Shown here: positions 1 to 64,000 of the stretch, piece by piece
Position numbering within the stretch: position 1 is the stretch's first letter
Layout of the letters: each line of letters opens with the position of its first letter
Source of the DNA: Moorella sp. E308F
GTDB lineage: Bacteria > Bacillota > DSM-521 > Neomoorellales > Neomoorellaceae
Length of the DNA stretch: 64,000 bases
Reading direction: 5' to 3'
Assembly: GCF_006538365.1 (NCBI RefSeq)
Contig: NZ_BJKN01000003.1
Coordinates: 329,965 to 393,964, forward strand
The notes under the pieces: model-generated
What the model saw: the letters and a program-made list of their open reading frames with translations, nothing else
What the model was told of the DNA's origin: nothing
Database searches by the model: none
Made by a program: the position numbers and the translations under genes

Positions 1-1
1 C

Positions 2-361
2 GACCTTTGGGCAGACGGGAAAATCGAAGTTGTAGTCAGCCCCGCGGTTATAACGGAGTATATGGGGGTTTTTCTCAGACCAAAGTTTGCCAAGGCCGGC
101 ACCGTGGAAGAAAGGCAGCAATTATTAGAAGGTTTTATTAACCTTGATAACACAATTTTGGTATTGCCTGATGTAGAAGTTAACGCTATTAACGCAGATC
201 CAAGTGATAACCGTTTTTTAGAGTGCGCCAAGTCGGGGAAAACCAACTGCCTCATCTCTGGTGACAGCCATCTGCTTGCCCTGGGGGAATATGAAGGGAT
301 CCCCATAATCACCCCGAAGCAGTTTATAGAAACATTTTCTTTTGAAGAGTTGGCAACATAA
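2..361 (+). CDS. PIN-domain toxin, 5' partial (COG1569-like)
   Basis: The frame is open from base 2, so the start lies before the window; the internal ATG at 62 is not the real start. The visible part has the look of the PIN nuclease family annotated as putative toxin of a toxin-antitoxin system: an early SPAVITEY segment, then DPSDNRFLECA and LISGDSHLL, which carry the acidic residues of the C-terminal half of the PIN active site, and a terminal IPIITPKQFIETF that is typical of COG1569 members. Such proteins are RNases held in check by a small antitoxin. The partner should be just outside the window. No antitoxin follows it here. Confidence 0.8.
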   Translation, partial: DLWADGKIEVVVSPAVITEYMGVFLRPKFAKAGTVEERQQLLEGFINLDNTILVLPDVEVNAINADPSDNRFLECAKSGKTNCLISGDSHLLALGEYEGIPIITPKQFIETFSFEELAT

Positions 362-362
362 A

Positions 363-509
363 GGGGAAAGAGCGGAGGAATTTCTCGCTGCTACCGGCCT
401 AACCGCAGAAGAATTGGCCCATATGGAAGATAAGCATCTACTGATGCCTCTTGAGAATAATGTGTACAATGACGATGACTTGATGGCCGCTAACGCACCC
501 GGTATTTAG
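363..509 (+). other. Short orphan reading frame, probably a gene remnant
   Basis: Downstream of the PIN gene a frame reads EEFLAATGLTAEELAHMEDK and ends at a TAG at 507-509. The composition looks protein-like, but there is no good start codon or ribosome binding site before the ATG at 423, which would leave only 28 codons. I read it as the tail of a lost gene, possibly an antitoxin. Nothing firmer can be said. Confidence 0.25.
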
Positions 510-526
510 CGCGGATTTCTGCCCCC

Positions 527-640
527 AGAACGGCCATTTCCGCTGACGAAAGGTTGGTCAACGCCCTGCTGCCCACTTCGCTTGGCCCATTTGTCCGGTC
601 AACAACGTCCATCGCCTGGCAGTGGGAGCGGAAGCGGTAA
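527..640 (+). pseudogene. C-terminal remnant of a VapC/PIN toxin
   Basis: In the frame starting at base 530 the sequence reads TAISADERLVNALLPTSLG and then PFVR. This closely parallels the C-terminus of the intact PIN toxin at 3706-4149 (FITVDKKLANALLPISLGPY then VR). Nothing recognisable as the rest of a PIN domain precedes it, so it is a scrap of a second, lost copy of that toxin. The frame then runs into IAWQWERKR and a stop at 638-640; the DNA for this tail (613-634) recurs exactly at 1661-1682. Confidence 0.55.
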
Positions 641-647
641 AACTGGA

Positions 648-1059
648 CTATATTTCTGGAGCAGAGATTTGTATCGCTTTTTCAAGGCTTAAGGTTAAAG
701 AGGGAGGGAAATCTTTAAGGTTTGATGTGATTACCTTCACACCTTTTATTGCTGCAGTGGCCGCGATAAGACTATCAGCCATACTCATTGTTTTTCCTTC
801 TGCGGCCCATTCCCGCCTTAGCGTTGCTGCGAATTCAGCAATTGTACTGTCGACGGGGAAGTTCCCAATTTTCAAGAAGAGTTTTCACGATTTTTTGGGC
901 TTTAGGCGTTCGTGCTCCTGTTAAAAGCTCATGATAGACTATCACACTGCTAACCGCTGCGCCTGATAAAATTATTTTTTCCAACCAGTTACTGACTTTC
1001 GCGGCAAGTCTGCCGGTAAGATGATCGATTAAAACACAGGTGTCTATCAAATATTCCAT
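648..1059 (-). pseudogene. VapC-type PIN toxin broken by a single-base frameshift
   Basis: Two overlapping minus-strand frames make one PIN toxin. The upstream part (835-1059) begins MEYLIDTCVLIDHLTGRLAA with the first catalytic Asp and a HELLTG segment. The downstream part (from about 870 to 648) supplies STIAEFAATLRREWAAEGKT, then MADSLIAATA with the second acidic cluster, and ends VITSNLKDF. The two join at ENWELP followed by VDST, where a run of four C on the coding strand (about 855-858) puts the gene out of frame; three C would restore one protein of about 135 residues. As read, the toxin is truncated and probably inactive. Its start overlaps the end of the antitoxin at 1047-1319 by 13 bases, the usual coupled arrangement. 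Confidence 0.75.
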
Positions 1060-1319
1060 AGAGACGTCTCCTTATCTTTACCGCGCAAGCCTTGAACCCA
1101 TTTTGTTCCTCCAGTTTTCGTCCATTCGGGAGCATCCTCATGCGCCAAAGCGCCCCGGGTTTCTCTGAAGGCTTTAACTTGCATTTCCCGACGCAGTTTT
1201 TCGGTTACAGCTTCGACGATAAAGCTGTTGCGGTTTAGGCCGCGCTCTTTAAGATAGACCGTCATTTTATCTATCACTGTTGCGGGAAACCTTATATGGA
1301 TCATTTTTGTTTCGGGCAT
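1047..1319 (-). CDS. Ribbon-helix-helix antitoxin (VapB/CopG-like)
   Basis: A 90-residue protein starting MPETKMIHIRFPATVIDKMT. The short beta strand IHIRFP followed by two helices (VIDKMTVYLKERG and NRNSFIVEAVTEKLRREM) is the plan of a ribbon-helix-helix DNA-binding antitoxin. The C-terminal tail, rich in acidic and aromatic residues, would be the toxin-binding part. I chose the ATG at 1319 over an upstream one at 1346 because AGGAGGTG lies a few bases before it. The gene is intact while its partner toxin downstream is frameshifted. An inverted repeat at 1334-1353 sits right upstream and suggests autorepression. Confidence 0.75.
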   Translation of the reverse strand: MPETKMIHIRFPATVIDKMTVYLKERGLNRNSFIVEAVTEKLRREMQVKAFRETRGALAHEDAPEWTKTGGTKWVQGLRGKDKETSLWNI

Positions 1320-1333
1320 TTTATAACACCTCC

Positions 1334-1353
1334 TGTTATTATACAATATAACA
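1334..1353 (-). promoter_or_regulatory. Candidate operator of the RHH antitoxin
   Basis: Perfect 6-bp arms TGTTAT and ATAACA separated by 8 bases lie directly upstream of the antitoxin ribosome binding site, in an AT-rich stretch that also holds TATATT-like -10 sequences. RHH antitoxins typically bind such inverted repeats and repress their own operon. The operator role is inferred from position only. Confidence 0.4.
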
Positions 1354-1408
1354 GATTATAGAAATAGAGACAACATGTAATTTAGCCTGTCTGGCTTAAG
1401 GATTACCA

Positions 1409-1471
1409 TATAATAATGCTAGCAAAATGATAGCACAGGGGGTGCTGGTTTTGCCCGTCATCCTTATCCGT
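1409..1471 (+). pseudogene. Decayed copy of the promoter, operator and start of an RHH antitoxin gene
   Basis: This stretch is recognisably related to 3432-3494, the front of the intact antitoxin-toxin operon: a TATAAT at 1409-1414, GCTAGC-AAAAT-GATAGC instead of the perfect GCTATC-AGAAT-GATAGC palindrome, a GGGG ribosome binding site and a start region encoding LPVILIR versus LPDVLIR. After that the similarity ends and the frame drifts. It is the stump of a second copy of the same module, and the toxin scrap at 527-640 may derive from the same family. Confidence 0.55.
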
Positions 1472-1589
1472 TTATGTTGGTTACCTGAAGGAAAAAGACC
1501 GGGAAAGGGAAGGGGAGCCGTCTGGCGGCAGTTCCAGGCGCAGGCCAGGGTGGAAGAGCTTTTGTTCCTGGCGCTGTCGGGCTTCCGGG

Positions 1590-1738
1590 CGAAGAAGGAA
1601 AATCCGCGTGCGCCTCGGCTGGGTGCCGGTCCACGATGACCTGGAGGGCATCATCTACTCCGCCTGGCAGTGGGAGCGGAAGAGGAATAGCGTCCCGGCT
1701 AGGCCCGCGACTATTTCACCCAGGCGGTGACCAGCGAG
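1590..1738 (+). pseudogene. Fragment of an unknown coding sequence
   Basis: In the +1-shifted frame this region reads RRRKIRVRLGWVPVHDDLEG and then IIYSAWQWERKRN before a TGA near 1729-1731. It looks like genuine coding sequence but has no start and is out of frame with the short ORF that precedes it. Its IYSAWQWERKR end shares an exact 22-bp DNA match with 613-634. I do not recognise the family. Confidence 0.3.
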
Positions 1739-1821
1739 TAAGAGACCAGCGTGTAAGAGGATAGTCCTAAGATTAGGATCATGTAGAAAGCGACCGTGTG
1801 AAGCCTGTCGCTCCCGGCCTG
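1711..1821 (-). pseudogene. C-terminal scrap of a membrane protein
   Basis: On the minus strand a 36-codon open stretch reads HTVAFYMILILGLSSYTLVS followed by YSLVTAWVK and a stop. It has one clear hydrophobic helix and a normal-looking C-terminus, but an in-frame stop at 1822-1824 closes it upstream and there is no start. It is likely the broken end of a transporter or other membrane protein. Together with the neighbouring fragments it marks 1390-1900 as gene debris; the rest of that gap shows nothing I can support. Confidence 0.3.
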
Positions 1822-1948
1822 CTAGGCCCTGTAGTATTTTTTGGAGATGCCCTCCACAGTAAACTTGGATTTTGCTTGTAATTATAGTGCTAGTAATGGT
1901 ATACTTCTGGTAAGAAAATCTTTCTGGAAGTAAGGAGAAGGATGCTTC

Positions 1949-2221
1949 ATGTCCAACCCCTTAGTGCGCTTAACTAGTAAAGGGCAGATGACTATTCCCC
2001 AAAGTATCAGAGAAACTTTGGGCCTGAAGGCAGGCGATTATTTGACCATCGTGGTTGATGAAGATGAGATACGTTTGAAAAAAGTCCAGCCAGTGAAGCC
2101 CTTGAGTAAAGAAGACCCTATATGGAAATTAGTTGGTGCCGGTAACAGTGGCCTTAAAGATGTCGCTGCCAAACATGATCATTACCTGGCTGAAGGTGAA
2201 GTAGAAAGATGGAAAAAATAA
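1949..2221 (+). CDS. AbrB/SpoVT-family antitoxin (VapB)
   Basis: A 90-residue protein beginning MSNPLVRLTSKGQMTIPQSI. The N-terminal 50 residues show the swapped-hairpin AbrB fold: RLTSKGQMTIPQSIRETLGL then GDYLTIVVDEDEIRLKKV. The C-terminal 40 residues are the likely toxin-binding tail. It overlaps the PIN toxin that follows by 13 bases, a standard vapBC layout in which the antitoxin binds the operon promoter and neutralises the toxin. A ribosome binding site AAGGAG precedes the ATG, and a possible promoter (TTGTAA, 18 bases, TATACT) lies around 1877-1906. Confidence 0.85.
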   Translation: MSNPLVRLTSKGQMTIPQSIRETLGLKAGDYLTIVVDEDEIRLKKVQPVKPLSKEDPIWKLVGAGNSGLKDVAAKHDHYLAEGEVERWKK

Positions 2222-2607
2222 TGGTAGATACCAGTGCTGTTTATGCCCTTATTGACCGTTCGGACGATTTGCATGAGAAGGCTAAGAATCTCTTTAAGAA
2301 ATTAAGCGAAAAGGATGTTGATTTAATATTAACAAACTTTATTTTGGCTGAAACCCATGCTTTAATTTTGAGCCGTATAGGTCATGAACTGGCCCGTGAA
2401 TGGGTAAAAAATTTGGTTTGGAAAATTGAACGTGTTAAAGAAGAAGATGAGAAGCGAGCCAGGGAAATCATAATTGCATATAAAGATAAGTCTTTTTCTT
2501 ATACCGATGCTACTACCTTTGCTGTTATGGAACGACTAAAGCTGAATGTAGCTCTGGCCTTTGATAACCATTTTACCCAGTTTGGCTGGCAGTGTCTTGA
2601 CGTTTGA
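2209..2607 (+). CDS. PIN-domain RNase toxin (VapC)
   Basis: A 132-residue intact PIN protein. The four acidic positions expected of the PIN active site are visible: Asp7 in MVDTSAVYALID, Glu48 in FILAETHALIL, Asp99 in FSYTDATTFAVM and Asp118 in LAFDNHFTQFG. PIN toxins of this class are metal-dependent endoribonucleases that stop translation when freed from the antitoxin. Its start lies inside the antitoxin gene just upstream, so the two are translationally coupled. Length and motifs are normal, so I expect it to be functional, unlike several other PIN genes in this window. Confidence 0.87.
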   Translation: MEKIMVDTSAVYALIDRSDDLHEKAKNLFKKLSEKDVDLILTNFILAETHALILSRIGHELAREWVKNLVWKIERVKEEDEKRAREIIIAYKDKSFSYTDATTFAVMERLKLNVALAFDNHFTQFGWQCLDV

Positions 2608-2794
2608 GGAAGAGCCAGAACTCATATGTAAGTATGCGGCTTTCCAGCAAGTCGGTGACCAGGAAAGCGTTGGAGTGGTATGTAGAAAGAACGTTGATTG
2701 GACGGATGCCTTTATTGCCGACGGAATGGAAGCTGGAAACCGGATGGAGATATATTCTTACGATCGTCATTTTGATAAGTTTCCGGAAATTTAG
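2604..2794 (+). pseudogene. Remnant of another PIN toxin, frameshifted
   Basis: Immediately after the intact VapC, two frames together give the C-terminal half of a different PIN protein. The first reads TRKALEWYVER up to about 2690. The second continues NVDWTDAFIADGM and ends IYSYDRHFDKFPEI at 2794. DWTDAFIA and the SYDRHFDKFPEI ending are hallmarks of one PIN subgroup. The shift between frames at about 2685 and the absence of an N-terminal half show that the gene is dead. Confidence 0.6.
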
Positions 2795-2968
2795 AGGATT
2801 GAGCCCTGATACCTTGTTATATTTATTGCCTTGAGTTGGATATAACCGGCACCTTTCATGGAGCAAACAAGCTGTAAAAACGTAGGATCAGTTTGTAGTA
2901 GCTATCTTTGTACGACCGCTTTTAGCCAGTGTGGCACCCGTTTTTTGATATTCCCGAGGGGGGTACTG

Positions 2969-3346
2969 ATGGGCATCTATCTGGGGCTGAGGGTTTTGCC
3001 AGATGCAATCGGGGCGGTGGAATGGGAGCGTTTTTATGACGCAGCCAAACAAGTGATCCAGGCCTTTAAACCGCAGCCGGTGCGCCTCACCGAGGAAGAA
3101 AAGTTTGGCTTTACGCGGCTTGTTCTTACGCGTAGCCCGGAGGGCCAGGATCACAAAGGCCGTTTTCTGGCCGTAGTCGGTGATGCCCAGACGTGGGAGT
3201 GTGCTGAGCAATTTCATATCTACCGCGGATTTACAACGTGGATTAACGGTATCAGACAGGTGGTTAACTATACGTTATCATTATCGAGCAAGCAAATTAA
3301 ATTAAGTCATGGAGGAATACAGGCAGTTTCTGGCCCAGCCGCGTAG
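2969..3346 (+). pseudogene. Truncated unknown protein running into a Wzz-gene fragment
   Basis: The ATG at 2969 has an AGGGGGG ribosome binding site five bases upstream and opens a soluble-looking protein (MGIYLGLRVLPDAIGAVEWE, later TEEEKFGFTRLVLTR and WECAEQFHIYRGFTTWI). I do not recognise the family. At base 3304 the reading frame enters the 92-bp segment duplicated from the Wzz-like gene at 5932-6023, but in a different frame, and ends 14 codons later. So about 112 residues are original and the tail is junk from a rearrangement. It is either a relic or a shortened protein. Confidence 0.5.
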
Positions 3347-3395
3347 CGTAAAACAGTTAAATGCCGAGCTGGAAGCAAAAGTCCAGTTGTTGACA
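3304..3395 (+). repeat. Exact 92-bp direct repeat, copy 1 (Wzz fragment)
   Basis: Bases 3304-3395 are identical to 5932-6023, an internal piece of the Wzz-like coiled-coil coding sequence. Here the piece is isolated: unknown gene sequence lies to its left and a toxin-antitoxin promoter region to its right. It starts AAGTCATGGAGG and ends GTTGTTGACA. The copies lie 2628 bases apart and bracket the RHH/PIN pair and the SEC-C gene. Confidence 0.9.
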
Positions 3396-3407
3396 TAAAA
3401 GCTTATG

Positions 3408-3437
3408 TTAGACTATTACATTGCTTAATGTTATAAT
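3408..3437 (+). promoter_or_regulatory. Sigma-A-type promoter of the RHH/PIN operon
   Basis: TTAGAC at 3408-3413, an 18-base spacer and a perfect TATAAT at 3432-3437 lie 36 bases before the antitoxin start. A TTGACA at 3390-3395, supplied by the end of the 92-bp repeat, is another possible -35 element but would pair with a poor -10. Confidence 0.55.
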
Positions 3438-3440
3438 GAT

Positions 3441-3457
3441 GCTATCAGAATGATAGC
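3441..3457 (+). promoter_or_regulatory. Palindromic operator of the RHH/PIN operon
   Basis: GCTATC and GATAGC form perfect 6-bp arms around AGAAT, four bases after the -10 box. The partly degraded version at 1420-1436 near another decayed antitoxin start supports a role as the binding site of this antitoxin family. Confidence 0.5.
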
Positions 3458-3472
3458 AGAGGGGTGTTGGCT

Positions 3473-3709
3473 TTGCCTGACGTCCTTATCCGTAATGTTT
3501 CCAAAGAGGTTTTGGCAACTTTGAAGCAGCGAGCAGCGGCAAAAGGCAGGTCTTTGCAGGTGGAACTGCATAAAATTCTGGAAGAGGCTGCAGGTGAAAA
3601 TGATTTGGATGGGGTGAAAATGGCGGCCGATATAAGGAAAAAGCTTTTGGCGGGAGGAAAAAGTTACAGCGACAGCGTTGAGCTGATCAGAGAGGACAGG
3701 GAAAGGTGA
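3473..3709 (+). CDS. FitA-like ribbon-helix-helix antitoxin
   Basis: A 78-residue protein starting MPDVLIRNVSKEVLATLKQR from the TTG at 3473, which has AGAGGGG eight bases upstream; a GTG at 3464 would add three residues. The LIRNVSKEVLATLKQRAAAKGRSLQVELHKILEEAA stretch (strand, helix, helix with GRS at the turn) is the Arc/FitA fold that dimerises and binds operator DNA. The basic-acidic C-terminal tail would cover the toxin active site. The stop overlaps the PIN toxin start as GTGA. The palindrome at 3441-3457 is the probable binding site for autorepression. Confidence 0.83.
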   Translation: MPDVLIRNVSKEVLATLKQRAAAKGRSLQVELHKILEEAAGENDLDGVKMAADIRKKLLAGGKSYSDSVELIREDRER

Positions 3710-4149
3710 AAATCTTTGTCGTAGACGCCAGCGTCGCCGTAAAGTGGTATATCCCGGAACCTCACTGGGAGGCGGCTGTTGAGCTTTTGGAGAGAGCGGG
3801 TAAAGGCGAATGCCGTTTGTGGGCGCCGGAATTGATTTTTGCGGAAATAGGGAATGTCCTCTGGAAAAAGTGCACGCGCGGCGAGATCGACACGGAAGAC
3901 GCACGCAGGATATTGGCGGCGATAACTCAAAAATTCCCTGCAAGGGTCGCTGAGATCCAGCCTCTTCTTCCTGCCGCTTTTGAGATCGCTAATGGCTACA
4001 GGCGTTCTTTATACGACAGCCTCTACATCGCCCTGGCCGTGGCCAAAAATGCGGTGTTTATTACGGTAGATAAAAAGCTGGCCAACGCTTTGTTACCCAT
4101 TTCCCTGGGGCCGTATGTCCGGCTTTTGCAGGATAATGGACTATTATAG
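3706..4149 (+). CDS. PIN-domain toxin (FitB/VapC-like, COG4113 type)
   Basis: A 147-residue intact PIN RNase starting at GTG 3706, four bases before the antitoxin stop. Acidic residues expected for catalysis are in place: FVVDASVAVKWYIPE (Asp7), ELIFAEIGNVLWKK (Glu), YDSLYIALAVA (Asp) and FITVDKKLANALLP (Asp). The VDASVAVKW opening and the LYDSLYIALA block are typical of the FitB/COG4113 branch. With its antitoxin it forms a complete module inserted between the two copies of the 92-bp repeat. A related C-terminal scrap lies at 527-640, showing that this family has been present more than once here. Confidence 0.87.
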   Translation: MKIFVVDASVAVKWYIPEPHWEAAVELLERAGKGECRLWAPELIFAEIGNVLWKKCTRGEIDTEDARRILAAITQKFPARVAEIQPLLPAAFEIANGYRRSLYDSLYIALAVAKNAVFITVDKKLANALLPISLGPYVRLLQDNGLL

Positions 4150-4240
4150 AGCGATAATATCAGTTATAATTTCCTGGGTGATCATAGCAGTTTGCACCAG
4201 CAGCGGCTTGAAAAGACGTTGTAGGAAAAGGGGTATTGGA

Positions 4241-5488
4241 ATGCAGATTTATCAGGTTGAAAGAAATGATTTTTGCCCCTGCGGCAGCGGGCGCAAGTAC
4301 AAGAAATGCTGCCTTCCGGCTGTAGAGGAAGCCACGCGGGCTGTCGGCCGCGAAGTAGGTCAGGGCCTTACTGCTCACGGCCAAGAGGTTTTGGCTACTG
4401 TTGGATTTATCTGCGGCTTAAAATGGAGCGAAGAGACAAAACCCCTTGAACTCTCACGAGTGGGACGGCTTCTGAAAGAAGCCTGGGAAGAAGAGGATAA
4501 TGCTTCGGAAAAAGCTTTTGGAGATTTTCTGGAAAACATCAGAAATAATTATATACGCCTGCTGCAGGAAAAGCCGCGGTTACGCATGACGCGCATCCCT
4601 CCCGACATCCTCCTTGAAATCGAAGCCCATCAGGAATCGGAGGAAGAACTAAAGGAGTGTTTGGCGCAAGTCGTAGCGGAAATGGTTAATGACGATGATT
4701 TTATAAGCGGTTGCATCATCGACATAGCCTATTCGCTGCACTACGACAGTTATACGGACGAGGAAATGAAAACCCTCCTTTCCGGTTTAGGCATGATTAT
4801 TAACAAAGATACCCGTGAGGGATTTATCGAGGCTATCATGAGCGTCACTATGGAAGAATTTGATGCAACTATGGAGAAAATAAAGGCCCTGCAGGATTCT
4901 ACCAGCGAAGAAGATCCGGAGTTTATAAAGAAACTGATGGAGATTTTAGAAGATCATATAGCCTTTGGCGATTATTTTTACACCAAACTCCTCAGGGGTT
5001 CCATAACGGCCATGGAGGCCATTATAAAAAAAGAGATAAAGTTAAACGTTCCTTTTTATGCTCTGGCCCGCGGTGTCTATACTCTAAAAAAGATTCCTGG
5101 CCTGTTTGAAAACGATTGGATAGCAGAGTGCCTGTGGGAAGAGAATGAGGCCGAACACTTTTTGCCCGCTATTTACCAGGTATTAGAAGAAAACAGGGCG
5201 AGTTTAAAAGATGAAGCCCTAGCGGAATCTCTAGAAAAATTCATCTTTGCTTCGCAGGTTGGCGTGGTCATAAATAATCCGGAATTAATCGAAAAACTTT
5301 ATCATCTGTGCGTGTATAATTTCCTCAAGAATCCCCTTGAAACAGCTCCGGATACAGGCGGGGTATTTACCAGTATTGAAGATTTGTACCAGGAAGAAAA
5401 GGTTATCCGCTACGCGGAAGCCCTAAAAGCGAGGGGATTAGAAAAGGAAGCGGATTACGTGTTGGCCCAGTTTAGGACTTATTTATAA
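4241..5488 (+). CDS. SEC-C motif protein of unknown function
   Basis: A 415-residue protein. I take ATG 4241 as start because GGAAAAGGGG precedes it and because the SEC-C zinc-binding motif then falls at residues 12-24 (CPCGSGRKYKKCC); the earlier ATG at 4115 lies inside the toxin gene. The SEC-C motif, first known from the C-terminus of SecA, binds zinc and is found in many small accessory proteins. The remaining 390 residues are helical and acidic with no motif I recognise (for example LLEAWEEE-like runs and DLYQEEKVIRYAEALKARG near the end). It may be cargo of the toxin-antitoxin island. The function is unknown. Confidence 0.7.
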   Translation: MQIYQVERNDFCPCGSGRKYKKCCLPAVEEATRAVGREVGQGLTAHGQEVLATVGFICGLKWSEETKPLELSRVGRLLKEAWEEEDNASEKAFGDFLENIRNNYIRLLQEKPRLRMTRIPPDILLEIEAHQESEEELKECLAQVVAEMVNDDDFISGCIIDIAYSLHYDSYTDEEMKTLLSGLGMIINKDTREGFIEAIMSVTMEEFDATMEKIKALQDSTSEEDPEFIKKLMEILEDHIAFGDYFYTKLLRGSITAMEAIIKKEIKLNVPFYALARGVYTLKKIPGLFENDWIAECLWEENEAEHFLPAIYQVLEENRASLKDEALAESLEKFIFASQVGVVINNPELIEKLYHLCVYNFLKNPLETAPDTGGVFTSIEDLYQEEKVIRYAEALKARGLEKEADYVLAQFRTYL

Positions 5489-5525
5489 TCAGGCAGGACC
5501 CTTGTACAGGGGTGAGGACAAGCGG

Positions 5526-6668
5526 GTGAGTCTCAAGCCTTTTATCCAGTTGCAAGGAAAAACAGCCCAGGAACGCCGGGCTGAGTGGCGCCAGTGGAAA
5601 AAGCTGGGGTACCGGGTGGCTGAACCCGACGGAATTACCATCTTCCATGAAAAAGAGGCTATCCGTCGGCTGGTGCTGGAAGCTTTTAAAAACATCGACG
5701 CGGACGTTTTTCTTTTTGGCTCTCAAGTAAGTGGCGCTGCCGATCCTTACTCTGATTATGATGTAGGGTATAATACCAATATGCCTGTACAGGGATCTAT
5801 TCTAGCAACTTTAAAACATGAATTAGAAGAATTGCCTATACCTGGGAAGCAAAATATGCAAGCTCAGAGGCTAAACCAGGTGAGTTCCACCATTGAAGCC
5901 CAGCAAAATAAAGAAGAAGAAAAGCTAAATCAAGTCATGGAGGAATACAGGCAGTTTCTGGCCCAGCCGCGTAGCGTAAAACAGTTAAATGCCGAGCTGG
6001 AAGCAAAAGTCCAGTTGTTGACAGATTTCAAAACAAATCTGAGCAAAACCCAGGTGGAGCTGGAAGGCACACGCCGTGCCCTGGAAGCTGCAGAAAAGGA
6101 GTTGGCAGAAACGCCTACCACTTTGAAGACCGTAAAGGTGGTAGGTGATGATCCGTTACTGTTGAATATAACTGAAAGTAAAACCGGCCGTCCGTCTCAA
6201 GAAGTAGCCGGTCTTAAGCTGGAAGATGAAGAACCCAATCCAATTTATCTCTCTTTGGCGACGCAGGCCAATACATATAGGATGCAGGTAGCCCAATTAC
6301 AGGAAAAAATTGCTTCGCTGCAGGAACAAATCAGAAAAACGGAAAAGGAGTTACAAGAACTGCATGGCGAATTGGCCGAAAAACAATTGATAGATGATAA
6401 GTACCAGGTTCAAATCAAAAACTTGCAGGAAAATTATCGTTCCCTAATGGTTCGCAGTGAAGATGCACGTGTAGCCGGTTCTTTGGATACCAGCGTCCAA
6501 ACACGTTTAATTGCTCCCGCGGTCGCACCCACAAGTCCTGTAAAGCCGAGAAAATTGTTGAATACAGCAATAGCCGTAGTATTGGGCCTTATGGTAGGAG
6601 TTTTTACCGCCTTTTTCTTGGAAGCGTGGAATGCACCGGTCTACAGGAAAGGGGAAATTGTTGAATAA
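5526..6668 (+). CDS. Chimera: MNT nucleotidyltransferase start fused to Wzz-like chain-length determinant end
   Basis: The first about 105 residues are the front of a minimal nucleotidyltransferase: DADVFLFGSQVSGAADPYSD then YDVGYNT, with the GS-x10-DxD signature. The fold breaks off after HELEELPIPGK. From about base 5850 the protein becomes a Wzz/GumC-like protein: a long coiled coil (MQAQRLNQVSSTIEAQQNKE and further), the conserved LATQANTYRMQVAQLQEKI region, a proline-rich APAVAPTSPVKPRK stretch and one C-terminal membrane helix (LLNTAIAVVLGLMVGVFTAF). The normal N-terminal Wzz membrane helix is missing. I use GTG 5526 (GGGGTGAGGA upstream); TTG 5502 is possible. An in-frame junction of two unrelated truncated genes points to a deletion or template-switch event rather than a functional fusion. 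Confidence 0.65.
   Translation: MSLKPFIQLQGKTAQERRAEWRQWKKLGYRVAEPDGITIFHEKEAIRRLVLEAFKNIDADVFLFGSQVSGAADPYSDYDVGYNTNMPVQGSILATLKHELEELPIPGKQNMQAQRLNQVSSTIEAQQNKEEEKLNQVMEEYRQFLAQPRSVKQLNAELEAKVQLLTDFKTNLSKTQVELEGTRRALEAAEKELAETPTTLKTVKVVGDDPLLLNITESKTGRPSQEVAGLKLEDEEPNPIYLSLATQANTYRMQVAQLQEKIASLQEQIRKTEKELQELHGELAEKQLIDDKYQVQIKNLQENYRSLMVRSEDARVAGSLDTSVQTRLIAPAVAPTSPVKPRKLLNTAIAVVLGLMVGVFTAFFLEAWNAPVYRKGEIVE
5932..6023 (+). repeat. Exact 92-bp direct repeat, copy 2 (inside the Wzz part)
   Basis: Identical to 3304-3395. Here it is in its natural reading frame within the coiled coil of the Wzz-like part (EEYRQFLAQPRSVKQLNAEL), so this is the parent copy and 3304-3395 the displaced one. Confidence 0.9.
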
Positions 6669-7926
6669 AGCCGCCCGTGTGATGGTAGATACTGAGAATT
6701 GCTTTAGTGTAAGGATATTTACTTTGCAGGGCATGACCGATAAGCTCAGGTTATTAAAGTATATAAATCTTCCCCGCATCAATCTTTATCGATGCGGCGA
6801 TTTATATGATTATTTTTACGGGCCTATGGTGCCGTCCATGGGTTATTTAAAAGTATTCGACCTGCTTTATTATGACCCCGGCTTTATTTTGATGTATCCC
6901 CAGGCCGGAGACCCTTTTCACATACCACCCTTTCATGACCTCCCCAAGCTCGCCAGGATTTTTAAAGAGGCCGAGGAATGGGCTAACATCCTAGACGTTG
7001 GCGATGTTGGAGCGTTGAACGATAAAGTTGTGTCGGGAGAAATCAATGAAATAATCCTGGTAAATGAAGGCCTGCATGAAAAAAAGATTGCCAATATCGC
7101 CGACATGATATACGCGGGCAAAGATAAAATAAAAATTGTGCTTATTGCCGGCCCGTCTTCTTCAGGTAAGACTACTTTTGCCAGGAGGTTGTCAATACAG
7201 CTAAGAGTTTTAGGATTAAAACCTTACCCGCTGTCTTTGGACGATTACTTTGTCGACAGGGAACATACGCCAAAAGATGAAAGCGGGAATTACGATTTTG
7301 AGTCTATCAGGGCGCTGCACCTGGAGCTCTTTAACCAGCACCTTGCGGCCCTTTTAAATGGCGAAGAAGTAGAAATACCGCGGTTTAATTTTCGCACGGG
7401 ATTGAGGGAATGGATCGGCAGGAAATATAAAATGGAAAAGGATGCCGTACTTGTGATTGAAGGCATTCACGGGCTAAATGAAATTTTGACTTCATCCGTG
7501 CCGCGCGAAAACAAATATAAAATCTATATCAGCGCCCTGACCCAGTTAAATATAGATAACCATAACCGCATACCCACTACTGACAGCAGGCTGATGAGGA
7601 GAATTGTTAGGGATTACCTGTACCGGGGCCGTGATGCCGCAACAACCATCCTTACCTGGCCGCAGGTCAGGGCAGGGGAAGAGAAAAATATTTTTCCTTA
7701 CCAGGAAGAAGCCGACATTATGTTTAATTCTGCCCTGGTATATGAAATGTGTATTTTAAAGAAATATGCTGCACCTCTCCTGAGGGAGATACCCGTGAGC
7801 AGCCCGGCCTATCTGGAGGCTAAAAGGTTATTGACTTTTTTAAGTTATTTCCTGGAAGCCGAAGAAAATGCGATACCTAACAACTCAATTATAAGGGAGT
7901 TTATCGGTGGAAGCTGTTTTGAGTAA
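6661..7926 (+). CDS. Nucleoside (uridine) kinase-like protein, N-terminally truncated
   Basis: The C-terminal kinase part of the bacterial nucleoside kinase family is complete: Walker A LIAGPSSSGKTTFARRL at about residues 160-176, SLDDYFVDREHTPKDESGNY with the catalytic Asp, FNFRTG, and LVIEGIHGLNEILT. Upstream of it is the linker RLLKYINLPRINLYRCGDLY and DYFYGPMVP known from full-length members. Those proteins are about 550 residues and start with a TGS-type domain and a threonyl-tRNA-synthetase-like second domain; here some 130-150 N-terminal residues are gone. The start shown (TTG 6661, after AAAGGGG) overlaps the Wzz stop and is uncertain; ATG 6682 is an alternative. It looks like a second gene cut by the same rearrangements. 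Confidence 0.65.
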   Translation: MNKAARVMVDTENCFSVRIFTLQGMTDKLRLLKYINLPRINLYRCGDLYDYFYGPMVPSMGYLKVFDLLYYDPGFILMYPQAGDPFHIPPFHDLPKLARIFKEAEEWANILDVGDVGALNDKVVSGEINEIILVNEGLHEKKIANIADMIYAGKDKIKIVLIAGPSSSGKTTFARRLSIQLRVLGLKPYPLSLDDYFVDREHTPKDESGNYDFESIRALHLELFNQHLAALLNGEEVEIPRFNFRTGLREWIGRKYKMEKDAVLVIEGIHGLNEILTSSVPRENKYKIYISALTQLNIDNHNRIPTTDSRLMRRIVRDYLYRGRDAATTILTWPQVRAGEEKNIFPYQEEADIMFNSALVYEMCILKKYAAPLLREIPVSSPAYLEAKRLLTFLSYFLEAEENAIPNNSIIREFIGGSCFE

Positions 7927-7966
7927 CGTAAGGGGCTTTGTGCGTAACGGTTCATTGCACGGCCGG

Positions 7967-7993
7967 TAAAGTTCACCCCCTTGGTGCCGATAT
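7967..7993 (+). promoter_or_regulatory. Sigma-28 (FliA/SigD) promoter of flgL
   Basis: TAAA at 7967-7970, a 15-base spacer and GCCGATAT at 7986-7993 match the flagellar sigma-28 consensus nearly perfectly, 33 bases before the flgL start. The sigma factor is encoded at 59846-60604 in this window. Confidence 0.9.
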
Positions 7994-8026
7994 ATTGGGA
8001 TGAGGATATTTTATGGGGTGAATTAG

Positions 8027-8905
8027 GTGCGCATCACCAACCGCATGCTCGGGCAGAACGTCATCCGCAACATCAACCGCAACCTGGAGATCATGTCCCG
8101 CACCCAGGAACAGATGGCTTCCGGTAAGAGGGTTAACCGCCCCTCCGATGATCCCATCGTCGTCGCCCGGGTACTGGCCTTTAAAACCGCTATCGCCGCC
8201 AATGAGCAGTATAAAAAGAATATGGAAGACGCCAGGGGGTGGCTTGATGCCTCGGAAAGGGCTCTGGACATGGCCACTTCGACCCTTCAGCGCGCCCGTG
8301 AGCTGGCCGTCTATGGTGCCAACGGGACCATGCCGGAAGAATCCATGAAAGCCCTGGCAGAAGAAGTAGATCAGCTCATCGGTGAGATGGTGCAGATAGC
8401 CAACACTTCCTACGGTGGTCGTTTCCTTTTCGGCGGTAGCGTGACAACGGAGGCACCCTTTGATAGCGCGGGCAGTTATAAGGGGAATACTGACGCCCTT
8501 GAGTGGGAAGTTGCCCCCCAGGTGGTGTTGACGGTAAATGAAAACGGTGCGGCAGTCTTCAAGCAAAACGGCAACGATGTCTTCCAGTTGCTGGCAGATT
8601 TACGCGATTACCTGAAGGCTAACGATAATAATGCCGTCTCCGATACCCTCGACCGCTTCGACAGGGCCATCGACCACATCCTGGACATCCGCGCCGTCCT
8701 GGGTGCCAAAAGCAACCGCCTGGAGATGGCCACTGCGCGCCTGGATGATACCCAGATCAACCTTACCAAAACCATGTCCAAGCTGGCAGATATCGACCTG
8801 GCCGAAACCGTTATGAATTATAAAAACCAGGAAAACGTCTACCTGGCTTCCCTGGCCACAGGCGCCATGGTCCTGCAGCCAAGCTTGATTGATTACCTGC
8901 GGTAA
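8027..8905 (+). CDS. flgL: Flagellar hook-filament junction protein FlgL
   Basis: A 292-residue flagellin-like protein from GTG 8027 with GGGTG upstream. The N-terminus (MRITNRMLGQNVIRNINRNL and QEQMASGKRVNRPSDDP) and the C-terminus (NRLEMATARLDDTQINLTKT, then DIDLAETVMNYKNQENVYLA) are the D0/D1 helices that polymerise. The ending QPSLIDYLR fits FlgL rather than filament flagellin. It forms the second junction ring between hook and filament and is exported by the flagellar secretion system. It is transcribed from its own sigma-28 promoter. Its usual partner flgK is not upstream; rearranged DNA is found instead. Confidence 0.93.
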   Translation: MRITNRMLGQNVIRNINRNLEIMSRTQEQMASGKRVNRPSDDPIVVARVLAFKTAIAANEQYKKNMEDARGWLDASERALDMATSTLQRARELAVYGANGTMPEESMKALAEEVDQLIGEMVQIANTSYGGRFLFGGSVTTEAPFDSAGSYKGNTDALEWEVAPQVVLTVNENGAAVFKQNGNDVFQLLADLRDYLKANDNNAVSDTLDRFDRAIDHILDIRAVLGAKSNRLEMATARLDDTQINLTKTMSKLADIDLAETVMNYKNQENVYLASLATGAMVLQPSLIDYLR

Positions 8906-8959
8906 AACCTGCCTTTAGCCCTTGCTTTTAGTCGCGTAAAACGGGAAGGAGAACCGGCG

Positions 8960-11900
8960 TTGAATTATAGACGAAGGACCGGTCTTATATTGCTGCTGGC
9001 AGCGGTAGCAATATTTTTTTCCTGCGGGAGGGCCATGGCTGCCGCAGCACCACAGATAACCGCTATTTCCCCGGCCAACGGACCTATTACTGGCGGCACC
9101 TGGATTAGCGTCAGCGGATCCGATTTTGCCGTTGGCGCTTATGTTTATTTCGGCTCCAACCCGGCTGCGGAAGTAATTTTTCGCAGCTCAAGCAAACTCG
9201 ATGTTAAGACCCCTTCCAGTCCAACCTCCGGCCCGGTAGATGTCAAGGTAGTCAATCCTGACGGCCAGGAAAATATAAAAGTGGCAGGTTTTCGCTACGA
9301 CCCGGTTATAACCGAAGTAACAACAGCGGAAGGCCGCACAGGCAGTACCGTCGGCGGCCAGGCAGTTACCGTCAAGGGCAGCGGTTTTCAAAATAACCTG
9401 GCCCTTTACATTGGTAACAACCAGGCAACGGAAGTGACTGTTTCTTCCGACGGCACAACCATCACCGCCCTGACGCCGCCGGGAACGGTGGGGAAAGTAG
9501 CAGTTAAAGTGGTCAATCCTGACGGCGGTACCGGGATTTTACCGGAAACCGACGAGAAAACCTTCGCCTACCGCTTGAGCCAGCCGGCCGTCACCAGTGT
9601 TTCTCCCGGCAGGGGCACCTGGATGGGCGGTACGGAGGTAATTATCCGGGGCCAGGAATTAAGCCCGGCAGGTGTTGTCCGTTTTGGCGGCACACCGGCT
9701 GTTGTTAAACAGGCCAACGGCATTACAGAGCTGGTGGTGGTGACGCCTCGCGGTTCGGTGGGCATCCAGGATGTCACTGTTACCAATCCCGACGGCCAGA
9801 CAAGTGCCGTTACCGGCGATACAAAATTCGAATTTATCATCACCCCGGTTGTTGACGCAATTACACCAAACTACGGCAGCCCCCTGGGGGGGACGGAAGT
9901 AACCATTACCGGCAGCAATTTCCCGCCGGCAGGGCAGGTCGGCGTTACCTTCGGAGGCATAGAGGCCACGGTAACCGAGGTGGCTGATGGATATATTAAA
10001 GTGACCACCCCCGCCGGCGCCCCGGGTGCGGTGGATGTAGTGGTATATGACACGGCGGATATAGATAAGGCTTACAGGGTATTCCAGGGTTTTACCTATG
10101 TGACGGAAACGAGCAGCCCGGTTATTACCGGCATCACTCCCAGCGCGGGCAGTAAAGACGGGGGTACGGCGGTTACCATTACCGGCAGCGACTTTCGCGC
10201 CGGCGTTGACGTCCCCCTGAAGGTTAAGTTCGGCAATATCTATGCGGAACAGGTGACGGTAAAAAGTACTACCGAACTTCTGGTTATTGCCCCTCCCAGC
10301 CCGGTAACCGGGCCCGTAGATGTTACGGTAGAGAACCCTGATGGAGGAAAGTTCACCCAGCCCGACGGGTTTACCTACCTGGCGCCGGAACGGGTGCTGC
10401 TGATAACCAGCATAACGCCGAACCAGGGTTCCATGGAAGGTAATACACCGGTTATCGTTAACGGAGCCAACTTTATCGATCCCGCCGATCCTGCCGTCGA
10501 AAGCATTGAGCTCACTATTGGCGGCAACGCGGTAAAAAGTCTGACCTGGGACCCGGAAAACAAAGCGTATCAAGCCGTTACTCCTCCAGGCTATGGTACC
10601 CAGGACGTTATTTTAATAATCAAACGCTGGCAGGACGCCAATTTAATAACAGAAAAGGCTGTTTTGCCCGGCGGCTTTACCTATAAGGTGCCGGAAAGCC
10701 ACCCGCGTATTACTAAAGTAGAACCTGCCGGGGGCCCCCTGTCGGGCGGCACCTTGATTACCATTTACGGCAGTGATTTCCGGGCGCCGCAGGCAGGGGA
10801 AACGGTCCAGGTTTATATCGGCAATCTGCCGGCCACCAATGTCCAGGTGATCGATAATACCCGGATTACCGCTGTCACACCGGCATCACCGGCAACGGGC
10901 ATCAGAAATGTTACCGTAATCAACCCGGATTTAGCCACAGCGGTTTTACTCAACGGCTTTACCTACGTCGCTAACGCCATGACGATTGTCAGCGTTACCC
11001 CCGACAGGGGGCCGGTAGACAGACCGACTTTGATTACTATTACCGGCGCCAACTTCAATCAGGATAAGGACGAGCTGGGCAATATTAACATAGTGGTAGA
11101 AATAGGTACCCAGGAAGAAGGCTTTTTACCTGCTACCAATATCAACGTCAGCCAGGACGGCTCTACCATCACGGCAGAGACGCCCATTGCCACCGCCGGC
11201 ACCAAGGACGTGGTGGTGCGCAACCGTTTTGGCAGCGCCACCCTGCCCCAATCCTTTACTTATTATGTGCCGCCCAGCACGCCGGTGATAGCAGGAATAA
11301 ATCCATCCCTGGGGCCGACCACCGGGGGCACGCCCATCACCATCTATGGCGATAGATTCCAGGCGAAGGCTACCGTTACTATCGGCGGGCAGGCGGCAAC
11401 CGGGGTAGAGGTAGTCAGTCCTATGGAAATTCGCGCTCTGGCGCCACCAGGCCTGCCCGGGAAACAAGATGTTGTTGTCACCAACCCCGACGGCGGCGTG
11501 GCCGTACTGCCCGGGGGATTTACTTACATCAGCCACCCGGTGCTGGACGGCGTCTCACCCGGCCGCGGCAGTGTCGCCGGCGGCACCATTGTCACCCTGC
11601 ACGGCGCCGATTTTTATCCCGGCATGCAGGTGTATTTCGGCAGCATCACCGAAGTAGTTTACGGTACGGTAAGCGGCGGTGTGTTCCAGCAGGTACCGGA
11701 GGCGGACGTCCAGGTTATCGACCAACAAACGGCAAAGGTCCGCCTCCCGGCATGGCCGGAGGGCGTCGATCCGCAAGACGGCTTAAAGGTAGACATAGCA
11801 GTAGTTAACAGCGATGCCAGTTTGAGCAGCGACGGCGGGAGCTTTATAGCCGGGGATATCTTCACTTACTTCCAGCCCTTAACCTCCCCCCGGGTGGACC

Positions 11901-14900
11901 AGGTTACGCCCAATTTTGGTCCTGCCCAGGGCGGCAACGAAGTCCTGCTTACAGGCAGCGGTTTCCAGCCGGATGTAAAAGTCTATTTCGGCTGGGAAGA
12001 AGCCCGGGTCCTGGAGGTGACTCCCAATCAGGTCCGGGTCATCGCCCCGGCCAACGCCCCGGGCTTATACGATGTCACGGTAGTCAATGTTTACGATACA
12101 GGTATTTTTATCAAAGAAGATGCCTACGAATACCGCCAGCCCCTGACCTCACCCAGGATTACCGGAGTTTTTCCATCCCAGGGGCCGGCCCAGGGCGGGA
12201 CCCTTTTGACCATCAGCGGGGAATATTTCTGGCCGGGAGTGCGGGTGTTTGTCGGGACTAACGAAGCCTTCCTTTATGTAAATAACGAAGGGCAGATAGT
12301 ACCAAAAGAGATGGGGACACAAATTATTAGTCCCCTGGTGGCTTCCGGCGGCAAGGCCATTTATGTCCACACCCCTGAAGGACCGAAAGCAGGGGATAAC
12401 TACCTTGTCGGGCCAGTAGACGTAACTATTGTCAATCCCGACGGGGGTAGCGCTACCCTGCGGGGCGGGTTTACCTACAAACTCCCCGATAGCCAGCCGG
12501 TCATAACCGGCGTCAGCCCGGCAGCAGGGACGACTAAGGGAGGCACCCCGGTGACCATCAGCGGCAGCGATTTCCGGGAGGGCCTGCAGGTATATTTTGG
12601 GGGTGCCGTCGCTACTGTCAAAAAGATTACCGCCGGCACCATCGAGGTGGTGACACCGGCCCATGATCCCGGCGCCGTGGACGTGACGGTGGTCAACAAG
12701 GACGGCGGCGTGGCCGTGGCTTACAGGGCTTTTGAGTACCTTGTACCGGGCAGTGAGCCGGTGATAAAAAGCGTAGAACCCCAGGCCGGCAGCGTCCTGG
12801 GCGGCACGGCGGTGACCATCAGGGGCGAGGATTTTCGTAACGGGGTCAGAGTCTTCTTTGGCGGCGTTGAAGCTGCCAGCGTTATGCGGGTTGATTACCA
12901 GACCATTACGGCCGTCACCCCGCCTTCCGCCGCCGGGACTGTGGACGTTACGGTGGTCAATCCCGATGCCGGTTCATATACCCTGCGTCAGGCCTTTACC
13001 TACCAGAGTTCGGTACCCCGGATCGATGCCGTGGTGCCGGAGCGCGGCCCGAGGGAAGGCGGCATTAGAGTAGTCATCCGCGGCGCCGATTTTATAGCGC
13101 CGGTGCAGGTCTATTTTGGCACGGTAGCGGCGGCAGATGCCGTGGTAAGCGAAGGCGGCAGCATGATTGCGGCGACCCTGCCGCCGGCGGCCCAGGGGCG
13201 GCTGGGTTCAGTAGATGTCAGGGTCGTAAACGGCGACGGCGCCGAGGTAGTGCTGCCGGAAGCCTTTACTTATGTAGTTCCAGACAGCCGGCCGGTCATT
13301 ACCGGCATTGAACCTGCCAGCGGCAGCACCCTGGGCGGCAACTGGGTCACTATTACCGGCGAGGACTTCCGCGAGGACCCGGAAGTTTTCATCGGCGGCC
13401 AGCCGGCCCTGGAGGTAAAGCTTGTTGACGGGCAGACCCTGCGGGTGAAAACGCCGCCTCACAGCGAAGGACCCAAAGATGTTACCGTAACCAATTATGA
13501 CGGCGGTACTGCTACCCTGGCGGCGGCTTATACCTACAAAGTGCCGGAAAGCCAGCCGGTGATTAAAAAGGTGGAGCCCAACCGGGGGCCTCAGATGGGC
13601 GGCACGGCCATCACCGTTACCGGCCTGGATTTCCGCGAGGGATTAAAGCTTTATATCGGCGGGGCGCCGGCCCAGGAAGTACGCCTGGTGGACTACAAAA
13701 CCATCACGGCGGTGACCCCGCCCGGGACCGAAGGACCGGCCGACGTGACGGTTGTCAATCCCGATGCAGGCACCTATACCCTGCCGAAAGGCTTTACCTA
13801 TTATCACGTGGAAGCCCCGGTTATTGACTCCATTACCCCCAGCGAAGGGCCGGCCACCGGCGGGACGGTCATTAGCATCAGCGGGAGCAAGTTCGCCCGG
13901 GGGGCCACCGTCCTCATCGGCGGTACTGCGGCCCTGGTTGTTGAATGGGTGAGCGATACCCTGATTAAAGCCACCACCCCTCCTGGAAACGCCGGGTGGC
14001 AGGAGGTGCGGGTGGTTAATTCCGACGGGGGCTGGGGTGCCCTGGAGCAGGGCTTTCGCTACCTCAAACCCAGGGGGGTGCCGGACGCGCCCTCGGGGTT
14101 CAGGGCCAGGGAGGTTGACGGCGGGAAGACCATAAAACTGACCTGGAGCGAGGTGGAATTTGCCGACTACTATGAGATCTGGGCCAGCAAGACACCAGGC
14201 GGCCCCTATGAATTTTTAACCCGCACCAGGGAGACGACCTTTTATAGCGAGGCCCTGCCGGAGGAAGCCGGCTATTTCTTCCGGGTGAGGGCGGTCAATG
14301 AGCTCGGCTATTCGGATTTTACCGAAGAAGAGTACGCCGAGGCTGAGGAAGAAGATGATGCCGACGAAGAAAATGATGGCGAACAATCGTACCCCGGAGA
14401 GGTAGACAGCGTAAAAATTATTACCGGCCGGGGCACCGTGGAAGCCACTTTAAACCGGGAGGGGCTTTTATCCCGGGACTACCGGCTGGACCTGGCTGCT
14501 GACGGGTCAAGGAACAGCCGGCTGTACATCGTCAGGGTAGCTGCCGCGGTGGCCGGGGAGGCCAGGGGCAGTTTGAGCATTAACACCGGGGAGATTAGCA
14601 TGGCTTTGCCGGGTACGGCCCTCACTGAGGTCTACCGGAGCACCCTGGCAGGCTCCGATGAACAGGATGCTTGGGTGGAAATTATCCTGGAGGACAAGGG
14701 TCAGGGAGAAGCCGAAGCCCTCCTGAAAGGATTGCCGCCGGGAGCGCGGGTTGTGTCCCGCGTCTGGAGCATCAAGCTCCAGGGGCGGGTCGGGCGCCAC
14801 CTTTATCCTCTGCTTTATTTCCCGGCGGGAACCCTTCTCTCCTTTACGTTACTGCCGGCGGCAGCCGGCAAACCCGTCATGTATTTCTGTACTCCCTATA

Positions 14901-14995
14901 ACGTCAACTGGCAGCCCGTGAGCACTTTGTATGCGCCGCGCGTTGCCCGGCTGCATTTACCGGGGAAATATGCCCTGGTTGATTTGGGGGAGTAA
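8960..14995 (+). CDS. Giant secreted protein with 18 IPT/TIG repeats and a fibronectin type III domain
   Basis: 2011 residues from TTG 8960, behind GGAAGGAGAA. An N-terminal signal peptide (RRRTGLILLLAAVAIFFSCG then RAMAAA) directs export. I count 18 IPT/TIG immunoglobulin-like repeats of about 85-110 residues from residue 30 to about 1700, each opening with a P-x-I-x-x-V-x-P-x-x-G-x-x-x-G-G-T pattern and ending DVTVVNPDGG then GFTY. A fibronectin type III domain follows (PDAPSGFRAREV to about residue 1795), then a very acidic linker (YAEAEEEDDADEEN) and a 195-residue C-terminal domain. There is no SLH or sortase anchor. The SLH gene that follows starts four bases later, so the two are probably co-expressed and may form one surface structure. 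The ligand is unknown. Confidence 0.85.
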   Translation: MNYRRRTGLILLLAAVAIFFSCGRAMAAAAPQITAISPANGPITGGTWISVSGSDFAVGAYVYFGSNPAAEVIFRSSSKLDVKTPSSPTSGPVDVKVVNPDGQENIKVAGFRYDPVITEVTTAEGRTGSTVGGQAVTVKGSGFQNNLALYIGNNQATEVTVSSDGTTITALTPPGTVGKVAVKVVNPDGGTGILPETDEKTFAYRLSQPAVTSVSPGRGTWMGGTEVIIRGQELSPAGVVRFGGTPAVVKQANGITELVVVTPRGSVGIQDVTVTNPDGQTSAVTGDTKFEFIITPVVDAITPNYGSPLGGTEVTITGSNFPPAGQVGVTFGGIEATVTEVADGYIKVTTPAGAPGAVDVVVYDTADIDKAYRVFQGFTYVTETSSPVITGITPSAGSKDGGTAVTITGSDFRAGVDVPLKVKFGNIYAEQVTVKSTTELLVIAPPSPVTGPVDVTVENPDGGKFTQPDGFTYLAPERVLLITSITPNQGSMEGNTPVIVNGANFIDPADPAVESIELTIGGNAVKSLTWDPENKAYQAVTPPGYGTQDVILIIKRWQDANLITEKAVLPGGFTYKVPESHPRITKVEPAGGPLSGGTLITIYGSDFRAPQAGETVQVYIGNLPATNVQVIDNTRITAVTPASPATGIRNVTVINPDLATAVLLNGFTYVANAMTIVSVTPDRGPVDRPTLITITGANFNQDKDELGNINIVVEIGTQEEGFLPATNINVSQDGSTITAETPIATAGTKDVVVRNRFGSATLPQSFTYYVPPSTPVIAGINPSLGPTTGGTPITIYGDRFQAKATVTIGGQAATGVEVVSPMEIRALAPPGLPGKQDVVVTNPDGGVAVLPGGFTYISHPVLDGVSPGRGSVAGGTIVTLHGADFYPGMQVYFGSITEVVYGTVSGGVFQQVPEADVQVIDQQTAKVRLPAWPEGVDPQDGLKVDIAVVNSDASLSSDGGSFIAGDIFTYFQPLTSPRVDQVTPNFGPAQGGNEVLLTGSGFQPDVKVYFGWEEARVLEVTPNQVRVIAPANAPGLYDVTVVNVYDTGIFIKEDAYEYRQPLTSPRITGVFPSQGPAQGGTLLTISGEYFWPGVRVFVGTNEAFLYVNNEGQIVPKEMGTQIISPLVASGGKAIYVHTPEGPKAGDNYLVGPVDVTIVNPDGGSATLRGGFTYKLPDSQPVITGVSPAAGTTKGGTPVTISGSDFREGLQVYFGGAVATVKKITAGTIEVVTPAHDPGAVDVTVVNKDGGVAVAYRAFEYLVPGSEPVIKSVEPQAGSVLGGTAVTIRGEDFRNGVRVFFGGVEAASVMRVDYQTITAVTPPSAAGTVDVTVVNPDAGSYTLRQAFTYQSSVPRIDAVVPERGPREGGIRVVIRGADFIAPVQVYFGTVAAADAVVSEGGSMIAATLPPAAQGRLGSVDVRVVNGDGAEVVLPEAFTYVVPDSRPVITGIEPASGSTLGGNWVTITGEDFREDPEVFIGGQPALEVKLVDGQTLRVKTPPHSEGPKDVTVTNYDGGTATLAAAYTYKVPESQPVIKKVEPNRGPQMGGTAITVTGLDFREGLKLYIGGAPAQEVRLVDYKTITAVTPPGTEGPADVTVVNPDAGTYTLPKGFTYYHVEAPVIDSITPSEGPATGGTVISISGSKFARGATVLIGGTAALVVEWVSDTLIKATTPPGNAGWQEVRVVNSDGGWGALEQGFRYLKPRGVPDAPSGFRAREVDGGKTIKLTWSEVEFADYYEIWASKTPGGPYEFLTRTRETTFYSEALPEEAGYFFRVRAVNELGYSDFTEEEYAEAEEEDDADEENDGEQSYPGEVDSVKIITGRGTVEATLNREGLLSRDYRLDLAADGSRNSRLYIVRVAAAVAGEARGSLSINTGEISMALPGTALTEVYRSTLAGSDEQDAWVEIILEDKGQGEAEALLKGLPPGARVVSRVWSIKLQGRVGRHLYPLLYFPAGTLLSFTLLPAAAGKPVMYFCTPYNVNWQPVSTLYAPRVARLHLPGKYALVDLGE

Positions 14996-14998
14996 ACG

Positions 14999-17527
14999 AT
15001 GCCATACCATAAATATCTTGCCGCAGTCCTATGCCTGCTGATATTGTTTGCCGCCGCCGTGCCGGCGGCCGCGGCCCAGGAAATAACCGGGGCAGGTTCC
15101 CAGGGGACATATTTAACGGGACAGGGCTCAGATGTAACGGCGGAATTGGTTACCGGCCAGACCTTTCGCGGCCTACCCTACCCGCAAAAGCGGCTGGCGG
15201 CGGTGCGCTTTACCGATACCCGGGGCCACTGGGCCTTTTTGCCCATTTTACGCCTGGCGGCCCAGGGCATTGTCCACGGCCGCGGCGGCGGGCTGTTTGC
15301 CCCCGAGGCGGCGGTGACCCGCGCGGAGGCTCTGATACTGCTGGCGCGGGCGGCGGGGTGGGAAGGTTCGGCCGCCACGGCGGCAGGTCAGGCAGTTGCC
15401 GCCGTGGTCCCGGCCGCGACCTGGAACCTGTTAACGGACCGGGAAAAGGCCTTTACGGCGGAAGAATGGCAGCAGCCGGCCCCACGCCAGGAGGTGGCGG
15501 CCTGGGTGGGACGGGCCCTGGGCGTGAGCCCGGCAGCATCTGGATTATATCCCTGCCTGGGCGCCTTTAGCGACGGGGATGAAGTCGACGATGAGCTAGC
15601 TCCCATGGTGGAAGCCGTCCTGCAGCGGGGCCTGATGACGGGTGTACGGGCAGGTGCCTTTGCCCCCCGGCAGGCAATGACCAGGGGGGAAATGGCAGCC
15701 CTCCTGGACCGCCTCGACAACGAGCTGGCTGCCGGCAGGGGTTCCCGGCGGGTAGAAGGCCAGGTAATGGACCGGGTGGAAACCTGGTCGGGCAACGGGG
15801 AGAAGATCATCACCCTGCGGGTAGCTACCTTTGCCGGCCCCGTCATCAACCTGGAGATCAAAAAAGATGCCGGCGGGAACTCCCTGTCAGATTTTATACT
15901 CTATAAAGCCGGACGTTTAACCCTGGGGCAAGAGCTGTCCGGGGGCGAGGCCGTCCGGCTCATCCTCCAGGGGGAATACGTCCTCCTGGCGGAAAGCACT
16001 GCCATGGCCGGGTCCCTGCGGGGTATGGTCCTGGCAGCCGGGGAAAAAGAACTGCTCCTGGTGGACGACCAGGGCCGGCAGTACCGCTATGCCGTCAGCC
16101 CCCACCTGGCGGTAGAAAGCAGGGGGTACAGCAGCGACCTCCCCCTGCCGGGCCAGGTAGTCAGCCTCACGGTCCAGGACGGCACCGTTACCCGGATAGT
16201 CCCCCTGGATGGAACAGGTACACCGGCATACATCCCGGGCGACACCAGGGTTGTTACCGGTTACGTGCGGGAAGCAGAGGCCGGTGCGATAGTAATAGTC
16301 GATGCGACCGGAAACGAAGAAACGTTCAAAATAACGGGGTCTACGACCATTAGCCGGGCCGGGCGCGCGATAATGCTCGCCGACCTGAAGACCGGTGACC
16401 CGGTCAAAGTGCAGGTTGATGCCGCCGGGCAGGCTCTTGGGATCCAGGTAGGGAACAGTACCGGCCGTCTGGGTAAGATATTGAAAGGAAAACTGGACCG
16501 GATAAATTCCTTTGACAACAAGATTGTCCTCCGGGATACCAGTGAGTTTTACTACGGTGCCTGGCTGCCCGGTGAGCCCCTACGGGTGGTGAGCCTGACC
16601 CGGGAAGCGGCAGCTTCCCTGGCCGGGACTTCCCGCGACCTGCTGGTACCCTACGGCCCCTATACCGGTGAAGTGATTGTAGTCCTGGCGGGAGGTCCCC
16701 AGGGTGAGGTTGGCGTTAAGGCCGTAAAGGTGGATGCTTCTACCAGGTTATTGGAAGGCTATCTGGATTATCTTTCCCTGGGGGGCAGGGAAATGCTGCT
16801 GGCCGGTGCCGTAGACCCTGTTGCCTTTACCCGGGAGAGTATAATCATTAAAAACGGCCGGCAGGTTGAGGCAGCCGACTTGGAGCTTGGCGATTACCTG
16901 TTTACGGTAGCGGCAGCGGTTCCCGGCGGTCGCCAGGCAGTGCTGATCTTCAGTGAAGATATTTTACCTTCCTCCTGGCGGCTCTACCGTGGGCGGGTAG
17001 AAGCCGTATCCAAAGAGGGCTTTGAGCTGGAAGACGTGGAAGAGATGGGCGGCCAGGACGACCGGCTTTACGACTGGGAAGAAACCGAGGATTACAGCAT
17101 GGAGTTCCAGCTGGACTGGGAACCGGTTATCATGGACGAAAGCGGGACTTTGAGCCTGGACGAGTTTGTTGAGGCCCGATTTACCGGGAAGTATGATGGC
17201 TACCAGGCCTATACCCTGGTCCGGGAAGAAGAGGCCCGGGGTCTCCTGGTCCTGCCCCGGAGTGCCGTAGGCCCCACCATGACCAGCCTGGGCCGCCTGC
17301 AGGAAATAGACCCGGATAATGGAACTTTGACCTTGACGGCCGTCCGGGATTGGAGCCCGGGCTACAGCCAGTGGCAGGATCGTGATTATTCCCTGGAGCT
17401 GGATGCCCGGACGGCCCTGGTAGTGAAGGGGAGGGCCATGGCGGCCCTGGAAGACTTGCTCCCCGGCGATAACGTCTATGTCATCCACGACCAGAAGCAG
17501 GCCCTGGTGGTAGTGGCAATGGATTAG
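14999..17527 (+). CDS. SLH-domain surface protein
   Basis: 842 residues with a signal peptide (YLAAVLCLLILFAAAVPAAA). Two S-layer homology motifs are near the N-terminus: FTDTRGHWAFLPILRLAAQG with RAEALILLARAAGW (residues about 70-120), and FSDGDEVDDELAPMVEAVLQ with RGEMAALLDRLDNE (residues about 195-245). SLH domains bind pyruvylated cell-wall polysaccharide and tether the protein to the wall. The remaining 600 residues are beta-rich repeats of an uncharacterised type (for example VTGYVREAEAGAIVIVDATG). It begins three bases after the IPT protein stops, so it is a candidate wall anchor for that protein. Confidence 0.83.
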   Translation: MPYHKYLAAVLCLLILFAAAVPAAAAQEITGAGSQGTYLTGQGSDVTAELVTGQTFRGLPYPQKRLAAVRFTDTRGHWAFLPILRLAAQGIVHGRGGGLFAPEAAVTRAEALILLARAAGWEGSAATAAGQAVAAVVPAATWNLLTDREKAFTAEEWQQPAPRQEVAAWVGRALGVSPAASGLYPCLGAFSDGDEVDDELAPMVEAVLQRGLMTGVRAGAFAPRQAMTRGEMAALLDRLDNELAAGRGSRRVEGQVMDRVETWSGNGEKIITLRVATFAGPVINLEIKKDAGGNSLSDFILYKAGRLTLGQELSGGEAVRLILQGEYVLLAESTAMAGSLRGMVLAAGEKELLLVDDQGRQYRYAVSPHLAVESRGYSSDLPLPGQVVSLTVQDGTVTRIVPLDGTGTPAYIPGDTRVVTGYVREAEAGAIVIVDATGNEETFKITGSTTISRAGRAIMLADLKTGDPVKVQVDAAGQALGIQVGNSTGRLGKILKGKLDRINSFDNKIVLRDTSEFYYGAWLPGEPLRVVSLTREAAASLAGTSRDLLVPYGPYTGEVIVVLAGGPQGEVGVKAVKVDASTRLLEGYLDYLSLGGREMLLAGAVDPVAFTRESIIIKNGRQVEAADLELGDYLFTVAAAVPGGRQAVLIFSEDILPSSWRLYRGRVEAVSKEGFELEDVEEMGGQDDRLYDWEETEDYSMEFQLDWEPVIMDESGTLSLDEFVEARFTGKYDGYQAYTLVREEEARGLLVLPRSAVGPTMTSLGRLQEIDPDNGTLTLTAVRDWSPGYSQWQDRDYSLELDARTALVVKGRAMAALEDLLPGDNVYVIHDQKQALVVVAMD

Positions 17528-17598
17528 GTATGGAAATAGCCGTCTATGCGTCCGGCGACTTCCTGGGAAAAAGAAGGTACCAGCCGTAATATTTTCAG

Positions 17599-19260
17599 GT
17601 GAGGGTAGAGGTGGTTGGTGTGGTTGAAAACCGGCTGAGGGACAAATTTTGCTGGCTCATCTTTTGGGGTGCATTCTTCACTATATATTTACTGCATGCC
17701 CTCCCGGCCGCTGCCGTCGATTTTTACCGTTTCCAGGGCGGCATCAAGAACGAAAAGGAATATGCCGAAGTCCTTTACCTTACCGGCGAGCCGGTACTCC
17801 TGAAGGGTACGGTGCAGGAAAATACCAGCCCGGCCAGGAACGGTAAAATCACCAGCAGGGTTACCTTTAAACTGGAAAACAAAGAAAAGGGCATCAAGCT
17901 GAACCGGAGCTTGAACTTTGCTACGGAAGTAGAAAAAAATGGAAGGCAGGAAGTAAACACTACCACCCTGGAACGCTTCAACGAAACAATCACTGTGGGA
18001 AAGGACAGGTACACCCTGCATGACTTTCAATTCTCCCGGTCAGAGCTTTTGGACCACCAGCCGGCGGTTGATTATAAAAGCGGCAACTGGACGGCCCGGA
18101 AAGTCTACAGCCTTAATAACGACCAGGCCAGGGTGACTGTGGAAACCTGGGGGCAAACAGTAGGTTACAGCCATGCCTGGGGAAGCACCGAGACCAGCCA
18201 GGAAGAAGGCACGGTGTTTTTCAGCGGCAAGGTGGCTCTGGATAAGGAAACCCTTGTTTCCACTACGTGGAGCAGCAGTTTCCACCAGGACCTTTCTTAC
18301 CGGCGCACCCGCTACCTGGAATACCAGGCCAACGAGCCCCTGGCCATCAGCTTTGCGGGGGGCTACGTCGAGAATACCCGGACCACCGAAACCCTGCATT
18401 ACCGGGGCAGTTTTCCCGACCTGGAGAACGGCGTACTGGCCAGCAGCCGCTGGCTGAAGAAAGAGGGCAGTTACGAATTAAATGGCCTTGCCGGCAAAAA
18501 CTGGTTGTGGGTGGCGGACCTGGCCGACATCCGCGGCCACTGGGCCGAGGCGGATATTCGCCAGATCTACGGTTTAGGCGCCTTTGAGGAAGAAGGGGAT
18601 TATTTCCGGCCGTCGCTGCCCTTCTTCCGCGGCCAGTTTGCCCGGGCCCTGGTCGCAGTGCTGGACCTGCCCCTGCCGGACGAAGATTCGGGAGCAGCCC
18701 GGCTGCCGGGTGCCAGGGGGTTGACCACCGGCCGCATCCTGACGGGTCAGGGCGGCACGACTTACACCCGGCCGAACCTTACGGGCCGGGCCGGGCAATC
18801 GTCCCTGTTAGCCGGCAGGCTGGGCCAGGCCGCCCAGCCCCAGGAAAAACCCCTCTTTGCCGATGTCGCCACGACTGATCCGGCCTATAAGTATTACAAA
18901 GCCGTCTATGAAGCCGGAGTAATGACCGGTACGGGGCCGGGCCTTTTTGGCCCTACCGAGCCCCTGACCAGGGCCGAAGCCCTGGTCATCCTGGTACGGG
19001 CCCTGGGCCTGGAAGGCCTGGCGCCGGCAGGCTATGTGCGGACTCCCTTCCAGGATGACTGGGATATACCTGCCTGGGCACGAGCTGCCGTCTACGTGGC
19101 CAGTAAAATCGGCCTGATCCAGGGTGACGAGTACGGCTTCCTGAAGCCCAACGAAACCCTTACCCGGGCCGAAGCGGCAGTATTTCTCAACCGTTTTATC
19201 CACTATCTCCAGGAGGAAATGACCGCCGATTACCGGGAGCGGGTGCTGAATTTTAACTAG
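17599..19260 (+). CDS. SLH-domain surface protein with C-terminal SLH triplet
   Basis: About 553 residues. The start is uncertain between GTG 17599 and GTG 17620; the latter has GAGGTGG close upstream. A hydrophobic export signal follows (FCWLIFWGAFFTIYLLHALP then AAAVDFYRF). Residues 30-300 form a beta-rich domain of unknown type. Three SLH motifs occupy the C-terminal half: LADIRGHWAEADIRQIYGLG, FADVATTDPAYKYYKAVYEA with LTRAEALVILVRALGL, and FQDDWDIPAWARAAVYVASK with LTRAEAAVFLNRF. A low-complexity GRILTGQGGTT region separates the first two. It lies 19 bases before fliW on the same strand. Confidence 0.8.
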   Translation: MRVEVVGVVENRLRDKFCWLIFWGAFFTIYLLHALPAAAVDFYRFQGGIKNEKEYAEVLYLTGEPVLLKGTVQENTSPARNGKITSRVTFKLENKEKGIKLNRSLNFATEVEKNGRQEVNTTTLERFNETITVGKDRYTLHDFQFSRSELLDHQPAVDYKSGNWTARKVYSLNNDQARVTVETWGQTVGYSHAWGSTETSQEEGTVFFSGKVALDKETLVSTTWSSSFHQDLSYRRTRYLEYQANEPLAISFAGGYVENTRTTETLHYRGSFPDLENGVLASSRWLKKEGSYELNGLAGKNWLWVADLADIRGHWAEADIRQIYGLGAFEEEGDYFRPSLPFFRGQFARALVAVLDLPLPDEDSGAARLPGARGLTTGRILTGQGGTTYTRPNLTGRAGQSSLLAGRLGQAAQPQEKPLFADVATTDPAYKYYKAVYEAGVMTGTGPGLFGPTEPLTRAEALVILVRALGLEGLAPAGYVRTPFQDDWDIPAWARAAVYVASKIGLIQGDEYGFLKPNETLTRAEAAVFLNRFIHYLQEEMTADYRERVLNFN

Positions 19261-19278
19261 TGAAAGGCGGGTTTACCT

Positions 19279-19704
19279 GTGAGGGTACAGACGTCACGTT
19301 TTGGGGTAGTAGAGATCGATCCGGCGGAAGTGTTGACCTTTCCTAACGGCATCCCGGCCTTTGAACACCTGAGAGAGTTTTTCTTTCACCCCATCCCGGA
19401 AAACCCGGCCTTTACCTGGCTCCAGGCCGTAAGGGATCCGGAAGTAGCCTTCCTGCTGGTCGACCCCTTTCTCTTTTTCCCCGGCTATGAAGTGGAGATC
19501 CCGGATGGCCTGCAGAGAGAGCTGGAGATTAAAGCCGCTGCCGACGTCCTGGTCCTGGCCGTAGTGACCGTCCCCAACGGCGACGTCCGGCGCATGACGG
19601 CCAACCTGGTGGCTCCAATGATCATCAACAGGGCCGCCCGCCTGGGCCGGCAGTTTGTCATGGAGGGCACCAGATATACCACCCGGCACCCTCTGTTCCG
19701 GTGA
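19279..19704 (+). CDS. fliW: Flagellar assembly factor FliW
   Basis: 141 residues from GTG 19279. The family pattern is clear: FGVVEIDPAEVLTFPNGIPA at the front, then DPEVAFLLVDPFLFFPGYEV in the middle and NLVAPMIINRAARLGRQFVM near the end. FliW binds free flagellin and, in a partner-switch, binds CsrA to relieve its block on flagellin translation. Its gene sits 159 bases before csrA, the usual pairing in Firmicutes. The downstream flagellin leader has a candidate CsrA hairpin, so all parts of this feedback loop are present. Confidence 0.94.
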   Translation: MRVQTSRFGVVEIDPAEVLTFPNGIPAFEHLREFFFHPIPENPAFTWLQAVRDPEVAFLLVDPFLFFPGYEVEIPDGLQRELEIKAAADVLVLAVVTVPNGDVRRMTANLVAPMIINRAARLGRQFVMEGTRYTTRHPLFR

Positions 19705-19863
19705 GCTGCGGCCAGGTAACGTTGCCGGGAAGGCAAGACGGAACAAAGCAGGTGCTGTGGCGGGCGCGCCGGTGGAAAGGAGTTCGTCTTTTAAGGGAAA
19801 TAATAAAGACGGGGGCCGGGAGCCATTATCCCTGACTGGCCCCGGCGAAGGAGCGGGTAAGCC

Positions 19864-20103
19864 GTGCTTGTCTTGACCCGGCGGGTTAACGAAACCATCG
19901 TTATCGACAACAGGATCAAAATAACCGTTGTTGGCATTGAAGACGATAAAATCCGCATCGGCATCGACGCCCCGCCGGAGGTGCCCATTGTCCGCGAGGA
20001 GCTGCTTGCTGCCGTCCGCGATGAGAATAAAGCCGCCGCCAGGATGCCGGCCATAGCGATCGGGGAGCTGCCCATGAAAACAAAGCCGGGTGAGCAGCAG
20101 TAA
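19864..20103 (+). CDS. csrA: Carbon storage/translation regulator CsrA
   Basis: 79 residues from GTG 19864 with GAAGGAG upstream. The sequence MLVLTRRVNETIVIDNRIKI and IRIGIDAPPEVPIVREEL is textbook CsrA, including the RNA-contacting LTRR and the VPIVREE segment. Residues after 55 are a short variable tail. CsrA dimers bind GGA in RNA hairpin loops and block ribosome access; in Firmicutes the main target is flagellin mRNA, under control of FliW. The 160-base gap between fliW and csrA contains no other gene. Confidence 0.96.
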   Translation: MLVLTRRVNETIVIDNRIKITVVGIEDDKIRIGIDAPPEVPIVREELLAAVRDENKAAARMPAIAIGELPMKTKPGEQQ

Positions 20104-20200
20104 CATTGAGAACCAACCTTTTGTATGATATGATCAATTCAGCAAATTGGTGTAAAGCGGCAGTCATGTCAACTACGTAATGACGGCAGGTGAAACTGAA

Positions 20201-20827
20201 ATGAGCCGACAGGATAACCATAACCTGCTCAAAGAGGCCTGTACCCGGTACGCCGTCGCCGATGCCCGCCCTCTCCCGCCCGGCAAAATGACCTTTGAAC
20301 AATTCCTTACCTGGGCCGATGAAGACACCCTGGCCGAATGGGTAGAGGGAGAGGTCGTCCTGATGACGCCGGCATCACTGAACCACCAAAGGTTGGCGGG
20401 CTTTCTTTATATGCTTATCAGGGAATTTGTCATCCAACATGATTTGGGGGAAGTGCTTTTTGCACCTTTCTTAGTACGCCTGCCGGACCCATTAAAAAGT
20501 GCACGTGAACCTGACTTAATCTTTGTAGCCAGGGAGCGCCTGCACTTGCTTAAGCCTGCTTACCTGAACGGGGCGCCTGATTTAATAATCGAGATAACCT
20601 CACCGGAAAGCCTTGAACGCGACCGGAACATTAAATTTAAGGAATACGAACAAGCAGGCGTGAAAGAATACTGGCTTATTCACCCCGATACTCGCCAGGC
20701 CGAGTTTTTCCAGCTCCAGGATGGCCGGTATCAACAGATACGGCCGGATGAAGACGGGATTTATACCTCCCGGGTGCTGCCGGGTTTGAGGCTTAACTTA
20801 AACAAATTGTGGGAAGAGGTACAGTGA
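20201..20827 (+). CDS. Uma2-family (DUF820) putative restriction-fold nuclease
   Basis: About 208 residues; I use ATG 20201 (CAGGTGAAA upstream), with ATG 20180 possible. The family pattern is FEQFLTWADEDTLAEWVEGE near the start, then AREPDLIFVARERL, DLIIEITSPESLERDRNIKF and YEQAGVKEYWLIHPDTRQAE. The Glu-Pro-Asp, Glu-Ile and Lys positions form a PD-(D/E)XK-type active site. Uma2 proteins are very common in Cyanobacteria, Chloroflexi and Moorella-type Clostridia, with unsettled roles, sometimes linked to mobile DNA. It lies between csrA and the glycosylation genes without obvious functional connection. Confidence 0.8.
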   Translation: MSRQDNHNLLKEACTRYAVADARPLPPGKMTFEQFLTWADEDTLAEWVEGEVVLMTPASLNHQRLAGFLYMLIREFVIQHDLGEVLFAPFLVRLPDPLKSAREPDLIFVARERLHLLKPAYLNGAPDLIIEITSPESLERDRNIKFKEYEQAGVKEYWLIHPDTRQAEFFQLQDGRYQQIRPDEDGIYTSRVLPGLRLNLNKLWEEVQ

Positions 20828-20920
20828 CCAGTGTTCGTGACCCTGTTCACTTCTCCCTGCTACAAACGGGGGTATTTTTGTGTCTATCGGAAATCCCAGG
20901 GTCATTATTGCCGGCCCTCT

Positions 20921-20943
20921 AATGCTGTTAAAAGCATTTTAGA
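20921..20943 (+). terminator. Weak intrinsic terminator-like hairpin
   Basis: AATGCT and AGCATT form a 6-bp stem around GTTAAA, followed by TTTTAG, 94 bases after the Uma2 stop. The stem is short and AT-rich, so termination would be inefficient. Confidence 0.35.
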
Positions 20944-21009
20944 CGAAGTTAAAGGGTCATAATCTTGAAAGAAAATCTTACTTTAACCCCTCCAGCCTGG
21001 CGGTAAAAT

Positions 21010-21020
21010 GTCGATATAAT
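21010..21020 (+). promoter_or_regulatory. Candidate sigma-28 or sigma-A -10 region upstream of legB
   Basis: GTCGATAT at 21010-21017 equals the -10 of the flaG promoter at 33902, and TATAAT at 21015-21020 is also a sigma-A -10. No convincing -35 box is seen 15-17 bases upstream, so the call rests on the -10 alone. The rest of the 277-base gap (20828-21104) holds only the weak hairpin at 20921. Confidence 0.35.
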
Positions 21021-21104
21021 GTCATGGAAAGTAAATAGAAGTGAAGAAATAATATATAAGGCACCCAAAATAACTTAATATGGATCAAAGGAAGGTATAT
21101 CCCA

Positions 21105-22076
21105 TTGCACATTTTAGTAACCGGTGCCGGCGGTTTTATCGGTTCGCATCTTACGGAGAGGTTGGTTAGAGAGGGACATAAAGTCCGGGCCTTTGTCCAT
21201 TATGATGCTCGCAATACATGGGGTTGGCTGGAGGAGAGTGAAGTCAAAGACGATGTTGAAGTCTTTGCGGGTGATATCCGCGATTATGACAGCGTCAGGG
21301 CCTCCTTAAGGGGGATAGAGGTAGTATTCCACCTGGCGGCCTTAATAGGGATTCCCTATTCTTATATCACGCCGGTTGCTTACATCAGGACGAACATCGA
21401 AGGCACGTATAATATTTGCCAGGCAGCGAGGGAAGAGGGTCTGAGAAGGGTAGTTCATACTTCTACGTCCGAAGTTTACGGAACGGCCCGGTATGTCCCT
21501 ATCGATGAAAACCATCCCCTACAAGCCCAGTCACCTTACGCTGCCAGCAAGATTGGCGCCGACCAGCTGGCCCTGAGTTTTTACCGGTCTTTTGATTTAC
21601 CGGTAACTATAATCCGGCCCTTTAACACCTACGGGCCACGCCAGTCAGCCCGGGCCGTTATCCCTACGATTATCACCCAGCTGTTAAGTGGCCGGGAGGA
21701 GATACGGCTGGGCAATTTGGCACCGACGCGGGACTTTAATTATATTGAAGATACGGTGAGCGGCTTTATCGCAGCCGGCCTTTCCCCCCATACCGTGGGT
21801 GAAGTGGTAAATATCGGCAGCGGCCGGGAAATAAGCATCGGCGAGCTGGTTGAGCTGATAGGACAATTGATCGGGATAAAGGTGAAAGACCGGGTTGATG
21901 CGGAACGTTACCGCCCTGAAGCGAGCGAAGTAGAGCGTTTATGCTGTGATAACCGCAAAGCGAACCGGCTGGCAGGCTGGCGGCCGGAATACTCGTTGAG
22001 GGAAGGACTGGCAATAACAATCGATTGGTTTAAAAATCACCTGGCTTTATATAAAGCCGGACAATATAACGTATAA
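21105..22076 (+). CDS. legB: NAD-dependent 4,6-dehydratase of the LegB type
   Basis: 323 residues from TTG 21105 behind AAAGGAAGG. An extended SDR enzyme: nucleotide-binding ILVTGAGGFIGSHLTERL, catalytic STSEVYG and YAASK (Tyr and Lys), and the FNTYGPRQSARAVIPTIITQ stretch characteristic of LegB-like proteins, with FVHYDARNTWGWLEE in place of the family FVFYNSFNSWGWL. LegB starts the legionaminic acid pathway by making the 4-keto-6-deoxy sugar nucleotide. The next legionaminic enzyme is only a stump here (22092-22238). The gene could still be used for another sugar, so the pathway assignment is by similarity. Confidence 0.8.
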   Translation: MHILVTGAGGFIGSHLTERLVREGHKVRAFVHYDARNTWGWLEESEVKDDVEVFAGDIRDYDSVRASLRGIEVVFHLAALIGIPYSYITPVAYIRTNIEGTYNICQAAREEGLRRVVHTSTSEVYGTARYVPIDENHPLQAQSPYAASKIGADQLALSFYRSFDLPVTIIRPFNTYGPRQSARAVIPTIITQLLSGREEIRLGNLAPTRDFNYIEDTVSGFIAAGLSPHTVGEVVNIGSGREISIGELVELIGQLIGIKVKDRVDAERYRPEASEVERLCCDNRKANRLAGWRPEYSLREGLAITIDWFKNHLALYKAGQYNV

Positions 22077-22091
22077 GGCGGCGCCTTTTTG

Positions 22092-22238
22092 ATGCAGGAA
22101 ATTAAGATACCGTTGGACTGGCCTAATATCAGTGAGTTAGAGCGTGACTATATCTTAAAAGTTTTAGCAAGCGGCTATGTCTCTTCGGCCGGGCCCATGG
22201 TGAGGGAATTTGAGCGAAGTTGTGCTGGGAATTTTTAG
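22092..22238 (+). pseudogene. N-terminal stump of a LegC-like DegT/DnrJ aminotransferase
   Basis: A 48-codon frame starting ATG 22092, 15 bases after legB, reads IPLDWPNISELERDYILKVL then ASGYVSSAGPMVREFERS and stops after CAGNF at 22236-22238. This is the usual N-terminus of PLP-dependent aminotransferases such as LegC (P-N-I-x-x-L-E, SGYVSSAGP, V-x-x-F-E). Full-length members have about 380 residues. The break at about 22225 leaves no catalytic Lys. The following 120 bases (22239-22358) show no gene, and pseB begins after them, so the legionaminic operon has been cut and replaced. Confidence 0.75.
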
Positions 22239-22358
22239 AGGAGAAATCTGTTTCCTACTTATCCTCTGAAAACGATATTTACCCATCTATCCTTAACTGT
22301 TGGAGAAAAATAGTGCTAGAAAAATTGTAATCTTTTTACTAAAGGACGTGAGTTATAG

Positions 22359-23390
22359 GTGGAGTGGCATGGCTTAAGCGTTTTAGTCACTGGCGCTACA
22401 GGCTCTTTTGGACGGAAATTTGTAGAAATTGTTTTAAGGGAGTATAAACCTAGGCGGTTAATCATTTTTAGTCGCGATGAGCTAAAGCAACACGAAATGC
22501 GTCAGATTTATGATGACAAGGCAGCCGGTTCCCCGATCAGGTACTTCATTGGAGACGTGCGGGACCGGGAGCGACTATACAGAGCTTTTGCTGGAGTAGA
22601 TATTGTTGTACACGCCGCAGCGCTGAAACAGGTTCCCGCCTGTGAATATAACCCATTTGAAGCGGTAAAAACAAATGTTTTAGGTGCCCAGAATGTTATC
22701 GAAGCGGCTATAGACAGGGGCGTAAAGAAAGTTATAGCCATCAGTACCGATAAGGCTGTAAACCCAGTTAATCTATATGGAGCAACCAAGCTTTGTGCGG
22801 AAAAAATGTTTATTCAGGCGAATGCATATGCCGGGGCAGGTGGGACACGATTTGCGGTTTGTCGATACGGCAACGTGGTAGCCAGCAGGGGTAGTGTTAT
22901 TCCGCTTTTTGCACGCCAGCGTGAAAACGGTGTGGTTACCGTCACGGACCCCCGTATGACACGCTTTTGGATCACGCTGGAACAGGGTGTACGCTTTGTT
23001 TTGCGCTGTCTAGAGCTAATGCGTGGCGGGGAGATTTTTGTGCCCAAGATCCCGAGCATGAACATCATGGATCTTGTAGAGGCAGTGGCCCCTGGGTGTC
23101 GAGTTGAGTATATCGGGATAAGGCCGGGAGAAAAATTGCACGAAGTGTTGATTTCCGAAGATGAGGCCCGCCATACTGTAGATGTGGGCGATATGTACGT
23201 AATTAAACCACTACACCCATGGTGGCAAACAGGCAACTGGTCGGAAGGCACACCCTTACCAGATGGTTTCCGTTTCTCGAGTGATAAGAATGAGTGGTGG
23301 CTTAGGGTGGAACAGCTGCAAGACTTAATCGCAACATATGGATTTGCACCAGATGTTGAAAGAACGCCTCACGGAGGCAAACTGGAATGA
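22359..23390 (+). CDS. pseB: UDP-N-acetylglucosamine 4,6-dehydratase (inverting) PseB
   Basis: 343 residues from GTG 22359 with AAAGGACG upstream. The family signatures are GLSVLVTGATGSFGRKFVEI, HAAALKQVPACEYNPFEAVK, ISTDKAVNPVNLYGATKLCA with the Lys of the modified YxxxK/DKA active site, and RYGNVVASRGSVIPLFARQ. PseB removes water from UDP-GlcNAc and inverts C5, the first step to pseudaminic acid. It starts a tight five-gene operon (pseB-pseC-pseF-pseGH-pseI) that supplies the sugar for flagellin glycosylation. The stop overlaps the pseC start as ATGA. Confidence 0.93.
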   Translation: MEWHGLSVLVTGATGSFGRKFVEIVLREYKPRRLIIFSRDELKQHEMRQIYDDKAAGSPIRYFIGDVRDRERLYRAFAGVDIVVHAAALKQVPACEYNPFEAVKTNVLGAQNVIEAAIDRGVKKVIAISTDKAVNPVNLYGATKLCAEKMFIQANAYAGAGGTRFAVCRYGNVVASRGSVIPLFARQRENGVVTVTDPRMTRFWITLEQGVRFVLRCLELMRGGEIFVPKIPSMNIMDLVEAVAPGCRVEYIGIRPGEKLHEVLISEDEARHTVDVGDMYVIKPLHPWWQTGNWSEGTPLPDGFRFSSDKNEWWLRVEQLQDLIATYGFAPDVERTPHGGKLE

Positions 23391-24616
23391 AAGACGGTTT
23401 ACAGCAATTTGACGGAACAAAAGTAAATGATGGGAAGCTTCAAGGAGATCGCTTTCTTCCCTATGCGCGGCATTGGGTAGACGCACAAGACATAGAGGCT
23501 GTATTAGAGGTGTTATCCTCCGAGTGGTTGACTACGGGACCAATGGTGGGGCGTTTTGAGGAAGCGGTTGCAGATTTTGTAGGTGCGAGAGAAGCCGTAG
23601 CGGTGTCGAGTGGAACGGCGGCGCTTCACGCGGCAATGTACGCCCTTGGCATAGGGCCGGGAGATGAGGTTATTGTCCCTCCGATGACTTTTGCGGCTAC
23701 CGCTAACTGCGTCGTTTTCCAGGGTGGGACCCCGGTGTTTGCCGATGTGAACCCGGAAACCCTGTTGCTTGATCCCGAGCAGGTCCGCGCCAAAATTACG
23801 CCACGTACCAAGGCCGTGATAGCGGTGGATTATGCGGGACAGCCGTGTGATTACGATGCTCTGCGGCAGGTATGCGATAAATATGGGCTGGCCCTGGTGG
23901 CCGACGCCTGTCATGCTTTGGGAGCCACCTATAAGGGCCGAAAGGTTGGAACACTGGCTGACCTCACAGTGTTTAGCTTCCACCCTGCAAAGCACATAAC
24001 CACAGGCGAGGGGGGCATGATTGTCACCAGCGACGCCGCTATGGCGCGGCGGATGCGTATTTTCCGTAACCACGGCATAACCGCCGATCACCACCAGCGA
24101 GCAACCCGGGGCACCTGGTACTACGAAGTGGTCGACCTGGGTTATAACTACCGCATCACGGATTTTCAGTGTGCTCTTGGCATAAGCCAGTTGCGCAAAC
24201 TTCCGGCCTGGCTTGCCAGGCGGCGGGAATTGGCGCGCCAGTACGACGAAGCCCTCGCCGCTATACAAGGCGTTAGCCCGCTTAAAGTACGCCCGGAAGT
24301 TTCGCATGCTTACCACCTATATGTTGTGCGTTTAGATCGCGAGTATCTCCGCGTCGAGCGCGCCGGAGTTTTCAGGGCCCTGCGAGAGCGAGGTATCGGA
24401 GTAAACGTGCATTACATCCCGGTTCACTTACACCCATTTTACCGGGAAAAATTCGGTACGGGCCCGGGCCTTTGCCCGGTGGCAGAAGCCGCGTATGAAG
24501 AAATTCTTTCACTGCCCCTATTTCCGCAGATGATTGAAGACGATGTCAATACTGTAGTTAGATGTTTGGTGGAAGTAATTAATAAACGTGCTGGAGAGAA
24601 AGTGGAATGCGAATAG
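23387..24616 (+). CDS. pseC: UDP-4-amino-4,6-dideoxy-N-acetyl-beta-L-altrosamine transaminase PseC
   Basis: 409 residues from ATG 23387, overlapping pseB by four bases. A DegT/DnrJ-type PLP enzyme: SSGTAALHAAMYALGIGPGD for the phosphate pocket, ADACHALGATYKGRKVG with the Asp, and FSFHPAKHITTGEGGMIVTS with the PLP-binding Lys. ENHGI-like FRNHGITADHHQRATRGTWY and YNYRITDFQCALGISQL are typical of PseC. It transfers an amino group from glutamate to C4 of the PseB product. The first about 25 residues are extra and poorly conserved, so the true start might be later. Confidence 0.92.
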   Translation: MKDGLQQFDGTKVNDGKLQGDRFLPYARHWVDAQDIEAVLEVLSSEWLTTGPMVGRFEEAVADFVGAREAVAVSSGTAALHAAMYALGIGPGDEVIVPPMTFAATANCVVFQGGTPVFADVNPETLLLDPEQVRAKITPRTKAVIAVDYAGQPCDYDALRQVCDKYGLALVADACHALGATYKGRKVGTLADLTVFSFHPAKHITTGEGGMIVTSDAAMARRMRIFRNHGITADHHQRATRGTWYYEVVDLGYNYRITDFQCALGISQLRKLPAWLARRRELARQYDEALAAIQGVSPLKVRPEVSHAYHLYVVRLDREYLRVERAGVFRALRERGIGVNVHYIPVHLHPFYREKFGTGPGLCPVAEAAYEEILSLPLFPQMIEDDVNTVVRCLVEVINKRAGEKVECE

Positions 24617-25338
24617 TGGCCATTATCCAGGCTCGGGTAGGATCAACCCGGCTCCCTGGAAAGGTACTAATGAATATTTTAGACAAGCCAGTGCTTTGGC
24701 ATGTAGTTCAAAGAACTTCCCAATCCAAGCTAGTAGAGGAAGTGGTTGTCGCTACGACCACGAACGAGGCGGATCAAGCCATCGTTTCCTTATGCCAGGC
24801 GCAAGGCTGGCTTTATTTCCGGGGCAGTGAAGGAGATGTTTTAGACCGGTATTATCAAACCGCAAAGCAATATCACGCTGATGTTATTGTGCGCATCACC
24901 TCGGATTGCCCGTTAATCGATTCCGAAGTGATCGATCAGGTTATAAAGACGTTCATAGAAGGACAACCAAAGCTGGATTACTCCAGCAATACATTGCCCC
25001 CGCGAACTTTCCCGCGCGGCTTGGATACAGAGGTTTTTTCTCTATCTACTCTTGAACGCGCGTGGAGGGAAGATGCCAACCCGGCCACGAGAGAACACGT
25101 AACTCCCTACGTTTATCGCCATCCGGAGAAATTCCAGCTTCAAGGTATAACCAATAATGTAGATTATTCGTATATGCGCTGGACGGTGGATACTCTAGAG
25201 GATTTGACTTTTGTTCGCAAGATTTTCGAGTATTTCGGGAACAATGGGTTTACCTGGCGAGATGTGCTCTATGTGCTCAATGAACATCCGGAGTGGTTAA
25301 AAATCAACAGGCACGTTCAACAGAAGGTGGTGCCGTGA
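24607..25338 (+). CDS. pseF: CMP-pseudaminic acid synthetase-type cytidylyltransferase PseF (SpsF-like)
   Basis: 243 residues from ATG 24607, overlapping pseC by ten bases. The nucleotidyltransferase opening IVAIIQARVGSTRLPGKVLM binds CTP, and the DRYYQTAKQYHADVIVRITS then DCPLIDSEVID block carries the metal-binding Asp. MRWTVDTLEDLTFVRKIFEY completes the COG1861 (SpsF) pattern. In this position it should couple CMP to pseudaminic acid, giving the donor for the glycosyltransferase. SpsF-type proteins have other sugar roles in other operons, so the assignment rests on the pse context. Confidence 0.85.
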   Translation: MRIVAIIQARVGSTRLPGKVLMNILDKPVLWHVVQRTSQSKLVEEVVVATTTNEADQAIVSLCQAQGWLYFRGSEGDVLDRYYQTAKQYHADVIVRITSDCPLIDSEVIDQVIKTFIEGQPKLDYSSNTLPPRTFPRGLDTEVFSLSTLERAWREDANPATREHVTPYVYRHPEKFQLQGITNNVDYSYMRWTVDTLEDLTFVRKIFEYFGNNGFTWRDVLYVLNEHPEWLKINRHVQQKVVP

Positions 25339-26891
25339 GCACTGAGAACCGAACGCTAATAATTCGTGCCGACGCTAATACCCGGATTGGCACCGGCCAT
25401 CTAATGCGCTGCCTGGCTCTAGCGCAAGCCTGGCAGGAGCATGGCGGGAAGGCAGTCTTTATTACTGCTTGTAACAGCTCTGCTTTGAAGCAGCGGCTTC
25501 GGAATGAAGGGTTTGACGTAGTGGAATTGCAGTGCGCGCATCCGGATCCTGCAGACCTAAAAACAACAATGAGCGTGCTGGCAGCGCATCCCGAAGCCTG
25601 GCTGGTGCTGGACGGCTATCACTTTGATTCTACCTATCAGCGACTGGTTAAAGAAGCAGGCCATCGGTTGCTGGTCATTGATGACATGGCCCATCTTGAC
25701 CGTTATTATGCTGACATCGTTCTGAATCAGAACATTCATGCTCATAAACTGCATTATATCTGCGAACCTTACACCCGGCTGCTTTTGGGTACGAAGTACG
25801 TGCTGTTACGGCGAGAGTTTTGGCCATGGCGGAATTACAAGAGAGAGGTTCCCGAAGTAGCGAAAAAGGTTCTGGTGACAATGGGCGGAAGTGACCCTGA
25901 TAATATCACCCTGAAGGTCATCCGGGCTCTAGCTCAGATAGATATACCCGATTTGGAAGCGGTGGTTGTCGTCGGCCCGTCCAACCTACACAGGGAGACG
26001 CTGCACCGGGCGGCCGAATCCAGCCCGCTCTCGATCAGTCTGATTGAGAATGCTGCAAATATGCCTGAACTGATGGCGTGGGCAGATATAGCTATTTCGG
26101 CAGGGGGAACTACTGTATGGGAACTCTTGTTTTTGGGTGTTCCTACACTTACTTTGCCAATCGCTAATAATCAACGGGAAATTACGAGGGTATTGAACGA
26201 GTGGGGTTTCGTGGAGAGTTTAAAGGGTTTAAATTGGTTTCAAGATGCAATCGGTATAGACGTAGGTCGCCTAATTTACGAAAGACTGCAACGCATTATT
26301 TTGGATAATGATATTCGTATTCTCCTGTCACTGCGTGGTAGACAACTAGTAGATGGGTGTGGTGTACTGCGCATTGCAAATGTTCTTTTGGGGCAAGCAG
26401 TAGAAGATATCCATCTTCGTCCGGTCTTTCCTGAGGATTGTTCTCTTTTATGGGAGTGGGCAAATGATCCTGTAGTACGTACCTGTTCTTTCTCGTCTGA
26501 GCCTATACCCTGGATTCAGCATCTCAAATGGTTCCAAAGTAGAAGGAAAGATCCTAATACCGTGCATTTTATCGCCACAAATGAGGAATCTTGCCCTATT
26601 GGGCAAGTAAGATTCGATATACATGGAACAGAAGCTGAGATTTCATTGAGTTTATGTGAATCTTTTCGGGGACGAGGCTTTGGAACCAAATTGATCCGTT
26701 TAGCTGTTGGCGAGCTTTTTCGAATCACCCCGTCTGTGGTAACTGTTCATGCCTACGTAAAACCTACAAATCAGGCATCTATTCGTGCCTTTGAAAAGGC
26801 TGGATTTAAGATACATGGTGTAGAGGTAGTCCGTGGTGGACACGTGGCGATACATCTGAGTTTAGCAATAGACAATAATGTTACGCATTAA
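25335..26891 (+). CDS. pseG: PseG-PseH fusion: UDP-sugar hydrolase plus N-acetyltransferase
   Basis: 518 residues. I use GTG 25335, which overlaps the pseF stop as GTGA; an upstream start would lie inside pseF. Residues 1 to about 345 are PseG, a GT-B-like hydrolase: LIIRADANTRIGTGHLMRCL with the catalytic His, VLVTMGGSDPDNITLKVIRA, and DIAISAGGTTVWELLFLGVP. Residues about 355-515 are a GNAT acetyltransferase of the PseH type: VEDIHLRPVFPEDCSLLWEW, then ESFRGRGFGTKLIRLAV for acetyl-CoA and NQASIRAFEKAGFKIHGVEV. PseH acetylates the C4 amine and PseG removes UDP. In most pse clusters these are two genes, so one chain here carries steps three and four. Confidence 0.88.
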   Translation: MSTENRTLIIRADANTRIGTGHLMRCLALAQAWQEHGGKAVFITACNSSALKQRLRNEGFDVVELQCAHPDPADLKTTMSVLAAHPEAWLVLDGYHFDSTYQRLVKEAGHRLLVIDDMAHLDRYYADIVLNQNIHAHKLHYICEPYTRLLLGTKYVLLRREFWPWRNYKREVPEVAKKVLVTMGGSDPDNITLKVIRALAQIDIPDLEAVVVVGPSNLHRETLHRAAESSPLSISLIENAANMPELMAWADIAISAGGTTVWELLFLGVPTLTLPIANNQREITRVLNEWGFVESLKGLNWFQDAIGIDVGRLIYERLQRIILDNDIRILLSLRGRQLVDGCGVLRIANVLLGQAVEDIHLRPVFPEDCSLLWEWANDPVVRTCSFSSEPIPWIQHLKWFQSRRKDPNTVHFIATNEESCPIGQVRFDIHGTEAEISLSLCESFRGRGFGTKLIRLAVGELFRITPSVVTVHAYVKPTNQASIRAFEKAGFKIHGVEVVRGGHVAIHLSLAIDNNVTH

Positions 26892-26925
26892 ACATGCATT
26901 GTCAATAACTTAGGGGAGATATTTT

Positions 26926-27978
26926 TTGAAATCCTACATTGAGATTAATAGCCGAAAGATTGGTACTGATCATCCGGTATATATTGTGGCGGAGATATCT
27001 GCCAACCACAACCAAAAATTCGATCAGGCTGTCGAACTCATCAAAGCTGCTAAGGAAGCCGGTGCGGATGCGGTCAAGTTCCAAACATATACACCTGATA
27101 CCATGACCATCAAGAGCGACAGGCCGGAATTCCGCATTGGGGGCGGAACGTTATGGGATGGCAAAACCCTCTACGACCTCTACGCCGAAGCGTACACTCC
27201 CTGGGAATGGCAACCTAAACTCAAGGAAGTGGCCGCAAACCTGGGGCTTGATTTCTTTTCTACCGCTTTTGATCCCACGGCTGTAGACTTTCTAGAAGAA
27301 ATAGGAGTACTAGTGCATAAGATCGCCTCTTTTGAGATTGTGGATATCCCCCTCATAGAAAAGATGGCTCGTACCGGCAAGCCCCTGATTATCTCTACAG
27401 GCATGGCCACCCTGGGAGAGATCAAAGAAGCTGTCCAAGCTGCCCGTAATGCCGGGGCGGTCCAGATTGCTTTGCTTAAATGTACCAGTGCCTATCCTTC
27501 TCCGCCTGAAGAAATGAACCTGCGTACCATTCCGCATTTAGCTGAGTCTTTCGGTGTTCCTGTAGGTCTTTCCGATCACACTCTTGGGATGGCCGTACCC
27601 GTGGCTGCGGTAGCCCTGGGTGCTTGCATCGTGGAGAAACACTTTACGCTCTCGAGGAACATACCGGGGCCTGACAGCGCTTTTTCACTAGGACCGCACG
27701 AGTTCAAGGCAATGGTGGAGGCTATCCGTACAGCAGAGAAGGCCCTGGGTAAAGTTCACTACGGCGTGAGCGAACGAGAAGCCAGGAGCAGAGTTTTCAG
27801 ACGCTCGCTTTTTGTGGTGAAAGACATGAAGGCTGGCGAAGTATTTACCGAGGAAAATATACGTTCCATTCGTCCAGGACATGGCCTGCATCCGCGGTAC
27901 TTAAAAGATGTACTGGGACGTAGGGCCACACAAGATATTCCTGCGGGCACCCCGCTAACCTGGAGTATGGTGGGTTGA
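26926..27978 (+). CDS. pseI: Pseudaminic acid synthase PseI
   Basis: 350 residues from TTG 26926 with AGGGGAG upstream. A NeuB-family enzyme: VYIVAEISANHNQKFDQAVE, DAVKFQTYTPDTMT, IISTGMATLGEIKEAV, LLKCTSAYPSPPEEMNLRTI and VGLSDHTLGMAVPVAAVALG, with HFTLSRNIPGPDSAFSLGPH for metal and substrate. Residues about 285-350 are the SAF (antifreeze-like) domain that covers the active site of the partner subunit (RSLFVVKDMKAGEVFTEENI). It condenses the hexose with phosphoenolpyruvate to give pseudaminic acid. Last gene of the pse operon. Confidence 0.94.
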   Translation: MKSYIEINSRKIGTDHPVYIVAEISANHNQKFDQAVELIKAAKEAGADAVKFQTYTPDTMTIKSDRPEFRIGGGTLWDGKTLYDLYAEAYTPWEWQPKLKEVAANLGLDFFSTAFDPTAVDFLEEIGVLVHKIASFEIVDIPLIEKMARTGKPLIISTGMATLGEIKEAVQAARNAGAVQIALLKCTSAYPSPPEEMNLRTIPHLAESFGVPVGLSDHTLGMAVPVAAVALGACIVEKHFTLSRNIPGPDSAFSLGPHEFKAMVEAIRTAEKALGKVHYGVSEREARSRVFRRSLFVVKDMKAGEVFTEENIRSIRPGHGLHPRYLKDVLGRRATQDIPAGTPLTWSMVG

Positions 27979-28137
27979 ACGGTGGTCAACCGTGGGTGCT
28001 AACCATTTTTCATTATTTACGCATATTTTGGCTATTGTTTAGATTTATTAACCATTTGGTTTTGGCATGCAAAAAATGCATAACTATTTAAATTTTATAT
28101 AGACATATGAGTGAACATCTAAAACTCTGAAAGGAAC

Positions 28138-28164
28138 TAAATAATTTTGTCCGATTGACGATAT
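28138..28164 (+). promoter_or_regulatory. Sigma-28 promoter of flagellin
   Basis: TAAA at 28138-28141, a 15-base spacer and GACGATAT at 28157-28164 differ from consensus at one -10 position. An AT-rich stretch of about 100 bases lies just upstream. Transcription from here gives a leader of about 165 bases before flagellin. The gap 27979-28137 contains no gene. Confidence 0.85.
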
Positions 28165-28215
28165 TAAAAGATGCGAGAACGGAAGTCATGAAAGATCCTT
28201 TTTAGGGGGTGGTAG

Positions 28216-28293
28216 GTGACCAAAAGCAAAAGGATACTTATTGTTAGAGCATTTTTTATCATGTATCCAGAAGTTATTGCTGAACTAAGGTAA
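28216..28293 (+). CDS. Possible 25-residue leader peptide in the flagellin 5' UTR
   Basis: GTG 28216 stands just behind AGGGGGTGG, a strong ribosome binding site, and opens MTKSKRILIVRAFFIMYPEV then IAELR, stopping at 28291-28293. The stop is one base before the candidate CsrA hairpin at 28295-28306, so ribosomes leaving the peptide would meet that hairpin. The peptide is basic with a hydrophobic centre and resembles nothing I know. Chance is possible for such a short frame. Confidence 0.35.
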   Translation: MTKSKRILIVRAFFIMYPEVIAELR

Positions 28294-28294
28294 C

Positions 28295-28306
28295 GGCAGG
28301 GATGCC
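28295..28306 (+). promoter_or_regulatory. Candidate CsrA-binding hairpin in the flagellin leader
   Basis: GGCA-GGGA-TGCC can form a four-pair stem that shows GGA in the loop, the preferred CsrA target. It lies 30 bases before the start codon. A second GGA falls in the ribosome binding site AAGGAGGATG at 28319-28328, matching the two-site plan known from hag leaders, where CsrA bound to both sites blocks translation until FliW removes it. Confidence 0.55.
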
Positions 28307-28335
28307 AAAATTAATGTCAAGGAGGATGACTTTAG

Positions 28336-29448
28336 GTGCGTATCAACCAAAACATTTCGGCCCTCAATGCTTACCGGAACTTGACAGTTACCAATAACGC
28401 CCTAACCAAATCCATGGAGAAGTTGTCTTCGGGCCTGCGGATCAACCGGGCCGCCGACGATGCCGCCGGGCTGGCCATCAGCGAGAAGATGCGCGGCCAG
28501 ATAAGGGGCCTAAACCAGGCGGTGCGCAATGCCCAGGATGGTATCTCCTTGATCCAGACGGCTGAAGGGGCATTAAATGAGACCCATAGTATTTTACAAC
28601 GTATGCGGGAACTGGCGGTGCAGTCGGCCAACGATACCAACACTGCTACTGACCGCTGGGAGATCCAGAAGGAGATAAACCAACTTTCCGAAGAATTGAC
28701 CCGTATTGCCAATACGACTGAATTCAACACCAAGAACCTTTTAGGCGGCAATTTTAATGGTACATTCCAAATTGGGGCCAATCAAGGGCAGAGTATAACG
28801 CTTCAGATCAACGGGATGACGTCAGAAAAACTAAATACACAGAATAGAGCGGCTGCATTAGCTCTGGACGGCGGCGTAACCAAGCTAGCAAGCGCTACAG
28901 TTGCTAGTGGCTTCGCTGATGGTGCCTATCAGTTAGAAGTAAGTATCGGAACTTCCGGGACCTATACTTTTAAGTTGTTGGATAGCGAAGGAACTCTTAA
29001 GACAAGCGCGAATGTCACTGGCACTGCCAGTTCAGTTAATTTAGTTGTTAGTGGTGCAACTTTAACTATTAAAGCCTCCGGCGGATTTAGTAATGCCGGA
29101 ATTGCTGAAGGTACAGCAAAAGTATATGTTGTAGGGAAGAATAAAGGAATCAGTGTCATCACCCAGGAAAATGCCAATGATGCTATTACAATTATAAATA
29201 ACGCCATCGAAGCTGTCTCTGCCGAGCGTGCCAAACTTGGTGCCTATCAGAACCGCCTGGAGCATACCATCGCCAATCTTAGTGTAGCCGCGGAAAACCT
29301 GACGGCGGCCGAGTCCCGCATCCGCGATCTAGATATGGCCCAGGAAATGATGGCTTTCACTAGGAACCAGATCCTCTCCCAGGCTGGTACGGCTATGCTG
29401 GCCCAGGCCAACGCCCAGCCGCAGACCGTACTGCAACTGTTACGGTAA
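28336..29448 (+). CDS. fliC: Flagellin (filament protein)
   Basis: 370 residues from GTG 28336, with AAGGAGGATG seven bases upstream. Residues 1-140 (MRINQNISALNAYRNLTVTN, LSSGLRINRAADDAAGLAIS, NTTEFNTKNLLGG) and residues about 300-370 (LEHTIANLSVAAENLTAAES, RDLDMAQEMMAFTRNQILSQ) are the conserved D0/D1 helices. The middle, about 150-290, is a Ser/Thr/Gly-rich surface domain with lower GC than the ends, where glycosylation would occur. It is exported by the flagellar apparatus and builds the filament. The neighbouring pse genes and maf glycosyltransferase make pseudaminic acid modification very likely. A strong terminator follows. Confidence 0.95.
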   Translation: MRINQNISALNAYRNLTVTNNALTKSMEKLSSGLRINRAADDAAGLAISEKMRGQIRGLNQAVRNAQDGISLIQTAEGALNETHSILQRMRELAVQSANDTNTATDRWEIQKEINQLSEELTRIANTTEFNTKNLLGGNFNGTFQIGANQGQSITLQINGMTSEKLNTQNRAAALALDGGVTKLASATVASGFADGAYQLEVSIGTSGTYTFKLLDSEGTLKTSANVTGTASSVNLVVSGATLTIKASGGFSNAGIAEGTAKVYVVGKNKGISVITQENANDAITIINNAIEAVSAERAKLGAYQNRLEHTIANLSVAAENLTAAESRIRDLDMAQEMMAFTRNQILSQAGTAMLAQANAQPQTVLQLLR

Positions 29449-29470
29449 TCTTGAAGCAAAATTATATAAT

Positions 29471-29503
29471 AAAGAAAGCCGGCCTGCAGGGCCGGCTTTC
29501 TTT
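29471..29503 (+). terminator. Strong intrinsic terminator after flagellin
   Basis: A perfect 13-bp inverted repeat (AAAGAAAGCCGGC and its complement GCCGGCTTTCTTT) around a 7-base loop lies 22 bases after the flagellin stop. The 3' arm ends in the T-rich tract. It would insulate the highly expressed flagellin mRNA from the genes that follow. Confidence 0.85.
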
Positions 29504-29519
29504 GAAAGCCGGGGGAAAG

Positions 29520-30119
29520 ATGCGGTTAATATTTGATGATGCGGAAATAACCCTAACAGAAGCGACCATTGAAGAAGTGTTACAAGAGGTGGCCCTTCTT
29601 ACTCGCCAGGCTAATGAAGGGGGCCGTGTTGTGGCCCGTACCCTGGTGGACGGCCAGGAAGTAGCCGATCTGGAGGCTTTCCTCCGGGGGCGCATATACC
29701 CGCCGCCGGAAGTTATTAAGATTACCACCCTTACCCCCACCGCCCTGGTAAGCGAGGCGATAAATACTGCCCTTACATTTCTTCCGTCTCTGCACGAGGA
29801 TATACTGCAGAAGGCCACAAAACTAGTTCAAGGGCAAAATATCGGCGGCGATTCCTGGGCGCGATTCCTGGAGGGGCTGGACTGGCTGAACTCTTTGCTT
29901 GCTGGCGTGCTGCAGCACCATCATTTAAGTGAGCCGAAAAAGAAAGAAGTTTCTTTCCTGGCGGAAGAATTGCGGCAGTCTCTAAGGGAAATGGCGGCTG
30001 CCTGGGAACAGGGGGATGTGGTAGGGTTGGCTGATGCGCTGGAGTACCGGCTGGCACCATTAATAGATGACTGCCTGGCATTTTTTACCTCATTAAGCAG
30101 CGAGGGGGAGCGCCGGTGA
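29520..30119 (+). CDS. Uncharacterised protein encoded before the Maf glycosyltransferase
   Basis: 199 residues from ATG 29520 with GGGGGA just upstream; earlier in-frame codons would cross the flagellin terminator, so I reject them. The sequence starts MRLIFDDAEITLTEATIEEV and continues with ARTLVDGQEVADLEAFLRGR, an acidic, helical, soluble protein with no signal or membrane segment. I do not recognise a family. It overlaps the next gene as GTGA, so it is probably co-translated with the Maf protein and linked to flagellin modification or export. Confidence 0.7.
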   Translation: MRLIFDDAEITLTEATIEEVLQEVALLTRQANEGGRVVARTLVDGQEVADLEAFLRGRIYPPPEVIKITTLTPTALVSEAINTALTFLPSLHEDILQKATKLVQGQNIGGDSWARFLEGLDWLNSLLAGVLQHHHLSEPKKKEVSFLAEELRQSLREMAAAWEQGDVVGLADALEYRLAPLIDDCLAFFTSLSSEGERR

Positions 30120-32032
30120 ATCCAACAGCCAGCCTGATTTATCGCAAAAACGCTCGCCTGTTACAAAGGTATAGCCCGGAGCTGTTTCGCGACCTTGAAA
30201 AGGCAAGTTTACCTGACAAATGGCAAGTCATTCTGTCCCGCAGCGGGGAACCCACGGTGATAGTTATTACCCCGGACCAGGAATTCGCCCTGCATAGCCG
30301 CTATGATCCGAAACGGGAGGCTGAAACCTGGGCCGGGAGTATTAACGCCGATGCTGAGATGCTGGTCATCCTGGGCCTTGGCCTGGGCTATCACCTGGAG
30401 GCATTGCGGCGGTTGCATCCCCGGAAAACCATTCTGGTGCTGGAACCGCAGCTGGAGGCTGTCAAGCTCGCTTTTGCCACCCGAGATATGAGCAGCCTTC
30501 TTAAAAGCGGCCAGTTCTATCTCTTGGTTGTACCTGACCCGGGGGATGCAGCGGCCCAACTAGCCGCCATCCTGGCTGAAAACGCCGGTAAAAAGATATC
30601 TTTAGAGGCCCTGCCGGCTTACCAGAGGATTTATAAAGAATACTGGCACCGTGTTTGCCAGGAGGTCACCGACAGGCTGCGGCAGCGTCGGGTCAACTGG
30701 GCCACTACGGAAAACTTTATGTACCAGTGGTTGTATAATTATCGCCATAATTTTTTCTCCTATATAAATGCACCGGGAGTGAACCGCCTTTTTGATTCTT
30801 TTGCCGGCAGGCCGGCGATAATCGTTGCTGCCGGGCCATCGCTGGAAAAAAATATCCACCTCCTGCCGTCACTCAAGGAAAAAGCCCTTATCCTGGCAGC
30901 CGGGTCAGCTATCAGGGTTCTGGAGAAAAACGGTATTAAGCCCCACCTCCTGGTTTCTTTTGATCCAGGAGAAGCTAATTACCAGCACTTTGCCGGTTTC
31001 GATGGGAGCGATATACCCCTGGTTTACGCGCCGGTCATCTACCCCCGTATTATCCAGGAGTACCCGGGGCCGCTTTTAAGCTGCGAACTAAATGTATCCC
31101 CTTTTATTGAGTGGTTTGACGAGAAAATAGGCGACAGAAAAGGCATCCTCATCAGCGGGCCTTCGGTAGCCAACGTTTGCCTCGACCTGGCAGTGAAACT
31201 GGGAGCCAACCCTATTATCCTTGTGGGGCAGGACCTGGCCTTTACCAATAATAAAACCCATGCCGACGGCGCCAGGCATCAAAAGAGCATCGATCCTGAA
31301 AAGGGTAAGTATATCTGGGTAGAAGATATTTACGGTGGCAAGGTGCCTACCACTACGGCTTTTTATTCTATGCTGGTTTGGTTTGAGCAGTATTTGCGGG
31401 CTCTAGAGGGGAAAAGGCTGGTGATTGATGCTACCGAAGGGGGCGCCCGCATCCGAGGGACAGAAGTTATGCCCCTCCAGGAGGTTGCCGGTCGTTACTT
31501 GCAACAGGAGTTTGCCCCAGCAAAAATAATCGCGGAAAGGATTGCCGGTTACTCGCCGCCCGGGCCTGATCAAATGCGCCGGTTACGGGAGGCGCTGGAT
31601 GAACTCGGGACCTCCCGGAAAGACCTGCGGTCCTGTTTTGAAGAGGGGATAAAGGTAGCCCAAAGCTTGCTGGAAAAATGCCAGAAGAGAACGGTAAAAC
31701 CAGCCAATTATGAGAGGGCAAGGAGAAAATTTGCGAGCTTAGACCGACGCATAACGCAAAATACTTTTTACCGCTTATTTATTATCCAGGGCCTGGCCGC
31801 CCGTATCGATGCCATTAACCGGGTCCTTAGTGAAAGGCTGAACGAAGAAAAGGATTTGCCCGCCAAAGGAGGAAAGTTAGCTTCTTTATATTTAACATTC
31901 TTCACCGAGGTCGAACGTTACGCCGGCTATACTGAGGCTTTGTTAAAAGAAATAGCAGCAGGACTTGAAGAACGGGAACCAAGACTGTCAGAGGGTGAGA
32001 CGGGGGACCGGGTTAATCAAAATCAGCGATAG
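30116..32032 (+). CDS. Motility-associated factor (Maf/DUF115) flagellin glycosyltransferase
   Basis: 638 residues from GTG 30116. The central region has the MAF/MptE-like fold: LVILGLGLGYHLEALRRLHP with LVLEPQLEAVKLA, then AIIVAAGPSLEKNIHLLPSL, LILAAGSAIRVLEKNGIKPH and LVSFDPGEANYQHF, and IILVGQDLAFTNNKTHADGA. Maf proteins attach pseudaminic or legionaminic acid to Ser/Thr of flagellin in the cytoplasm before export. The gene lies between flagellin and the filament-cap operon, with the CMP-pseudaminic acid pathway directly upstream. The last 100 residues are a helical tail. Its 3' end overlaps the convergent endonuclease gene by 20 bases. Confidence 0.87.
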   Translation: MNPTASLIYRKNARLLQRYSPELFRDLEKASLPDKWQVILSRSGEPTVIVITPDQEFALHSRYDPKREAETWAGSINADAEMLVILGLGLGYHLEALRRLHPRKTILVLEPQLEAVKLAFATRDMSSLLKSGQFYLLVVPDPGDAAAQLAAILAENAGKKISLEALPAYQRIYKEYWHRVCQEVTDRLRQRRVNWATTENFMYQWLYNYRHNFFSYINAPGVNRLFDSFAGRPAIIVAAGPSLEKNIHLLPSLKEKALILAAGSAIRVLEKNGIKPHLLVSFDPGEANYQHFAGFDGSDIPLVYAPVIYPRIIQEYPGPLLSCELNVSPFIEWFDEKIGDRKGILISGPSVANVCLDLAVKLGANPIILVGQDLAFTNNKTHADGARHQKSIDPEKGKYIWVEDIYGGKVPTTTAFYSMLVWFEQYLRALEGKRLVIDATEGGARIRGTEVMPLQEVAGRYLQQEFAPAKIIAERIAGYSPPGPDQMRRLREALDELGTSRKDLRSCFEEGIKVAQSLLEKCQKRTVKPANYERARRKFASLDRRITQNTFYRLFIIQGLAARIDAINRVLSERLNEEKDLPAKGGKLASLYLTFFTEVERYAGYTEALLKEIAAGLEEREPRLSEGETGDRVNQNQR

Positions 32033-32903
32033 TGTTCTGGCAGTTTGCCCCAAAACGCCTGCGCAGTTCCGCGTCCTTGGCTAAGAGCCGCCGGGTTATG
32101 TCCAGCCGCTTTGCTTTGGAGGGTATCATATCGGTATAAGGTTTAATCAAAGCGATTAATTGTTTAATCGTCGCCTGCCGCCCGCTGTCAAGGCCGTATC
32201 CATGGCCGTAAGGGAAGGGTTTTAAGCGTAAAGTCAGGCCAAATATCTTTTCCAGATGCTGGCGTAGTAAATCGTTTTCTTGTGCTGTAAAGGCAAAGGT
32301 ATAAAAAGTAAGGCGCGGGAAGATATAAAAGCCGTCTTTTTTACGGCTATAGTTTATAACCAGGCTGCCATCATCCATAAAAAGGCAGGCCAGGCCTACT
32401 GGATGGGTAAGTAATTTTATATTTTCTGGTGTGAGGCATTTGCGATTATTGATGTAGAAGATGTTGTATAACCGGGTAAGAACAGGCAGGGATGGGCTAC
32501 GCAAATGGTTGTCCTTTGAAATTTTAAAACCCAGTCCTTTCAGCTGTCTGGCTTTCCAAACCCGGTAGTCCCGTTGGGATGGGGCAAAATGTTCGCGATA
32601 AAATGCCTGGCGGCTACGCGGTGCGAAACTTAGGCAGCCATCGCCCATTAAGCTACCGACGATGATATTTAGTTCATACGAGTTTAGCTCAAGGTCCGGT
32701 AGATTATTTAAATATTTTTCTTCCTTGGCTTGCATCAGTTTTTTATGTAGCTCTTTCTTATAGCTATCGCTTTTTTTAATACCATAACGAGAGGCGAGTT
32801 TGCGCAACTTATTTTCGGTTATTCCCAGCTTTTCTGCCAAGAGCTTATTATCGGTATCGGGGTAATGTTGGGCTAAATAGGCTTGCAAGTCTTCATTTGA
32901 CAT
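32013..32903 (-). CDS. LAGLIDADG homing endonuclease, free-standing
   Basis: 296 residues from ATG 32903 (AGGTGCGAGG upstream on this strand). An N-terminal helix-turn-helix-like region (NKLLAEKLGITENKLRKLAS) is followed by two LAGLIDADG-type motifs, LNIIVGSLMGDGCLSF and VGLACLFMDDGSLVIN, each with the acidic metal ligand. The rest (FAPSQRDYRVWKARQLKGLG, IKPYTDMIPSKAKRLDI) matches single-chain LAGLIDADG DNA endonucleases. It is not inside an intron or intein; it stands alone, convergent with maf and overlapping it by 20 bases. Such genes are mobile and may have come with island DNA. Confidence 0.82.
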   Translation of the reverse strand: MSNEDLQAYLAQHYPDTDNKLLAEKLGITENKLRKLASRYGIKKSDSYKKELHKKLMQAKEEKYLNNLPDLELNSYELNIIVGSLMGDGCLSFAPRSRQAFYREHFAPSQRDYRVWKARQLKGLGFKISKDNHLRSPSLPVLTRLYNIFYINNRKCLTPENIKLLTHPVGLACLFMDDGSLVINYSRKKDGFYIFPRLTFYTFAFTAQENDLLRQHLEKIFGLTLRLKPFPYGHGYGLDSGRQATIKQLIALIKPYTDMIPSKAKRLDITRRLLAKDAELRRRFGANCQNTIADFD

Positions 32904-33113
32904 CCTCGCACCTACTTTTATCAGGTAGAGAAAGGCTATTTTTAATATACCATACGAACTAATGTGCGTCAATACTCTTGTAGTCTAGAAAAAACGTAAT
33001 AATCATCTCACAGCTTGACCAGCATCGAGGCGGGTTAAAGTTCCGCAAGGTAAGACTAGCTTTTGCAGATGAAAAGGCAGCTTAATTGTATTGCTTATAT
33101 TATGGAAGATTCA

Positions 33114-33539
33114 TTATTGGTACTCACTCAATAAGCGTACAAAATTAAGGTCATGCTTTACGGCATTGTACAAACGCTGATCAGCAGTAAAAAACTCGCA
33201 TCCTTTCAACTGGGCCGCAACGATATAAGCGGCATCATAGGCGGTAATCTGATATTTGCGGCTTAAAGAAAAAACTTTTTCCGCCTCTTTTTCAATATCT
33301 ATCCATATGATTTGCAAGGAAAAAAAATTCCTTTGCTGTTTTAAATAAAATTTCCTCGCTAATCCTGCCACGTCTGGCAGCTACCAAACAAGCATTGATT
33401 AGCTCGAGGACCAGCAATCTTGGCTCGCAAAGGCTGATCCGGCCTAAAGCGTAGTCCAGCATTAATTTCTTGGCCCTGGGGAAAGCTCGTCAGGAAAATA
33501 GGCGCAGAGAATAGCGCTGGCATCTGCTACGATGTCCAA
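33114..33539 (-). pseudogene. VapC-type PIN toxin with two frameshifts
   Basis: Three minus-strand frames join to one PIN toxin. It starts at TTG 33539 (LDIVADASAILCAYFPDEL), shifts near 33478 within a CCCAGGGCC stretch to KKLMLDYALGRISLCEPRLL and ELINACLVAARRGRISEEIL, and shifts again near 33325 in a run of eight T to IIWIDIEKEAEKVFSLSRKY, ITAYDAAYIVAAQLKGCEFF and TADQRLYN. All catalytic positions exist in pieces, but no single frame carries them. The gene follows an intact Phd-type antitoxin by five bases. The 210 bases before the endonuclease (32904-33113) show nothing. Confidence 0.7.
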
Positions 33540-33544
33540 TGTTC

Positions 33545-33799
33545 CTACCTCGTTTCCAACTCTTTGCGCGAGTCTTGATATATTTCTCTAGCTGTTATAC
33601 CCGCATCCTCCATGGCCGCGTAGAGTTCCTGCATAGCAAGAAAATTTTTAATGCGGCGCAGGCTGGCATATTCTTCGTAAGGAAGGAGGGCAGCTACCGG
33701 CTTACCACTTTTTTCCAATACCACGTTTTCCCGATCTTCCACTTGACGTATTACTTCAAGAAACTGTTCTTTAGCCTGGCTCACATTCATAGTCAGCAT
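33545..33799 (-). CDS. Phd/YefM-family antitoxin
   Basis: 84 residues from ATG 33799 with GGAGGTG seven bases upstream. MLTMNVSQAKEQFLEVIRQV, then ENVVLEKSGKPVAALLPYEE and YASL, is the standard Phd/YefM fold: a DNA-binding N-terminal half and an unstructured toxin-binding tail. The gene is complete, with a good promoter, although its partner PIN toxin downstream is frameshifted twice. Keeping a solitary antitoxin after loss of the toxin is a common end state. Confidence 0.82.
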   Translation of the reverse strand: MLTMNVSQAKEQFLEVIRQVEDRENVVLEKSGKPVAALLPYEEYASLRRIKNFLAMQELYAAMEDAGITAREIYQDSRKELETR

Positions 33800-33822
33800 G
33801 ATTGGACACCTCCACTAACCAT

Positions 33823-33851
33823 ATTATGTGACTATTAGAAAATGAAATCAA
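33823..33851 (-). promoter_or_regulatory. Sigma-A promoter of the phd/PIN operon
   Basis: On the minus strand TTGATT (33846-33851), a 17-base spacer and CATAAT (33823-33828) lie 24 bases before the antitoxin start. This promoter stands back to back with the flaG promoter, the two -35 boxes being about 30 bases apart. Confidence 0.6.
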
Positions 33852-33882
33852 GCTGTAATTAGTTTTAGTTCAAATTTAAACC

Positions 33883-33909
33883 TCAAGCAGGACACTTATC
33901 TGTCGATAT
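33883..33909 (+). promoter_or_regulatory. Sigma-28 promoter of flaG-fliD-fliS-fliT
   Basis: TCAA at 33883-33886, a 15-base spacer and GTCGATAT at 33902-33909 give a slightly weaker sigma-28 site 31 bases before flaG. Late filament genes are the expected targets. Confidence 0.7.
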
Positions 33910-33940
33910 AATCCTCTAGGAGTTATTTTTACCCGCGGGG

Positions 33941-34312
33941 GTGGCAGTATTGCGGATCGAAGGAGTCGATCCTTTAATCCTAAACCAGGTCCAGAGCCAG
34001 ACACAGAAACCGGCAGTGCAGGATGCTAAAAAGATTAATGTAGACAGCGAGCAGGAAAAGCGCCGGCAAGAGGGGCAGGCCGGGTATTCCCAGGGTAATT
34101 TAGAGCAGGCAGTAGAAAAGCTAAACGCTGCCACGGAGCTTTTCAACATTAAACTGCGCTTTAAGCTTGACCACGAGAAGGGCGAAATATATGTTTTGGT
34201 GATAGATGCCAAAGAAGGCAAGATTATCCGCCGCATTCCACCGGAAAACGTTCTGAAAGTAGCCAGCCAGATGCAACAGCTGGTGGGACTGCTCCTGGAT
34301 GAGCTGATATAA
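33941..34312 (+). CDS. flaG: FlaG family flagellar protein
   Basis: 123 residues from GTG 33941; TTG 33950 is an alternative. The conserved C-terminal half reads AVEKLNAATELFNIKLRFKL, then EKGEIYVLVIDAKEGKIIRR and IPPENVLKVASQMQQLVGLL, the FlaG/YvyC signature. The N-terminal 50 residues are polar and variable. FlaG-type proteins limit filament length in several bacteria; the exact role is not settled. It is the first gene of the filament-cap operon, 13 bases before fliD. Confidence 0.85.
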   Translation: MAVLRIEGVDPLILNQVQSQTQKPAVQDAKKINVDSEQEKRRQEGQAGYSQGNLEQAVEKLNAATELFNIKLRFKLDHEKGEIYVLVIDAKEGKIIRRIPPENVLKVASQMQQLVGLLLDELI

Positions 34313-34325
34313 GGGGTGTTCTAAT

Positions 34326-35774
34326 ATGGTGGGAAGCCTTTATATTTCCGGCCTGGCTTCGGGGCTGGATACAGACTCTATCATCAACCAGTTAATGGAC
34401 ATCGAAAGAATACCCCTGACCAGGCTGCAGCAGCGCAAAGACCAGTATAACGTGGAGAAAAACGCCTGGCACGATATTTATACACGGTTAAGCAACTTGC
34501 AGAGCAAACTCACCGATCTTAAACTTGCCTCCACCTTTACTGGCATGAAAGCCACCTCCAGCAATACCTCTGCATTGACGGCTTCTGCAGCCAGCAACGC
34601 TGTGGCCGGAAGTTATAAAGTAGGTATTATCCGGTTAGCCCAGGCCCATAAAGTGGCGAGCGTGGAGCAGTTAACGGCGGACGATAATAACAGCCTGGGT
34701 TTTAGTGGTACCTTTACCATTAAAGTAAATGGAATTGTAAGGACGATTACCGTCGATGCCGGTGATAGCCTGAACTCTATCAGCGCTAAAATCAATAAGA
34801 GCCCTGATGAAGGGGGAGCGGGGGACATTGTGACGGCCAGCGTCATTGACCACCGGCTTGTCATTGCGAGTAAAACAAGCGGCGCTAATGGGGGAATACA
34901 GTTTAATGATGATGCTACGACCCATATATTGAATAGCCTTAAAATAATAGATGCAACCGATACTACCAAGCTCCTGGCAGGTGCAGAGATTGCACGCGCC
35001 CAGGATGCCGAATTTACCATCGATGGCCTCACTATAACCCGCTCCTCCAATACCATTACTGATGTCATCCAGGGGGTTACCCTGAACCTCCTGGCTGTAA
35101 CTGACACCGATGGTAATGGTACCATTGAAGCGGCGGAAACTTTGAGTTTGGATATAGGCAAAGATACCCAAAAAGCCGTCGATGCTGTTAAAGCTATGGT
35201 GGATCAATATAACTCGGTTATGGATTTTATCAGTACCAAAGCCGGGGATGAAGGCGATTTACAGGGTGATCCTACCCTGGCGCGGGTGCAGAGTTATTTA
35301 TGGCAACTGATGACAGCTGAAATAGCAGGCATAACGGGTCCTTACCAGACCCCCTGGAGCATCGGCATTTCCACCGGGGCCACGGTGGGCAGTGCTTCGT
35401 TAACATTCGACCGCAGCGGTAAATTAACCCTGGATACGGAAAAACTGACGGCCGCTCTGGAAGATGACCCGGCAGCCGTCATGGCTGTCTTTACCAATGA
35501 CAGCGGCACCGGGCTGGTTGACAGGCTGGATGATTATCTTACTTCCCTTGTCCGCTCCGGAGATGGCATTATTCCCTCTCGGGAAAAGTCTTTGCAAGAT
35601 ATTATGGACGACCTTGACGACCAGATCGCCCGCATGGAAGACCGGCTTGCTATAAAGGAAGAGCAGCTCCGGCGGCAGTTTACGGCTATGGAGCAGGCCC
35701 TGGCGGCTTTGCAGAGCCAGGGGAACTGGCTGGCCGGGCAGATTGCGTCCCTGAGCGCTTACCAGGTAAGGTAG
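34326..35774 (+). CDS. fliD: Flagellar filament cap protein FliD
   Basis: 482 residues from ATG 34326, behind AAGGGGTG. The N-terminus SLYISGLASGLDTDSIINQL and MDIERIPLTRLQQRKDQY and the C-terminus IPSREKSLQDIMDDLDDQIA with RMEDRLAIKEEQLRRQFTAM then LAGQIASL are the coiled-coil ends of FliD; the middle (about 100-400) is the variable surface part. Five or six copies form the cap under which flagellin is folded into the filament. FliS and FliT-like chaperones follow directly, as usual. Confidence 0.93.
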   Translation: MVGSLYISGLASGLDTDSIINQLMDIERIPLTRLQQRKDQYNVEKNAWHDIYTRLSNLQSKLTDLKLASTFTGMKATSSNTSALTASAASNAVAGSYKVGIIRLAQAHKVASVEQLTADDNNSLGFSGTFTIKVNGIVRTITVDAGDSLNSISAKINKSPDEGGAGDIVTASVIDHRLVIASKTSGANGGIQFNDDATTHILNSLKIIDATDTTKLLAGAEIARAQDAEFTIDGLTITRSSNTITDVIQGVTLNLLAVTDTDGNGTIEAAETLSLDIGKDTQKAVDAVKAMVDQYNSVMDFISTKAGDEGDLQGDPTLARVQSYLWQLMTAEIAGITGPYQTPWSIGISTGATVGSASLTFDRSGKLTLDTEKLTAALEDDPAAVMAVFTNDSGTGLVDRLDDYLTSLVRSGDGIIPSREKSLQDIMDDLDDQIARMEDRLAIKEEQLRRQFTAMEQALAALQSQGNWLAGQIASLSAYQVR

Positions 35775-35891
35775 TGTTTTTATTGAAGTAAAAGATACGG
35801 ATAAGAGAAGGCTCTGCAACCCTGCCCGCAGAGATGACAGGCTTGAACAGCAGTATACGCCGAAATGCGGATAGAGAACGAGGTGCAACTT

Positions 35892-36308
35892 ATGGCTGTA
35901 AATAATCCGTACCAGACTTATCAACAAAACCTTGTCCAAACCTTGTCCCAGGAAAAGCTGGTGCTGATGCTTTATGATGGAGCCTTGCGCTTTTGCCGCC
36001 AGGGGCTGGTTGCTATGGAAAAAAAGGATTATGCCGGAGTAAGCAATAGCCTGGGCCGGGCCCAGGATATCCTGAGCGAACTGATGGCGACCTTAAACAG
36101 GGATGTAGGAGAAATTGCAGAGAACCTCTATAAGCTTTACGACTTCATGTATCGTCACCTGGTCCAGGCTAACGTAAAAAAGAGCGCAACTATGATTAAT
36201 GAAGTAATCGACCTGTTACAGCAGCTGCGCGACACCTGGGAAGAAGCGACAAAAAAATACCAGTCCCACGATTATCGCACCAGAGTTGGGATGAACTGGC
36301 AGGGCTGA
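35892..36308 (+). CDS. fliS: Flagellin export chaperone FliS
   Basis: 138 residues from ATG 35892, with GAGGTG upstream; an earlier ATG at 35865 lacks a ribosome binding site. MAVNNPYQTYQQNLVQTLSQ, EKLVLMLYDGALRFCRQGLV and the NLYKLYDFMYRHLVQANVKK block match FliS well. It binds the C-terminal helix of newly made flagellin, prevents premature polymerisation and delivers it to FlhA. The 117 bases between fliD and fliS hold no other gene. The next gene starts two bases after its stop. Confidence 0.92.
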   Translation: MAVNNPYQTYQQNLVQTLSQEKLVLMLYDGALRFCRQGLVAMEKKDYAGVSNSLGRAQDILSELMATLNRDVGEIAENLYKLYDFMYRHLVQANVKKSATMINEVIDLLQQLRDTWEEATKKYQSHDYRTRVGMNWQG

Positions 36309-36310
36309 TA

Positions 36311-36799
36311 ATGAGCGAGATAGAAATAGTGGCCAGGCGGCTTTTGCAGGCGTATTATCAGGAAATAGAACTGATGCAGGTATGGCAGCAAAACTTAGAG
36401 CAACAACAGCAAGCCATTCAAGCCGGCGTCTGGGATGAATTAAATAATCTCATAGCAGAAGCCGCTTCCTGGAGGGAAAGGCTGACCCGGGCGCGGCAGG
36501 CTACCCGGCAGCTTGAAGAATTCCTGGTATTAGTTTCAGGGTGTGAAGCTCTGGAGTGGGAAAAGATTGAGTTCCTGCCAGAGGCAACCCGCCAGGAGCT
36601 GGCCGGGGCTACCCGGCAGGTGCGATCCCTTTGGGAGGAATGCCGGCATTTGCAGGAAGCTAATCTAAAAAATATACAAAAAGCTATGGCAGCGATTAAG
36701 TTGGAATTGGAGCAGGTACAAACAGCCCGGCAAATGGCCCGGGCCTACAGACGGGAAAATAAAACCGCTGTACCCCGGTGTCTGGACCGGCGGCTATGA
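36311..36799 (+). CDS. fliT: FliT/FlgN-like flagellar chaperone
   Basis: 162 residues, almost wholly helical (RRLLQAYYQEIELMQVWQQN, LEQQQQAIQAGVWDELNNLI and later ELEQVQTARQMARAYRRENK). The small alpha-hairpin plan and the position directly after fliS fit FliT or FlgN type chaperones for the cap or hook-junction proteins. The pattern QQAIQAGVWDELNNLIAEAASWRERL, a counter-like helix pair, is common to both families, so the symbol is by position and is not certain. Confidence 0.65.
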   Translation: MSEIEIVARRLLQAYYQEIELMQVWQQNLEQQQQAIQAGVWDELNNLIAEAASWRERLTRARQATRQLEEFLVLVSGCEALEWEKIEFLPEATRQELAGATRQVRSLWEECRHLQEANLKNIQKAMAAIKLELEQVQTARQMARAYRRENKTAVPRCLDRRL

Positions 36800-36840
36800 G
36801 TTAAGAAGGGGCAGCGAGCGGGGGCAGGAGAAGGAAGACC

Positions 36841-37044
36841 ATGAGCAAGCAGATTGAAATAACAAAACTATCAAGCCGGGGGCAGGTAGTTATCCCGAAA
36901 GAGATCCGGCAGCAGCTGGGATGGGAAACGGGCGATCACGTGGCTGTGGAAGTGCAGGGGGATATGGTAATCCTGCGGCGCCTGCAGCTGGAAAGCTGCC
37001 GGCAAGAAAGGCACCAGCAGGTGAGGATGAGTTTAATCAAGTAG
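36841..37044 (+). CDS. Solitary AbrB/SpoVT-domain protein
   Basis: 67 residues from ATG 36841 with AGAAGGAAG upstream. ITKLSSRGQVVIPKEIRQQL and GDHVAVEVQGDMVILRRLQL form a complete AbrB DNA-binding domain; almost no tail follows. No PIN or other toxin gene lies next to it, and 40 bases later the opposite-strand Uma2 gene ends. It may be an orphan antitoxin or a small regulator of the filament operon. Confidence 0.78.
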   Translation: MSKQIEITKLSSRGQVVIPKEIRQQLGWETGDHVAVEVQGDMVILRRLQLESCRQERHQQVRMSLIK

Positions 37045-37084
37045 ATGAAGAAACGGGTGCGGGGAAAGCGGTAAAAGCCCGGGG

Positions 37085-37654
37085 CTAATCTCCCGGTAAA
37101 ATATCCTGGACGGGAATGTTTAGCCCCGGGAAAGCCAGCGGTGAAATATGGTCGCCGCGCCCGTATTCTTTAACCTCTCTATACCCGGAGGGCGAAGGCA
37201 GGCGATAGGCAGTCACCTGCTGCGCCTGCAGGTTAACCAGCCATACTTCCTTAACCCCACCCTTTGCATAGAGGTTTGCCTTTACTTCGCGGTCATAAGC
37301 CATCGAAGTGTCGGACACCTCGACTAACAACAATACGTCCTCCGGCCGGGGGTGGAAAGAAGCATAATAATCATCACGGGCCTTAAGCAACATCAAGTCA
37401 GGCTGGGGTTCCGAGTGTTGGTCCAGGCGTAAAGGGTTGTTGGTGTCTACCAGGGCATTATCGCCTATTTTGGTGCTAAAGATATGAAGCAGCCGTCTGA
37501 CACACGCGGCGTGCCTGGTCCCTATCGGCACCATCTCTATAATCTCCCCCTCGATCAGCTCTACCCGGTCGTCTTCTCCCAGGATGCCTGCCCGGGCCAT
37601 CTGGTAAAACTCCTCAACAGTAAAACGTCGGCGAGGAACCTCGACTGCCGCCAT
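37085..37654 (-). CDS. Uma2-family (DUF820) putative nuclease
   Basis: 189 residues from ATG 37654 with AAAGGGGGG upstream on the minus strand. FTVEEFYQMARAGILGEDDR with VELIEGEIIEMVPIG, then SEPQPDLMLLKARDDYYASF, DVLLLVEVSDTSMAYDREVK and YAKGGVKEVWLVNLQAQQVT, give the full PD-(D/E)XK Uma2 pattern with PD, EV and K in place. It is the second Uma2 gene of the window and belongs to a different subgroup from 20201-20827. It separates the filament operon from the basal-body operon and points the other way. Confidence 0.83.
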   Translation of the reverse strand: MAAVEVPRRRFTVEEFYQMARAGILGEDDRVELIEGEIIEMVPIGTRHAACVRRLLHIFSTKIGDNALVDTNNPLRLDQHSEPQPDLMLLKARDDYYASFHPRPEDVLLLVEVSDTSMAYDREVKANLYAKGGVKEVWLVNLQAQQVTAYRLPSPSGYREVKEYGRGDHISPLAFPGLNIPVQDILPGD

Positions 37655-37817
37655 TCTTTAGACCCCCCTTTCTTCTGTCCTTCCCTTAATGTTATATATT
37701 ATAGCCCTATATCCTTTCCAGGATGATTGTCGTATCTATACCGAATCCCAGGCCGGTTGGGATGGCTATATTATACCACAGTTGGAAGCGAAATCTTTAG
37801 AGGAAAGAAAAATAGGA

Positions 37818-37853
37818 AGCTGTTCCCGGAGGGGTGGAACGGCTCATTTTTTT
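37818..37853 (+). terminator. Intrinsic terminator upstream of the basal-body operon
   Basis: AGCTGTTCC and GGAACGGCT form a 9-bp stem with one G-U pair around nine bases, followed by CA and seven T. It would stop read-through from the fliD-fliT side before the riboswitch. The remainder of 37655-37935 shows only AT-rich DNA, where a promoter for the operon must lie (TTGGCA at 37882 is a possible -35). Confidence 0.65.
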
Positions 37854-37935
37854 GGTTGATTTTCTCCCGACATGCAGGAATTTGGCAAATCGTGTTGAAT
37901 AAATATCGAAAATACAACGGTAAAATTTTCTTACT

Positions 37936-38114
37936 CCGGGCGTCAAGGGCAAGCTCTCCGAAAGGGGATGCGCGCAAAGCCATGGGTCTAAGGTCCGTGT
38001 CTTCCGGGGCAGGGCTTGTACGCTTCTTGTTTCTAGCCCCGGGGTGAAGGACTATGACTGCCAGGCCGCCGTTCCCGGTTCCTTTGAGACGCCCGGTAAA
38101 CGGGCTTTTCTTTT
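37936..38114 (+). promoter_or_regulatory. c-di-GMP-I (GEMM) riboswitch with terminator, heading the flagellar operon
   Basis: The core follows the GEMM-I pattern: GGGCAAGC, a stem capped by a CGAAAG tetraloop, GCGCAAAGCC, GGGTCTAAGG, a variable P3 arm (37998-38049) and ACTATGACTGCCAGGCCGCC. An intrinsic terminator follows (GCCCG 38091-38095, GTAAA, CGGGC 38101-38105, then TTTTCTTTT). The 5' strand CCGGGCGTC (37936-37944) is a perfect complement of GACGCCCGG (38088-38096), which includes the terminator's 5' arm, and it can also pair with CCCGG at 38074-38078. The ligand therefore probably chooses between aptamer closure and termination. C-di-GMP thus controls read-through into flgB and about 25 kb of flagellar genes; the direction (on or off) cannot be decided by eye. 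Confidence 0.85.
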
Positions 38115-38234
38115 AGGACTAAAGTCCCAGACTAATTTGGGCCTTAAGCCCGATACCCAAATTCCCATAGAAATGCTAAAGTGGTAACCGCTGGAGAAAA
38201 ATATCGTTTTTCCGGGAAAGAGGGGGAAACCTGG

Positions 38235-38633
38235 ATGTTTATGACGCCGGCTTTATATGTCCTGGAAAAGGCCCTGGACACGGCGGCTTTACGCCAGCGG
38301 GTCATCGCCCACAACATCGCCAACGTCAATACCCCGGGCTTCAAGCGCTATGATGTCTCCTTTGAAGAGAAACTCGGCCAGGCCCTGGGACTGGAGCCGG
38401 GTCTAACCCTGTACCGTACGAACCCCTATCATCTGCCGTCAGCCAGTCTGGATCTTACCCCGGAGGTTAATCAGGATAACAGCACCACGATGCGTCAGGA
38501 CGGCAATAACGTAGATATCGACCGGGAGATGGTCGACCTGGCCCAGAACAGCTTGAACTTTAACTTTGCCGTCCAGCAGCTAAACGGCCGGCTGGCCATG
38601 CTGCGCTATGTGATTAACGAAGGGAGGCGGTAG
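38235..38633 (+). CDS. flgB: Flagellar basal-body rod protein FlgB
   Basis: 132 residues from ATG 38235 with AGGGGG eight bases upstream. YVLEKALDTAALRQRVIAHN and IANVNTPGFKRYDVSFEEKL are the rod-protein N-terminus; DGNNVDIDREMVDLAQNSLN and QQLNGRLAMLRYVINEGRR the C-terminus. FlgB forms the proximal rod next to the MS-ring. It is the first gene after the c-di-GMP riboswitch. Hairpin-prone sequence (GGGCCTTAAGCCC) lies between terminator and start. Confidence 0.94.
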   Translation: MFMTPALYVLEKALDTAALRQRVIAHNIANVNTPGFKRYDVSFEEKLGQALGLEPGLTLYRTNPYHLPSASLDLTPEVNQDNSTTMRQDGNNVDIDREMVDLAQNSLNFNFAVQQLNGRLAMLRYVINEGRR

Positions 38634-38635
38634 GG

Positions 38636-39061
38636 GTGGAATTATTGCCGGCCCTGGCTATCAGCGCTTCCGGCCTTACGGCCGAGCGCCTGCGCCTGGA
38701 CCTAATTGCCAACAATCTAGCCAATATCAATACCACCAGGACACCCCGGGGCGGCCCCTACCGGCGGCAGGTGCCGGTTTTTGCGGAGAAACTGCGGGAA
38801 GCGCTGGGACAGTCGCCGGACCAGGCTCCGGGCAGGGGAGTGGAGGTCGCGGCTATTGTTGAGGATAACACGCCGCCCCGCCTGGTATACGACCCGTCGC
38901 ACCCGGATGCCGACCCTGATGGTTATGTGGCATTGCCCAATATCAATATCGTTAATGAAATGGTGGACATGATCACCGCCACCAGGGCCTATGAGGCCAA
39001 CGTCACCGTCCTTAATGCGGCCAAGGCCATGACCATGAAGGCCCTGGAGATCGGGCGTTAG
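38636..39061 (+). CDS. flgC: Flagellar basal-body rod protein FlgC
   Basis: 141 residues from GTG 38636, two bases after flgB. LAISASGLTAERLRLDLIAN and NLANINTTRTPRGGPYRRQV, then PHPDADPDG-like PSHPDADPDGYVALPNINIV and NEMVDMITATRAYEANVTVL, match FlgC closely. It is a rod subunit. In most genomes fliE follows directly; here a 320-base structured non-coding element is inserted just after the stop codon. Confidence 0.94.
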   Translation: MELLPALAISASGLTAERLRLDLIANNLANINTTRTPRGGPYRRQVPVFAEKLREALGQSPDQAPGRGVEVAAIVEDNTPPRLVYDPSHPDADPDGYVALPNINIVNEMVDMITATRAYEANVTVLNAAKAMTMKALEIGR

Positions 39062-39385
39062 AGGTATGGTATGGCTGCCGCCCCAGCCATGAAGTATGAA
39101 AATATATGGCTGGGAAAAGGGGCTGGAGGGTACAGGCGGAGGGCGACTTGGTTCGAGGCGTCAGCAAACTCAGCGAAGCCGTAGCGAGGCGGCGGTGAAC
39201 GGGATGGGGATCGTAACGTGGCTTAGGAATAAGAAGTAGCACACCCCGTGATGCATGATTGAAACGCCAAAAGTTTAGCCACCCCCGCCGCCGAGCAAGG
39301 CTGAGCGCTAAGTTTGCTAGCTGAGAACCACCGGAGCCCGGAGGCTGTACCCTCCAGCCTGAAGGAAGCTGGGTTATAACTTTCA
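39062..39385 (+). ncRNA. Structured RNA-like element D between flgC and fliE
   Basis: A non-coding stretch of about 320 bases with extensive pairing potential. A 5' hairpin (ATGGCTG/CAGCCAT) is followed by ATGAAAAT, then by a 15-base segment at 39121-39135 (GGCTGGAGGGTACAG) whose exact complement CTGTACCCTCCAGCC lies at 39345-39359. Inside this helix are further long-range pairs (AGCAAACT with AGTTTGCT, GCGGCGG with CCGCCGC). The motif GCGACTTGGTTCGAG is shared with three other elements in the operon. CTGA follows the closing helix. It shares an exact 41-base block with element C. I find no protein-coding frame. See the findings for the family hypothesis. Confidence 0.7.
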
Positions 39386-39399
39386 GGAGGAAAATGCAC

Positions 39400-39711
39400 A
39401 TGCTCCTTTCACCTGTATCCCTTTTAATGCCGGCTCCCCTTCAGGAGAGCCAGCAGTCCCGGCCCGTTCCCCAGGGTACAGGAGCCGTAGCCGGGTCTTT
39501 TGCAGAAATCCTGATGGAAAAACTGGGGGAAATCAATACCCTGCAGCAGCAGGCCGATGCCCTCACCCAGGAGTACCTGGCCGGTAAAATCGAGGACGTT
39601 CACCAGGTCATGCTGGCCCTGGAACAGGCCAACCTTTCCCTCCAGCTGGCCGTGCAGGTGCGCAATAAGGTCGTGGAGGCTTACCAGGAAATCTCCCGCA
39701 TGCAGTTCTAG
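39400..39711 (+). CDS. fliE: Flagellar hook-basal body protein FliE
   Basis: 103 residues from ATG 39400, nine bases after AGGAGG; ATG 39394 is only three bases from it. SFAEILMEKLGEINTLQQQA, QEYLAGKIEDVHQVMLALEQ and ANLSLQLAVQVRNKVVEAYQ then EISRMQF form the typical FliE C-terminal helices. FliE joins the MS-ring to the rod. It is the first gene after element D, whose 3' end supplies the sequence up to the ribosome binding site. Confidence 0.93.
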   Translation: MLLSPVSLLMPAPLQESQQSRPVPQGTGAVAGSFAEILMEKLGEINTLQQQADALTQEYLAGKIEDVHQVMLALEQANLSLQLAVQVRNKVVEAYQEISRMQF

Positions 39712-39888
39712 TGCCGTCCTTGAGCCGGGTCGGCAGCAGCGCGGCACTTGAGGGGAGAGCAGTTGCTTGCCCTGGACCGGCAGGGGGCGGTGCGGCAGGC
39801 GGTGAAAGTTAGGTGCAGGGGAGGCATTTTTCCTGGTAGTGATATTAATTATGGTTAGCAAAGCAATATTGCCTTCCGGGAGCTCAAA

Positions 39889-41466
39889 ATGAAGCTTAAA
39901 CAAATTCTGGACAGGATAAAAAATTTCTGGCAGGGTTTAACTCCCGGGCGGCGTTCGGCCCTCCTGGCCATCAGTATAGCCGCTCTGCTGGGTGGCGCCT
40001 TTTTGCTGCAGTGGCTGCTGAAGCCCCAGTACGCACCACTGTTTACCAATTTGCAGCAGCGTGATGCGGCGGCGGTAGTGGAAAAGTTGAAAGAAATGAA
40101 GGTGCCCTACCGGCTGGCCGGCGAGGGGACGACCATCCTGGTGCCCAAGGACCAGCTCTACCAGCTGCGCCTGGACCTGGCCAGTGCCGGGGTTTTAAAC
40201 AGCGGCCAGGGGTTTGAACTCTTTGACCAGAACAAGCTGGGGATGACCGATTTTGAGCGCAATCTAGATTACCAGCGCGCCCTCCAGGAAGAGCTGCGGC
40301 GGACCATCGTTGCCCTGGACGAAGTGGAAGACGCCAGGGTGCACCTGGTCATTCCCCAGCCCAGCGTCTTTCTACAGGAACAGCAGCCGCCTTCGGCGGC
40401 GGTAATGCTAAAACTTAAACCCCTGGCCCGTTTAAAACCGGAACAGGTCAAGGGCATCATGGAGCTGGTGGCGGCCAGCGTAGCGGGCCTCAAGCTCGAG
40501 AATATCCGCGTTATTGATATGTACGGCAACGTCTTGAGTGACGGCCTGGCCGGCAGCGACGCGGCGCCCTTAAGCCAGAAGCAACAAATCCAGATGGAAC
40601 TGAAGAGACAGTATGAAAGGGACCTGGAACAGCGATTGCAAGCCATGCTGACCCAGATCCTGGGTCCAGGTAAAGCTGTGGCCATGGTCACCGCCGACCT
40701 GAACTTCGACCAGCAGGAAATTAAGCAGACGGTGTGGGGCAAGGAAGGCGCTTTGAGGAGCGAGCAAGTTAAAACGGAGCAGGGCAGTACCGGCGGCACC
40801 GGTGGACCGGCGGGGACGCCGGCCAACACCCAGCCTCCGGTATACCAGGCCCTTAACCCGGCAACGGGGAATTATAATAAATCCGATACTGTTCATAACT
40901 ATGAGCTTGACCAGACCCAGACCCATACCATCGTGGCTCCCGGCCAGGTAAGGCGGCTTTCTACGGCGGTGGCTGTCAACGGCCCGGTGACCCCGGCCCT
41001 GAGAACCCAAATACAAAATATCGTCGCCGCTGCTATAGGCTTCGACCAGGCCCGGGGCGATCAGATTAACGTTGAACCAATACCCTTTGACAACTCCCTG
41101 CAGCAGCAGATGGCGGCGGAGATGGAGGCCCGGCAGCAGCGCCAGCAACTGCTCCAGCAGTACCTTCTCTGGGGAGCGGCAGGGCTGGGGGGCTTGCTCT
41201 TACTGGTGGTGCTGGTCATGCTTCTGTTACGCCGCCGGCGACAGAAGACTTTACAAGCGGGGCTCCCCGGCGCGGCATTAACAGCTGGCATGCAGGCTGG
41301 TGTACCGGTAGAACCCCTGGTAGTTGAGCCGGTAGAACCGGTGGATGTGGAAAAAGAACGCCAGGAAGCCGAACGCAAGGCCAAACTGGAGCGCTTACGG
41401 GAAATCATCCGCCAGCGGCCGGAGGATGCAGCCTTACTTATCAGGGCCTGGCTGGCGGAGGACTAG
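39889..41466 (+). CDS. fliF: Flagellar M-ring protein FliF
   Basis: 525 residues from ATG 39889. A membrane helix near residue 25-45 (ALLAISIAALLGGAFLLQWL) and one near 430-450 (LLWGAAGLGGLLLLVVLVML) flank the periplasmic ring-building motifs: YAPLFTNLQQRDAAAVVEKL, FELFDQNKLGMTDFERNLDY and QRALQEELRRTIVALDEVED. The cytoplasmic C-terminus (RQRPEDAALLIRAWLAED) binds FliG. It forms the base ring of the motor. The 177 bases before it contain no other gene. Confidence 0.95.
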   Translation: MKLKQILDRIKNFWQGLTPGRRSALLAISIAALLGGAFLLQWLLKPQYAPLFTNLQQRDAAAVVEKLKEMKVPYRLAGEGTTILVPKDQLYQLRLDLASAGVLNSGQGFELFDQNKLGMTDFERNLDYQRALQEELRRTIVALDEVEDARVHLVIPQPSVFLQEQQPPSAAVMLKLKPLARLKPEQVKGIMELVAASVAGLKLENIRVIDMYGNVLSDGLAGSDAAPLSQKQQIQMELKRQYERDLEQRLQAMLTQILGPGKAVAMVTADLNFDQQEIKQTVWGKEGALRSEQVKTEQGSTGGTGGPAGTPANTQPPVYQALNPATGNYNKSDTVHNYELDQTQTHTIVAPGQVRRLSTAVAVNGPVTPALRTQIQNIVAAAIGFDQARGDQINVEPIPFDNSLQQQMAAEMEARQQRQQLLQQYLLWGAAGLGGLLLLVVLVMLLLRRRRQKTLQAGLPGAALTAGMQAGVPVEPLVVEPVEPVDVEKERQEAERKAKLERLREIIRQRPEDAALLIRAWLAED

Positions 41467-41477
41467 GGGTGGCTTGA

Positions 41478-42488
41478 TTGGCGAAGCAGAAAGCTCTTTC
41501 CGGCCTGGAAAAGGCAGCGATTTTTTTGATTACCATCGGGCCGGAGTTATCATCTTTAATTTTAAAACAAATGGCCCAGGAAGATATTGAGCGCATTACT
41601 TACCAGATTGCCAACACTACCTCTATCGACCCGGCAACCATGCAGCAGATTGTCGATGAGTTCCTGCAGCTAAGCGATGCCCATACGTTCATCCTCCAGG
41701 GAGGGATGAAATATGCCCGCGAGGTGCTGGAAAAAACCCTGGGGCCGGCGCGGGCTTCGGAAATTATAAAAAAACTTATGGCCACTTCCAAAATCCGGCC
41801 TTTCAATATGATCCGCAAGGCCGACCCCAAGCAGCTGGTGAACTTTATTTACAACGAGCATCCCCAGACTATAGCCCTGATCCTGGCCTACCTGGAACCC
41901 GAGCAGGCAGCGATAGTGTTGGGTGCCCTGCCGGACCAGGTACAGGCCGACGTGGCCAAAAGGATTGCCCTCATGGAGCGGGCTTCCCCGGAAACGCTGC
42001 GGGAGCTGGAGAGCATCATGGAACAGCGTTTGTCCTCCCTGGTGGAGCAGGACTTTGCCGTGGCCGGCGGTTTAAAAAGCCTGGTGGACATCTTGAACCG
42101 GGCCGACCGCAGCACTGAGCGGACCATCCTGGAAGCTCTGGAACAGGATGACCCTGAACTGGCCGACGAGATCCGCAAGCGCATGTTTGTCTTTGAAGAC
42201 ATCCTGACCCTGGATGATACCTCAATCCGCAGGGTTCTCAGGGAAGTCGATCTCAAAGACCTGGCCCTGGCCCTCAAGGCGGCCAGCGAAGAAGTGGCCA
42301 ACCGCATTTACCGCAACCTCTCCAAGCGGGCCGGCGAGATGCTCAGAGAGGATATCGAGTACATGGGGCCGGCGCGCCTGCGGGATGTGGAAGAAGCCCA
42401 GCAGCGTATTGTCCAGATTATCCGGCGTCTAGACGAAGCCGGCGAGATTATCATCGCCCGGGGAGGCGAAGACGCCATTGTTGTCTAG
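41478..42488 (+). CDS. fliG: Flagellar motor switch protein FliG
   Basis: 336 residues from TTG 41478 with AGGGGTGG upstream. SGLEKAAIFLITIGPELSSL begins the domain that binds FliF; MIRKADPKQLVNFIYNEHPQ and TIALILAYLEPEQAAIVLGA are the middle domain; the C-terminal torque helix with charged residues is visible (MFVFEDILTLDDTSIRRVLR, EVDLKDLALALKAASEEVAN). FliG contacts the stator MotA to generate torque. Its stop lies ten bases inside fliH. Confidence 0.95.
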   Translation: MAKQKALSGLEKAAIFLITIGPELSSLILKQMAQEDIERITYQIANTTSIDPATMQQIVDEFLQLSDAHTFILQGGMKYAREVLEKTLGPARASEIIKKLMATSKIRPFNMIRKADPKQLVNFIYNEHPQTIALILAYLEPEQAAIVLGALPDQVQADVAKRIALMERASPETLRELESIMEQRLSSLVEQDFAVAGGLKSLVDILNRADRSTERTILEALEQDDPELADEIRKRMFVFEDILTLDDTSIRRVLREVDLKDLALALKAASEEVANRIYRNLSKRAGEMLREDIEYMGPARLRDVEEAQQRIVQIIRRLDEAGEIIIARGGEDAIVV

Positions 42489-43302
42489 GATACTCAAAAA
42501 AGCTGGAACTGATGGGGGTGAAAGAGAGATCCCCCTGCGCACCCTGCAGGTGGATTCAGCTATAGATTTAACCGGAGAGCAAGAGACAGGTAGTCCCGAA
42601 GACCGGACCGTAGTGGAAGCTGCCGCCCAGGAAGTGACTGCTGCCCGGGAAAAGGCGGCCGCCATCCTGGAGCAGGCCCGCCGGGAGGCGGCGGCCATTA
42701 GGGAGGCAGCCTTGGAGGAGAGGCAGAAAGCCCTGGAAGAGGGGCGTGCTGCCGGGGAGGCCAAGGGCTATCAGGAGGGCCTGTCCCGGGCGGAGGAGGA
42801 AGCTCTTAGTATCCGCCGGGAGGCCGAAGCCGCCCGGGAAGAAGCCCGGCAGGTTCTGGCAGAAGCGCAGAGGGCTTATCAGGAAACAATCAGCGCCGCT
42901 GAGGGTGACATTATCGAACTGGCCCTGGCCATTGCCAGTAAAATAATAGGCCAGGAAATAGAACTGCGGCCGGACCTGGTGGTAGAAATGGCCCGCCAGG
43001 CAATCCGCCAGGTGGCCGAGGGGCAGAATTACATAATTTACGCCTCCCCGGAGGCAGCCGGGACTATCCGGCAGCGCCGGGCCGAACTCCTGGCGGAAGC
43101 AGCGCCGGGGGCGCGGCTCCAGGTAATTGCCGACCCGAGCTTTAAGGCTGGGGGATGCCGGGTAGAGACGGAAAACGGCTTTATCGACGCCGGCGTCGAC
43201 AGCCAGCTGGAAGAACTGAAAAAGATCTTCCGGTTGGACGCCCGTGCTGCTCATGCAGCACCTGCAGGAGAGGCCTTTTTCCGGGCGGGTGGTCGGCCGT
43301 GA
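42478..43302 (+). CDS. fliH: Flagellar assembly protein FliH
   Basis: About 274 residues from TTG 42478 (or TTG 42481), overlapping fliG. A long charged coiled coil ([20 protein letters not shown] to [14 protein letters not shown]) is followed by the conserved C-terminal domain: [40 protein letters not shown] and [17 protein letters not shown]. FliH regulates the FliI ATPase and docks it to the export gate. The stop overlaps the fliI start as GTGA. Confidence 0.9.
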
Positions 43303-44609
43303 GCCTGGCCATCGACTTCACTACCTACCGGCAGCGCCTGGCATCAGCTAGCCTCTGGCGCCGGGGAGGCAAAGTTACCCGGGTGACGGGCCTCACCATC
43401 GAAGCCCGGGGCCTCAAGGCTGCCGTAGGTGAGCTTTGCTATATTTATAACAACGGTGCGGCCCCTGTCGTGGCCGAGGTGGTCGGCTTCCGGGAAGAAG
43501 TGACCCTCCTCATGCCCCTGGGGGAGCTGGAGGGCATTGGACCCGGCTGTCGGGTGATGGCTGCCGGCCACGGTCACCTCATCCCGGCGGGTAGGGAGCT
43601 GATGGGCCGGGTCCTGGACGGCCTCGGACGGCCGATGGATGGGAGGCCCCTTGCAGGGGACGCTCTCCAGCCGGTCAACAATTCTCCGCCCCATCCCCTG
43701 GCGCGGCGGCGGATTAAAGAGGTCCTGGCCACCGGGATCAAGGCTATCGACGGCCTCCTCACCTGCGGCTGCGGCCAGCGGGTGGGCATCTTTGCCGGCA
43801 GCGGGGTGGGCAAGAGCACCCTGCTGGGGATGATTGCCCGCCACAGCACTGCCGATATCAATGTCATTGCCCTTATCGGCGAGCGGGGCCGGGAGGTACG
43901 GGACTTTATCGAAGGCGACCTGGGACCGGAAGGCCTGTCCCGTTCTGTGGTAGTGGTCGCTACTTCCGACCAGCCGGCCCTGGTACGCATTAAAGGTGCC
44001 TTTACAGCGACGGCCATTGCCGAGTATTTCCGCGACCAGGGGCAAAACGTCCTCTTGATGATGGACTCTCTCACCCGCTTTGCCATTGCCCAGCGGGAGG
44101 TGGGGCTGGCCATTGGCGAGCCGCCAGCCACCAGGGGATATACCCCTTCCGTCTTTGCTTCCCTGCCCCGGCTGGTGGAAAGGGCCGGCAACGGGGCCAA
44201 AGGTTCCATTACCGGCCTGTACACGGTGCTGGTGGAAGGCGATGATATGAACGAGCCGGTGGCTGATGCTGTGCGCGGCCTCCTGGACGGCCACATCGTC
44301 CTTTCCCGGAAGCTGGCGGCCAGGAACCACTACCCGGCCATTGACGTCCTGCAGAGCATCAGCCGCCTTATGCCGGAAATTACTTCCAGAGAACAGCAGG
44401 ATAAAGCGGGATACCTGCGGGAGTTGCTGGCTGCCTACCAGGAGGCGGAGGATTTAATTGAGATAGGGGCTTACCAGCACGGGTCAAACCCGAAGGTAGA
44501 CGCGGCGCTGCAATATTATGATGCCATCCAGTCTTTTCTGCGCCAGGACGTAGATGAATACTATGATTTTAACGCCACCCTGGCCGGGCTGTCATCTATA
44601 TTTACTTAA
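43299..44609 (+). CDS. fliI: Flagellum-specific ATPase FliI
   Basis: 436 residues from GTG 43299. The hallmark motifs are all present: [33 protein letters not shown], Walker [14 protein letters not shown] (about residues 165-177), [13 protein letters not shown], and Walker [21 protein letters not shown] with [20 protein letters not shown]. It is a hexameric F1-like ATPase that helps unfold export substrates. Earlier in-frame codons lie inside fliH and are rejected because the GTGA overlap at 43299 is the usual coupling. Confidence 0.95.
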
Positions 44610-44670
44610 AGAATAATATCCCAGCTCTAACTTCTCATTTTCTCCATTTCATTTTCGGAGGCGTTACCCG

Positions 44671-45105
44671 GTGGCCGGTTTTCGCTTTTCCCTGGAAAGG
44701 GTACGTTCCTACAAGGCATCCCTGGAGGAACAGCTAAAACTGCAGCTGGCCGCGGCCCGCCGCCGCCAGGAAGAAGAAGAGAAGCGCCTGGAACATTACC
44801 GCCGGCTGCGGGCCTGCCGCCAGGCCCTTCAGGGGGAGTTAACGGCAGGTGATTTACTCCAGGAAGCAGCGCTGCTGGAAGCCCTGGACAGCCGCATTGC
44901 CGGCCAGCAGGAAAAGGTGGCCCGGGCTCGGCTGGCAGTGAGGGAGAAATGCGACCAGGTGCAGGTGGCCATGCGGGAGAGGAAAGTCCTGGACCGCCTG
45001 CGCGACCGCCAGCTGGCTATCTACCGCTACGACCTGGCCCGGGAGGAACAAAAACAAATAGATGAGGTGGCAGGAAGCCGCTGCCATCGCTGCTCGGGTG
45101 AATAA
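44671..45105 (+). CDS. fliJ: Flagellar export protein FliJ
   Basis: 144 residues from GTG 44671 with GGAGGCG upstream. Nearly all coiled coil, opening FRFSLERVRSYKASLEEQLK, the standard FliJ front (F-x-x-x-L-x-x-V-x-x-x-K), and ending with REEQKQIDEVAGSRCHRC. FliJ sits in the centre of the FliI ring, like the gamma subunit of F-ATPase, and links it to FlhA. Conservation is low in this family; position after fliI supports the call. Confidence 0.87.
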   Translation: MAGFRFSLERVRSYKASLEEQLKLQLAAARRRQEEEEKRLEHYRRLRACRQALQGELTAGDLLQEAALLEALDSRIAGQQEKVARARLAVREKCDQVQVAMRERKVLDRLRDRQLAIYRYDLAREEQKQIDEVAGSRCHRCSGE

Positions 45106-45144
45106 CCTTTCAATAATATACATCGCCGGAAGGGGGTGAAAAAA

Positions 45145-46686
45145 ATGACCGTACAGGCTGTAACAAGAACTGCCGGCTGGGAAGCCCCGGTCCGGGAACG
45201 GGATTGGCGTTCAGGCGCAGGAAGCGATTTTGCCCTTTACCTGGCCGGCCTGCTGCACCGGCCTGGCTTAACCCAGTTTGCCGGCAGGCAGGAACTGTCC
45301 GGGCAAGATGAGGGCTGGCAAGAAACGGCCGGTAAAGAGGTCGATGCTGTAAGACCCGGGGGCGCCGGCAGGGGCAAAGCCGCTACCATGCCGGAGGACC
45401 GGGCGGGCCACAAGGTTCGCGAAACAGGACCGGAGGGTGCCGGTGAAGACCGGACACCGTCCGGGGTGAAATCCCGGCAAGGCGAAAACCAGTCTGTTGC
45501 TTTGAAGCAGGAGGAAGCCCCGGCGGGACAGCAGGGAGCTAAAAAGGCGGCAGGAGATCCTGTCGCGTCAGGCGAGCCTGATGCAGCTGCTGGTAAAGCG
45601 TCCGCTGCCACCGCCAGGGCCGGCAACTCGCACCGGAGCAACATGCCGGCGGGTAACGGGGCACCGGCAGGTGAGGTTAATCTCTTAAACAAGGAGGGAC
45701 CCGGTATCCTTTTTCCCGGCCGGAAAGCAGCCGGCTCTGAGGCTGTCACCGGCAAGTTCGCTGCGTCGGCGGCCACAGCTGCCCAGGGCAAAAAAGTGGC
45801 TGCGCTGGCGGCCGGGGAAGGAGCGGCGGTCTTGGCTGCCGCCGGTACCTCCGGAGCAGCGGGGGAAGAGGCAAGCCTTGCGCCGGAAGGTGTACTCATG
45901 GCCAGGGGAGATGGCGCGCCGGACTATGGCTCTAAAATAGAGGCCGCGCGCGGCTCAAAGGTCCCTGGCAGCAGGGAGGGTTTCCCGCAACCGCAGGGGA
46001 TAACCGAAGGACAGGGCCAGGTAAAAGGTGGCGGCGCGTCATTTGCCCGGGCCGCCGGGGACTGGGCCGGTGCTCCATATGTGCAAGATGCCTTTAACCC
46101 TGCTAATCGCGACCTCGGAAGCAGCCCTGCCAGGGGGCAGAGGGGAACCGGGACTGCCGGTGGGCCGGGGATAACCGGTAACGACAGCATAGGGGCCGGA
46201 CAGGGAAGCTTTCCAGCCCTTTTCCCGGGGAACGGCCAGCAGGCCGGTGGGGTTGTATTACCTGTAAGCAACCTGCCGGGGGTTTTGGCCACTATCATGG
46301 CTTCAGCCCGGATGAGCCGGTCCGGCAGCCAGCAGGAATTAGAAATCCAGCTCCAGCCGGAAAGCCTGGGGAATATGAAGCTTAAGGCCACCCTGGAAGG
46401 AGGTCGGCTGGTCCTGCACCTGCTGGTAGAAAACAGCGAAGCCGCCCGGGCCCTGCAGGCGGCGGTGCCGGAAATGCGCCAGGCTGTTGCCCAGCAAGGT
46501 TTACGCCTGGACCAGGTCCAGGTCCAGGTGGGCGGTGAAGGACCCGGCAGCGGTTCTCAGGCCGGGGATAGCGGCGAACAGAGCCGGGGATCACCGGGCT
46601 GGTACCGGGGAATGCCGGGCTGGGCAGGACATGAGGAAAAGGAAACAGTTTCTGCCTCCTGGTACCGCCTGGATTACCTGGCGTAG
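45145..46686 (+). CDS. fliK: Flagellar hook-length control protein FliK
   Basis: 513 residues from ATG 45145 behind AAGGGGGTG. The first 400 residues are low-complexity, rich in Ala, Gly, Glu and Pro, as expected of the ruler part. The conserved C-terminal domain is visible: QELEIQLQPESLGNMKLKAT, EGGRLVLHLLVENSEAARAL and LRLDQVQVQVGGEG. FliK measures hook length and switches FlhB to filament export. Position between fliJ and flgD is canonical. Long minus-strand frames over this gene are composition shadows. Confidence 0.9.
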   Translation: MTVQAVTRTAGWEAPVRERDWRSGAGSDFALYLAGLLHRPGLTQFAGRQELSGQDEGWQETAGKEVDAVRPGGAGRGKAATMPEDRAGHKVRETGPEGAGEDRTPSGVKSRQGENQSVALKQEEAPAGQQGAKKAAGDPVASGEPDAAAGKASAATARAGNSHRSNMPAGNGAPAGEVNLLNKEGPGILFPGRKAAGSEAVTGKFAASAATAAQGKKVAALAAGEGAAVLAAAGTSGAAGEEASLAPEGVLMARGDGAPDYGSKIEAARGSKVPGSREGFPQPQGITEGQGQVKGGGASFARAAGDWAGAPYVQDAFNPANRDLGSSPARGQRGTGTAGGPGITGNDSIGAGQGSFPALFPGNGQQAGGVVLPVSNLPGVLATIMASARMSRSGSQQELEIQLQPESLGNMKLKATLEGGRLVLHLLVENSEAARALQAAVPEMRQAVAQQGLRLDQVQVQVGGEGPGSGSQAGDSGEQSRGSPGWYRGMPGWAGHEEKETVSASWYRLDYLA

Positions 46687-46747
46687 CTATTATCACCAAC
46701 CCATCCAGCTCGTTTTAAATAACACCTTGAAGCAGTAGGAGGGACCA

Positions 46748-47188
46748 GTGGTGATCACCAGCAGTGTGACGGCCGCCGGCACGGAGACAGTTACCAGTGT
46801 AACTTCCCATGGCTTGAGCAAAGATGATTTCCTGAAGCTCCTGGCAGCCCAACTGACCAACCAGGATCCTCTAAATCCCGTGAGCGACACCGAGTTTATC
46901 GCCCAGATGGCCCAATTCAGTGCCCTGGAGCAAATGTATAATCTTAACGAGAATTTCAACCTGCTGCGGCAGGACCTGCAGGAGAGCATGATGCTCCAGG
47001 CGGTAAGCATGATGGGCAAAGAGGTAACGGCCGTAGTTGACGACCAGACCTTTACCGGAACGGTCAGTAAAATTAGCTGGACAGCAGAGGGGATCATGCT
47101 CCTGGTCGGGGGGCAGCAGGTACCTTTAGAGGCCGTTGCGGAAGTAGCGATGCCCGCAGCCCAGGCGGATACCGCGCCTGCCGGTTAA
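46748..47188 (+). CDS. flgD: Flagellar hook assembly scaffold FlgD
   Basis: 146 residues from GTG 46748 with AGGAGGG upstream. The conserved N-terminal cap region reads GLSKDDFLKLLAAQLTNQDP, LNPVSDTEFIAQMAQFSALE and QMYNLNENF; then MMGKEVTAVVDDQTFTGTVS and the short beta domain. The long C-terminal Ig-like domain of proteobacterial FlgD is missing, which is normal for Firmicutes. It caps the growing hook. Confidence 0.93.
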   Translation: MVITSSVTAAGTETVTSVTSHGLSKDDFLKLLAAQLTNQDPLNPVSDTEFIAQMAQFSALEQMYNLNENFNLLRQDLQESMMLQAVSMMGKEVTAVVDDQTFTGTVSKISWTAEGIMLLVGGQQVPLEAVAEVAMPAAQADTAPAG

Positions 47189-47244
47189 GTGGCCGCCCGG
47201 GGCCGGTTGCAGGGTTCAATAAAGTGCAGGGCGGGTGAGCGCTT

Positions 47245-47613
47245 TTGAACCGCATCGAGGGGCAGGCTTTAAAACCGTCGGTCGCCCAGGTAGGCAAGGT
47301 GCCGGCAGCCGGGAAGAGACCAGGTCAGGATTTCCAGGCCATCCTTAATGAAAAACTGGCGGGCCTGAAGTTTTCCCGCCACGCCAGCGAGCGCCTGGAA
47401 AGCCGGAAGATAAATCTCTCACCGGAGCAAATGGCCCGCCTGGAGCAAGGTGTGAACAAGGCCGCCGGTAAAGGTGCCCGGGAGTCCCTGGTCTTGCTGG
47501 ATGACCTGGCCCTGGTGGTCAGCATTAAGAACCGTACGGTCATCACGGCGGCCAGCAGGCAGGAATTGCGGGAGAATGTTTTTACCAATATTGACAGCGC
47601 CGTTTTATTGTAG
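47245..47613 (+). CDS. Flagellar operon protein (TIGR02530 type)
   Basis: 122 residues from TTG 47245. The C-terminal half LKFSRHASERLESRKINLSP, EQMARLEQGVNKAAGKGARE and SLVLLDDLALVVSIKNRTVI is the signature of a small protein found between flgD and flgE in Firmicute flagellar operons. The N-terminal 40 residues are polar and variable. Its function is not firmly known; the position suggests a role in hook assembly or hook-export switching. Confidence 0.87.
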   Translation: MNRIEGQALKPSVAQVGKVPAAGKRPGQDFQAILNEKLAGLKFSRHASERLESRKINLSPEQMARLEQGVNKAAGKGARESLVLLDDLALVVSIKNRTVITAASRQELRENVFTNIDSAVLL

Positions 47614-47687
47614 GGCCGGACCCCGGCGGGGAGGCCCGGGGCCGCCGACTGACAGAGGCGGCCCATGCAAGAAAGGGGGAATTTACC

Positions 47688-48518
47688 ATGATGCGTTCGC
47701 TTTATTCCGGTGTTTCTGGATTACGTACCCACCAGCTGCGCATGGACGTCATCGGCGACAACATCGCCAATGTTAATACGGTAGGTTTCAAGCGGAGCAC
47801 AGTGACTTTTAAAGACGTCTTCTACCAGACTCTCAGGGGCGGGGCGGCAAGCGATGCCAGCGGCCTGGGCGGTACCAACCCCCAGCAGATCGGCCTTGGC
47901 GTCGCCCTGAACAGTATTGACGTCGTCCATACCCAGGGCGCCGCCGCGTCCACCAACAACGGGACGGATTTGATGATCCAGGGGGACGGCTTCTTCAGGG
48001 TTACTCCCGATGACGGAACGACTATATATTACACCCGGGCCGGCGCCTTTCATTTTGACAATGAAGGCTTCCTGGTAAATGGTGACGGGTTAAAAGTGCT
48101 GGATACAGGTGGCAGTCCGATACAGATTGCGGACATGGCCGATCCAGATACCATGCCCCGGAGTTTCAGCATTGACAATAAGGGCTACGTCCATTATGTA
48201 GACAACACTGGAACAGCCCAGACACTTGCCAACCCTATTAGTATAGCCAAGTTTTCCAATCCGGGGGGATTAGAGAAAGTCGGGCAAAACCTATACGCTC
48301 GAACGGATAGCTCAGGCGATCCGAGTAATGATCTTGCCCCCGGTACAGGCTCCCTGGCTAACACCACCATCATCCCCTCGGCCCTGGAGATGTCCAACGT
48401 TGACCTGGCCCAGGAGTTTACCGACATGATCATTACCGAGCGCGGCTTCCAGGCCAACGCCCGGACCATCACTATCTCCGACCAGATGCTCCAGGAGCTG
48501 GTGAACCTGAAGCGCTAG
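47688..48518 (+). CDS. flgE: Flagellar hook protein FlgE (short form)
   Basis: 276 residues from ATG 47688 (AAGAAAGGGGG upstream). MMRSLYSGVSGLRTHQLRMD, VIGDNIANVNTVGFKRSTVT, NGTDLMIQGDGFFRVTPDD, and the C-terminus LEMSNVDLAQEFTDMIITER with GFQANARTITISDQMLQELV are the hook/rod family ends. Its position after flgD and before flbD identifies it as the hook protein. At 276 residues it lacks the extra outer domain of longer FlgE proteins, as in Bacillus. Element A follows. Confidence 0.9.
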   Translation: MMRSLYSGVSGLRTHQLRMDVIGDNIANVNTVGFKRSTVTFKDVFYQTLRGGAASDASGLGGTNPQQIGLGVALNSIDVVHTQGAAASTNNGTDLMIQGDGFFRVTPDDGTTIYYTRAGAFHFDNEGFLVNGDGLKVLDTGGSPIQIADMADPDTMPRSFSIDNKGYVHYVDNTGTAQTLANPISIAKFSNPGGLEKVGQNLYARTDSSGDPSNDLAPGTGSLANTTIIPSALEMSNVDLAQEFTDMIITERGFQANARTITISDQMLQELVNLKR

Positions 48519-48566
48519 TCTTTTCGCCTTAGAGACAGTAGTGACTGTAAAGCGTTATTTTCGAAG

Positions 48567-48902
48567 GAGCCACTCATGGCGGGGAGCTGCAACCATCGAG
48601 AGCATGAAAATTCCGGGCTGGCATTTGTCTGAAGCGAGCGACTTGGTCTGAGCGGCTAAGCGGCCGCAGGCTGTGCCGAGGGATGATAAGCGGGGCCGAG
48701 GACAGGAGGTCCGAGGCCGGATTCTAAAGGCAAAAATGCCGAATAGGCCGGGAACCCCGCCTTAAGCCCTGGCTGACCCAGCACTCAACTCGCAACGGTT
48801 TTGTTGCGAAGAGACACCTATTACAAACGAGTTGAGTGCTGGGCGCTCCGCGAGGACCACGGAGCGAGCCAGACAAAGCCAGCCGGTGATAAGTTCTTTT
48901 CG
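48567..48902 (+). ncRNA. Structured RNA-like element A between flgE and flbD
   Basis: About 335 non-coding bases, related along their whole length to element B at 62463-62800. Order of parts: GAGCC, a 5' hairpin built on CATGG and CCAT, the shared CATGAAAATT, GGCTGGCATTTGTCTG pairing over about 15 bp with CAGACAAAGCCAGCC at the 3' side (one bulged A), GCGACTTGGTCTGAG, a nested GC-rich domain (GGGGCCGAGGAC, GGTCCGAGGCC), and a perfect 16-bp hairpin (48777-48792 with 48828-48843). GTGA follows the closing helix, and the end reads AAGTTCTTTTCGA. A stretch resembling this 3' end (GTGACT then TTATTTTCGAAGGAG) also lies just before the element at 48541-48569. Confidence 0.7.
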
Positions 48903-48915
48903 AAGGAGGGCGGCA

Positions 48916-49131
48916 ATGCATATGATCAAGGTTACCACCCTGGATAAGCGGGAGATAATCCTCAATGCCGAACTCATCGAGCGCATCGAGAGTGTTCCCG
49001 AAACAGTTATTACCCTTACCAGCGGTAAAAAGGTTTTAGTAAATCAGACGGCAGATGAAGTAATAGCCCGGGTTATTGCCTACCGGCGCCAGATCCTCCA
49101 GCCGGCGAGCACCCAGGATGAGGTGGAATAA
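48916..49131 (+). CDS. flbD: Flagellar protein FlbD
   Basis: 71 residues from ATG 48916 with AAGGAGGG five bases upstream; ATG 48922 is possible. IKVTTLDKREIILNAELIER and IESVPETVITLTSGKKVLVN, then QTADEVIARVIAYRR, match the small FlbD (SwrD) family. In Bacillus the homologue SwrD raises motor torque, probably by acting on the stators; here it precedes motA by three bases, in line with that role. Its ribosome binding site lies at the 3' edge of element A. Confidence 0.88.
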   Translation: MHMIKVTTLDKREIILNAELIERIESVPETVITLTSGKKVLVNQTADEVIARVIAYRRQILQPASTQDEVE

Positions 49132-49134
49132 AGG

Positions 49135-49950
49135 TTGCGGCGCATTGATTTCATGACCGTGATAGGAATTATTGCTGGAATCGGCCTTATGGGTGGAGCC
49201 CTGGTCCTGGGTGGTAACCTCAGGATCTTTTGGAGTGTCCCTTCCCTGATGGTGACGGTGGGGGGATCCTTTGCCGCCGTCCTGATTAATTTCAGCTTCC
49301 AGGATGTGAAAAACGTCTTTGCTACGGTAAAACAGGCCTTTACCACCGATCTCATGGAACCCGAGGAACTCATTGAGCTTTTTGGCGAGCTGGCCCGCAA
49401 GGCCCGGCGGGAAGGGCTGCTCGCTCTGGAGGATGATGCCAATCGGCTGGATGATCCCTTTTTCAGCAAGGGGATCCAGATGATGGTTGACGCCATGGAA
49501 CCGGAGATGATCCGGGAGATCCTGGAAACGGACATGGCCTATATGGCCCGCCGCCACGAGAACGGTCAGGCCATCTTTAAAACCTGGGGGAATCTCGCCC
49601 CGGCCTTTGGTATGATCGGTACCCTTATGGGCCTGGTGCAGATGCTGGCCAAACTGGATAAACCGGAGGCCCTGGGGCCCAGCATGGCCCTGGCCCTGAT
49701 CACCACCTTTTACGGCGCCATCATGGCATACATGATTTTCATCCCGCTGGCAGGCAAACTCAGCCTGCGCAGCGAGCAGGAGATGATGCTGCATCAGATG
49801 ATGCTGGAAGGTATCATCTCCATCCAGTCCGGCGTCAACCCGCGCATCCTGGAAGAGCGATTGCGTTCCTTCCTGCCAGCCAAACCCCGGCAGCGGCAGG
49901 CCAGTGCAGGGGAAATAACCCGGGAAGAAGTCACCGGCAGGCAAATTTAA
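49135..49950 (+). CDS. motA: Flagellar motor stator protein MotA
   Basis: 271 residues from TTG 49135 (ATG 49153 possible). Four membrane helices are visible, among them FMTVIGIIAGIGLMGGALVL, PSLMVTVGGSFAAVLINFSF and APAFGMIGTLMGLVQMLAKL, with GPSMALALITTFYGAIMAYM carrying the conserved proline region. The cytoplasmic loop with KARREGLLALEDDANRLDDP contacts FliG. With MotB it forms the ion-driven stator. Confidence 0.94.
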   Translation: MRRIDFMTVIGIIAGIGLMGGALVLGGNLRIFWSVPSLMVTVGGSFAAVLINFSFQDVKNVFATVKQAFTTDLMEPEELIELFGELARKARREGLLALEDDANRLDDPFFSKGIQMMVDAMEPEMIREILETDMAYMARRHENGQAIFKTWGNLAPAFGMIGTLMGLVQMLAKLDKPEALGPSMALALITTFYGAIMAYMIFIPLAGKLSLRSEQEMMLHQMMLEGIISIQSGVNPRILEERLRSFLPAKPRQRQASAGEITREEVTGRQI

Positions 49951-49977
49951 GAATATGAGGAAGGAACTGACCTGACC

Positions 49978-50706
49978 ATGGCCATCAAAAAGGAGCGAAA
50001 GAAGGTAGAAGAAGGCGCGCCGGCATGGATGACTACATACTCCGACCTCATGACCCAGCTAGTGGTCTTTTTCGTCCTCCTTTTTTCCTTTTCCGTTTTA
50101 AACCAGCAAAAATTCCAGCAGTTTATTGCTTCCTACCAGGGAATAGGGATTTTGGACGGGGGTGTGTCGCCTATCGTCGAAACGGAGCCGGCGCCCCTTG
50201 ATTACCCGCAGAATATTGATACGCCGGAGGCAGCTGCCGCTCTGGCCAGGGCCAGGGAGATGATGGAGACCTACCAGACGGTCAAAAACTTCCTAGCGGC
50301 CAGCGGCCTGGAGTCTATGGTTGAAGTGCGCTACGAGGAACAGGGCATTGCCCTGGACATCAAAGAGCGTATCCTCTTTGATTCCGGCAAGGCGGATTTA
50401 AAGCCCGAGGCTGCCAGGTTGCTGGACAAACTGGCGGAACTTTTAGTACGGATACCCAATGAGGTGCGCGTCGAAGGCCATACGGACAACCGTCCCATCC
50501 ATACCCTCCAGTTTCCTACCAACTGGGAGTTGTCCACAGCCCGGGCCGCCCGGGTGGTGCGCTATTTTATTGAGGAACATCATTTAAAACCGGAGCGTTT
50601 TGTAGCCGTAGGCTACGGTGAATACCGTCCCCTTTATCCCAACGACACTCCGGAGCATATGGCGGAAAACCGGCGCGTAGTATTGCTGATAGGGGCCACT
50701 CAGTAG
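49978..50706 (+). CDS. motB: Flagellar motor stator protein MotB
   Basis: 242 residues from ATG 49978. APAWMTTYSDLMTQLVVFFV is the single membrane helix with the ion-binding Asp in YSDLMTQL. The C-terminal OmpA-like peptidoglycan-binding domain reads DIKERILFDSGKADLKPEAA, VRVEGHTDNRPIHTLQFPTN, NWELSTARAARVVRYFIEEH and GYGEYRPLYPNDTPEHMAEN. It anchors the stator to the wall. Which ion is used is not evident from the motif alone. Confidence 0.94.
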   Translation: MAIKKERKKVEEGAPAWMTTYSDLMTQLVVFFVLLFSFSVLNQQKFQQFIASYQGIGILDGGVSPIVETEPAPLDYPQNIDTPEAAAALARAREMMETYQTVKNFLAASGLESMVEVRYEEQGIALDIKERILFDSGKADLKPEAARLLDKLAELLVRIPNEVRVEGHTDNRPIHTLQFPTNWELSTARAARVVRYFIEEHHLKPERFVAVGYGEYRPLYPNDTPEHMAENRRVVLLIGATQ

Positions 50707-50754
50707 CTCCGGTAAGATGCGGGACACAGCTGCAGTGAAGAAAGAGGTGGAGAA

Positions 50755-51219
50755 ATGCCCCCCAGAGACGAAGCAGAAAAAAAAGAGAAGCAGGGCCGGC
50801 CATGGTTAACCATTGCTTTGCTTCTGGTAATCCTCCTTTTGAGCGGGGGTTACTTTTACTACTTTTTTTTCGGCGGCAGCAAGGGCGTGACAGCAGCGGC
50901 ACCGGCCGGCAAACAGGCGTCGGTAATTATGCAGAAAATGAGCCTGGAGCCCATTGTTGTCAACCTGGCCGATCCGGGCCTGCGCCGCTACCTGCGGGCG
51001 AAGATTACCCTGGAGTATAGTGATGCAAGATTGACTACAGAACTCAATGAAAAACTCTACCGCATCCGCGATACCCTTATTTCGGTGCTGCGCAGCAAAA
51101 AGACCGATGACCTGCAAAATGAGGACGCCCTGAAGCGGGAACTTTTGACGGCCATTAATGCGCAGCTTATTGGCGGACAGGTTCAGGGTCTTTATTTTGA
51201 GGAATTTATCATCCAGTAG
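50755..51219 (+). CDS. fliL: Flagellar basal body-associated protein FliL
   Basis: 154 residues from ATG 50755 with AAGAGGTGGAG upstream. One membrane helix (WLTIALLLVILLLSGGYFYY) precedes the extracytoplasmic domain: MSLEPIVVNLADPGLRRYLR, AKITLEYSDARLTTELNEKL and YRIRDTLISVLRSKKTDDLQ, ending LYFEEFIIQ. FliL surrounds and stabilises the stators. The stop is 12 bases before fliN; the fliM gene normally found here is missing. Confidence 0.92.
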   Translation: MPPRDEAEKKEKQGRPWLTIALLLVILLLSGGYFYYFFFGGSKGVTAAAPAGKQASVIMQKMSLEPIVVNLADPGLRRYLRAKITLEYSDARLTTELNEKLYRIRDTLISVLRSKKTDDLQNEDALKRELLTAINAQLIGGQVQGLYFEEFIIQ

Positions 51220-51231
51220 GAGAGTCTGTTT

Positions 51232-51606
51232 ATGCCTTTGACGGACGAGGAGATCCAGAAACTTTTAGAGGCCATGGCTGCCGGCGAGGACCGGCCGCGC
51301 ATTGAAAAGGCCCGCTTTGCCCCCCTGCAGCCGGCCCCGGTAGCCAGGGTAAAGGCCAGCTTTGACCGCATCGCTGATGTTCCTTTACGCCTGGTGGCGG
51401 AACTGGGCCGGACGCGCCTGGCGGTTAAAGAGATCCTTGAGCTGAAGGAAGGGTCCGTTATCACCCTCAACAAGCTGGCCGGCGAGGCGGTGGAGGTCCG
51501 GGTCAATGGTATCCCGCTGGCCACGGGAGAGGTGGTGGTGATTAACGATGCCTTTGGCGTCAGGATCAACAACCTGGCAGACGTAAAGGAAGAAGGGCAG
51601 GACTAG
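51232..51606 (+). CDS. fliN: Flagellar motor switch protein FliN with FliM-like N-terminal tail
   Basis: 124 residues from ATG 51232 with GGAGAG upstream. Residues 50-115 are the SpoA domain: DVPLRLVAELGRTRLAVKEI, LKEGSVITLNKLAGEAVEVR and VNGIPLATGEVVVINDAFGV. The first 15 residues, MPLTDEEIQKLLEAM, resemble the CheY-P docking peptide usually at the front of FliM or FliY (LSQxEIDALL). No fliM gene accompanies it. FliN forms the bottom of the C-ring. Whether this protein alone receives the chemotaxis signal is an inference. Confidence 0.88.
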   Translation: MPLTDEEIQKLLEAMAAGEDRPRIEKARFAPLQPAPVARVKASFDRIADVPLRLVAELGRTRLAVKEILELKEGSVITLNKLAGEAVEVRVNGIPLATGEVVVINDAFGVRINNLADVKEEGQD

Positions 51607-51608
51607 GT

Positions 51609-52019
51609 ATGGATCGCGATTTTGTCCTGGCTTTGCTGCGGTTGGTAATCTTTTTACCCCTGGTCCTGGGCCTGGCCTATGCCACGGTCCGCTTGGGCCT
51701 GGGCCGGGCTGCGGGAAGGGCCGTGGGGCCGGGACAGCTGGAACTGGTTGAAAGACTCCCTTTAAACAGTAAAAGCGGCCTGGCGGTAGTCCGCTGCGGC
51801 GACAGGCATTTCCTGGTCGGCCTGGGGGAAGGCGCCCCGGTTTTACTGGCAGAGCTGCCTGATTACCCGACGGTGACAGCGACGGCGGGGGAAGTAGCGG
51901 TGTACCCCCTTCAGTCCCTGGTGGAAAAGGAAAAGGAAACTTTTAACCCACCGGGTCCAAGGGGATTATTAACCACATGGTTGTCAACCTGGCAGAGGTT
52001 CAGGGGCCATGGAGATTAA
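51609..52019 (+). CDS. fliO: Flagellar biosynthetic protein FliO
   Basis: 136 residues from ATG 51609, two bases after fliN. One N-terminal membrane helix ([20 protein letters not shown]) is followed by a small soluble domain: [40 protein letters not shown] and ELPDYPTV, the usual FliO pattern. FliO helps to assemble FliP. Sequence conservation is low, but the location between fliN and fliP is decisive. It overlaps fliP by 11 bases. Confidence 0.87.
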
Positions 52020-52671
52020 CAGTTTAATCCAGGCCACCGATCCCCGGCAGCTGGTGGATACCGTCAGAATCCTGGTCCTGCTGACGGTACTGGCCCTGGT
52101 GCCGGCCATCCTGCTGCTCATGACCTCTTTTACCCGGATTATCATTGTCCTGTCTTTCGTGCGCAGCGCCCTGGCCACCCAGCAAACACCGCCCAACCAG
52201 GTGCTGATCGGCCTGGCCCTGTTCTTGACCTTCTTTATCATGGCGCCGGTATATAACCAGGTCAAGACCCAGGCTATTGACCCGTACCTGGCCGGGCAGA
52301 TCACCCAGGAGCAGGCCCTGGCAGCCGGGGCCAAACCGGTGCGGGAATTCATGTACCGCCAAACGCGGGAAAAAGACCTGGCCTTATTTGTCCGTATGTC
52401 GGGCATGCCCCAGCCCCGCACCCGTGACGACGTGCCCATGCACGTCCTTATCCCGGCCTTTATCATCAGCGAGCTGAAGACAGCCTTCCAGATGGGCTTT
52501 TTGATCTACATCCCTTTTCTGATTATCGACCTGGTAATTGCCAGCACCCTGATGGCCATGGGTATGTTTATGGTACCGCCGGTGATGATCTCCTTACCCT
52601 TTAAACTCATGCTTTTTGTCCTGGTCGACGGCTGGTACCTGGTAGTAAAATCCCTGCTGGAGAGCTTTTAG
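52009..52671 (+). CDS. fliP: Flagellar export gate protein FliP
   Basis: 220 residues from ATG 52009. [60 protein letters not shown], and the C-terminal [20 protein letters not shown] with [20 protein letters not shown] are highly conserved FliP blocks. No N-terminal signal peptide is present, as in other Firmicutes. Five copies form the core of the export pore. Confidence 0.95.
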
Positions 52672-52733
52672 GCCGCGCCGGCCCGGTCGGCCCGCCGGGC
52701 GTGGATTGAAGCAAACGGAACGGGGGGAGAAAA

Positions 52734-53003
52734 ATGACCCAGGAGTTTGTCATTCACCTGGCCCGGGAGGCCCTGACCACCGCCCTGCTGCTGGCGGCCC
52801 CGGCCCTGGGCTTGAGCCTGATCGTAGGGGTGGGGATCAGCATCCTCCAGGCCACCACCCAGATCCAGGAGCAGACCCTGACCTTTGTACCCAAGATTGT
52901 CGCCGTCATCCTGGGGATGCTTCTCCTGGGCTCGTGGATGCTCAATACTCTAATCCAGTTCACCACCGGGATCTTCGGCAACTTGGGAAGTTTAGTAAAG
53001 TAG
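52734..53003 (+). CDS. fliQ: Flagellar export gate protein FliQ
   Basis: 89 residues from ATG 52734 with GGGGGGAG upstream. Two membrane helices: FVIHLAREALTTALLLAAPA with LGLSLIVGVGISILQATTQI, and FVPKIVAVILGMLLLGSWML. The IQEQTLTFVPK loop is diagnostic. It packs around the FliP-FliR core. Confidence 0.94.
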   Translation: MTQEFVIHLAREALTTALLLAAPALGLSLIVGVGISILQATTQIQEQTLTFVPKIVAVILGMLLLGSWMLNTLIQFTTGIFGNLGSLVK

Positions 53004-53063
53004 GTGCCCGGGCGGTAAAAAAGCAGGAAACCAGGCCGTTAACTTTTAGAAGGATGGGAACCG

Positions 53064-53831
53064 ATGAGCTACCTAAACCAGGCAGAGTTTTTTTTCCTGG
53101 TCCTGGTGCGGGTCACATCATTTTTTGTGACAGCGCCTTTCTTTGGCATTCGCGGCGTCCCGGCCCTGGTGAAGGCCGGTCTGGGGCTGCTGGTAGCTAT
53201 GCTTCTGTTTCCTGTGCTGCCGGCCGGGCAGCCGGCCTTTACCAGCGCCGGGAACTATGCCCTGGCCGTCTTAAACGAGGCCTTGGCCGGTCTGGCCCTG
53301 GGCTACCTGGCCAACCTGATCTTCAGCGCCATCCAGGTGGCCGGGCAGCTCCTGGACCTTCATATGGGCCTGGGGATGGCCAGCCTCTTTGACCCTCAAA
53401 ATGCGGCTACAACTACCATAATGGGCCAGTTCTTTGCCATCCTGGGTTTGCTCCTGTTCTTCCAGCTGGACGGCCACCACACCCTGCTCCTGGCCCTGCA
53501 GGAAAGCTTCCGTCTCCTGCCCCTGGGGGGAGTGCATTTTGACGGTAATATCATCTGGACCGTGGTCAAGCTTTTTAGCGGTATGTTCAGCCTGGCGGTG
53601 CGCATCGCGGTCCCGGTAATCGTGGTTCTCCTCATTGCCGACCTGGCCTTAAGTTTAATTGCCAGGACGGTGCCCCAGCTGAATGTCTTTATCCTGGGAT
53701 TTCCTTTGAAAATAGGCCTGGGGCTCCTGGTCTTAATCGCCATTTTGCCTTTACTGGCAACAGTGTTTCGAAATCTTTTCAGCCAGATGGAACATGACCT
53801 GGCCCTGTTACTGCGGGGTTGGCTCCGTTGA
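53064..53831 (+). CDS. fliR: Flagellar export gate protein FliR
   Basis: 255 residues from ATG 53064 with AGAAGGATGG upstream. Hydrophobic throughout: FFLVLVRVTSFFVTAPFFGI, EALAGLALGYLANLIFSAIQ, AGQLLDLHMGLGMASLFDPQ and LNVFILGFPLKIGLGLLVLI. The order fliP-fliQ-fliR-flhB-flhA is conserved. FliR completes the helical pore. Its stop shares one base with the flhB start (TGATG). Confidence 0.94.
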   Translation: MSYLNQAEFFFLVLVRVTSFFVTAPFFGIRGVPALVKAGLGLLVAMLLFPVLPAGQPAFTSAGNYALAVLNEALAGLALGYLANLIFSAIQVAGQLLDLHMGLGMASLFDPQNAATTTIMGQFFAILGLLLFFQLDGHHTLLLALQESFRLLPLGGVHFDGNIIWTVVKLFSGMFSLAVRIAVPVIVVLLIADLALSLIARTVPQLNVFILGFPLKIGLGLLVLIAILPLLATVFRNLFSQMEHDLALLLRGWLR

Positions 53832-54907
53832 TGGAAGGCAAAATAGACCTGCAGCTCTTTGCTGAAGAAAAGACTGAGGAGGCTACGCCCCACCGCCTTC
53901 AGGAGGTGCGCCGCAAAGGCCAGGTTGCCCGGAGCAACGACCTGAGCGCCGCCCTGGTCCTTTTGGTGAGCATCATCTGTCTCTACTGGCGCCGGGAAGC
54001 CTTTTACCTGGAGATGGCCGGCCTTATGAGCAGTGCTTTTCAGGAGGGTTGGAAGCAGGAGCTGGATGGGGCAACCCTGATAGCCATCTTCAGCCACTTT
54101 GCTTTTAAGGTGGGCCTTCTCCTGGCTCCCCTGCTACTACTGGCGGCAGTTGTGGGCCTAGTGGCCAATTTTGCCCAGACGGGGTTCATTTTTTCCCTGG
54201 AACCCATAAGGCCGCGCCTGGAGAACCTGGACCCGGTGAAAGGGTTGCAGCGGTTCTTTTCCCGCCGCGCCCTCATGGAGCTGGTTAAGAGCCTGGGCAA
54301 GGTAGTAGTGGTAAGCCTGGTGGTCTGGACCCTGGTCAAGGGGCAGTTTAACCGGTTGTTGATGACCGTCGATATGAGCCTCCCGGCGGCCCTGGAACTG
54401 GTGGGCCAGCTCCTCTACCGGGTGGGGCTGGGAGCCCTGGCTGTATTTTTAAGCCTGGCGGCAGCCGACTACATCTTCCAGCGGCGCGAGTTTCAACGTA
54501 ATTTAAGAATGACCAGGCAGGAAGTAAAGGAAGAAATGAAGCAGATGGAAGGCGACCCCCTGGTCCGCTCGCGTCTGCGGGAGAAACAGAGGCGGCTCGC
54601 CCGGCACCGCATGATGCACGCCGTGCCTGAAGCCACCGTGGTTATTACCAACCCTATCCACTTAGCCGTGGCCCTGCGTTACCGGGAAACAGAAGGGGCG
54701 CCGCGGGTGGTGGCCAAAGGGGCAGGCAGCATAGCGGAGCGGATCAAGGCCGTAGCCCGCCGGCATAACATCCCCATCGTCGCCAACCCGCCGGTGGCCC
54801 GGGCCCTGTACCGCCAGGTGGAACTGGGGCAGGAAATCCCGGTGGCCCTCTACCAGGCGGTGGCGGAGATCCTGGCCCAGATCTACCGGCTGCGGGGGAG
54901 GATATAA
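53831..54907 (+). CDS. flhB: Flagellar export switch protein FlhB
   Basis: 358 residues from ATG 53831, sharing one base with the fliR stop. LFAEEKTEEATPHRLQEVRR begins the protein; four membrane helices follow up to about residue 220 (for example LGALAVFLSLAAADYIFQRR). The cytoplasmic domain holds the autocleavage site, which reads VVITNPIHLAVALRY: the usual NPTH tetrapeptide is NPIH here (codon ATC). Asn and Pro, which make the cleavage, and His are kept. FlhB cleavage switches export from hook to filament subunits under FliK control. Confidence 0.93.
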   Translation: MEGKIDLQLFAEEKTEEATPHRLQEVRRKGQVARSNDLSAALVLLVSIICLYWRREAFYLEMAGLMSSAFQEGWKQELDGATLIAIFSHFAFKVGLLLAPLLLLAAVVGLVANFAQTGFIFSLEPIRPRLENLDPVKGLQRFFSRRALMELVKSLGKVVVVSLVVWTLVKGQFNRLLMTVDMSLPAALELVGQLLYRVGLGALAVFLSLAAADYIFQRREFQRNLRMTRQEVKEEMKQMEGDPLVRSRLREKQRRLARHRMMHAVPEATVVITNPIHLAVALRYRETEGAPRVVAKGAGSIAERIKAVARRHNIPIVANPPVARALYRQVELGQEIPVALYQAVAEILAQIYRLRGRI

Positions 54908-54923
54908 AGAGCCATTTATGGAG

Positions 54924-55070
54924 GAGCCCCTCATGGTGGCTGACGCCTCCACGAGCGAACCATGAAAATGGAGGCTGAGGCAAAAGGCTGGAGGGTACAG
55001 GCGGAGGGCGACTTGGTTCGAGGCGTAAGTAAACTAATTTTGGGTGGGGATATGTCCCCACCAGAAGGCA
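54924..55070 (+). ncRNA. Truncated structured element C between flhB and flhA
   Basis: The front of the same kind of element as D: GAGCC, a hairpin TCATGG/CCATGA, CATGAAAAT, and a 41-base block (54986-55026) identical to 39121-39161 including GCGACTTGGTTCGAG. After GTAAACT the relation ends: neither the complementary 3' strand of the closing helix nor the central domain is present. Instead a GTGGGGATATGTCCCCAC hairpin lies at 55045-55062. It is a 5' fragment left by deletion. A reading frame that crosses it into flhA (from 54962) is not real; flhA has its own start at 55112. Confidence 0.65.
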
Positions 55071-55111
55071 CATTTTTGGCAGAACGCTATTTCCGGAGGA
55101 AAAACTGCTCT

Positions 55112-57184
55112 ATGGCAGCAAATACCGGCCTGCTGGGCGCCTTAAGGCGCCTCACCCCGTACAACGACATCCTGGTGGCGGCCCTGGTCCTGGGGGTAGT
55201 CATGCTTATCGTCATTCCCGTCAGCCCCCTGGTCATGGACATCCTGCTTATCATCAACCTGGGCGTCAGCATGGTTATCCTTCTGACAACCATGTTCGTC
55301 TCCCGGAGCCTTGACTTTTCCGTCTTTCCGTCCCTTTTGCTGGTGGTGACCCTGTTCCGCCTGTCCCTCAACATCTCTTCCACAAGGCTTATTTTAAGCC
55401 GGGCCGATGCCGGTCATGTTATCGAAACCTTCGGCAGCTTTGTCGTTCGGGGGAATTATATCGTCGGCTTTGTCATATTTCTTATCATTACCATCATCCA
55501 GTTTATCGTCATAACCAGCGGCGCCCAGCGGGTGGCCGAGGTGGCGGCCCGCTTTACCCTGGACGCCATGCCCGGCAAGCAGATGAGCATCGATGCTGAC
55601 CTCAATGCCGGCCTGTTAACGGAGGATGAAGCCCGGGCCAAACGGCGGGAACTGCAGCGGGAAGCCGACTTTTACGGTGCCATGGACGGCGCCAGCAAGT
55701 TCGTCCGGGGGGATGTCATTGCCGGCCTGATCATTACCGCCATTAACATCCTGGGGGGGCTGGCCATCGGTGTCTGGCAGCTGAAGATGCCCTTTATGGA
55801 AGCCCTGCATACCTATACCCGCCTGACCATTGGCGACGGCCTGGTTAGCCAGCTGCCGGCCCTCATGGTTTCCACCGGGACCGGCATCCTGGTGACCCGC
55901 TCCGGGGCTATGGACAATTTTGGCAGAGAGGTAATCGGCCAGCTAACGGGCTTTCCCCGTATTGCCGGTCTGGTGGCAGCCATCCTTTTCCTGATGGGCC
56001 TTTTGCCGGGGATGCCCCACCTGACCTTTTTTATAATGGCCGGCGGGGTGGGCTATGCCGCCTATGCCCTGGCCAGGGAGGAAAAGATGCAGGGCCAGCG
56101 CCGGCAGGAAGCGGTTGCCGCCCAGAAGGCTTCCCAGCGCCAGCCGGAGAATGTTTTGAGCTTTTTCCAGGTGGACCCCCTGGAAGTGGAAATCGGCTAC
56201 GGCCTGATTCCCCTGGCCGATGAAACAGAAGGTGGCGACCTGCTGGACCGCCTGGCGGCCGTGCGGCGCCAGTGTGCCACCGAGATGGGCATATACGTCA
56301 GGCCCATTCGCATCCGGGACAACCTGCAGCTGCCACCCCATGGCTATATCTTCAAACTGCGGGGCGTGGAAGCGGCCCGGGGAGAAATCCAGCCTGGCTA
56401 TCTTCTGGCCATGAATCCGGCCGGCAGCGACGGACCGCCGGGGGGCATACCTACCCGGGAACCCACCTTTGGCCTGCCGGCCTGGTGGGTACCGGCGACC
56501 AGGCGCCAGGAAGCGGAACTGGCCGGTTTCACCGTTGTCGACGCTACTACCGTCCTCATTACCCATTTGACGGAATTTATCAAAGCCCATGCCGCTGAAC
56601 TCATGGGCCGCCAGGAAACCAGGGAACTCCTGGATAAAATCAAGGAGAATCACCCGGCAGTAGTCGAGGAATTGGTGCCCAATCTCCTGTCGGTAGGTGA
56701 GATACAGAAAGTACTGGCCGGCCTGCTCCAGGAACAGGTGCCCATTCGTGACCTGGTTAGTATCCTGGAAGCCCTGGCCGACGCCGCCCGTACCAGCCGG
56801 GATCCGGATTACCTTCTCGGGGCGGCGCGCCAGGCCTTGAGCCGCACTATCAGCCGCCAGTATGCCCGGGAGGGTAAGCTCACGGCCATTACCCTCCACC
56901 CCCAGCTGGAGCAGAAGCTGGCGGAGGCCATCCAGCCCACCTCCCAGGGTAATTTCCCGGCCCTGACCCCGGAGGAGGGCCGGGAACTTTTGAACAGGCT
57001 GGGCCGGGCCGTGGAGAAAGCCGCCACCGGCGGCGTCCAGCCGGTGATCTTATGCTCGGCCAGGATCCGCCTGCCCCTGCGGCGGTTGCTCCAACGTTCT
57101 TTACCTTATGTCCCGGTCCTGGCTTATAACGAGCTGGAACCCAGCCTGGAAATTGAGGCCGTAGAGGCGGTGAATGTGGTGTGA
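55112..57184 (+). CDS. flhA: Flagellar export gate protein FlhA
   Basis: 690 residues from ATG 55112, with CGGAGGA ten bases upstream. Eight membrane helices in the first about 300 residues (DILVAALVLGVVMLIVIPVS and others), with the conserved LLLVVTLFRLSLNISSTRLI and the FHIPEP-type loop GAMDGASKFVRGDVIAGLII. The cytoplasmic half reads DPLEVEIGYGLIPLADETEG, FTVVDATTVLITHLTEFIKA and PVILCSARIRLPLRRLLQRS. FlhA receives chaperone-substrate complexes and couples the ion gradient to export. Its last four bases overlap flhF. Confidence 0.95.
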   Translation: MAANTGLLGALRRLTPYNDILVAALVLGVVMLIVIPVSPLVMDILLIINLGVSMVILLTTMFVSRSLDFSVFPSLLLVVTLFRLSLNISSTRLILSRADAGHVIETFGSFVVRGNYIVGFVIFLIITIIQFIVITSGAQRVAEVAARFTLDAMPGKQMSIDADLNAGLLTEDEARAKRRELQREADFYGAMDGASKFVRGDVIAGLIITAINILGGLAIGVWQLKMPFMEALHTYTRLTIGDGLVSQLPALMVSTGTGILVTRSGAMDNFGREVIGQLTGFPRIAGLVAAILFLMGLLPGMPHLTFFIMAGGVGYAAYALAREEKMQGQRRQEAVAAQKASQRQPENVLSFFQVDPLEVEIGYGLIPLADETEGGDLLDRLAAVRRQCATEMGIYVRPIRIRDNLQLPPHGYIFKLRGVEAARGEIQPGYLLAMNPAGSDGPPGGIPTREPTFGLPAWWVPATRRQEAELAGFTVVDATTVLITHLTEFIKAHAAELMGRQETRELLDKIKENHPAVVEELVPNLLSVGEIQKVLAGLLQEQVPIRDLVSILEALADAARTSRDPDYLLGAARQALSRTISRQYAREGKLTAITLHPQLEQKLAEAIQPTSQGNFPALTPEEGRELLNRLGRAVEKAATGGVQPVILCSARIRLPLRRLLQRSLPYVPVLAYNELEPSLEIEAVEAVNVV

Positions 57185-58350
57185 AGATTAAACGCTATCT
57201 TGCCCGTGATATGCAGGAAGCCTACCTGGCCATCCGCCGTGACCTGGGGCCGGAGGCGGTTATTGTGGCCACCCGCCGGGTACGCCAGCCGGGACTAAAG
57301 GGCTTTTTCTTGCCCCCCCGCATGGAAGTGACGGCGGCCCTGGAGGAGACGCCGGCAAGGAAACTGCCGGAACCGGCGGCGCCGGCAGGTAAGACGGCGT
57401 TACAGGCAGGGGCCGGCAAGACGGTGGTAGCACCGGCCGGGTCGGTCAACCCTGCCGGAGGAGGAAATAACGGCCGTCACAGCCTGGAGGTGCTGCAGCG
57501 GGAACTGGCCGAGATTAAAGCCGCCCTGAACCGCCTGGTACGGCCCGGCAGCGCTCCGGTACCGGAACAACTGTTAACCTTAAGGGAGCGCCTGCTGGCC
57601 CAGGAGCTGGAGGAGGAGCTGGTGGCCTTCCTTTTAAATGGCATTGAGGCCACCGCCGGGAAAGAGATTATTGCCGATGTCATCCGTACCCGCCTGGCCG
57701 ACCACTTAAGCCATCAGGTGGCGTCCCCGTCCAGACAGCGGGTTCAGGCCTTTATCGGCCCCACCGGCGTGGGCAAGACAACTACCCTGGCTAAGATAGC
57801 GGCCCGCTACAGCCTTTATCAGGAGCAAAAGGTCGGCCTGATAACCCTGGATACTTACCGTATCGGGGCCGTGGATCAGCTCAAGACCTATGCCGAAATT
57901 ATGGGCCTGCCCCTGGAGGTGGCCATGACGCCGCGGGAGTTGCGTGCATCCCTGGAGAACTTAAGACACTGCGATGTAGTTTTAGTTGATACAGCCGGCC
58001 GGGCACCGGAAAACAAAGCTATGCTGGCGGAAACGAGGGGGTTCCTGGAGGTTGTCCCTGAGCGGGACGTATACCTGGTCTTGAGCTGCGCCACCAGGCG
58101 CCAGGACCTGCTCCAAGCCGTAGAAAATTTCCGCAGCCTCAAATACAACCGGTTGATTTTCACCAAACTTGACGAAACATGCTGCCCGGGGGTAATGCTC
58201 ACCGTAGCCGCGGCGGCGGGAGTACCCCTGGCTTATATAACTACCGGCCAGGATGTGCCTGATGACCTGGAAGCGGCCGATCCCCACCTCCTGGCCCGGC
58301 GCATCTGGGAAGCGGTGGCTGAAGATGGACCAGGCGGGCAGGTTGCGTAA
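57181..58350 (+). CDS. flhF: Flagellar SRP-like GTPase FlhF
   Basis: 389 residues from GTG 57181, overlapping flhA. The N-terminal 50 residues (MKIKRYLARDMQEAYLAIRR, DLGPEAVIVATRRVRQPGLK) are the FlhF start; then a variable Ala/Pro-rich linker. The GTPase domain has G1 GPTGVGKTTTLAKIA (about residues 194-208), TLDTYRIGAVDQLKTYAEIM, G3 DVVLVDTAGRAP and FTKLDETCCPGVMLTVAAAA. FlhF places flagella at the correct site and helps recruit FliF. It works with FlhG, which follows and overlaps it. Confidence 0.95.
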   Translation: MKIKRYLARDMQEAYLAIRRDLGPEAVIVATRRVRQPGLKGFFLPPRMEVTAALEETPARKLPEPAAPAGKTALQAGAGKTVVAPAGSVNPAGGGNNGRHSLEVLQRELAEIKAALNRLVRPGSAPVPEQLLTLRERLLAQELEEELVAFLLNGIEATAGKEIIADVIRTRLADHLSHQVASPSRQRVQAFIGPTGVGKTTTLAKIAARYSLYQEQKVGLITLDTYRIGAVDQLKTYAEIMGLPLEVAMTPRELRASLENLRHCDVVLVDTAGRAPENKAMLAETRGFLEVVPERDVYLVLSCATRRQDLLQAVENFRSLKYNRLIFTKLDETCCPGVMLTVAAAAGVPLAYITTGQDVPDDLEAADPHLLARRIWEAVAEDGPGGQVA

Positions 58351-59167
58351 ACTGGTATACAGACGGCTGGAAGAGCGGTCCAGGGTAATTGCCATAGCCA
58401 GCGGTAAAGGCGGCGTGGGCAAGACCAATATTGCCTTAAATCTGGGCCTGATCCTGGCCCGCCAGGGTCTGCGGACCCTCCTCTTTGATGCCGACCTGGG
58501 CCTGGCCAATGTGGATATCCTCATGGGCCTGGTACCCCGTTACAGCCTGAAAGAAGTCATCGGCGGGCAGTGTACTTTAGAAGAAGTGATTATCCGCGGC
58601 CCTCATGACCTGCTCCTGGTGCCGGGGGCCTCCGGTATCCAGGAACTGGCCGACCTGGACCCCCCGGCCCGCGACCGGCTTATTCATGACCTGGCGTTTC
58701 TAGCGACTAAGGTGGATATAATCCTGGTCGATTCTGGTGCCGGCATTTCCCGGACGGTTTTCAGCTTTGCAGCTGCCGCCGGAGAAGCCATTGTGGTAGC
58801 AACGCCGGAACCTACTTCCATAACCGATGCCTATGGTTTAATCAAAGGGTTGCAGCGTTTAAAAGTAAGCATGCATCTTATCGTTAACAGGGCTACCAAT
58901 AAGCTGGAGGGGCAGCAGGCCGCCGGGCGACTCCAGGGTGCCTGCCGCCGTTTTTTGCAGCTGGAGCTGCCGCTCCTGGGGATTATTCCCGAGGACTCCC
59001 GGGTAGGTCAGGCGGTGCGCTGCCAGCAGCCATTCAGCGAATTGTTTCCCCGTTGCCCGGCGGCCCGGGCCCTGGAAGAAGCCGCCGCCAAACTTCAGGG
59101 CCAGGAACTGCCGGCAGGCCGGAGCCAGGGATTCTGGCAGCGCCTGGGCCGTTTGCTGGGAAGATAA
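58325..59167 (+). CDS. flhG: MinD-like ATPase FlhG (YlxH/FleN)
   Basis: 280 residues from ATG 58325, overlapping flhF by 26 bases. MDQAGRLRKLVYRRLEERSR contains the short activator segment that stimulates FlhF GTPase. The deviant Walker A IASGKGGVGKTNIALNLGL (residues 24-42), LLFDADLGLANVDILMGLVP and IILVDSGAGISRTVFSFAAA complete the MinD fold. It limits flagellar number and antagonises FlhF. The C-terminal membrane-binding helix may be QGFWQRLGRLLGR. Confidence 0.93.
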   Translation: MDQAGRLRKLVYRRLEERSRVIAIASGKGGVGKTNIALNLGLILARQGLRTLLFDADLGLANVDILMGLVPRYSLKEVIGGQCTLEEVIIRGPHDLLLVPGASGIQELADLDPPARDRLIHDLAFLATKVDIILVDSGAGISRTVFSFAAAAGEAIVVATPEPTSITDAYGLIKGLQRLKVSMHLIVNRATNKLEGQQAAGRLQGACRRFLQLELPLLGIIPEDSRVGQAVRCQQPFSELFPRCPAARALEEAAAKLQGQELPAGRSQGFWQRLGRLLGR

Positions 59168-59181
59168 GAAGGGGGGGTATC

Positions 59182-59856
59182 ATGGCCAGGCCAAACTTTA
59201 TTATGATAAATCAACCCATAATCATCAAAACTCCTGGCAGTAAAGATCTCCGCACCATTATTCAGGATACGCGGGAAGACGGCTTTGCCGTCCTTGCTCC
59301 GGGGAGTGATGAACTGGTCCTGGCACCGGGGAACGTTGTCGAGGTTGCCTGCAACCGGCAGGATGCCCGTTATGAATTCACTACTAAAGTACAGCGTTAC
59401 CTGCCGGGAGAGCCCCCCCTTTACTACCTGGCCTACCCGGACGATTATCGGCGCATCCAGGCGCGCTCCCATGTGCGGGCCAAGGCGGCCCTGGAATTTC
59501 GTTATGCCGTCTGGCTGAAGGACGACTGGCCCTACCGCCCGCCCCGGCCCTATAAAAAGGGGGTAACGGTAGATATAAGCGGCGGCGGTGCGCAACTGGT
59601 CCTCCGGGACCCCGTTGAGGTGGGCGACCTCCTTTACCTGGAACTTCACCTGCCCGGTCGCCGCCGCCATATGCCCATGCGCCTGGCGGGGCGCGTCAAG
59701 CGCGTGGCCCCGCGGGAAATAGACGGCGTGACGCGTTATGAAGTTGGTGTGGCCTTTGAGGGTATCAGCGAAAGGCAGGAAGACCAAATCGTTGCCTTTG
59801 TTTTCCAGCGGTTGCTAGAAGAAAGGCGCCGGGGAGAGAGAGAAAATGGCAGTTAA
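59182..59856 (+). CDS. PilZ-domain c-di-GMP receptor, flagellar brake type (YcgR/YpfA-like)
   Basis: 224 residues from ATG 59182, behind AAGGGGGGG. The N-terminal half (FAVLAPGSDELVLAPGNVVE, VACNRQDARYEFTTKVQRYL) is the YcgR-N (PilZN) domain. The PilZ half has RRIQARSHVRAKAALEFRYA with the Arg motif and VTVDISGGGAQLVLRDPVEV with the D-x-S-G-G-G motif, which together bind c-di-GMP. Such proteins bind the motor and slow it when c-di-GMP is high. With the riboswitch at 37936 the operon has both transcript-level and protein-level c-di-GMP control. Confidence 0.9.
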   Translation: MARPNFIMINQPIIIKTPGSKDLRTIIQDTREDGFAVLAPGSDELVLAPGNVVEVACNRQDARYEFTTKVQRYLPGEPPLYYLAYPDDYRRIQARSHVRAKAALEFRYAVWLKDDWPYRPPRPYKKGVTVDISGGGAQLVLRDPVEVGDLLYLELHLPGRRRHMPMRLAGRVKRVAPREIDGVTRYEVGVAFEGISERQEDQIVAFVFQRLLEERRRGERENGS

Positions 59857-60604
59857 GGATAGCGCCATGTGGGCCGCGTACCTGGCCGGAAAGGGAGATG
59901 CCGGGCGCCGGGAACTGGTCCTCAAGTACCTGCCCCTGGTGAAATACCATGTGGGCCGCCTGGCAGTCAAACCGCCGCGGCACCTGGACCAGGAAGACCT
60001 GGTTGGTTATGGCATAATCGGGTTGCTGGAGGCCATTGACCGTTATGATCCTTCCCGGGGCGTTAACTTTGAAAGCTTTGCCTCCCAGCGCATTCGCGGG
60101 GCTATCCTCGATGCCCTGCGCCAATCCCACTGGGCCCCCCGCACCCTGGTGGAAAAGCTGCGCCGGGTGAGCCAGGTGTACCGCCGCCTGGAGCAGGAAC
60201 AGGGGAGCGAGGTAAGTGATGCAGTGGTGGCGGCGGCGGCAGGGATAACGGTGGATGAGCTCAAGGAACTCTTGGAGCGGGGTTCCCAGATGGCTGTCCT
60301 TTCCCTGGAAGACTTTCTTTTTGACCGGGAAGGGGAGGAGGGTTCAACCCGGGGAGAACTGCTGGCCGATCCCCAGAGCCCGGATCCTGCCGGCCGTTAT
60401 GAGCAGGAGGAACTCCGCCGCGCCCTGATAGAGGGTCTCCAGCATTTAAACGATAAAGATCGCCTGGTCCTCACTCTGTATTATTACGAAGGCTTGACCT
60501 TAAAGGAGATCGGCAAAATACTGGGAGTCTCCGAATCCCGGGTCTGCCAGCTCCACGGCCGGGCAATCTTAAACCTACGCCGCTATTTAGCCGATTTTAT
60601 GTAG
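59846..60604 (+). CDS. fliA: RNA polymerase sigma factor for flagellar genes, FliA/SigD
   Basis: 252 residues from ATG 59846, overlapping the PilZ gene by 11 bases. Region 2: LVLKYLPLVKYHVGRLAVKP, DLVGYGIIGLLEAIDRYDPS, FESFASQRIRGAILDALRQS. Region 4: LNDKDRLVLTLYYYEGLTLK, EIGKILGVSESRVCQLHGRA. It recognises the TAAA-N15-GCCGATAT promoters seen before flgL, fliC and flaG. Being inside the riboswitch-led operon, the late genes also come under c-di-GMP control indirectly. Confidence 0.94.
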   Translation: MAVKDSAMWAAYLAGKGDAGRRELVLKYLPLVKYHVGRLAVKPPRHLDQEDLVGYGIIGLLEAIDRYDPSRGVNFESFASQRIRGAILDALRQSHWAPRTLVEKLRRVSQVYRRLEQEQGSEVSDAVVAAAAGITVDELKELLERGSQMAVLSLEDFLFDREGEEGSTRGELLADPQSPDPAGRYEQEELRRALIEGLQHLNDKDRLVLTLYYYEGLTLKEIGKILGVSESRVCQLHGRAILNLRRYLADFM

Positions 60605-61147
60605 GTGGTTAAAGTGGCATATCTCTTTTTAGTTACAGGAGCGATATTGATTGTAATTACCTGCCTGCCCGCTTTTAAGATACTACTGGGCGGGGAAGGG
60701 AACCGGGGGGCGCCGGCGGTTTGGGGTTTTGACTCCGAGGACGGCCAGGGGCAAACAGGTGGTGACGAACAGCTGGCCGAACGCCTGGCAACCCTCCAGG
60801 AAGAAGTAACCGCCCTTACGGCCAGACTGGAGGAGTTGACTGCCGCCTCCGAAGCGGTGCCAGGAACTTTTCGATCCTACCTGGCAACTGCCCTGGCGGA
60901 AGGGACTGCAGGAGCGGCAGCCACCGATCTTCAGAGGACGCCCGCCAGGCCGGCGGGAGAAAAAGCTGTACCCGAAAGGACAACGGCGGCCGGGCCGGCA
61001 GGGGGGACAACCCCTGGGCCGGAGACGTTAAACATTCAGGAGCAAATCCGCCTGGCCCATGCCGCCGGCGAGAGTATCGACAGCCTGGCGCGGCGGTATG
61101 GCCGGGGAAAGGGTGAAATCGCATTAATCCTCAACCTGAAGCGTTAA
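60605..61147 (+). CDS. Membrane-anchored coiled-coil protein, DUF6115/SwrB-like
   Basis: 180 residues from GTG 60605, right after the fliA stop (GTG 60614 possible). An N-terminal membrane helix (AYLFLVTGAILIVITCLPAF) is followed by a coiled coil (LAERLATLQEEVTALTARLE), a low-complexity Ala/Pro/Gly stretch and a small C-terminal helix-turn-helix-like motif, QIRLAHAAGESIDSLARRYG then RGKGEIALILNLKR. The plan and position after the sigma factor recall SwrB of Bacillus, which promotes assembly of the export apparatus. The homology is not strong by eye. Confidence 0.6.
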   Translation: MVKVAYLFLVTGAILIVITCLPAFKILLGGEGNRGAPAVWGFDSEDGQGQTGGDEQLAERLATLQEEVTALTARLEELTAASEAVPGTFRSYLATALAEGTAGAAATDLQRTPARPAGEKAVPERTTAAGPAGGTTPGPETLNIQEQIRLAHAAGESIDSLARRYGRGKGEIALILNLKR

Positions 61148-61215
61148 AGAAAAAAGGATTTTTTCTGGCTCCCTTCGGGCTGGGCCTGGGCCTGGGGTTT
61201 TTCCTGGCGGGGCTG

Positions 61216-61599
61216 ATGTTGCTTATTTTCCAGCACGGTCCCACCAGGGAGGAAATTATTGCCCGGGCCCGCGAATACGGTATGGTCTTCCGGGAGGAAG
61301 TAGTCCCTTTCGCGCCTGCCTCCGGGGATAATGCCCCGCCGGATCAAGGGATAAAACAACAGTCCGCCGGGCCGCAGCAGGCCGCTCCCGGGGATATGAA
61401 AGGTGAAATCCTGGTTACCATCCCGGCGGGGGCCGGCCTGGAGGATATTGCCGCCCTCCTGGAAAAAAAGGGCGTAGCTGCGGCCGCGGCCTTTGAAGCC
61501 GAGGTGCACCGCCAGGGCGTAGAACAGAAACTCAAGGCCGGCTCCTATTATCTCCCCGCCGGGGACATAAAGGAAATTATCAGGCGGTTAACCAGTTAG
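61216..61599 (+). CDS. MltG/YceG-N-like small membrane protein, start unresolved
   Basis: From ATG 61216 the product has 127 residues ending in a domain that resembles the LysM-like front of endolytic transglycosylase MltG: ILVTIPAGAGLEDIAALLEK then AEVHRQGVEQKLKAGSYYLP and GDIKEIIRRLTS. The same frame is open back to 61117 and encodes LKKKGFFLAPFGLGLGLGFF, a clear membrane helix that ATG 61216 would cut in half. No ATG, GTG or TTG exists there; ATT 61123 after AAAGGGTG is a conceivable start overlapping the gene before. The true protein is probably about 155 residues and membrane-anchored. Confidence 0.6.
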   Translation: MLLIFQHGPTREEIIARAREYGMVFREEVVPFAPASGDNAPPDQGIKQQSAGPQQAAPGDMKGEILVTIPAGAGLEDIAALLEKKGVAAAAAFEAEVHRQGVEQKLKAGSYYLPAGDIKEIIRRLTS

Positions 61600-61692
61600 T
61601 TAGCAAAAAAGCAGGGGCGGTAGTCATTGGGGGCTACTACCGCCAGTAAATGCCACTGTTGGCAGAAACATTTTCGGAGGGAGGGAAAACAA

Positions 61693-62463
61693 TTGTTAAG
61701 GGGTTTATATCTTTCCGCTACCGGCATGGTGGTCCAGGAACTGCGCCAGGATGTCATAACCAACAACCTGGCCAACGCCGCGACGAACGGCTTTAAGGTC
61801 GAGACGGCGACCATCCAGTCCTTTCCCGAGATGCTCCTCCAGCGCCTGGAAAAGGGCCGTGTCACCCCGTTAGGCTACTTTAGCCCCGGGGTTATGGTCG
61901 ACCGCATTCACACCAACTATACCCCCGGGCCCCTGGAAGAAACCGGCCGGGCCACGGACCTTGCCCTTGTGGATACTGCAGGGAGCACGCCGCCGGCTTT
62001 CTTCACCGTCCAGGCAGGGGGTACCGAGGCCTATACCCGCGGCGGTTCTTTCCAGGTAGATGCCTACGGCTTTTTAGTTACCCCGGAAGGCTACCCCGTC
62101 CAGGGAGAGTACGGCGCCGTCTACGTAGGCACGACCAACTTTAAGGTTGATAGCGGCGGTCAGGTATTGGTTAACGGTCAGGTTGTCGATCGGCTACGGA
62201 TTGTAACTTTTGATGCGCAAACCTTACCCCTGCTCCAACGCCAGGGCAACAATCTTTTTACAGCCCCCCAGGGGGTGCAGCCACTGCTGGCTGCTAATTT
62301 CCAGGTCAGGCAGGGGTGGCTGGAGAAGGCCAATGTCAACGTCGCCCGGGAAATGGTGGATATGCTGGCCGTCTTGAGGAGCTATGAGGCCAACCAGAAG
62401 GCCATCCAGGCCGCCGACCAGACCCTAGGCAAGAGCGTCAACGAAGTAGGGAGTTTACGGTAG
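61693..62463 (+). CDS. flgF: Flagellar rod/hook-basal body protein FlgF
   Basis: 256 residues from TTG 61693 behind GGAGGGA. LLRGLYLSATGMVVQELRQD, VITNNLANAATNGFKVETAT, AYTRGGSFQVDAYGFLVTPE, and the C-terminus QGWLEKANVNVAREMVDMLA with RSYEANQKAIQAADQTLGKS match the FlgF/FlgG group. It is the first of two such genes; by the usual order I call it FlgF. The stop codon forms the first bases of element B. Confidence 0.87.
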   Translation: MLRGLYLSATGMVVQELRQDVITNNLANAATNGFKVETATIQSFPEMLLQRLEKGRVTPLGYFSPGVMVDRIHTNYTPGPLEETGRATDLALVDTAGSTPPAFFTVQAGGTEAYTRGGSFQVDAYGFLVTPEGYPVQGEYGAVYVGTTNFKVDSGGQVLVNGQVVDRLRIVTFDAQTLPLLQRQGNNLFTAPQGVQPLLAANFQVRQGWLEKANVNVAREMVDMLAVLRSYEANQKAIQAADQTLGKSVNEVGSLR

Positions 62464-62800
62464 AGCCGTTCATGGCGGCGAGCAGCAACCATCGAAAGCA
62501 TGAAAATTGCGGCCTGGCATTTGTCTGTAGCGAGCGACTTGGTCCGAGCGGCGAAGCGGCCCTGGCGAAGCCGAGGAGTGAGGGCGGGGCCGAGGACAGG
62601 AGGTCCGAGGCCGGCCTTTGAGGCAAGGATGCCGAATAGGCCGGGAACCCCGCCCGAGCCAGAGGCTGAGCCAGCACTCAACTCACAAAGATACTGTTGG
62701 CAACTATAGCTATTTTTCGAATGAGTTGAGTGCTGGCCGCTCCGCGAGGACCATGGAGCGAGCCAGACAAAGCCAGCCTGTGACTAAGTTATTTTCGATA
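62463..62800 (+). ncRNA. Structured RNA-like element B between flgF and flgG
   Basis: About 335 bases, closely related to element A across the whole length: GAGCC, 5' hairpin with CATGG and CCAT, CATGAAAATT, CTGGCATTTGTCTG pairing with CAGACAAAGCCAG, GCGACTTGGTCCGAG, the GGGGCCGAGGAC/GGTCCGAGGCC domain, and a perfect 15-bp hairpin CCAGCACTCAACTCA/TGAGTTGAGTGCTGG. Where A has ACTCG with CGAGT in that hairpin, B has ACTCA with TGAGT, a compensatory change. The hairpin loop is unrelated between copies. GTGA follows the closing helix and the end reads AAGTTATTTTCGA. It starts on the flgF stop codon. No coding frame is evident. Confidence 0.7.
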
Positions 62801-62815
62801 GAGGAGGGCTAACAG

Positions 62816-63598
62816 ATGATTGGCGCACTCTGGCGCGGGGCCAGCGGTATGCTGGCGCAGCAGCTTTCGGTAGACAGCCTGGCCAATGATCTGGCCAATG
62901 TTAATACCACCGGCTACAAGCAGGACCGGGTGGAATTTGCCGACCTGGTCTACCGTCCGGTCCAGGAAGGCGGCATGCCCGTCGACCGACCCCAGGCGCC
63001 GGCAGCAGCACCGTCCCTGGGCGCAGGAGTAAAAGTGGCTGCCATAGCAAAGGACTTTAGCCAGGGAACCCTGGTGAATACCGGCGACCCTTTAAGCCTT
63101 GCCATCCAGGGGGAAGGATTTTTTGCCGTTTATGGACCGGGCGGGGAACGGTTCCTTACCCGGGACGGCAACTTTCACCGCGACGGTGACGGCTATCTGG
63201 TCAACGCCGGCGGCTACTACCTGGATGTCCCCTTTACCCTGCCGGCCGGGGCGGAAAAGATCACTATTACCGGTGATGGCACGGTAACGGCGACAATTAA
63301 CGGGGAAACCTGGTTTCTGGGAGAGATCAACCTCTATAACGTCCCCAATCCAGCCGGGTTGGAAGCCGCTGGCGACAACCTTTTCCGGGAAACGACCGCC
63401 AGCGGGACGGCAGCTGCCGGCAGGCCCGGGACGGCAGGCCTGGGCATTATCCGTTCCGGTTACCTGGAGGCGGCCAACGTCGACCTGGCAGCAACTATGA
63501 CCAGAATGATCCTGGCCCAGCGAGCCTACGAGCTGAATTCCCGTGCCGTACGGGTTGCCGATGAAATGTGGGGCCTGGCCAATAACCTGCGGCGCTAA
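62816..63598 (+). CDS. flgG: Flagellar rod protein FlgG
   Basis: 260 residues from ATG 62816 with GAGGAGGG upstream. IGALWRGASGMLAQQLSVDS, LANDLANVNTTGYKQDRVEF, PLSLAIQGEGFFAVYGPGGE, and the ending SGYLEAANVDLAATMTRMIL with AQRAYELNSRAVRVADEMWG fit FlgG, the distal rod protein. It is the last flagellar gene of the operon in this window. Confidence 0.89.
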   Translation: MIGALWRGASGMLAQQLSVDSLANDLANVNTTGYKQDRVEFADLVYRPVQEGGMPVDRPQAPAAAPSLGAGVKVAAIAKDFSQGTLVNTGDPLSLAIQGEGFFAVYGPGGERFLTRDGNFHRDGDGYLVNAGGYYLDVPFTLPAGAEKITITGDGTVTATINGETWFLGEINLYNVPNPAGLEAAGDNLFRETTASGTAAAGRPGTAGLGIIRSGYLEAANVDLAATMTRMILAQRAYELNSRAVRVADEMWGLANNLRR

Positions 63599-63599
63599 T

Positions 63600-63648
63600 C
63601 CAGCACTCAGCTTTAAAAAGCATCACTCGACATGCAGCTGGGTGCTGG
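63600..63648 (+). repeat. Solo inverted repeat after flgG, related to the element A/B hairpin
   Basis: CCAGCACTCAGCT and AGCTGGGTGCTGG (13 bp with one G-T pair) enclose 23 bases. The outer CCAGCACTCA arm is the same as in the 3' hairpin of elements A and B. It overlaps the last codons of the minus-strand TPR gene. It has no T-run, so it is not a standard terminator; it may be a leftover of such an element. Confidence 0.5.
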
Positions 63649-64000
63649 ACCGCCGCTTTGACGGGCACCCGGCTGCTGCAATCTTGTTAACCAGGGCCAG
63701 GCCGCGCCGGGCACCTTCATGATCGGGAACCCGTTCCAGGACAAAGTTATATTCCCGCCTTGATGCTTCTAAAAGACCCAGGAGCAGGTAGGTAGTACCC
63801 AGGTTGATGCGGCCCTCCAGGTAGCCGGGTTTAAGCCGGCGTACCCGGGTCAGGTGGTAGCGGGCGGCCCTTAAATTGCGGTTGTAGAGGAAATATGTTC
63901 CCAGATTAAAATGGGCCAAGTAATTGTCAGGGTTTAATTTGAGACTCGCTTCCCAAAAAGTAAGGGCACGTTTGACATCACCCTGCTGCCAGGCCTGGCA
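63623..64000 (-). CDS. TPR-repeat protein, 5' partial
   Basis: The frame is open to the window edge on the minus strand, so only the last 125 residues are seen; the TTG at 63919 is internal. At least three tetratricopeptide-like repeats are visible: QQGDVKRALTFWEASLKLNP, DNYLAHFNLGTYFLYNRNLR with HLTRVRRLKPGYLEGRINLG, and TTYLLLGLLEASRREYNFVL. TPR proteins are protein-binding scaffolds. The C-terminus (CPSKRRSSTQLHVE) is partly encoded by the inverted repeat at 63600-63648. It converges on the flagellar operon and need not be related to it. Confidence 0.75.
   Translation of the reverse strand, partial: CQAWQQGDVKRALTFWEASLKLNPDNYLAHFNLGTYFLYNRNLRAARYHLTRVRRLKPGYLEGRINLGTTYLLLGLLEASRREYNFVLERVPDHEGARRGLALVNKIAAAGCPSKRRSSTQLHVE

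Follow-up and report, generated by a model that had tools for sequence, protein, structure and literature searches.

A predicted c-di-GMP-I OFF riboswitch ahead of flgB in Moorella sp. E308F and its relatives, followed by a putative second promoter

In the window (the whole 64-kb stretch of DNA that we analyzed), the first gene of the flagellar operon is flgB (38235-38633, + strand; Flg_bb_rod, PF00460). Pfam matches define a downstream flagellar cluster (38636-63598, + strand), with flgC, fliE, fliF, fliG, fliH, fliI, fliJ, fliK, flgD, flgE, flbD, motA, motB, fliL, a fliN-like gene, fliO, fliP, fliR, flhB, flhA, flhF, and flhG. FlgF/G-type genes, a PilZ/YcgR-type gene (59053-59856, + strand), and a sigma-28-type gene (59846-60604, + strand) are also present. 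All flagellar genes lie on the + strand, from flgB to at least 63.6 kb of the window, which bears out the flagellar context described in the initial annotation. The named organisms closest to the source are Moorella (Neomoorella) stamsii and mulderi, and the genome contains 10 GGDEF and 6 EAL matches. A plasmid origin of the flgB leader was rejected, as the leader had no plasmid match.

Other elements lie near or within the flagellar genes. A Uma2-type putative endonuclease gene (37085-37654) and a LAGLIDADG endonuclease gene (32013-32972) are on the - strand. The gap between flgC and fliE (39062-39393) holds an interspersed, MITE-like repeat of ~280 nt with 15-bp terminal inverted repeats, which folds as a long hairpin (z -5.8) and had no match in Rfam; a fragment of it lies near 54937-55035. 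There are seven matches to this repeat in the same genome and ~40 in each of three other genomes of the genus. At the flgB locus it is intact in the window only, with a shortened version in L040.

In the flgB leader, positions 37938-38073 (+ strand) correspond to a c-di-GMP-I (GEMM-I) aptamer whose P3 hairpin is enlarged by a 51-nt insert. The initial annotation had proposed this class and an Rfam search as the check; covariance model RF01051 matched over its full length (1-87) with 52.6 bits, compared to a gathering score of 35 (E 2.1e-7 in the 64-kb window), and was the sole Rfam family above its own cut-off in the window. In the predicted fold, the helices match the P1-P2-P3 three-way junction of the model, with a GNRA loop (CCGAAAGG) that may make a tetraloop-receptor contact, and the one non-standard pair in the aptamer is an A37978.C38067 mismatch. 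The positions described as contacting c-di-GMP, G20, A47, and C92 (PMC4744006, PMC11218506), have equivalents in the Rfam alignment at G37948, A37976, and one of the two cytosines C38069/38070. Judged from its sequence, the element appears to be a genuine, probably functional c-di-GMP-I riboswitch, and c-di-GMP is its presumed ligand.

Six further GEMM-I aptamers are listed in this genome (L001-L006), with scores of 69.6-85.5 bits. From their translations, the genes that clearly follow these copies are chemoreceptor-like or, in one case, a type IV pilus PilC/GspF-like gene. Since L006 lies just ~55 nt ahead of the PilC-like start codon, it may act on translation.

As a whole-genome RF01051 search missed the window copy, apparently losing copies with long inserts, leaders from other genomes were gathered via the FlgB protein. 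The flgB locus was found in 16 of the 18 family genomes, and RF01051 matched upstream of it in all 16. Matches in the flgB leader were present in Moorella stamsii, mulderi, sulfitireducens, and thermoacetica, in Thermincola, and in several other Clostridia and Bacillota MAGs, while many other Bacillota flgB loci, including those of Carboxydothermus, Desulfosporosinus, and Caloramator, gave no match to RF01051. Thermincola-type leaders (L085, L088, L093, L096, and L081) carry GGGAGGT and a start codon overlapping the terminator (MPNYGS..LDFY); this ORF could encode a leader peptide or be a by-product of the conserved terminator.

The window copy scores below the other six copies in its genome, which could mean that the A.C mismatch and the 51-nt insert abolish binding, leaving a constitutive attenuator only. 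One family leader does look broken: L046 (genome G015), near a contig end, has a truncated, degenerate aptamer with neither GGCAA nor a GNRA loop. In the window, however, the core, tetraloop, and contact bases are all intact, and L040 and L044, which have the same mismatch and insert, still keep P1, the binding pocket, and the antiterminator described below. The long P3 insert depresses the Rfam score of the window copy. We consider loss of binding very improbable.

In GEMM-I relatives, an A at position 20 goes with cGAMP sensing, and L047 (genome G011) has A rather than G at this position in its flgB leader. An aptamer of this type could sense another cyclic dinucleotide, such as 3′,3′-cGAMP, and cGAMP-sensing GEMM-I relatives are known (cited in PMC11477304). 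The window has G at position 20 (G37948) and so lacks the A of the GEMM-Ib cGAMP type; the other intact family leaders seen also have G there. That the window aptamer senses such a ligand is extremely improbable.

Following PMC9262584, we designated the switching strands P (CCGGG(CGUC)), A (CCCGG), T (GACGCCCGG), and H (CGGGC), where P-A forms P1, T-H the terminator, and P-T the antiterminator. The initial annotation had pointed to two alternative pairings of the 5′ strand, and both are exact: CCGGG (37936-37940, + strand) pairs with CCCGG (38074-38078, + strand) as P1, and CCGGGCGUC (37936-37944) is a 9-bp complement of GACGCCCGG (38088-38096). The intrinsic terminator, GCCCG-GUAAA-CGGGC then UUUUCUUUU (38091-38114, + strand), is also at the place given there. 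Its hairpin (38091-38105) has five G-C pairs and a 5-nt loop, its U-tract (38106-38114) has eight U among nine bases, and 120 bases separate the end of this tract from the start of flgB. Pairing and folding energies extend the antiterminator to 9+4 bp: its 5′ strand, CCGGGCGUC plus AAGG (37936-37948, + strand), pairs with CCUU-uga-GACGCCCGG (38081-38096, + strand), which also holds the terminator 5′ arm, and the extra AAGG/CCUU pairing (with 38081-38084) captures the ligand-contact base G20 (37948). Paired with the aptamer strand, the terminator arm gave a better duplex energy than with 98.8% of dinucleotide-shuffled aptamers (p 0.012). The intrinsic terminator and this alternative pairing, which blocks the aptamer, thus exclude each other, and ligand-dependent termination is predicted.

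The window riboswitch very likely works as an OFF switch at the level of flgB-operon transcription. Initiation would occur upstream of the riboswitch, probably at a sigma-H-like promoter. With c-di-GMP bound, P1 (37936-37940/38074-38078) would be held and the terminator 5′ arm (38091-38095) left free to form the 5-bp GC terminator, such that transcription would stop at the U-tract. In the ligand-free RNA, the 5′ P1 strand together with the neighboring AAGG of the aptamer would pair with 38081-38084 and 38088-38096, blocking the terminator and removing G20 from the binding pocket. Since the terminator would be blocked, RNA polymerase would read on into flgB and the PilZ/YcgR-type and sigma-28-type genes.

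The initial annotation held that either direction was possible. In an ON switch, the 9-bp helix 37936-37944/38088-38096 would serve as a longer P1 of the bound aptamer, resulting in antitermination and expression of the flagellar genes. As secondary structure, this helix is compatible with P1b, P2, and P3, and GEMM-I ON versions exist (pilM, PMC9262584). Energy alone does not bar this direction: for RNA ending at 38105 at 37 °C, the antiterminator with a bindable core (-70.6 kcal/mol) equals the bindable P1 plus terminator (-68.9 to -70.0 kcal/mol). The antiterminator that is preferred, however, uses AAGG including G20; its ensemble came to -78.2 kcal/mol (-77.7 kcal/mol with the core extension), and keeping the core free made it ~7 kcal/mol less stable. 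At 58 °C too, bindable P1 plus terminator was the least stable state at 38105. As the antiterminator is ahead of that state by ~9 kcal/mol in a simple thermodynamic model at 38105, switching must be kinetic, with ligand bound before 38096 is transcribed, or the calculated energies are inaccurate.

Comparison of leaders also bears on direction. Matched P1 strands were more stable than mismatched ones (-7.9 vs -5.5 kcal/mol) in a permutation test in which kinship was corrected through clade representatives alone (p 5e-5 for 20 leaders; p 1e-4 for 11 clade representatives). Matched antiterminators were likewise better, with a weaker signal (p 0.008 for 20 leaders; 0.026 for 11 clade representatives). 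P1 is kept while its sequence varies: CCGGG/CCCGG in the window, AACCGG/UCGGUU in G011, CUUGAAC/GUUUAAG in G012, and a perfect 9-bp CUCCAGGAA/UUCCUGGAG in G016. Thus covariation across clades supports a P1 with a short 3′ linker. In an ON switch, the 3′ strand would be separated from the core by 17 nt, yet the P1 that covaries lies within a few nt of the core.

The partner of the terminator 5′ arm, before the 3′ arm is made, varies among relatives: it is the P1 5′ strand in the window, thermoacetica, G004, G007, G009, and G011, largely the aptamer core in sulfitireducens, G010, and G012, and a P3 strand in stamsii, mulderi, and G008. Since all three types of pairing compete with the ligand-bound aptamer, OFF is predicted; invasion of the core itself in several relatives counts against an ON switch. 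The partner is weak or unclear in G014, G016, and G017, which counts against the OFF model. c-di-GMP usually represses motility, also contrary to an ON switch. On balance, P1 covariation, G20 capture, and the pairings of relatives, together with the energies, favor the OFF direction, and we regard an ON switch as improbable.

A close counterpart is Cd1 (Cdi1_3), the riboswitch of the Clostridioides difficile flgB operon, which is a published OFF switch, as the initial annotation had stated (PMC3649979, PMC11477304, PMC9262584). Cd1 and the window share the aptamer class, the gene position, an intrinsic terminator, and an operon that includes a flagellar sigma factor, and the direction published for Cd1 is the one predicted here. 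They differ in strand exchange. The Cd1 antiterminator consists of T + A + H, and NMR gave no sign of P1 (PMC9262584), whereas the window has P1, and T would capture the 5′ strand P and the core. From its predicted pairings, the window platform is one that exchanges the 5′ P1 strand, while Cd1 exchanges the 3′ strand (A). Bc1 of the Bacillus cereus group resembles the window in its GAAA tetraloop, its G20/A47/C92-equivalent contacts, and a long expression platform with intrinsic termination, but has two terminators and different target genes (PMC11218506). The pilM GEMM-I element of Geobacter metallireducens has a homologous aptamer that also acts by terminator choice; unlike the window, it is an ON switch for cGAMP, and its terminator forms from T + A + H (PMC9262584). 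Our literature search found no paper on a flgB riboswitch in Moorella.

Promoter-like sites flank the switch. Upstream lies AGGAATTT-N-TGTTGAAT (37876-37900, + strand), which we take to be sigma-H-like from its match to the consensus. This pattern has no other match in the window (chance expectation 0.01), and genome-wide it has 9 matches, some ahead of genes, compared to 0 for a reversed control. In 14 of the 16 flgB leaders the site precedes the aptamer core by 49-55 nt, and in L047 by 77 nt; it was not seen in the remaining one, the truncated L046. Just before the aptamer, a near-palindrome, GTAAAATTTTCTTAC (37920-37934, no strand assigned), is conserved in most relatives and is a possible operator.

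Leader alignment revealed a second set of elements between the terminator and flgB: dyad 1, GGACTAAAGTCC (38116-38127), which is GGAC-YNNR-GTCC in relatives; dyad 2, GGGCCTTAAGCCC (38139-38151), the dyads being unstranded; and a putative extended -10, TGCTAAAGT (38174-38182, + strand), a candidate second promoter downstream of the attenuator. The dyad 1 stem is invariant in 15 aligned leaders. Dyad 1, a second dyad, and T[G/A]NTANANT follow the terminator in all relatives but G011, and with this -10 pattern, defined after inspection of the same alignment, 15 of 16 leaders place the hexamer 61 ± 1 nt past the start of dyad 1. This spacing is held though the intervening sequence is not kept in outer genera. 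In the sixteenth leader, L047 of G011, that place is taken by a second sigma-H-like site, so that one lies on each side of the switch. As a conserved RNA hairpin, the dyads showed no covariation in the 15 aligned leaders and had no Rfam match at a credible E-value. A genome-wide operator made of the dyad pair was rejected, as the pair occurs only at flgB and matches elsewhere are to single dyads.

We infer that the dyad/-10 element is a second promoter, possibly activator-dependent since no good -35 was seen. The element also sets this leader apart from that of Cd1: for the C. difficile operon, transcription is published as starting 496 nt ahead of flgB (PMC3649979), and the operon there is preceded by an invertible DNA switch (PMC7446863). 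The second site may let part of transcription bypass the switch, independently of c-di-GMP. The class, position, and flagellar context given in the initial annotation are supported, but its claim that the riboswitch controls a 25-kb operon is probably overstated, because a conserved promoter-like element separates the terminator from flgB, and the switch may gate only part of flgB-operon transcription. A tentative model, which we hold at somewhat less than even confidence, is family-wide two-layer control, in which a sigma-H-type promoter would read through a four-strand-exchange c-di-GMP OFF switch (P-A with T-H, or P-T), followed by a dyad-controlled bypass promoter.

The strand-exchange variant and the conserved putative bypass promoter are mainly of specialist interest. 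The promoter-like element past the terminator is a warning that a riboswitch heading an operon need not govern all of its expression; if two-layer control is true, c-di-GMP would tune only one of two inputs. The relatives also offer a testable case in which the antiterminator partner shifts between P1 strand, core, and P3 while the predicted OFF logic stays. On our data, riboswitch-based control of the flagellar master operon, described in C. difficile, would also hold for the Neomoorellaceae, acetogenic and mostly thermophilic Clostridia in which every flgB locus found has an aptamer match, and beyond.

Follow-up and report, generated by a model that had tools for sequence, protein, structure and literature searches.

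TwoAYGGAY, an orphan since 2010, was classed that year as a probable RNA without a cis-regulatory role, with occurrences in the human gut, γ-Proteobacteria, and Clostridiales (PMC2864571). The loops look like CsrA sites, and it has been proposed to act as a CsrA sponge in Clostridia (PMC4333381). None of the sources that we found presents this RNA as mobile. Bacterial MITEs, such as BOX, RUP, Correia/nemis, and MITEAba12, are short, non-autonomous elements present in many copies, with terminal inverted repeats and target duplications. The widespread structured RNA of HEARO, the omega RNA of IscB, is carried by mobile elements that sometimes have no ORF. Finally, Clostridial members of the IS6 family with extra N-terminal domains are 1.2 to 1.8 kb long and mostly make 8-bp duplications, where these have been recorded (PMC6807381).

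The window, i.e. the whole 64-kb stretch of Moorella DNA analyzed here (64,000 nucleotides of genome G000; G and L numbers are our handles for genomes and loci), contains four related elements in one flagellar operon. Probably, each of them is a non-autonomous MITE-like mobile element with a conserved structured RNA, distantly related to TwoAYGGAY, as its body. They resemble bacterial MITEs in being short, non-autonomous, and present in many copies, and the related shells of G012/G013 and G025 also have terminal inverted repeats and target duplications. Unlike these MITEs, they have an RNA core conserved throughout the phylum and are always inserted in sense, in phase with a Shine-Dalgarno sequence (SD). 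This RNA had not previously been recognised here.

Insertions in the flagellar operon of Moorella

The first-pass annotation had placed the four elements just after the stop codons of flgC (D), flgE (A), flhB (C), and flgF (B), on the operon strand. We find them there, between flgC and fliE, flgE and flbD, flhB and flhA, and flgF and flgG, respectively, with refined limits:

39062-39384, + strand: element D, of a divergent subfamily, between flgC and fliE; core at 39143-39353
48562-48569, + strand: left target-site copy of A, CGAAGGAG; identical to the right copy, with the SD inside
48570-48900, + strand: element A, between flgE and flbD, with two CGAAGGAG copies around it; core at 48638-48761
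48778-48842, + strand: hairpin CCAGCACTCAACTC...GAGTTGAGTGCTGG in element A; this module takes the place of different hairpin loops in copies of G013
48901-48908, + strand: right target-site copy of A, CGAAGGAG; it is the SD of flbD (ATG at 48916)
about 54927-55092, + strand: element C, between flhB and flhA; core truncated
62458-62465, + strand: left target-site copy of B, CGGTAGAG; includes the stop codon of flgF
62466-62795, + strand: element B, between flgF and flgG; core at 62534-62654
62671-62736, + strand: hairpin CCAGCACTCAACTC...GAGTTGAGTGCTGG in element B
62796-62803, + strand: right target-site copy of B, CGATAGAG, 7/8 identical; followed by GAGGG and the flgG ATG at 62816

The 5' hairpin, the motifs ATGAAAAT and GCGACTTGGT..GAG, and the two unlike closing helices are also present as described. 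The elements do lie directly after stop codons, or, more precisely, inside the SD of the next gene, which they split: in Moorella insertions, the upstream target copy runs into the element, and the downstream copy serves the following gene as its SD. The absence of ORFs was nearly right, but several copies have an ATG after the split SD (GGAG-CCACTC-ATGG). The frames that it opens, of 9 to 123 codons, are unconserved, which rules out a conserved leader peptide.

We aligned the whole flagellar operon with that of ten relatives, and each of the four junctions proved to be empty or differently occupied in some of them. The gap between flgF and flgG is 17 nt in three sister species (G001, G002, G008) versus 352 nt in the window; the empty site of G002 reads ..TTTACGGTAGAGGAGGGCTAACAG-ATG, and the window has B between CGGTAGAG and CGATAGAG. 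Between flgE and flbD, A is found between two CGAAGGAG copies in both G000 and G002, a different element lies between the same two copies in G008, and G010 has a gap of 35 nt. The contents of the flhB-flhA and flgC-fliE junctions differ among species, the spacers of G001, G002, G008, and G010 at the latter, the site of D, being quite different. Since orthologous junctions lack B, or have a different element at the site of A, the elements are mobile insertions. Two marks of a MITE, target-site duplication and empty orthologous site, are found.

The family is dispersed and present throughout the genus, and BLAST finds copies in 13 of 21 genomes. Our copy counts come from sequence searches: in its own genome of 3.06 Mb, element A matches 30 pieces and element D 7 places (E<=0.01), well beyond what chance would give, and a 120-nt stretch with a short version matches 27 partly overlapping places. 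Other members precede thrS, dnaK, and leuS, among others (gene names from the encoded sequence). The presence of four copies in one operon, all in sense, could have suggested immobile leaders, native to the flagellar genes and variable among species. This is scarcely credible given the target duplications and the about 30 matching places across the genome, and the empty sites contradict it. The "mobile" of the first-pass annotation thus stands on target duplications, empty orthologous sites, and many copies.

The target is duplicated at 8/8 positions for A and 7/8 for B. A length of 8 bp suits A, B, and the copy at L088, whereas other Moorella copies have 4 to 8 of 8 positions duplicated, GGAG alone matches in several, and 5 bp also fits. 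By a loose test, 36 of 44 distinct Moorella copies are followed within 60 nt by a sense start that has an SD, and 7 have such a start in reverse upstream. The Moorella shell has no clear inverted repeats, we saw none shared with an IS, and a search of the window's own genome for the transposase gave no match.

Our reading of these junctions is that a transposase acting in trans would cut the target, insert the element, and leave a short target duplication. The Moorella target is the SD of the gene that follows, and the downstream copy of the duplication restores an SD, so that the operon would continue to work and the element would be transcribed within the operon mRNA.

Several other repeats accompany the elements. 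The core of C is broken by another palindromic repeat, and its orthologue in G001 is longer. Another palindromic repeat family, GATATGTCCCGGAGCC...GGGACATATC, occurs at flhB-flhA in G001, G002, and G008 and is also nested within the G001 copy of C. A small hairpin module, CCCAGCACTCAAC..GTTGAGTGCTGGG, substitutes for various core hairpin loops in several genera (loci L117, L119, and L292, and window positions 48778-48842 and 62671-62736), as if it were a mobile unit targeting loops. Elsewhere in the window, positions 8960-14995 hold an ORF of 2011 codons with at least 10 repeats at a spacing of about 260-270 nt, probably a large repeat surface protein, and a 98-nt direct repeat occurs at 3298-3395 and 5926-6023 with 99% identity.

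Transposon-like shells around the core

In relatives, the core is also found in transposon-like shells of at least three other kinds, which make duplications of 8 bp, of 9 bp, or of a terminator hairpin. In G012 and G013 it lies inside an element of 251-260 bp with ends GGTGCWTCCGAAA / TTTCGGAAGCATC and 13-bp inverted ends. Among 36 full copies, 15 have a perfect 8-bp duplication and 21 have at least 7/8, for a mean of 2.25/8 between copies, our control. Many draft contigs of these two genomes terminate within the elements, and such repeat-driven assembly breaks conceal more copies.

The position of this shell relative to translation signals is tight. The SD of the next gene starts ~13 nt past the 3' end, with its G-run at +13 to +17 (G in 81% at +14), and for most copies a start codon in sense lies 19-32 nt downstream. 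Nearly all other 3' ends, including those of 97-bp short versions, have an SD and a start codon facing the same way. Such phasing points to target choice and not to selection alone; the transposase may favour a G-run a few bases past the cut, with insertions in genes purged by selection.

The same 3' end is found on an element of 1.38 kb in G013 (L174:1701-3078); GGTCCTTCCGAATCAATGATGATAATGG, at the opposite end, is a near-match to the 5' end of the MITE. Two overlapping frames of this element encode zinc ribbons together with a DDE domain. It matches Pfam DDE_Tnp_IS240 above the cut-off (E 1.8e-8) and NCBIfam IS6 below it (E 1.2e-13, 51.2 bits for a cut-off of 125). It resembles the Clostridial clades of IS6/IS26 (PMC6807381) in its GG-starting ends, DDE_Tnp_IS240 domain, N-terminal zinc ribbons, and length of about 1.4 kb, and the shell shares their 8-bp duplication. 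It differs from them in its score under the IS6 cut-off and in being a single near-complete copy in two frames. Since the latter has no clear target duplication and two overlapping frames, it may be dead. Remnants of the IS were found in G001, G002, G013, and G016, and none in the window's genome. The IS6-like element is likely the engine of the G012/G013 shell, the best-dated one, which an IS6-kind DDE transposase would move; the window's shell would use a related enzyme.

The two remaining shells make other duplications. That of G025 has ends CTGAGTTATCCCC / GGGGATACGCCAG and 9-bp duplications, with on average 6.1 of 9 positions matching within copies versus 2.25 between them. That of G267/G392 has ends CAGACTGTAGACAAAC.. 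/ ..TTTGTCAACAAACTG and follows an intrinsic terminator (L289, L300-L302, L305, L306, L309), whose palindromic stem of 17-26 nt is duplicated; exact copies of the stem-loop measure up to 26 nt, as in AGAGAATGCCCCTTCAGGCATTCTCT. Duplications of such variable, hairpin-sized length are unusual. At L278 and L279, in two sister genomes (G104, G139), the same intergenic copy, bordered by inverted arms of 12-16 nt, is found in opposite orientations relative to the flanking genes.

These long palindromic duplications, together with the fixed sense orientation and the complexity of the conserved RNA, could be read as signs that the core is a guide, a ribozyme, or a template of the transposition machinery, in the manner of omega RNA, group II introns, or retrons. 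We give this very little weight, because a DNA transposon would account for the inverted ends, the duplications of 8-9 bp, and the IS6-like transposase with its matching ends, and because no HEARO, group II, or RT-associated RNA was matched in Rfam. Moreover, short versions without the core carry their own perfect duplications, which suggests that the core is dispensable for movement, although a later deletion between repeats may have produced them. HEARO (RF02033), group II, and other known RNAs were rejected for lack of an Rfam match, in the case of HEARO even at E 10, and our elements differ from those with omega RNA in having target duplications and no associated nuclease.

We had considered the repeats around the core, GAGCGAGC..GAGCGAGC and GCTGGCG..GCTGGCG, as target duplications of a nested insertion, and rejected this. 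The GAGCGAGC motif is also found at the core ends in unrelated genomes and can pair with itself through tandem G-A, and the short elements amount to deletions between GAGCGAGC or GCTGGCG repeats.

Covariation of the core and its relation to TwoAYGGAY

We built two covariance models of the core. The first, R1, from 42 copies of the class Moorellia, matches 46 of 399 genomes across the phylum (E 3.7e-22 for element A). The second, R2, was built from 19 cores, 17 of them from outside the window's family and almost all from other genera. In the 64-kb window it matches only B (118.5 bits, E 9e-31), A (65 bits, E 3e-16), and D (46.2 bits, E 4e-11), element C giving no match.

The 19 cores share a structure of seven helices in which 92.7% of the cells are paired, versus 73.9% after shuffling. 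For 30 of the 42 pairs both sides have changed with pairing kept. These two-sided changes make up 146 cells, whereas shuffles give 44 and slid controls no more than 21; the change events are fewer than the cells, since some rows of the alignment come from one genome. The annotation of the elements as non-coding RNA is thus well supported by covariation across the phylum. Our first hand-made structure, on Moorellia copies only, had given no more changed pairs than shuffles, and RNAalifold on the core alone gives a poor structure, since the partner strands are absent.

These helices could also be those of a DNA palindrome, maintained by hairpin-templated repair and never functional as RNA. The equality of G.U and A.C within Moorellia and the wholesale replacement of the closing arms would suit such a process. 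However, G.U exceeds A.C (35 versus 15) in the phylum-wide cores, as expected for an RNA of this strand, and the tandem G-A motifs and conserved loops also stand against it. We judge it improbable, and take the core to be an RNA.

The only Rfam match in the window is a c-di-GMP-I riboswitch 5' of flgB (37938-38073), and the window's copies of the element have none. Among the distant loci, 8 of 16 match TwoAYGGAY (RF01731) with 30-43 bits, most of them full-length (model positions 1-168), the best reaching 42.7 bits for a gathering threshold of 43. The core resembles TwoAYGGAY in its two adjacent hairpins with A-Y/R-GGA-type loops on a longer stem, in its presence in Clostridia, and in the tandem G-A pairs of the stem (PMC4333381), seen in L291 as GACC-GA-GGGC / GTCC-GA-GGTC and CC-GA-GGGC / GCCC-GA-GG. 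The two AYGGAY loops are found in the phylum-wide relatives (CAUGGAUG twice in L291), whereas in Moorella they are ARGGAN, one being lost in A, and have drifted (CAGGAUG, CAAGGAUG) below recognition by Rfam. For us, the window's core is a distant relative of TwoAYGGAY and no member of that family.

Resident copies, CsrA, and possible function

The closing helices of D and A, different in sequence but both paired, had been taken as strong evidence of selection. This does not hold for resident copies. Their arms differ wholesale between copies and between shells (D, A, L011, and others), a trait of the family, and in distant genomes most copies have perfect arms of their own; these differences are not stepwise compensation. 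Private changes affect paired and unpaired sites alike, at 1.41% versus 1.26% in G012/G013 copies (G.U:A.C of 15:17) and 1.4% versus 2.1% in Moorella copies (10:11), with G.U no commoner than A.C. The resident copies thus look neutral and drift without clear regard to pairing, so that unlike closing helices are no proof of selection on the window's copies, and the idea that these are domesticated and affect the next gene is not demonstrated. Shared variants are fewer at paired than at unpaired columns, which is where a constraint on the source elements, or the alignment of swapped hairpin modules, would show.

One protein encoded in the window is a candidate partner of the RNA:

19864-20103, + strand: csrA (79 aa), in the same flagellar gene cluster, outside the elements

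The gene lies 19 kb upstream of the elements (PF02599, E 4.4e-20 at G000:C3:349831-349983) and is present in 19 of 21 relatives. All 19 phylum-wide cores and 39 of the 42 from Moorellia keep the GGA of hairpin 2, which A has lost. Binding of CsrA by the core RNA is plausible: since the GGA is widely kept but lost in A, it would be a fair hypothesis for the family and a weak one for the window's copies.

The elements might accordingly be regulators that put downstream genes under post-transcriptional control and spread by host selection, the simplest version being that they present two GGA hairpins to CsrA, either in cis next to the SD or in the role of a sponge. The retention of the hairpin 2 GGA, the proposal already made for TwoAYGGAY in Clostridia, and the occurrence of csrA in the cluster and in relatives favour this. 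Nevertheless, it seems unlikely to us: private changes are neutral in pattern, the genes downstream of the copies are unrelated, A lacks the GGA loop, presence varies among species, and short core-less versions occur. The reading that we rate highest for the window is that its copies are most likely near-neutral passengers, retained for sparing the SD, with at most a local polarity or translation effect on the next gene.

On a broader scale, RNAs like TwoAYGGAY could be a nomadic regulatory domain, acquired repeatedly by unrelated MITE shells of Bacillota, that would bind CsrA or another host factor and, by insertion at an SD or terminator, act as a post-transcriptional switch for the adjoining gene. 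We regard this as quite unlikely. A shell that always inserts in sense, about 13 nt 5' of SDs, would be a rare case of a target directed by translation signals, and thanks to its empty sites any effect on operon expression could be measured directly. Were relatives of TwoAYGGAY shown to be cargo of several unrelated mobile elements, this would account for the scattered distribution of that RNA and would make its function directly testable.
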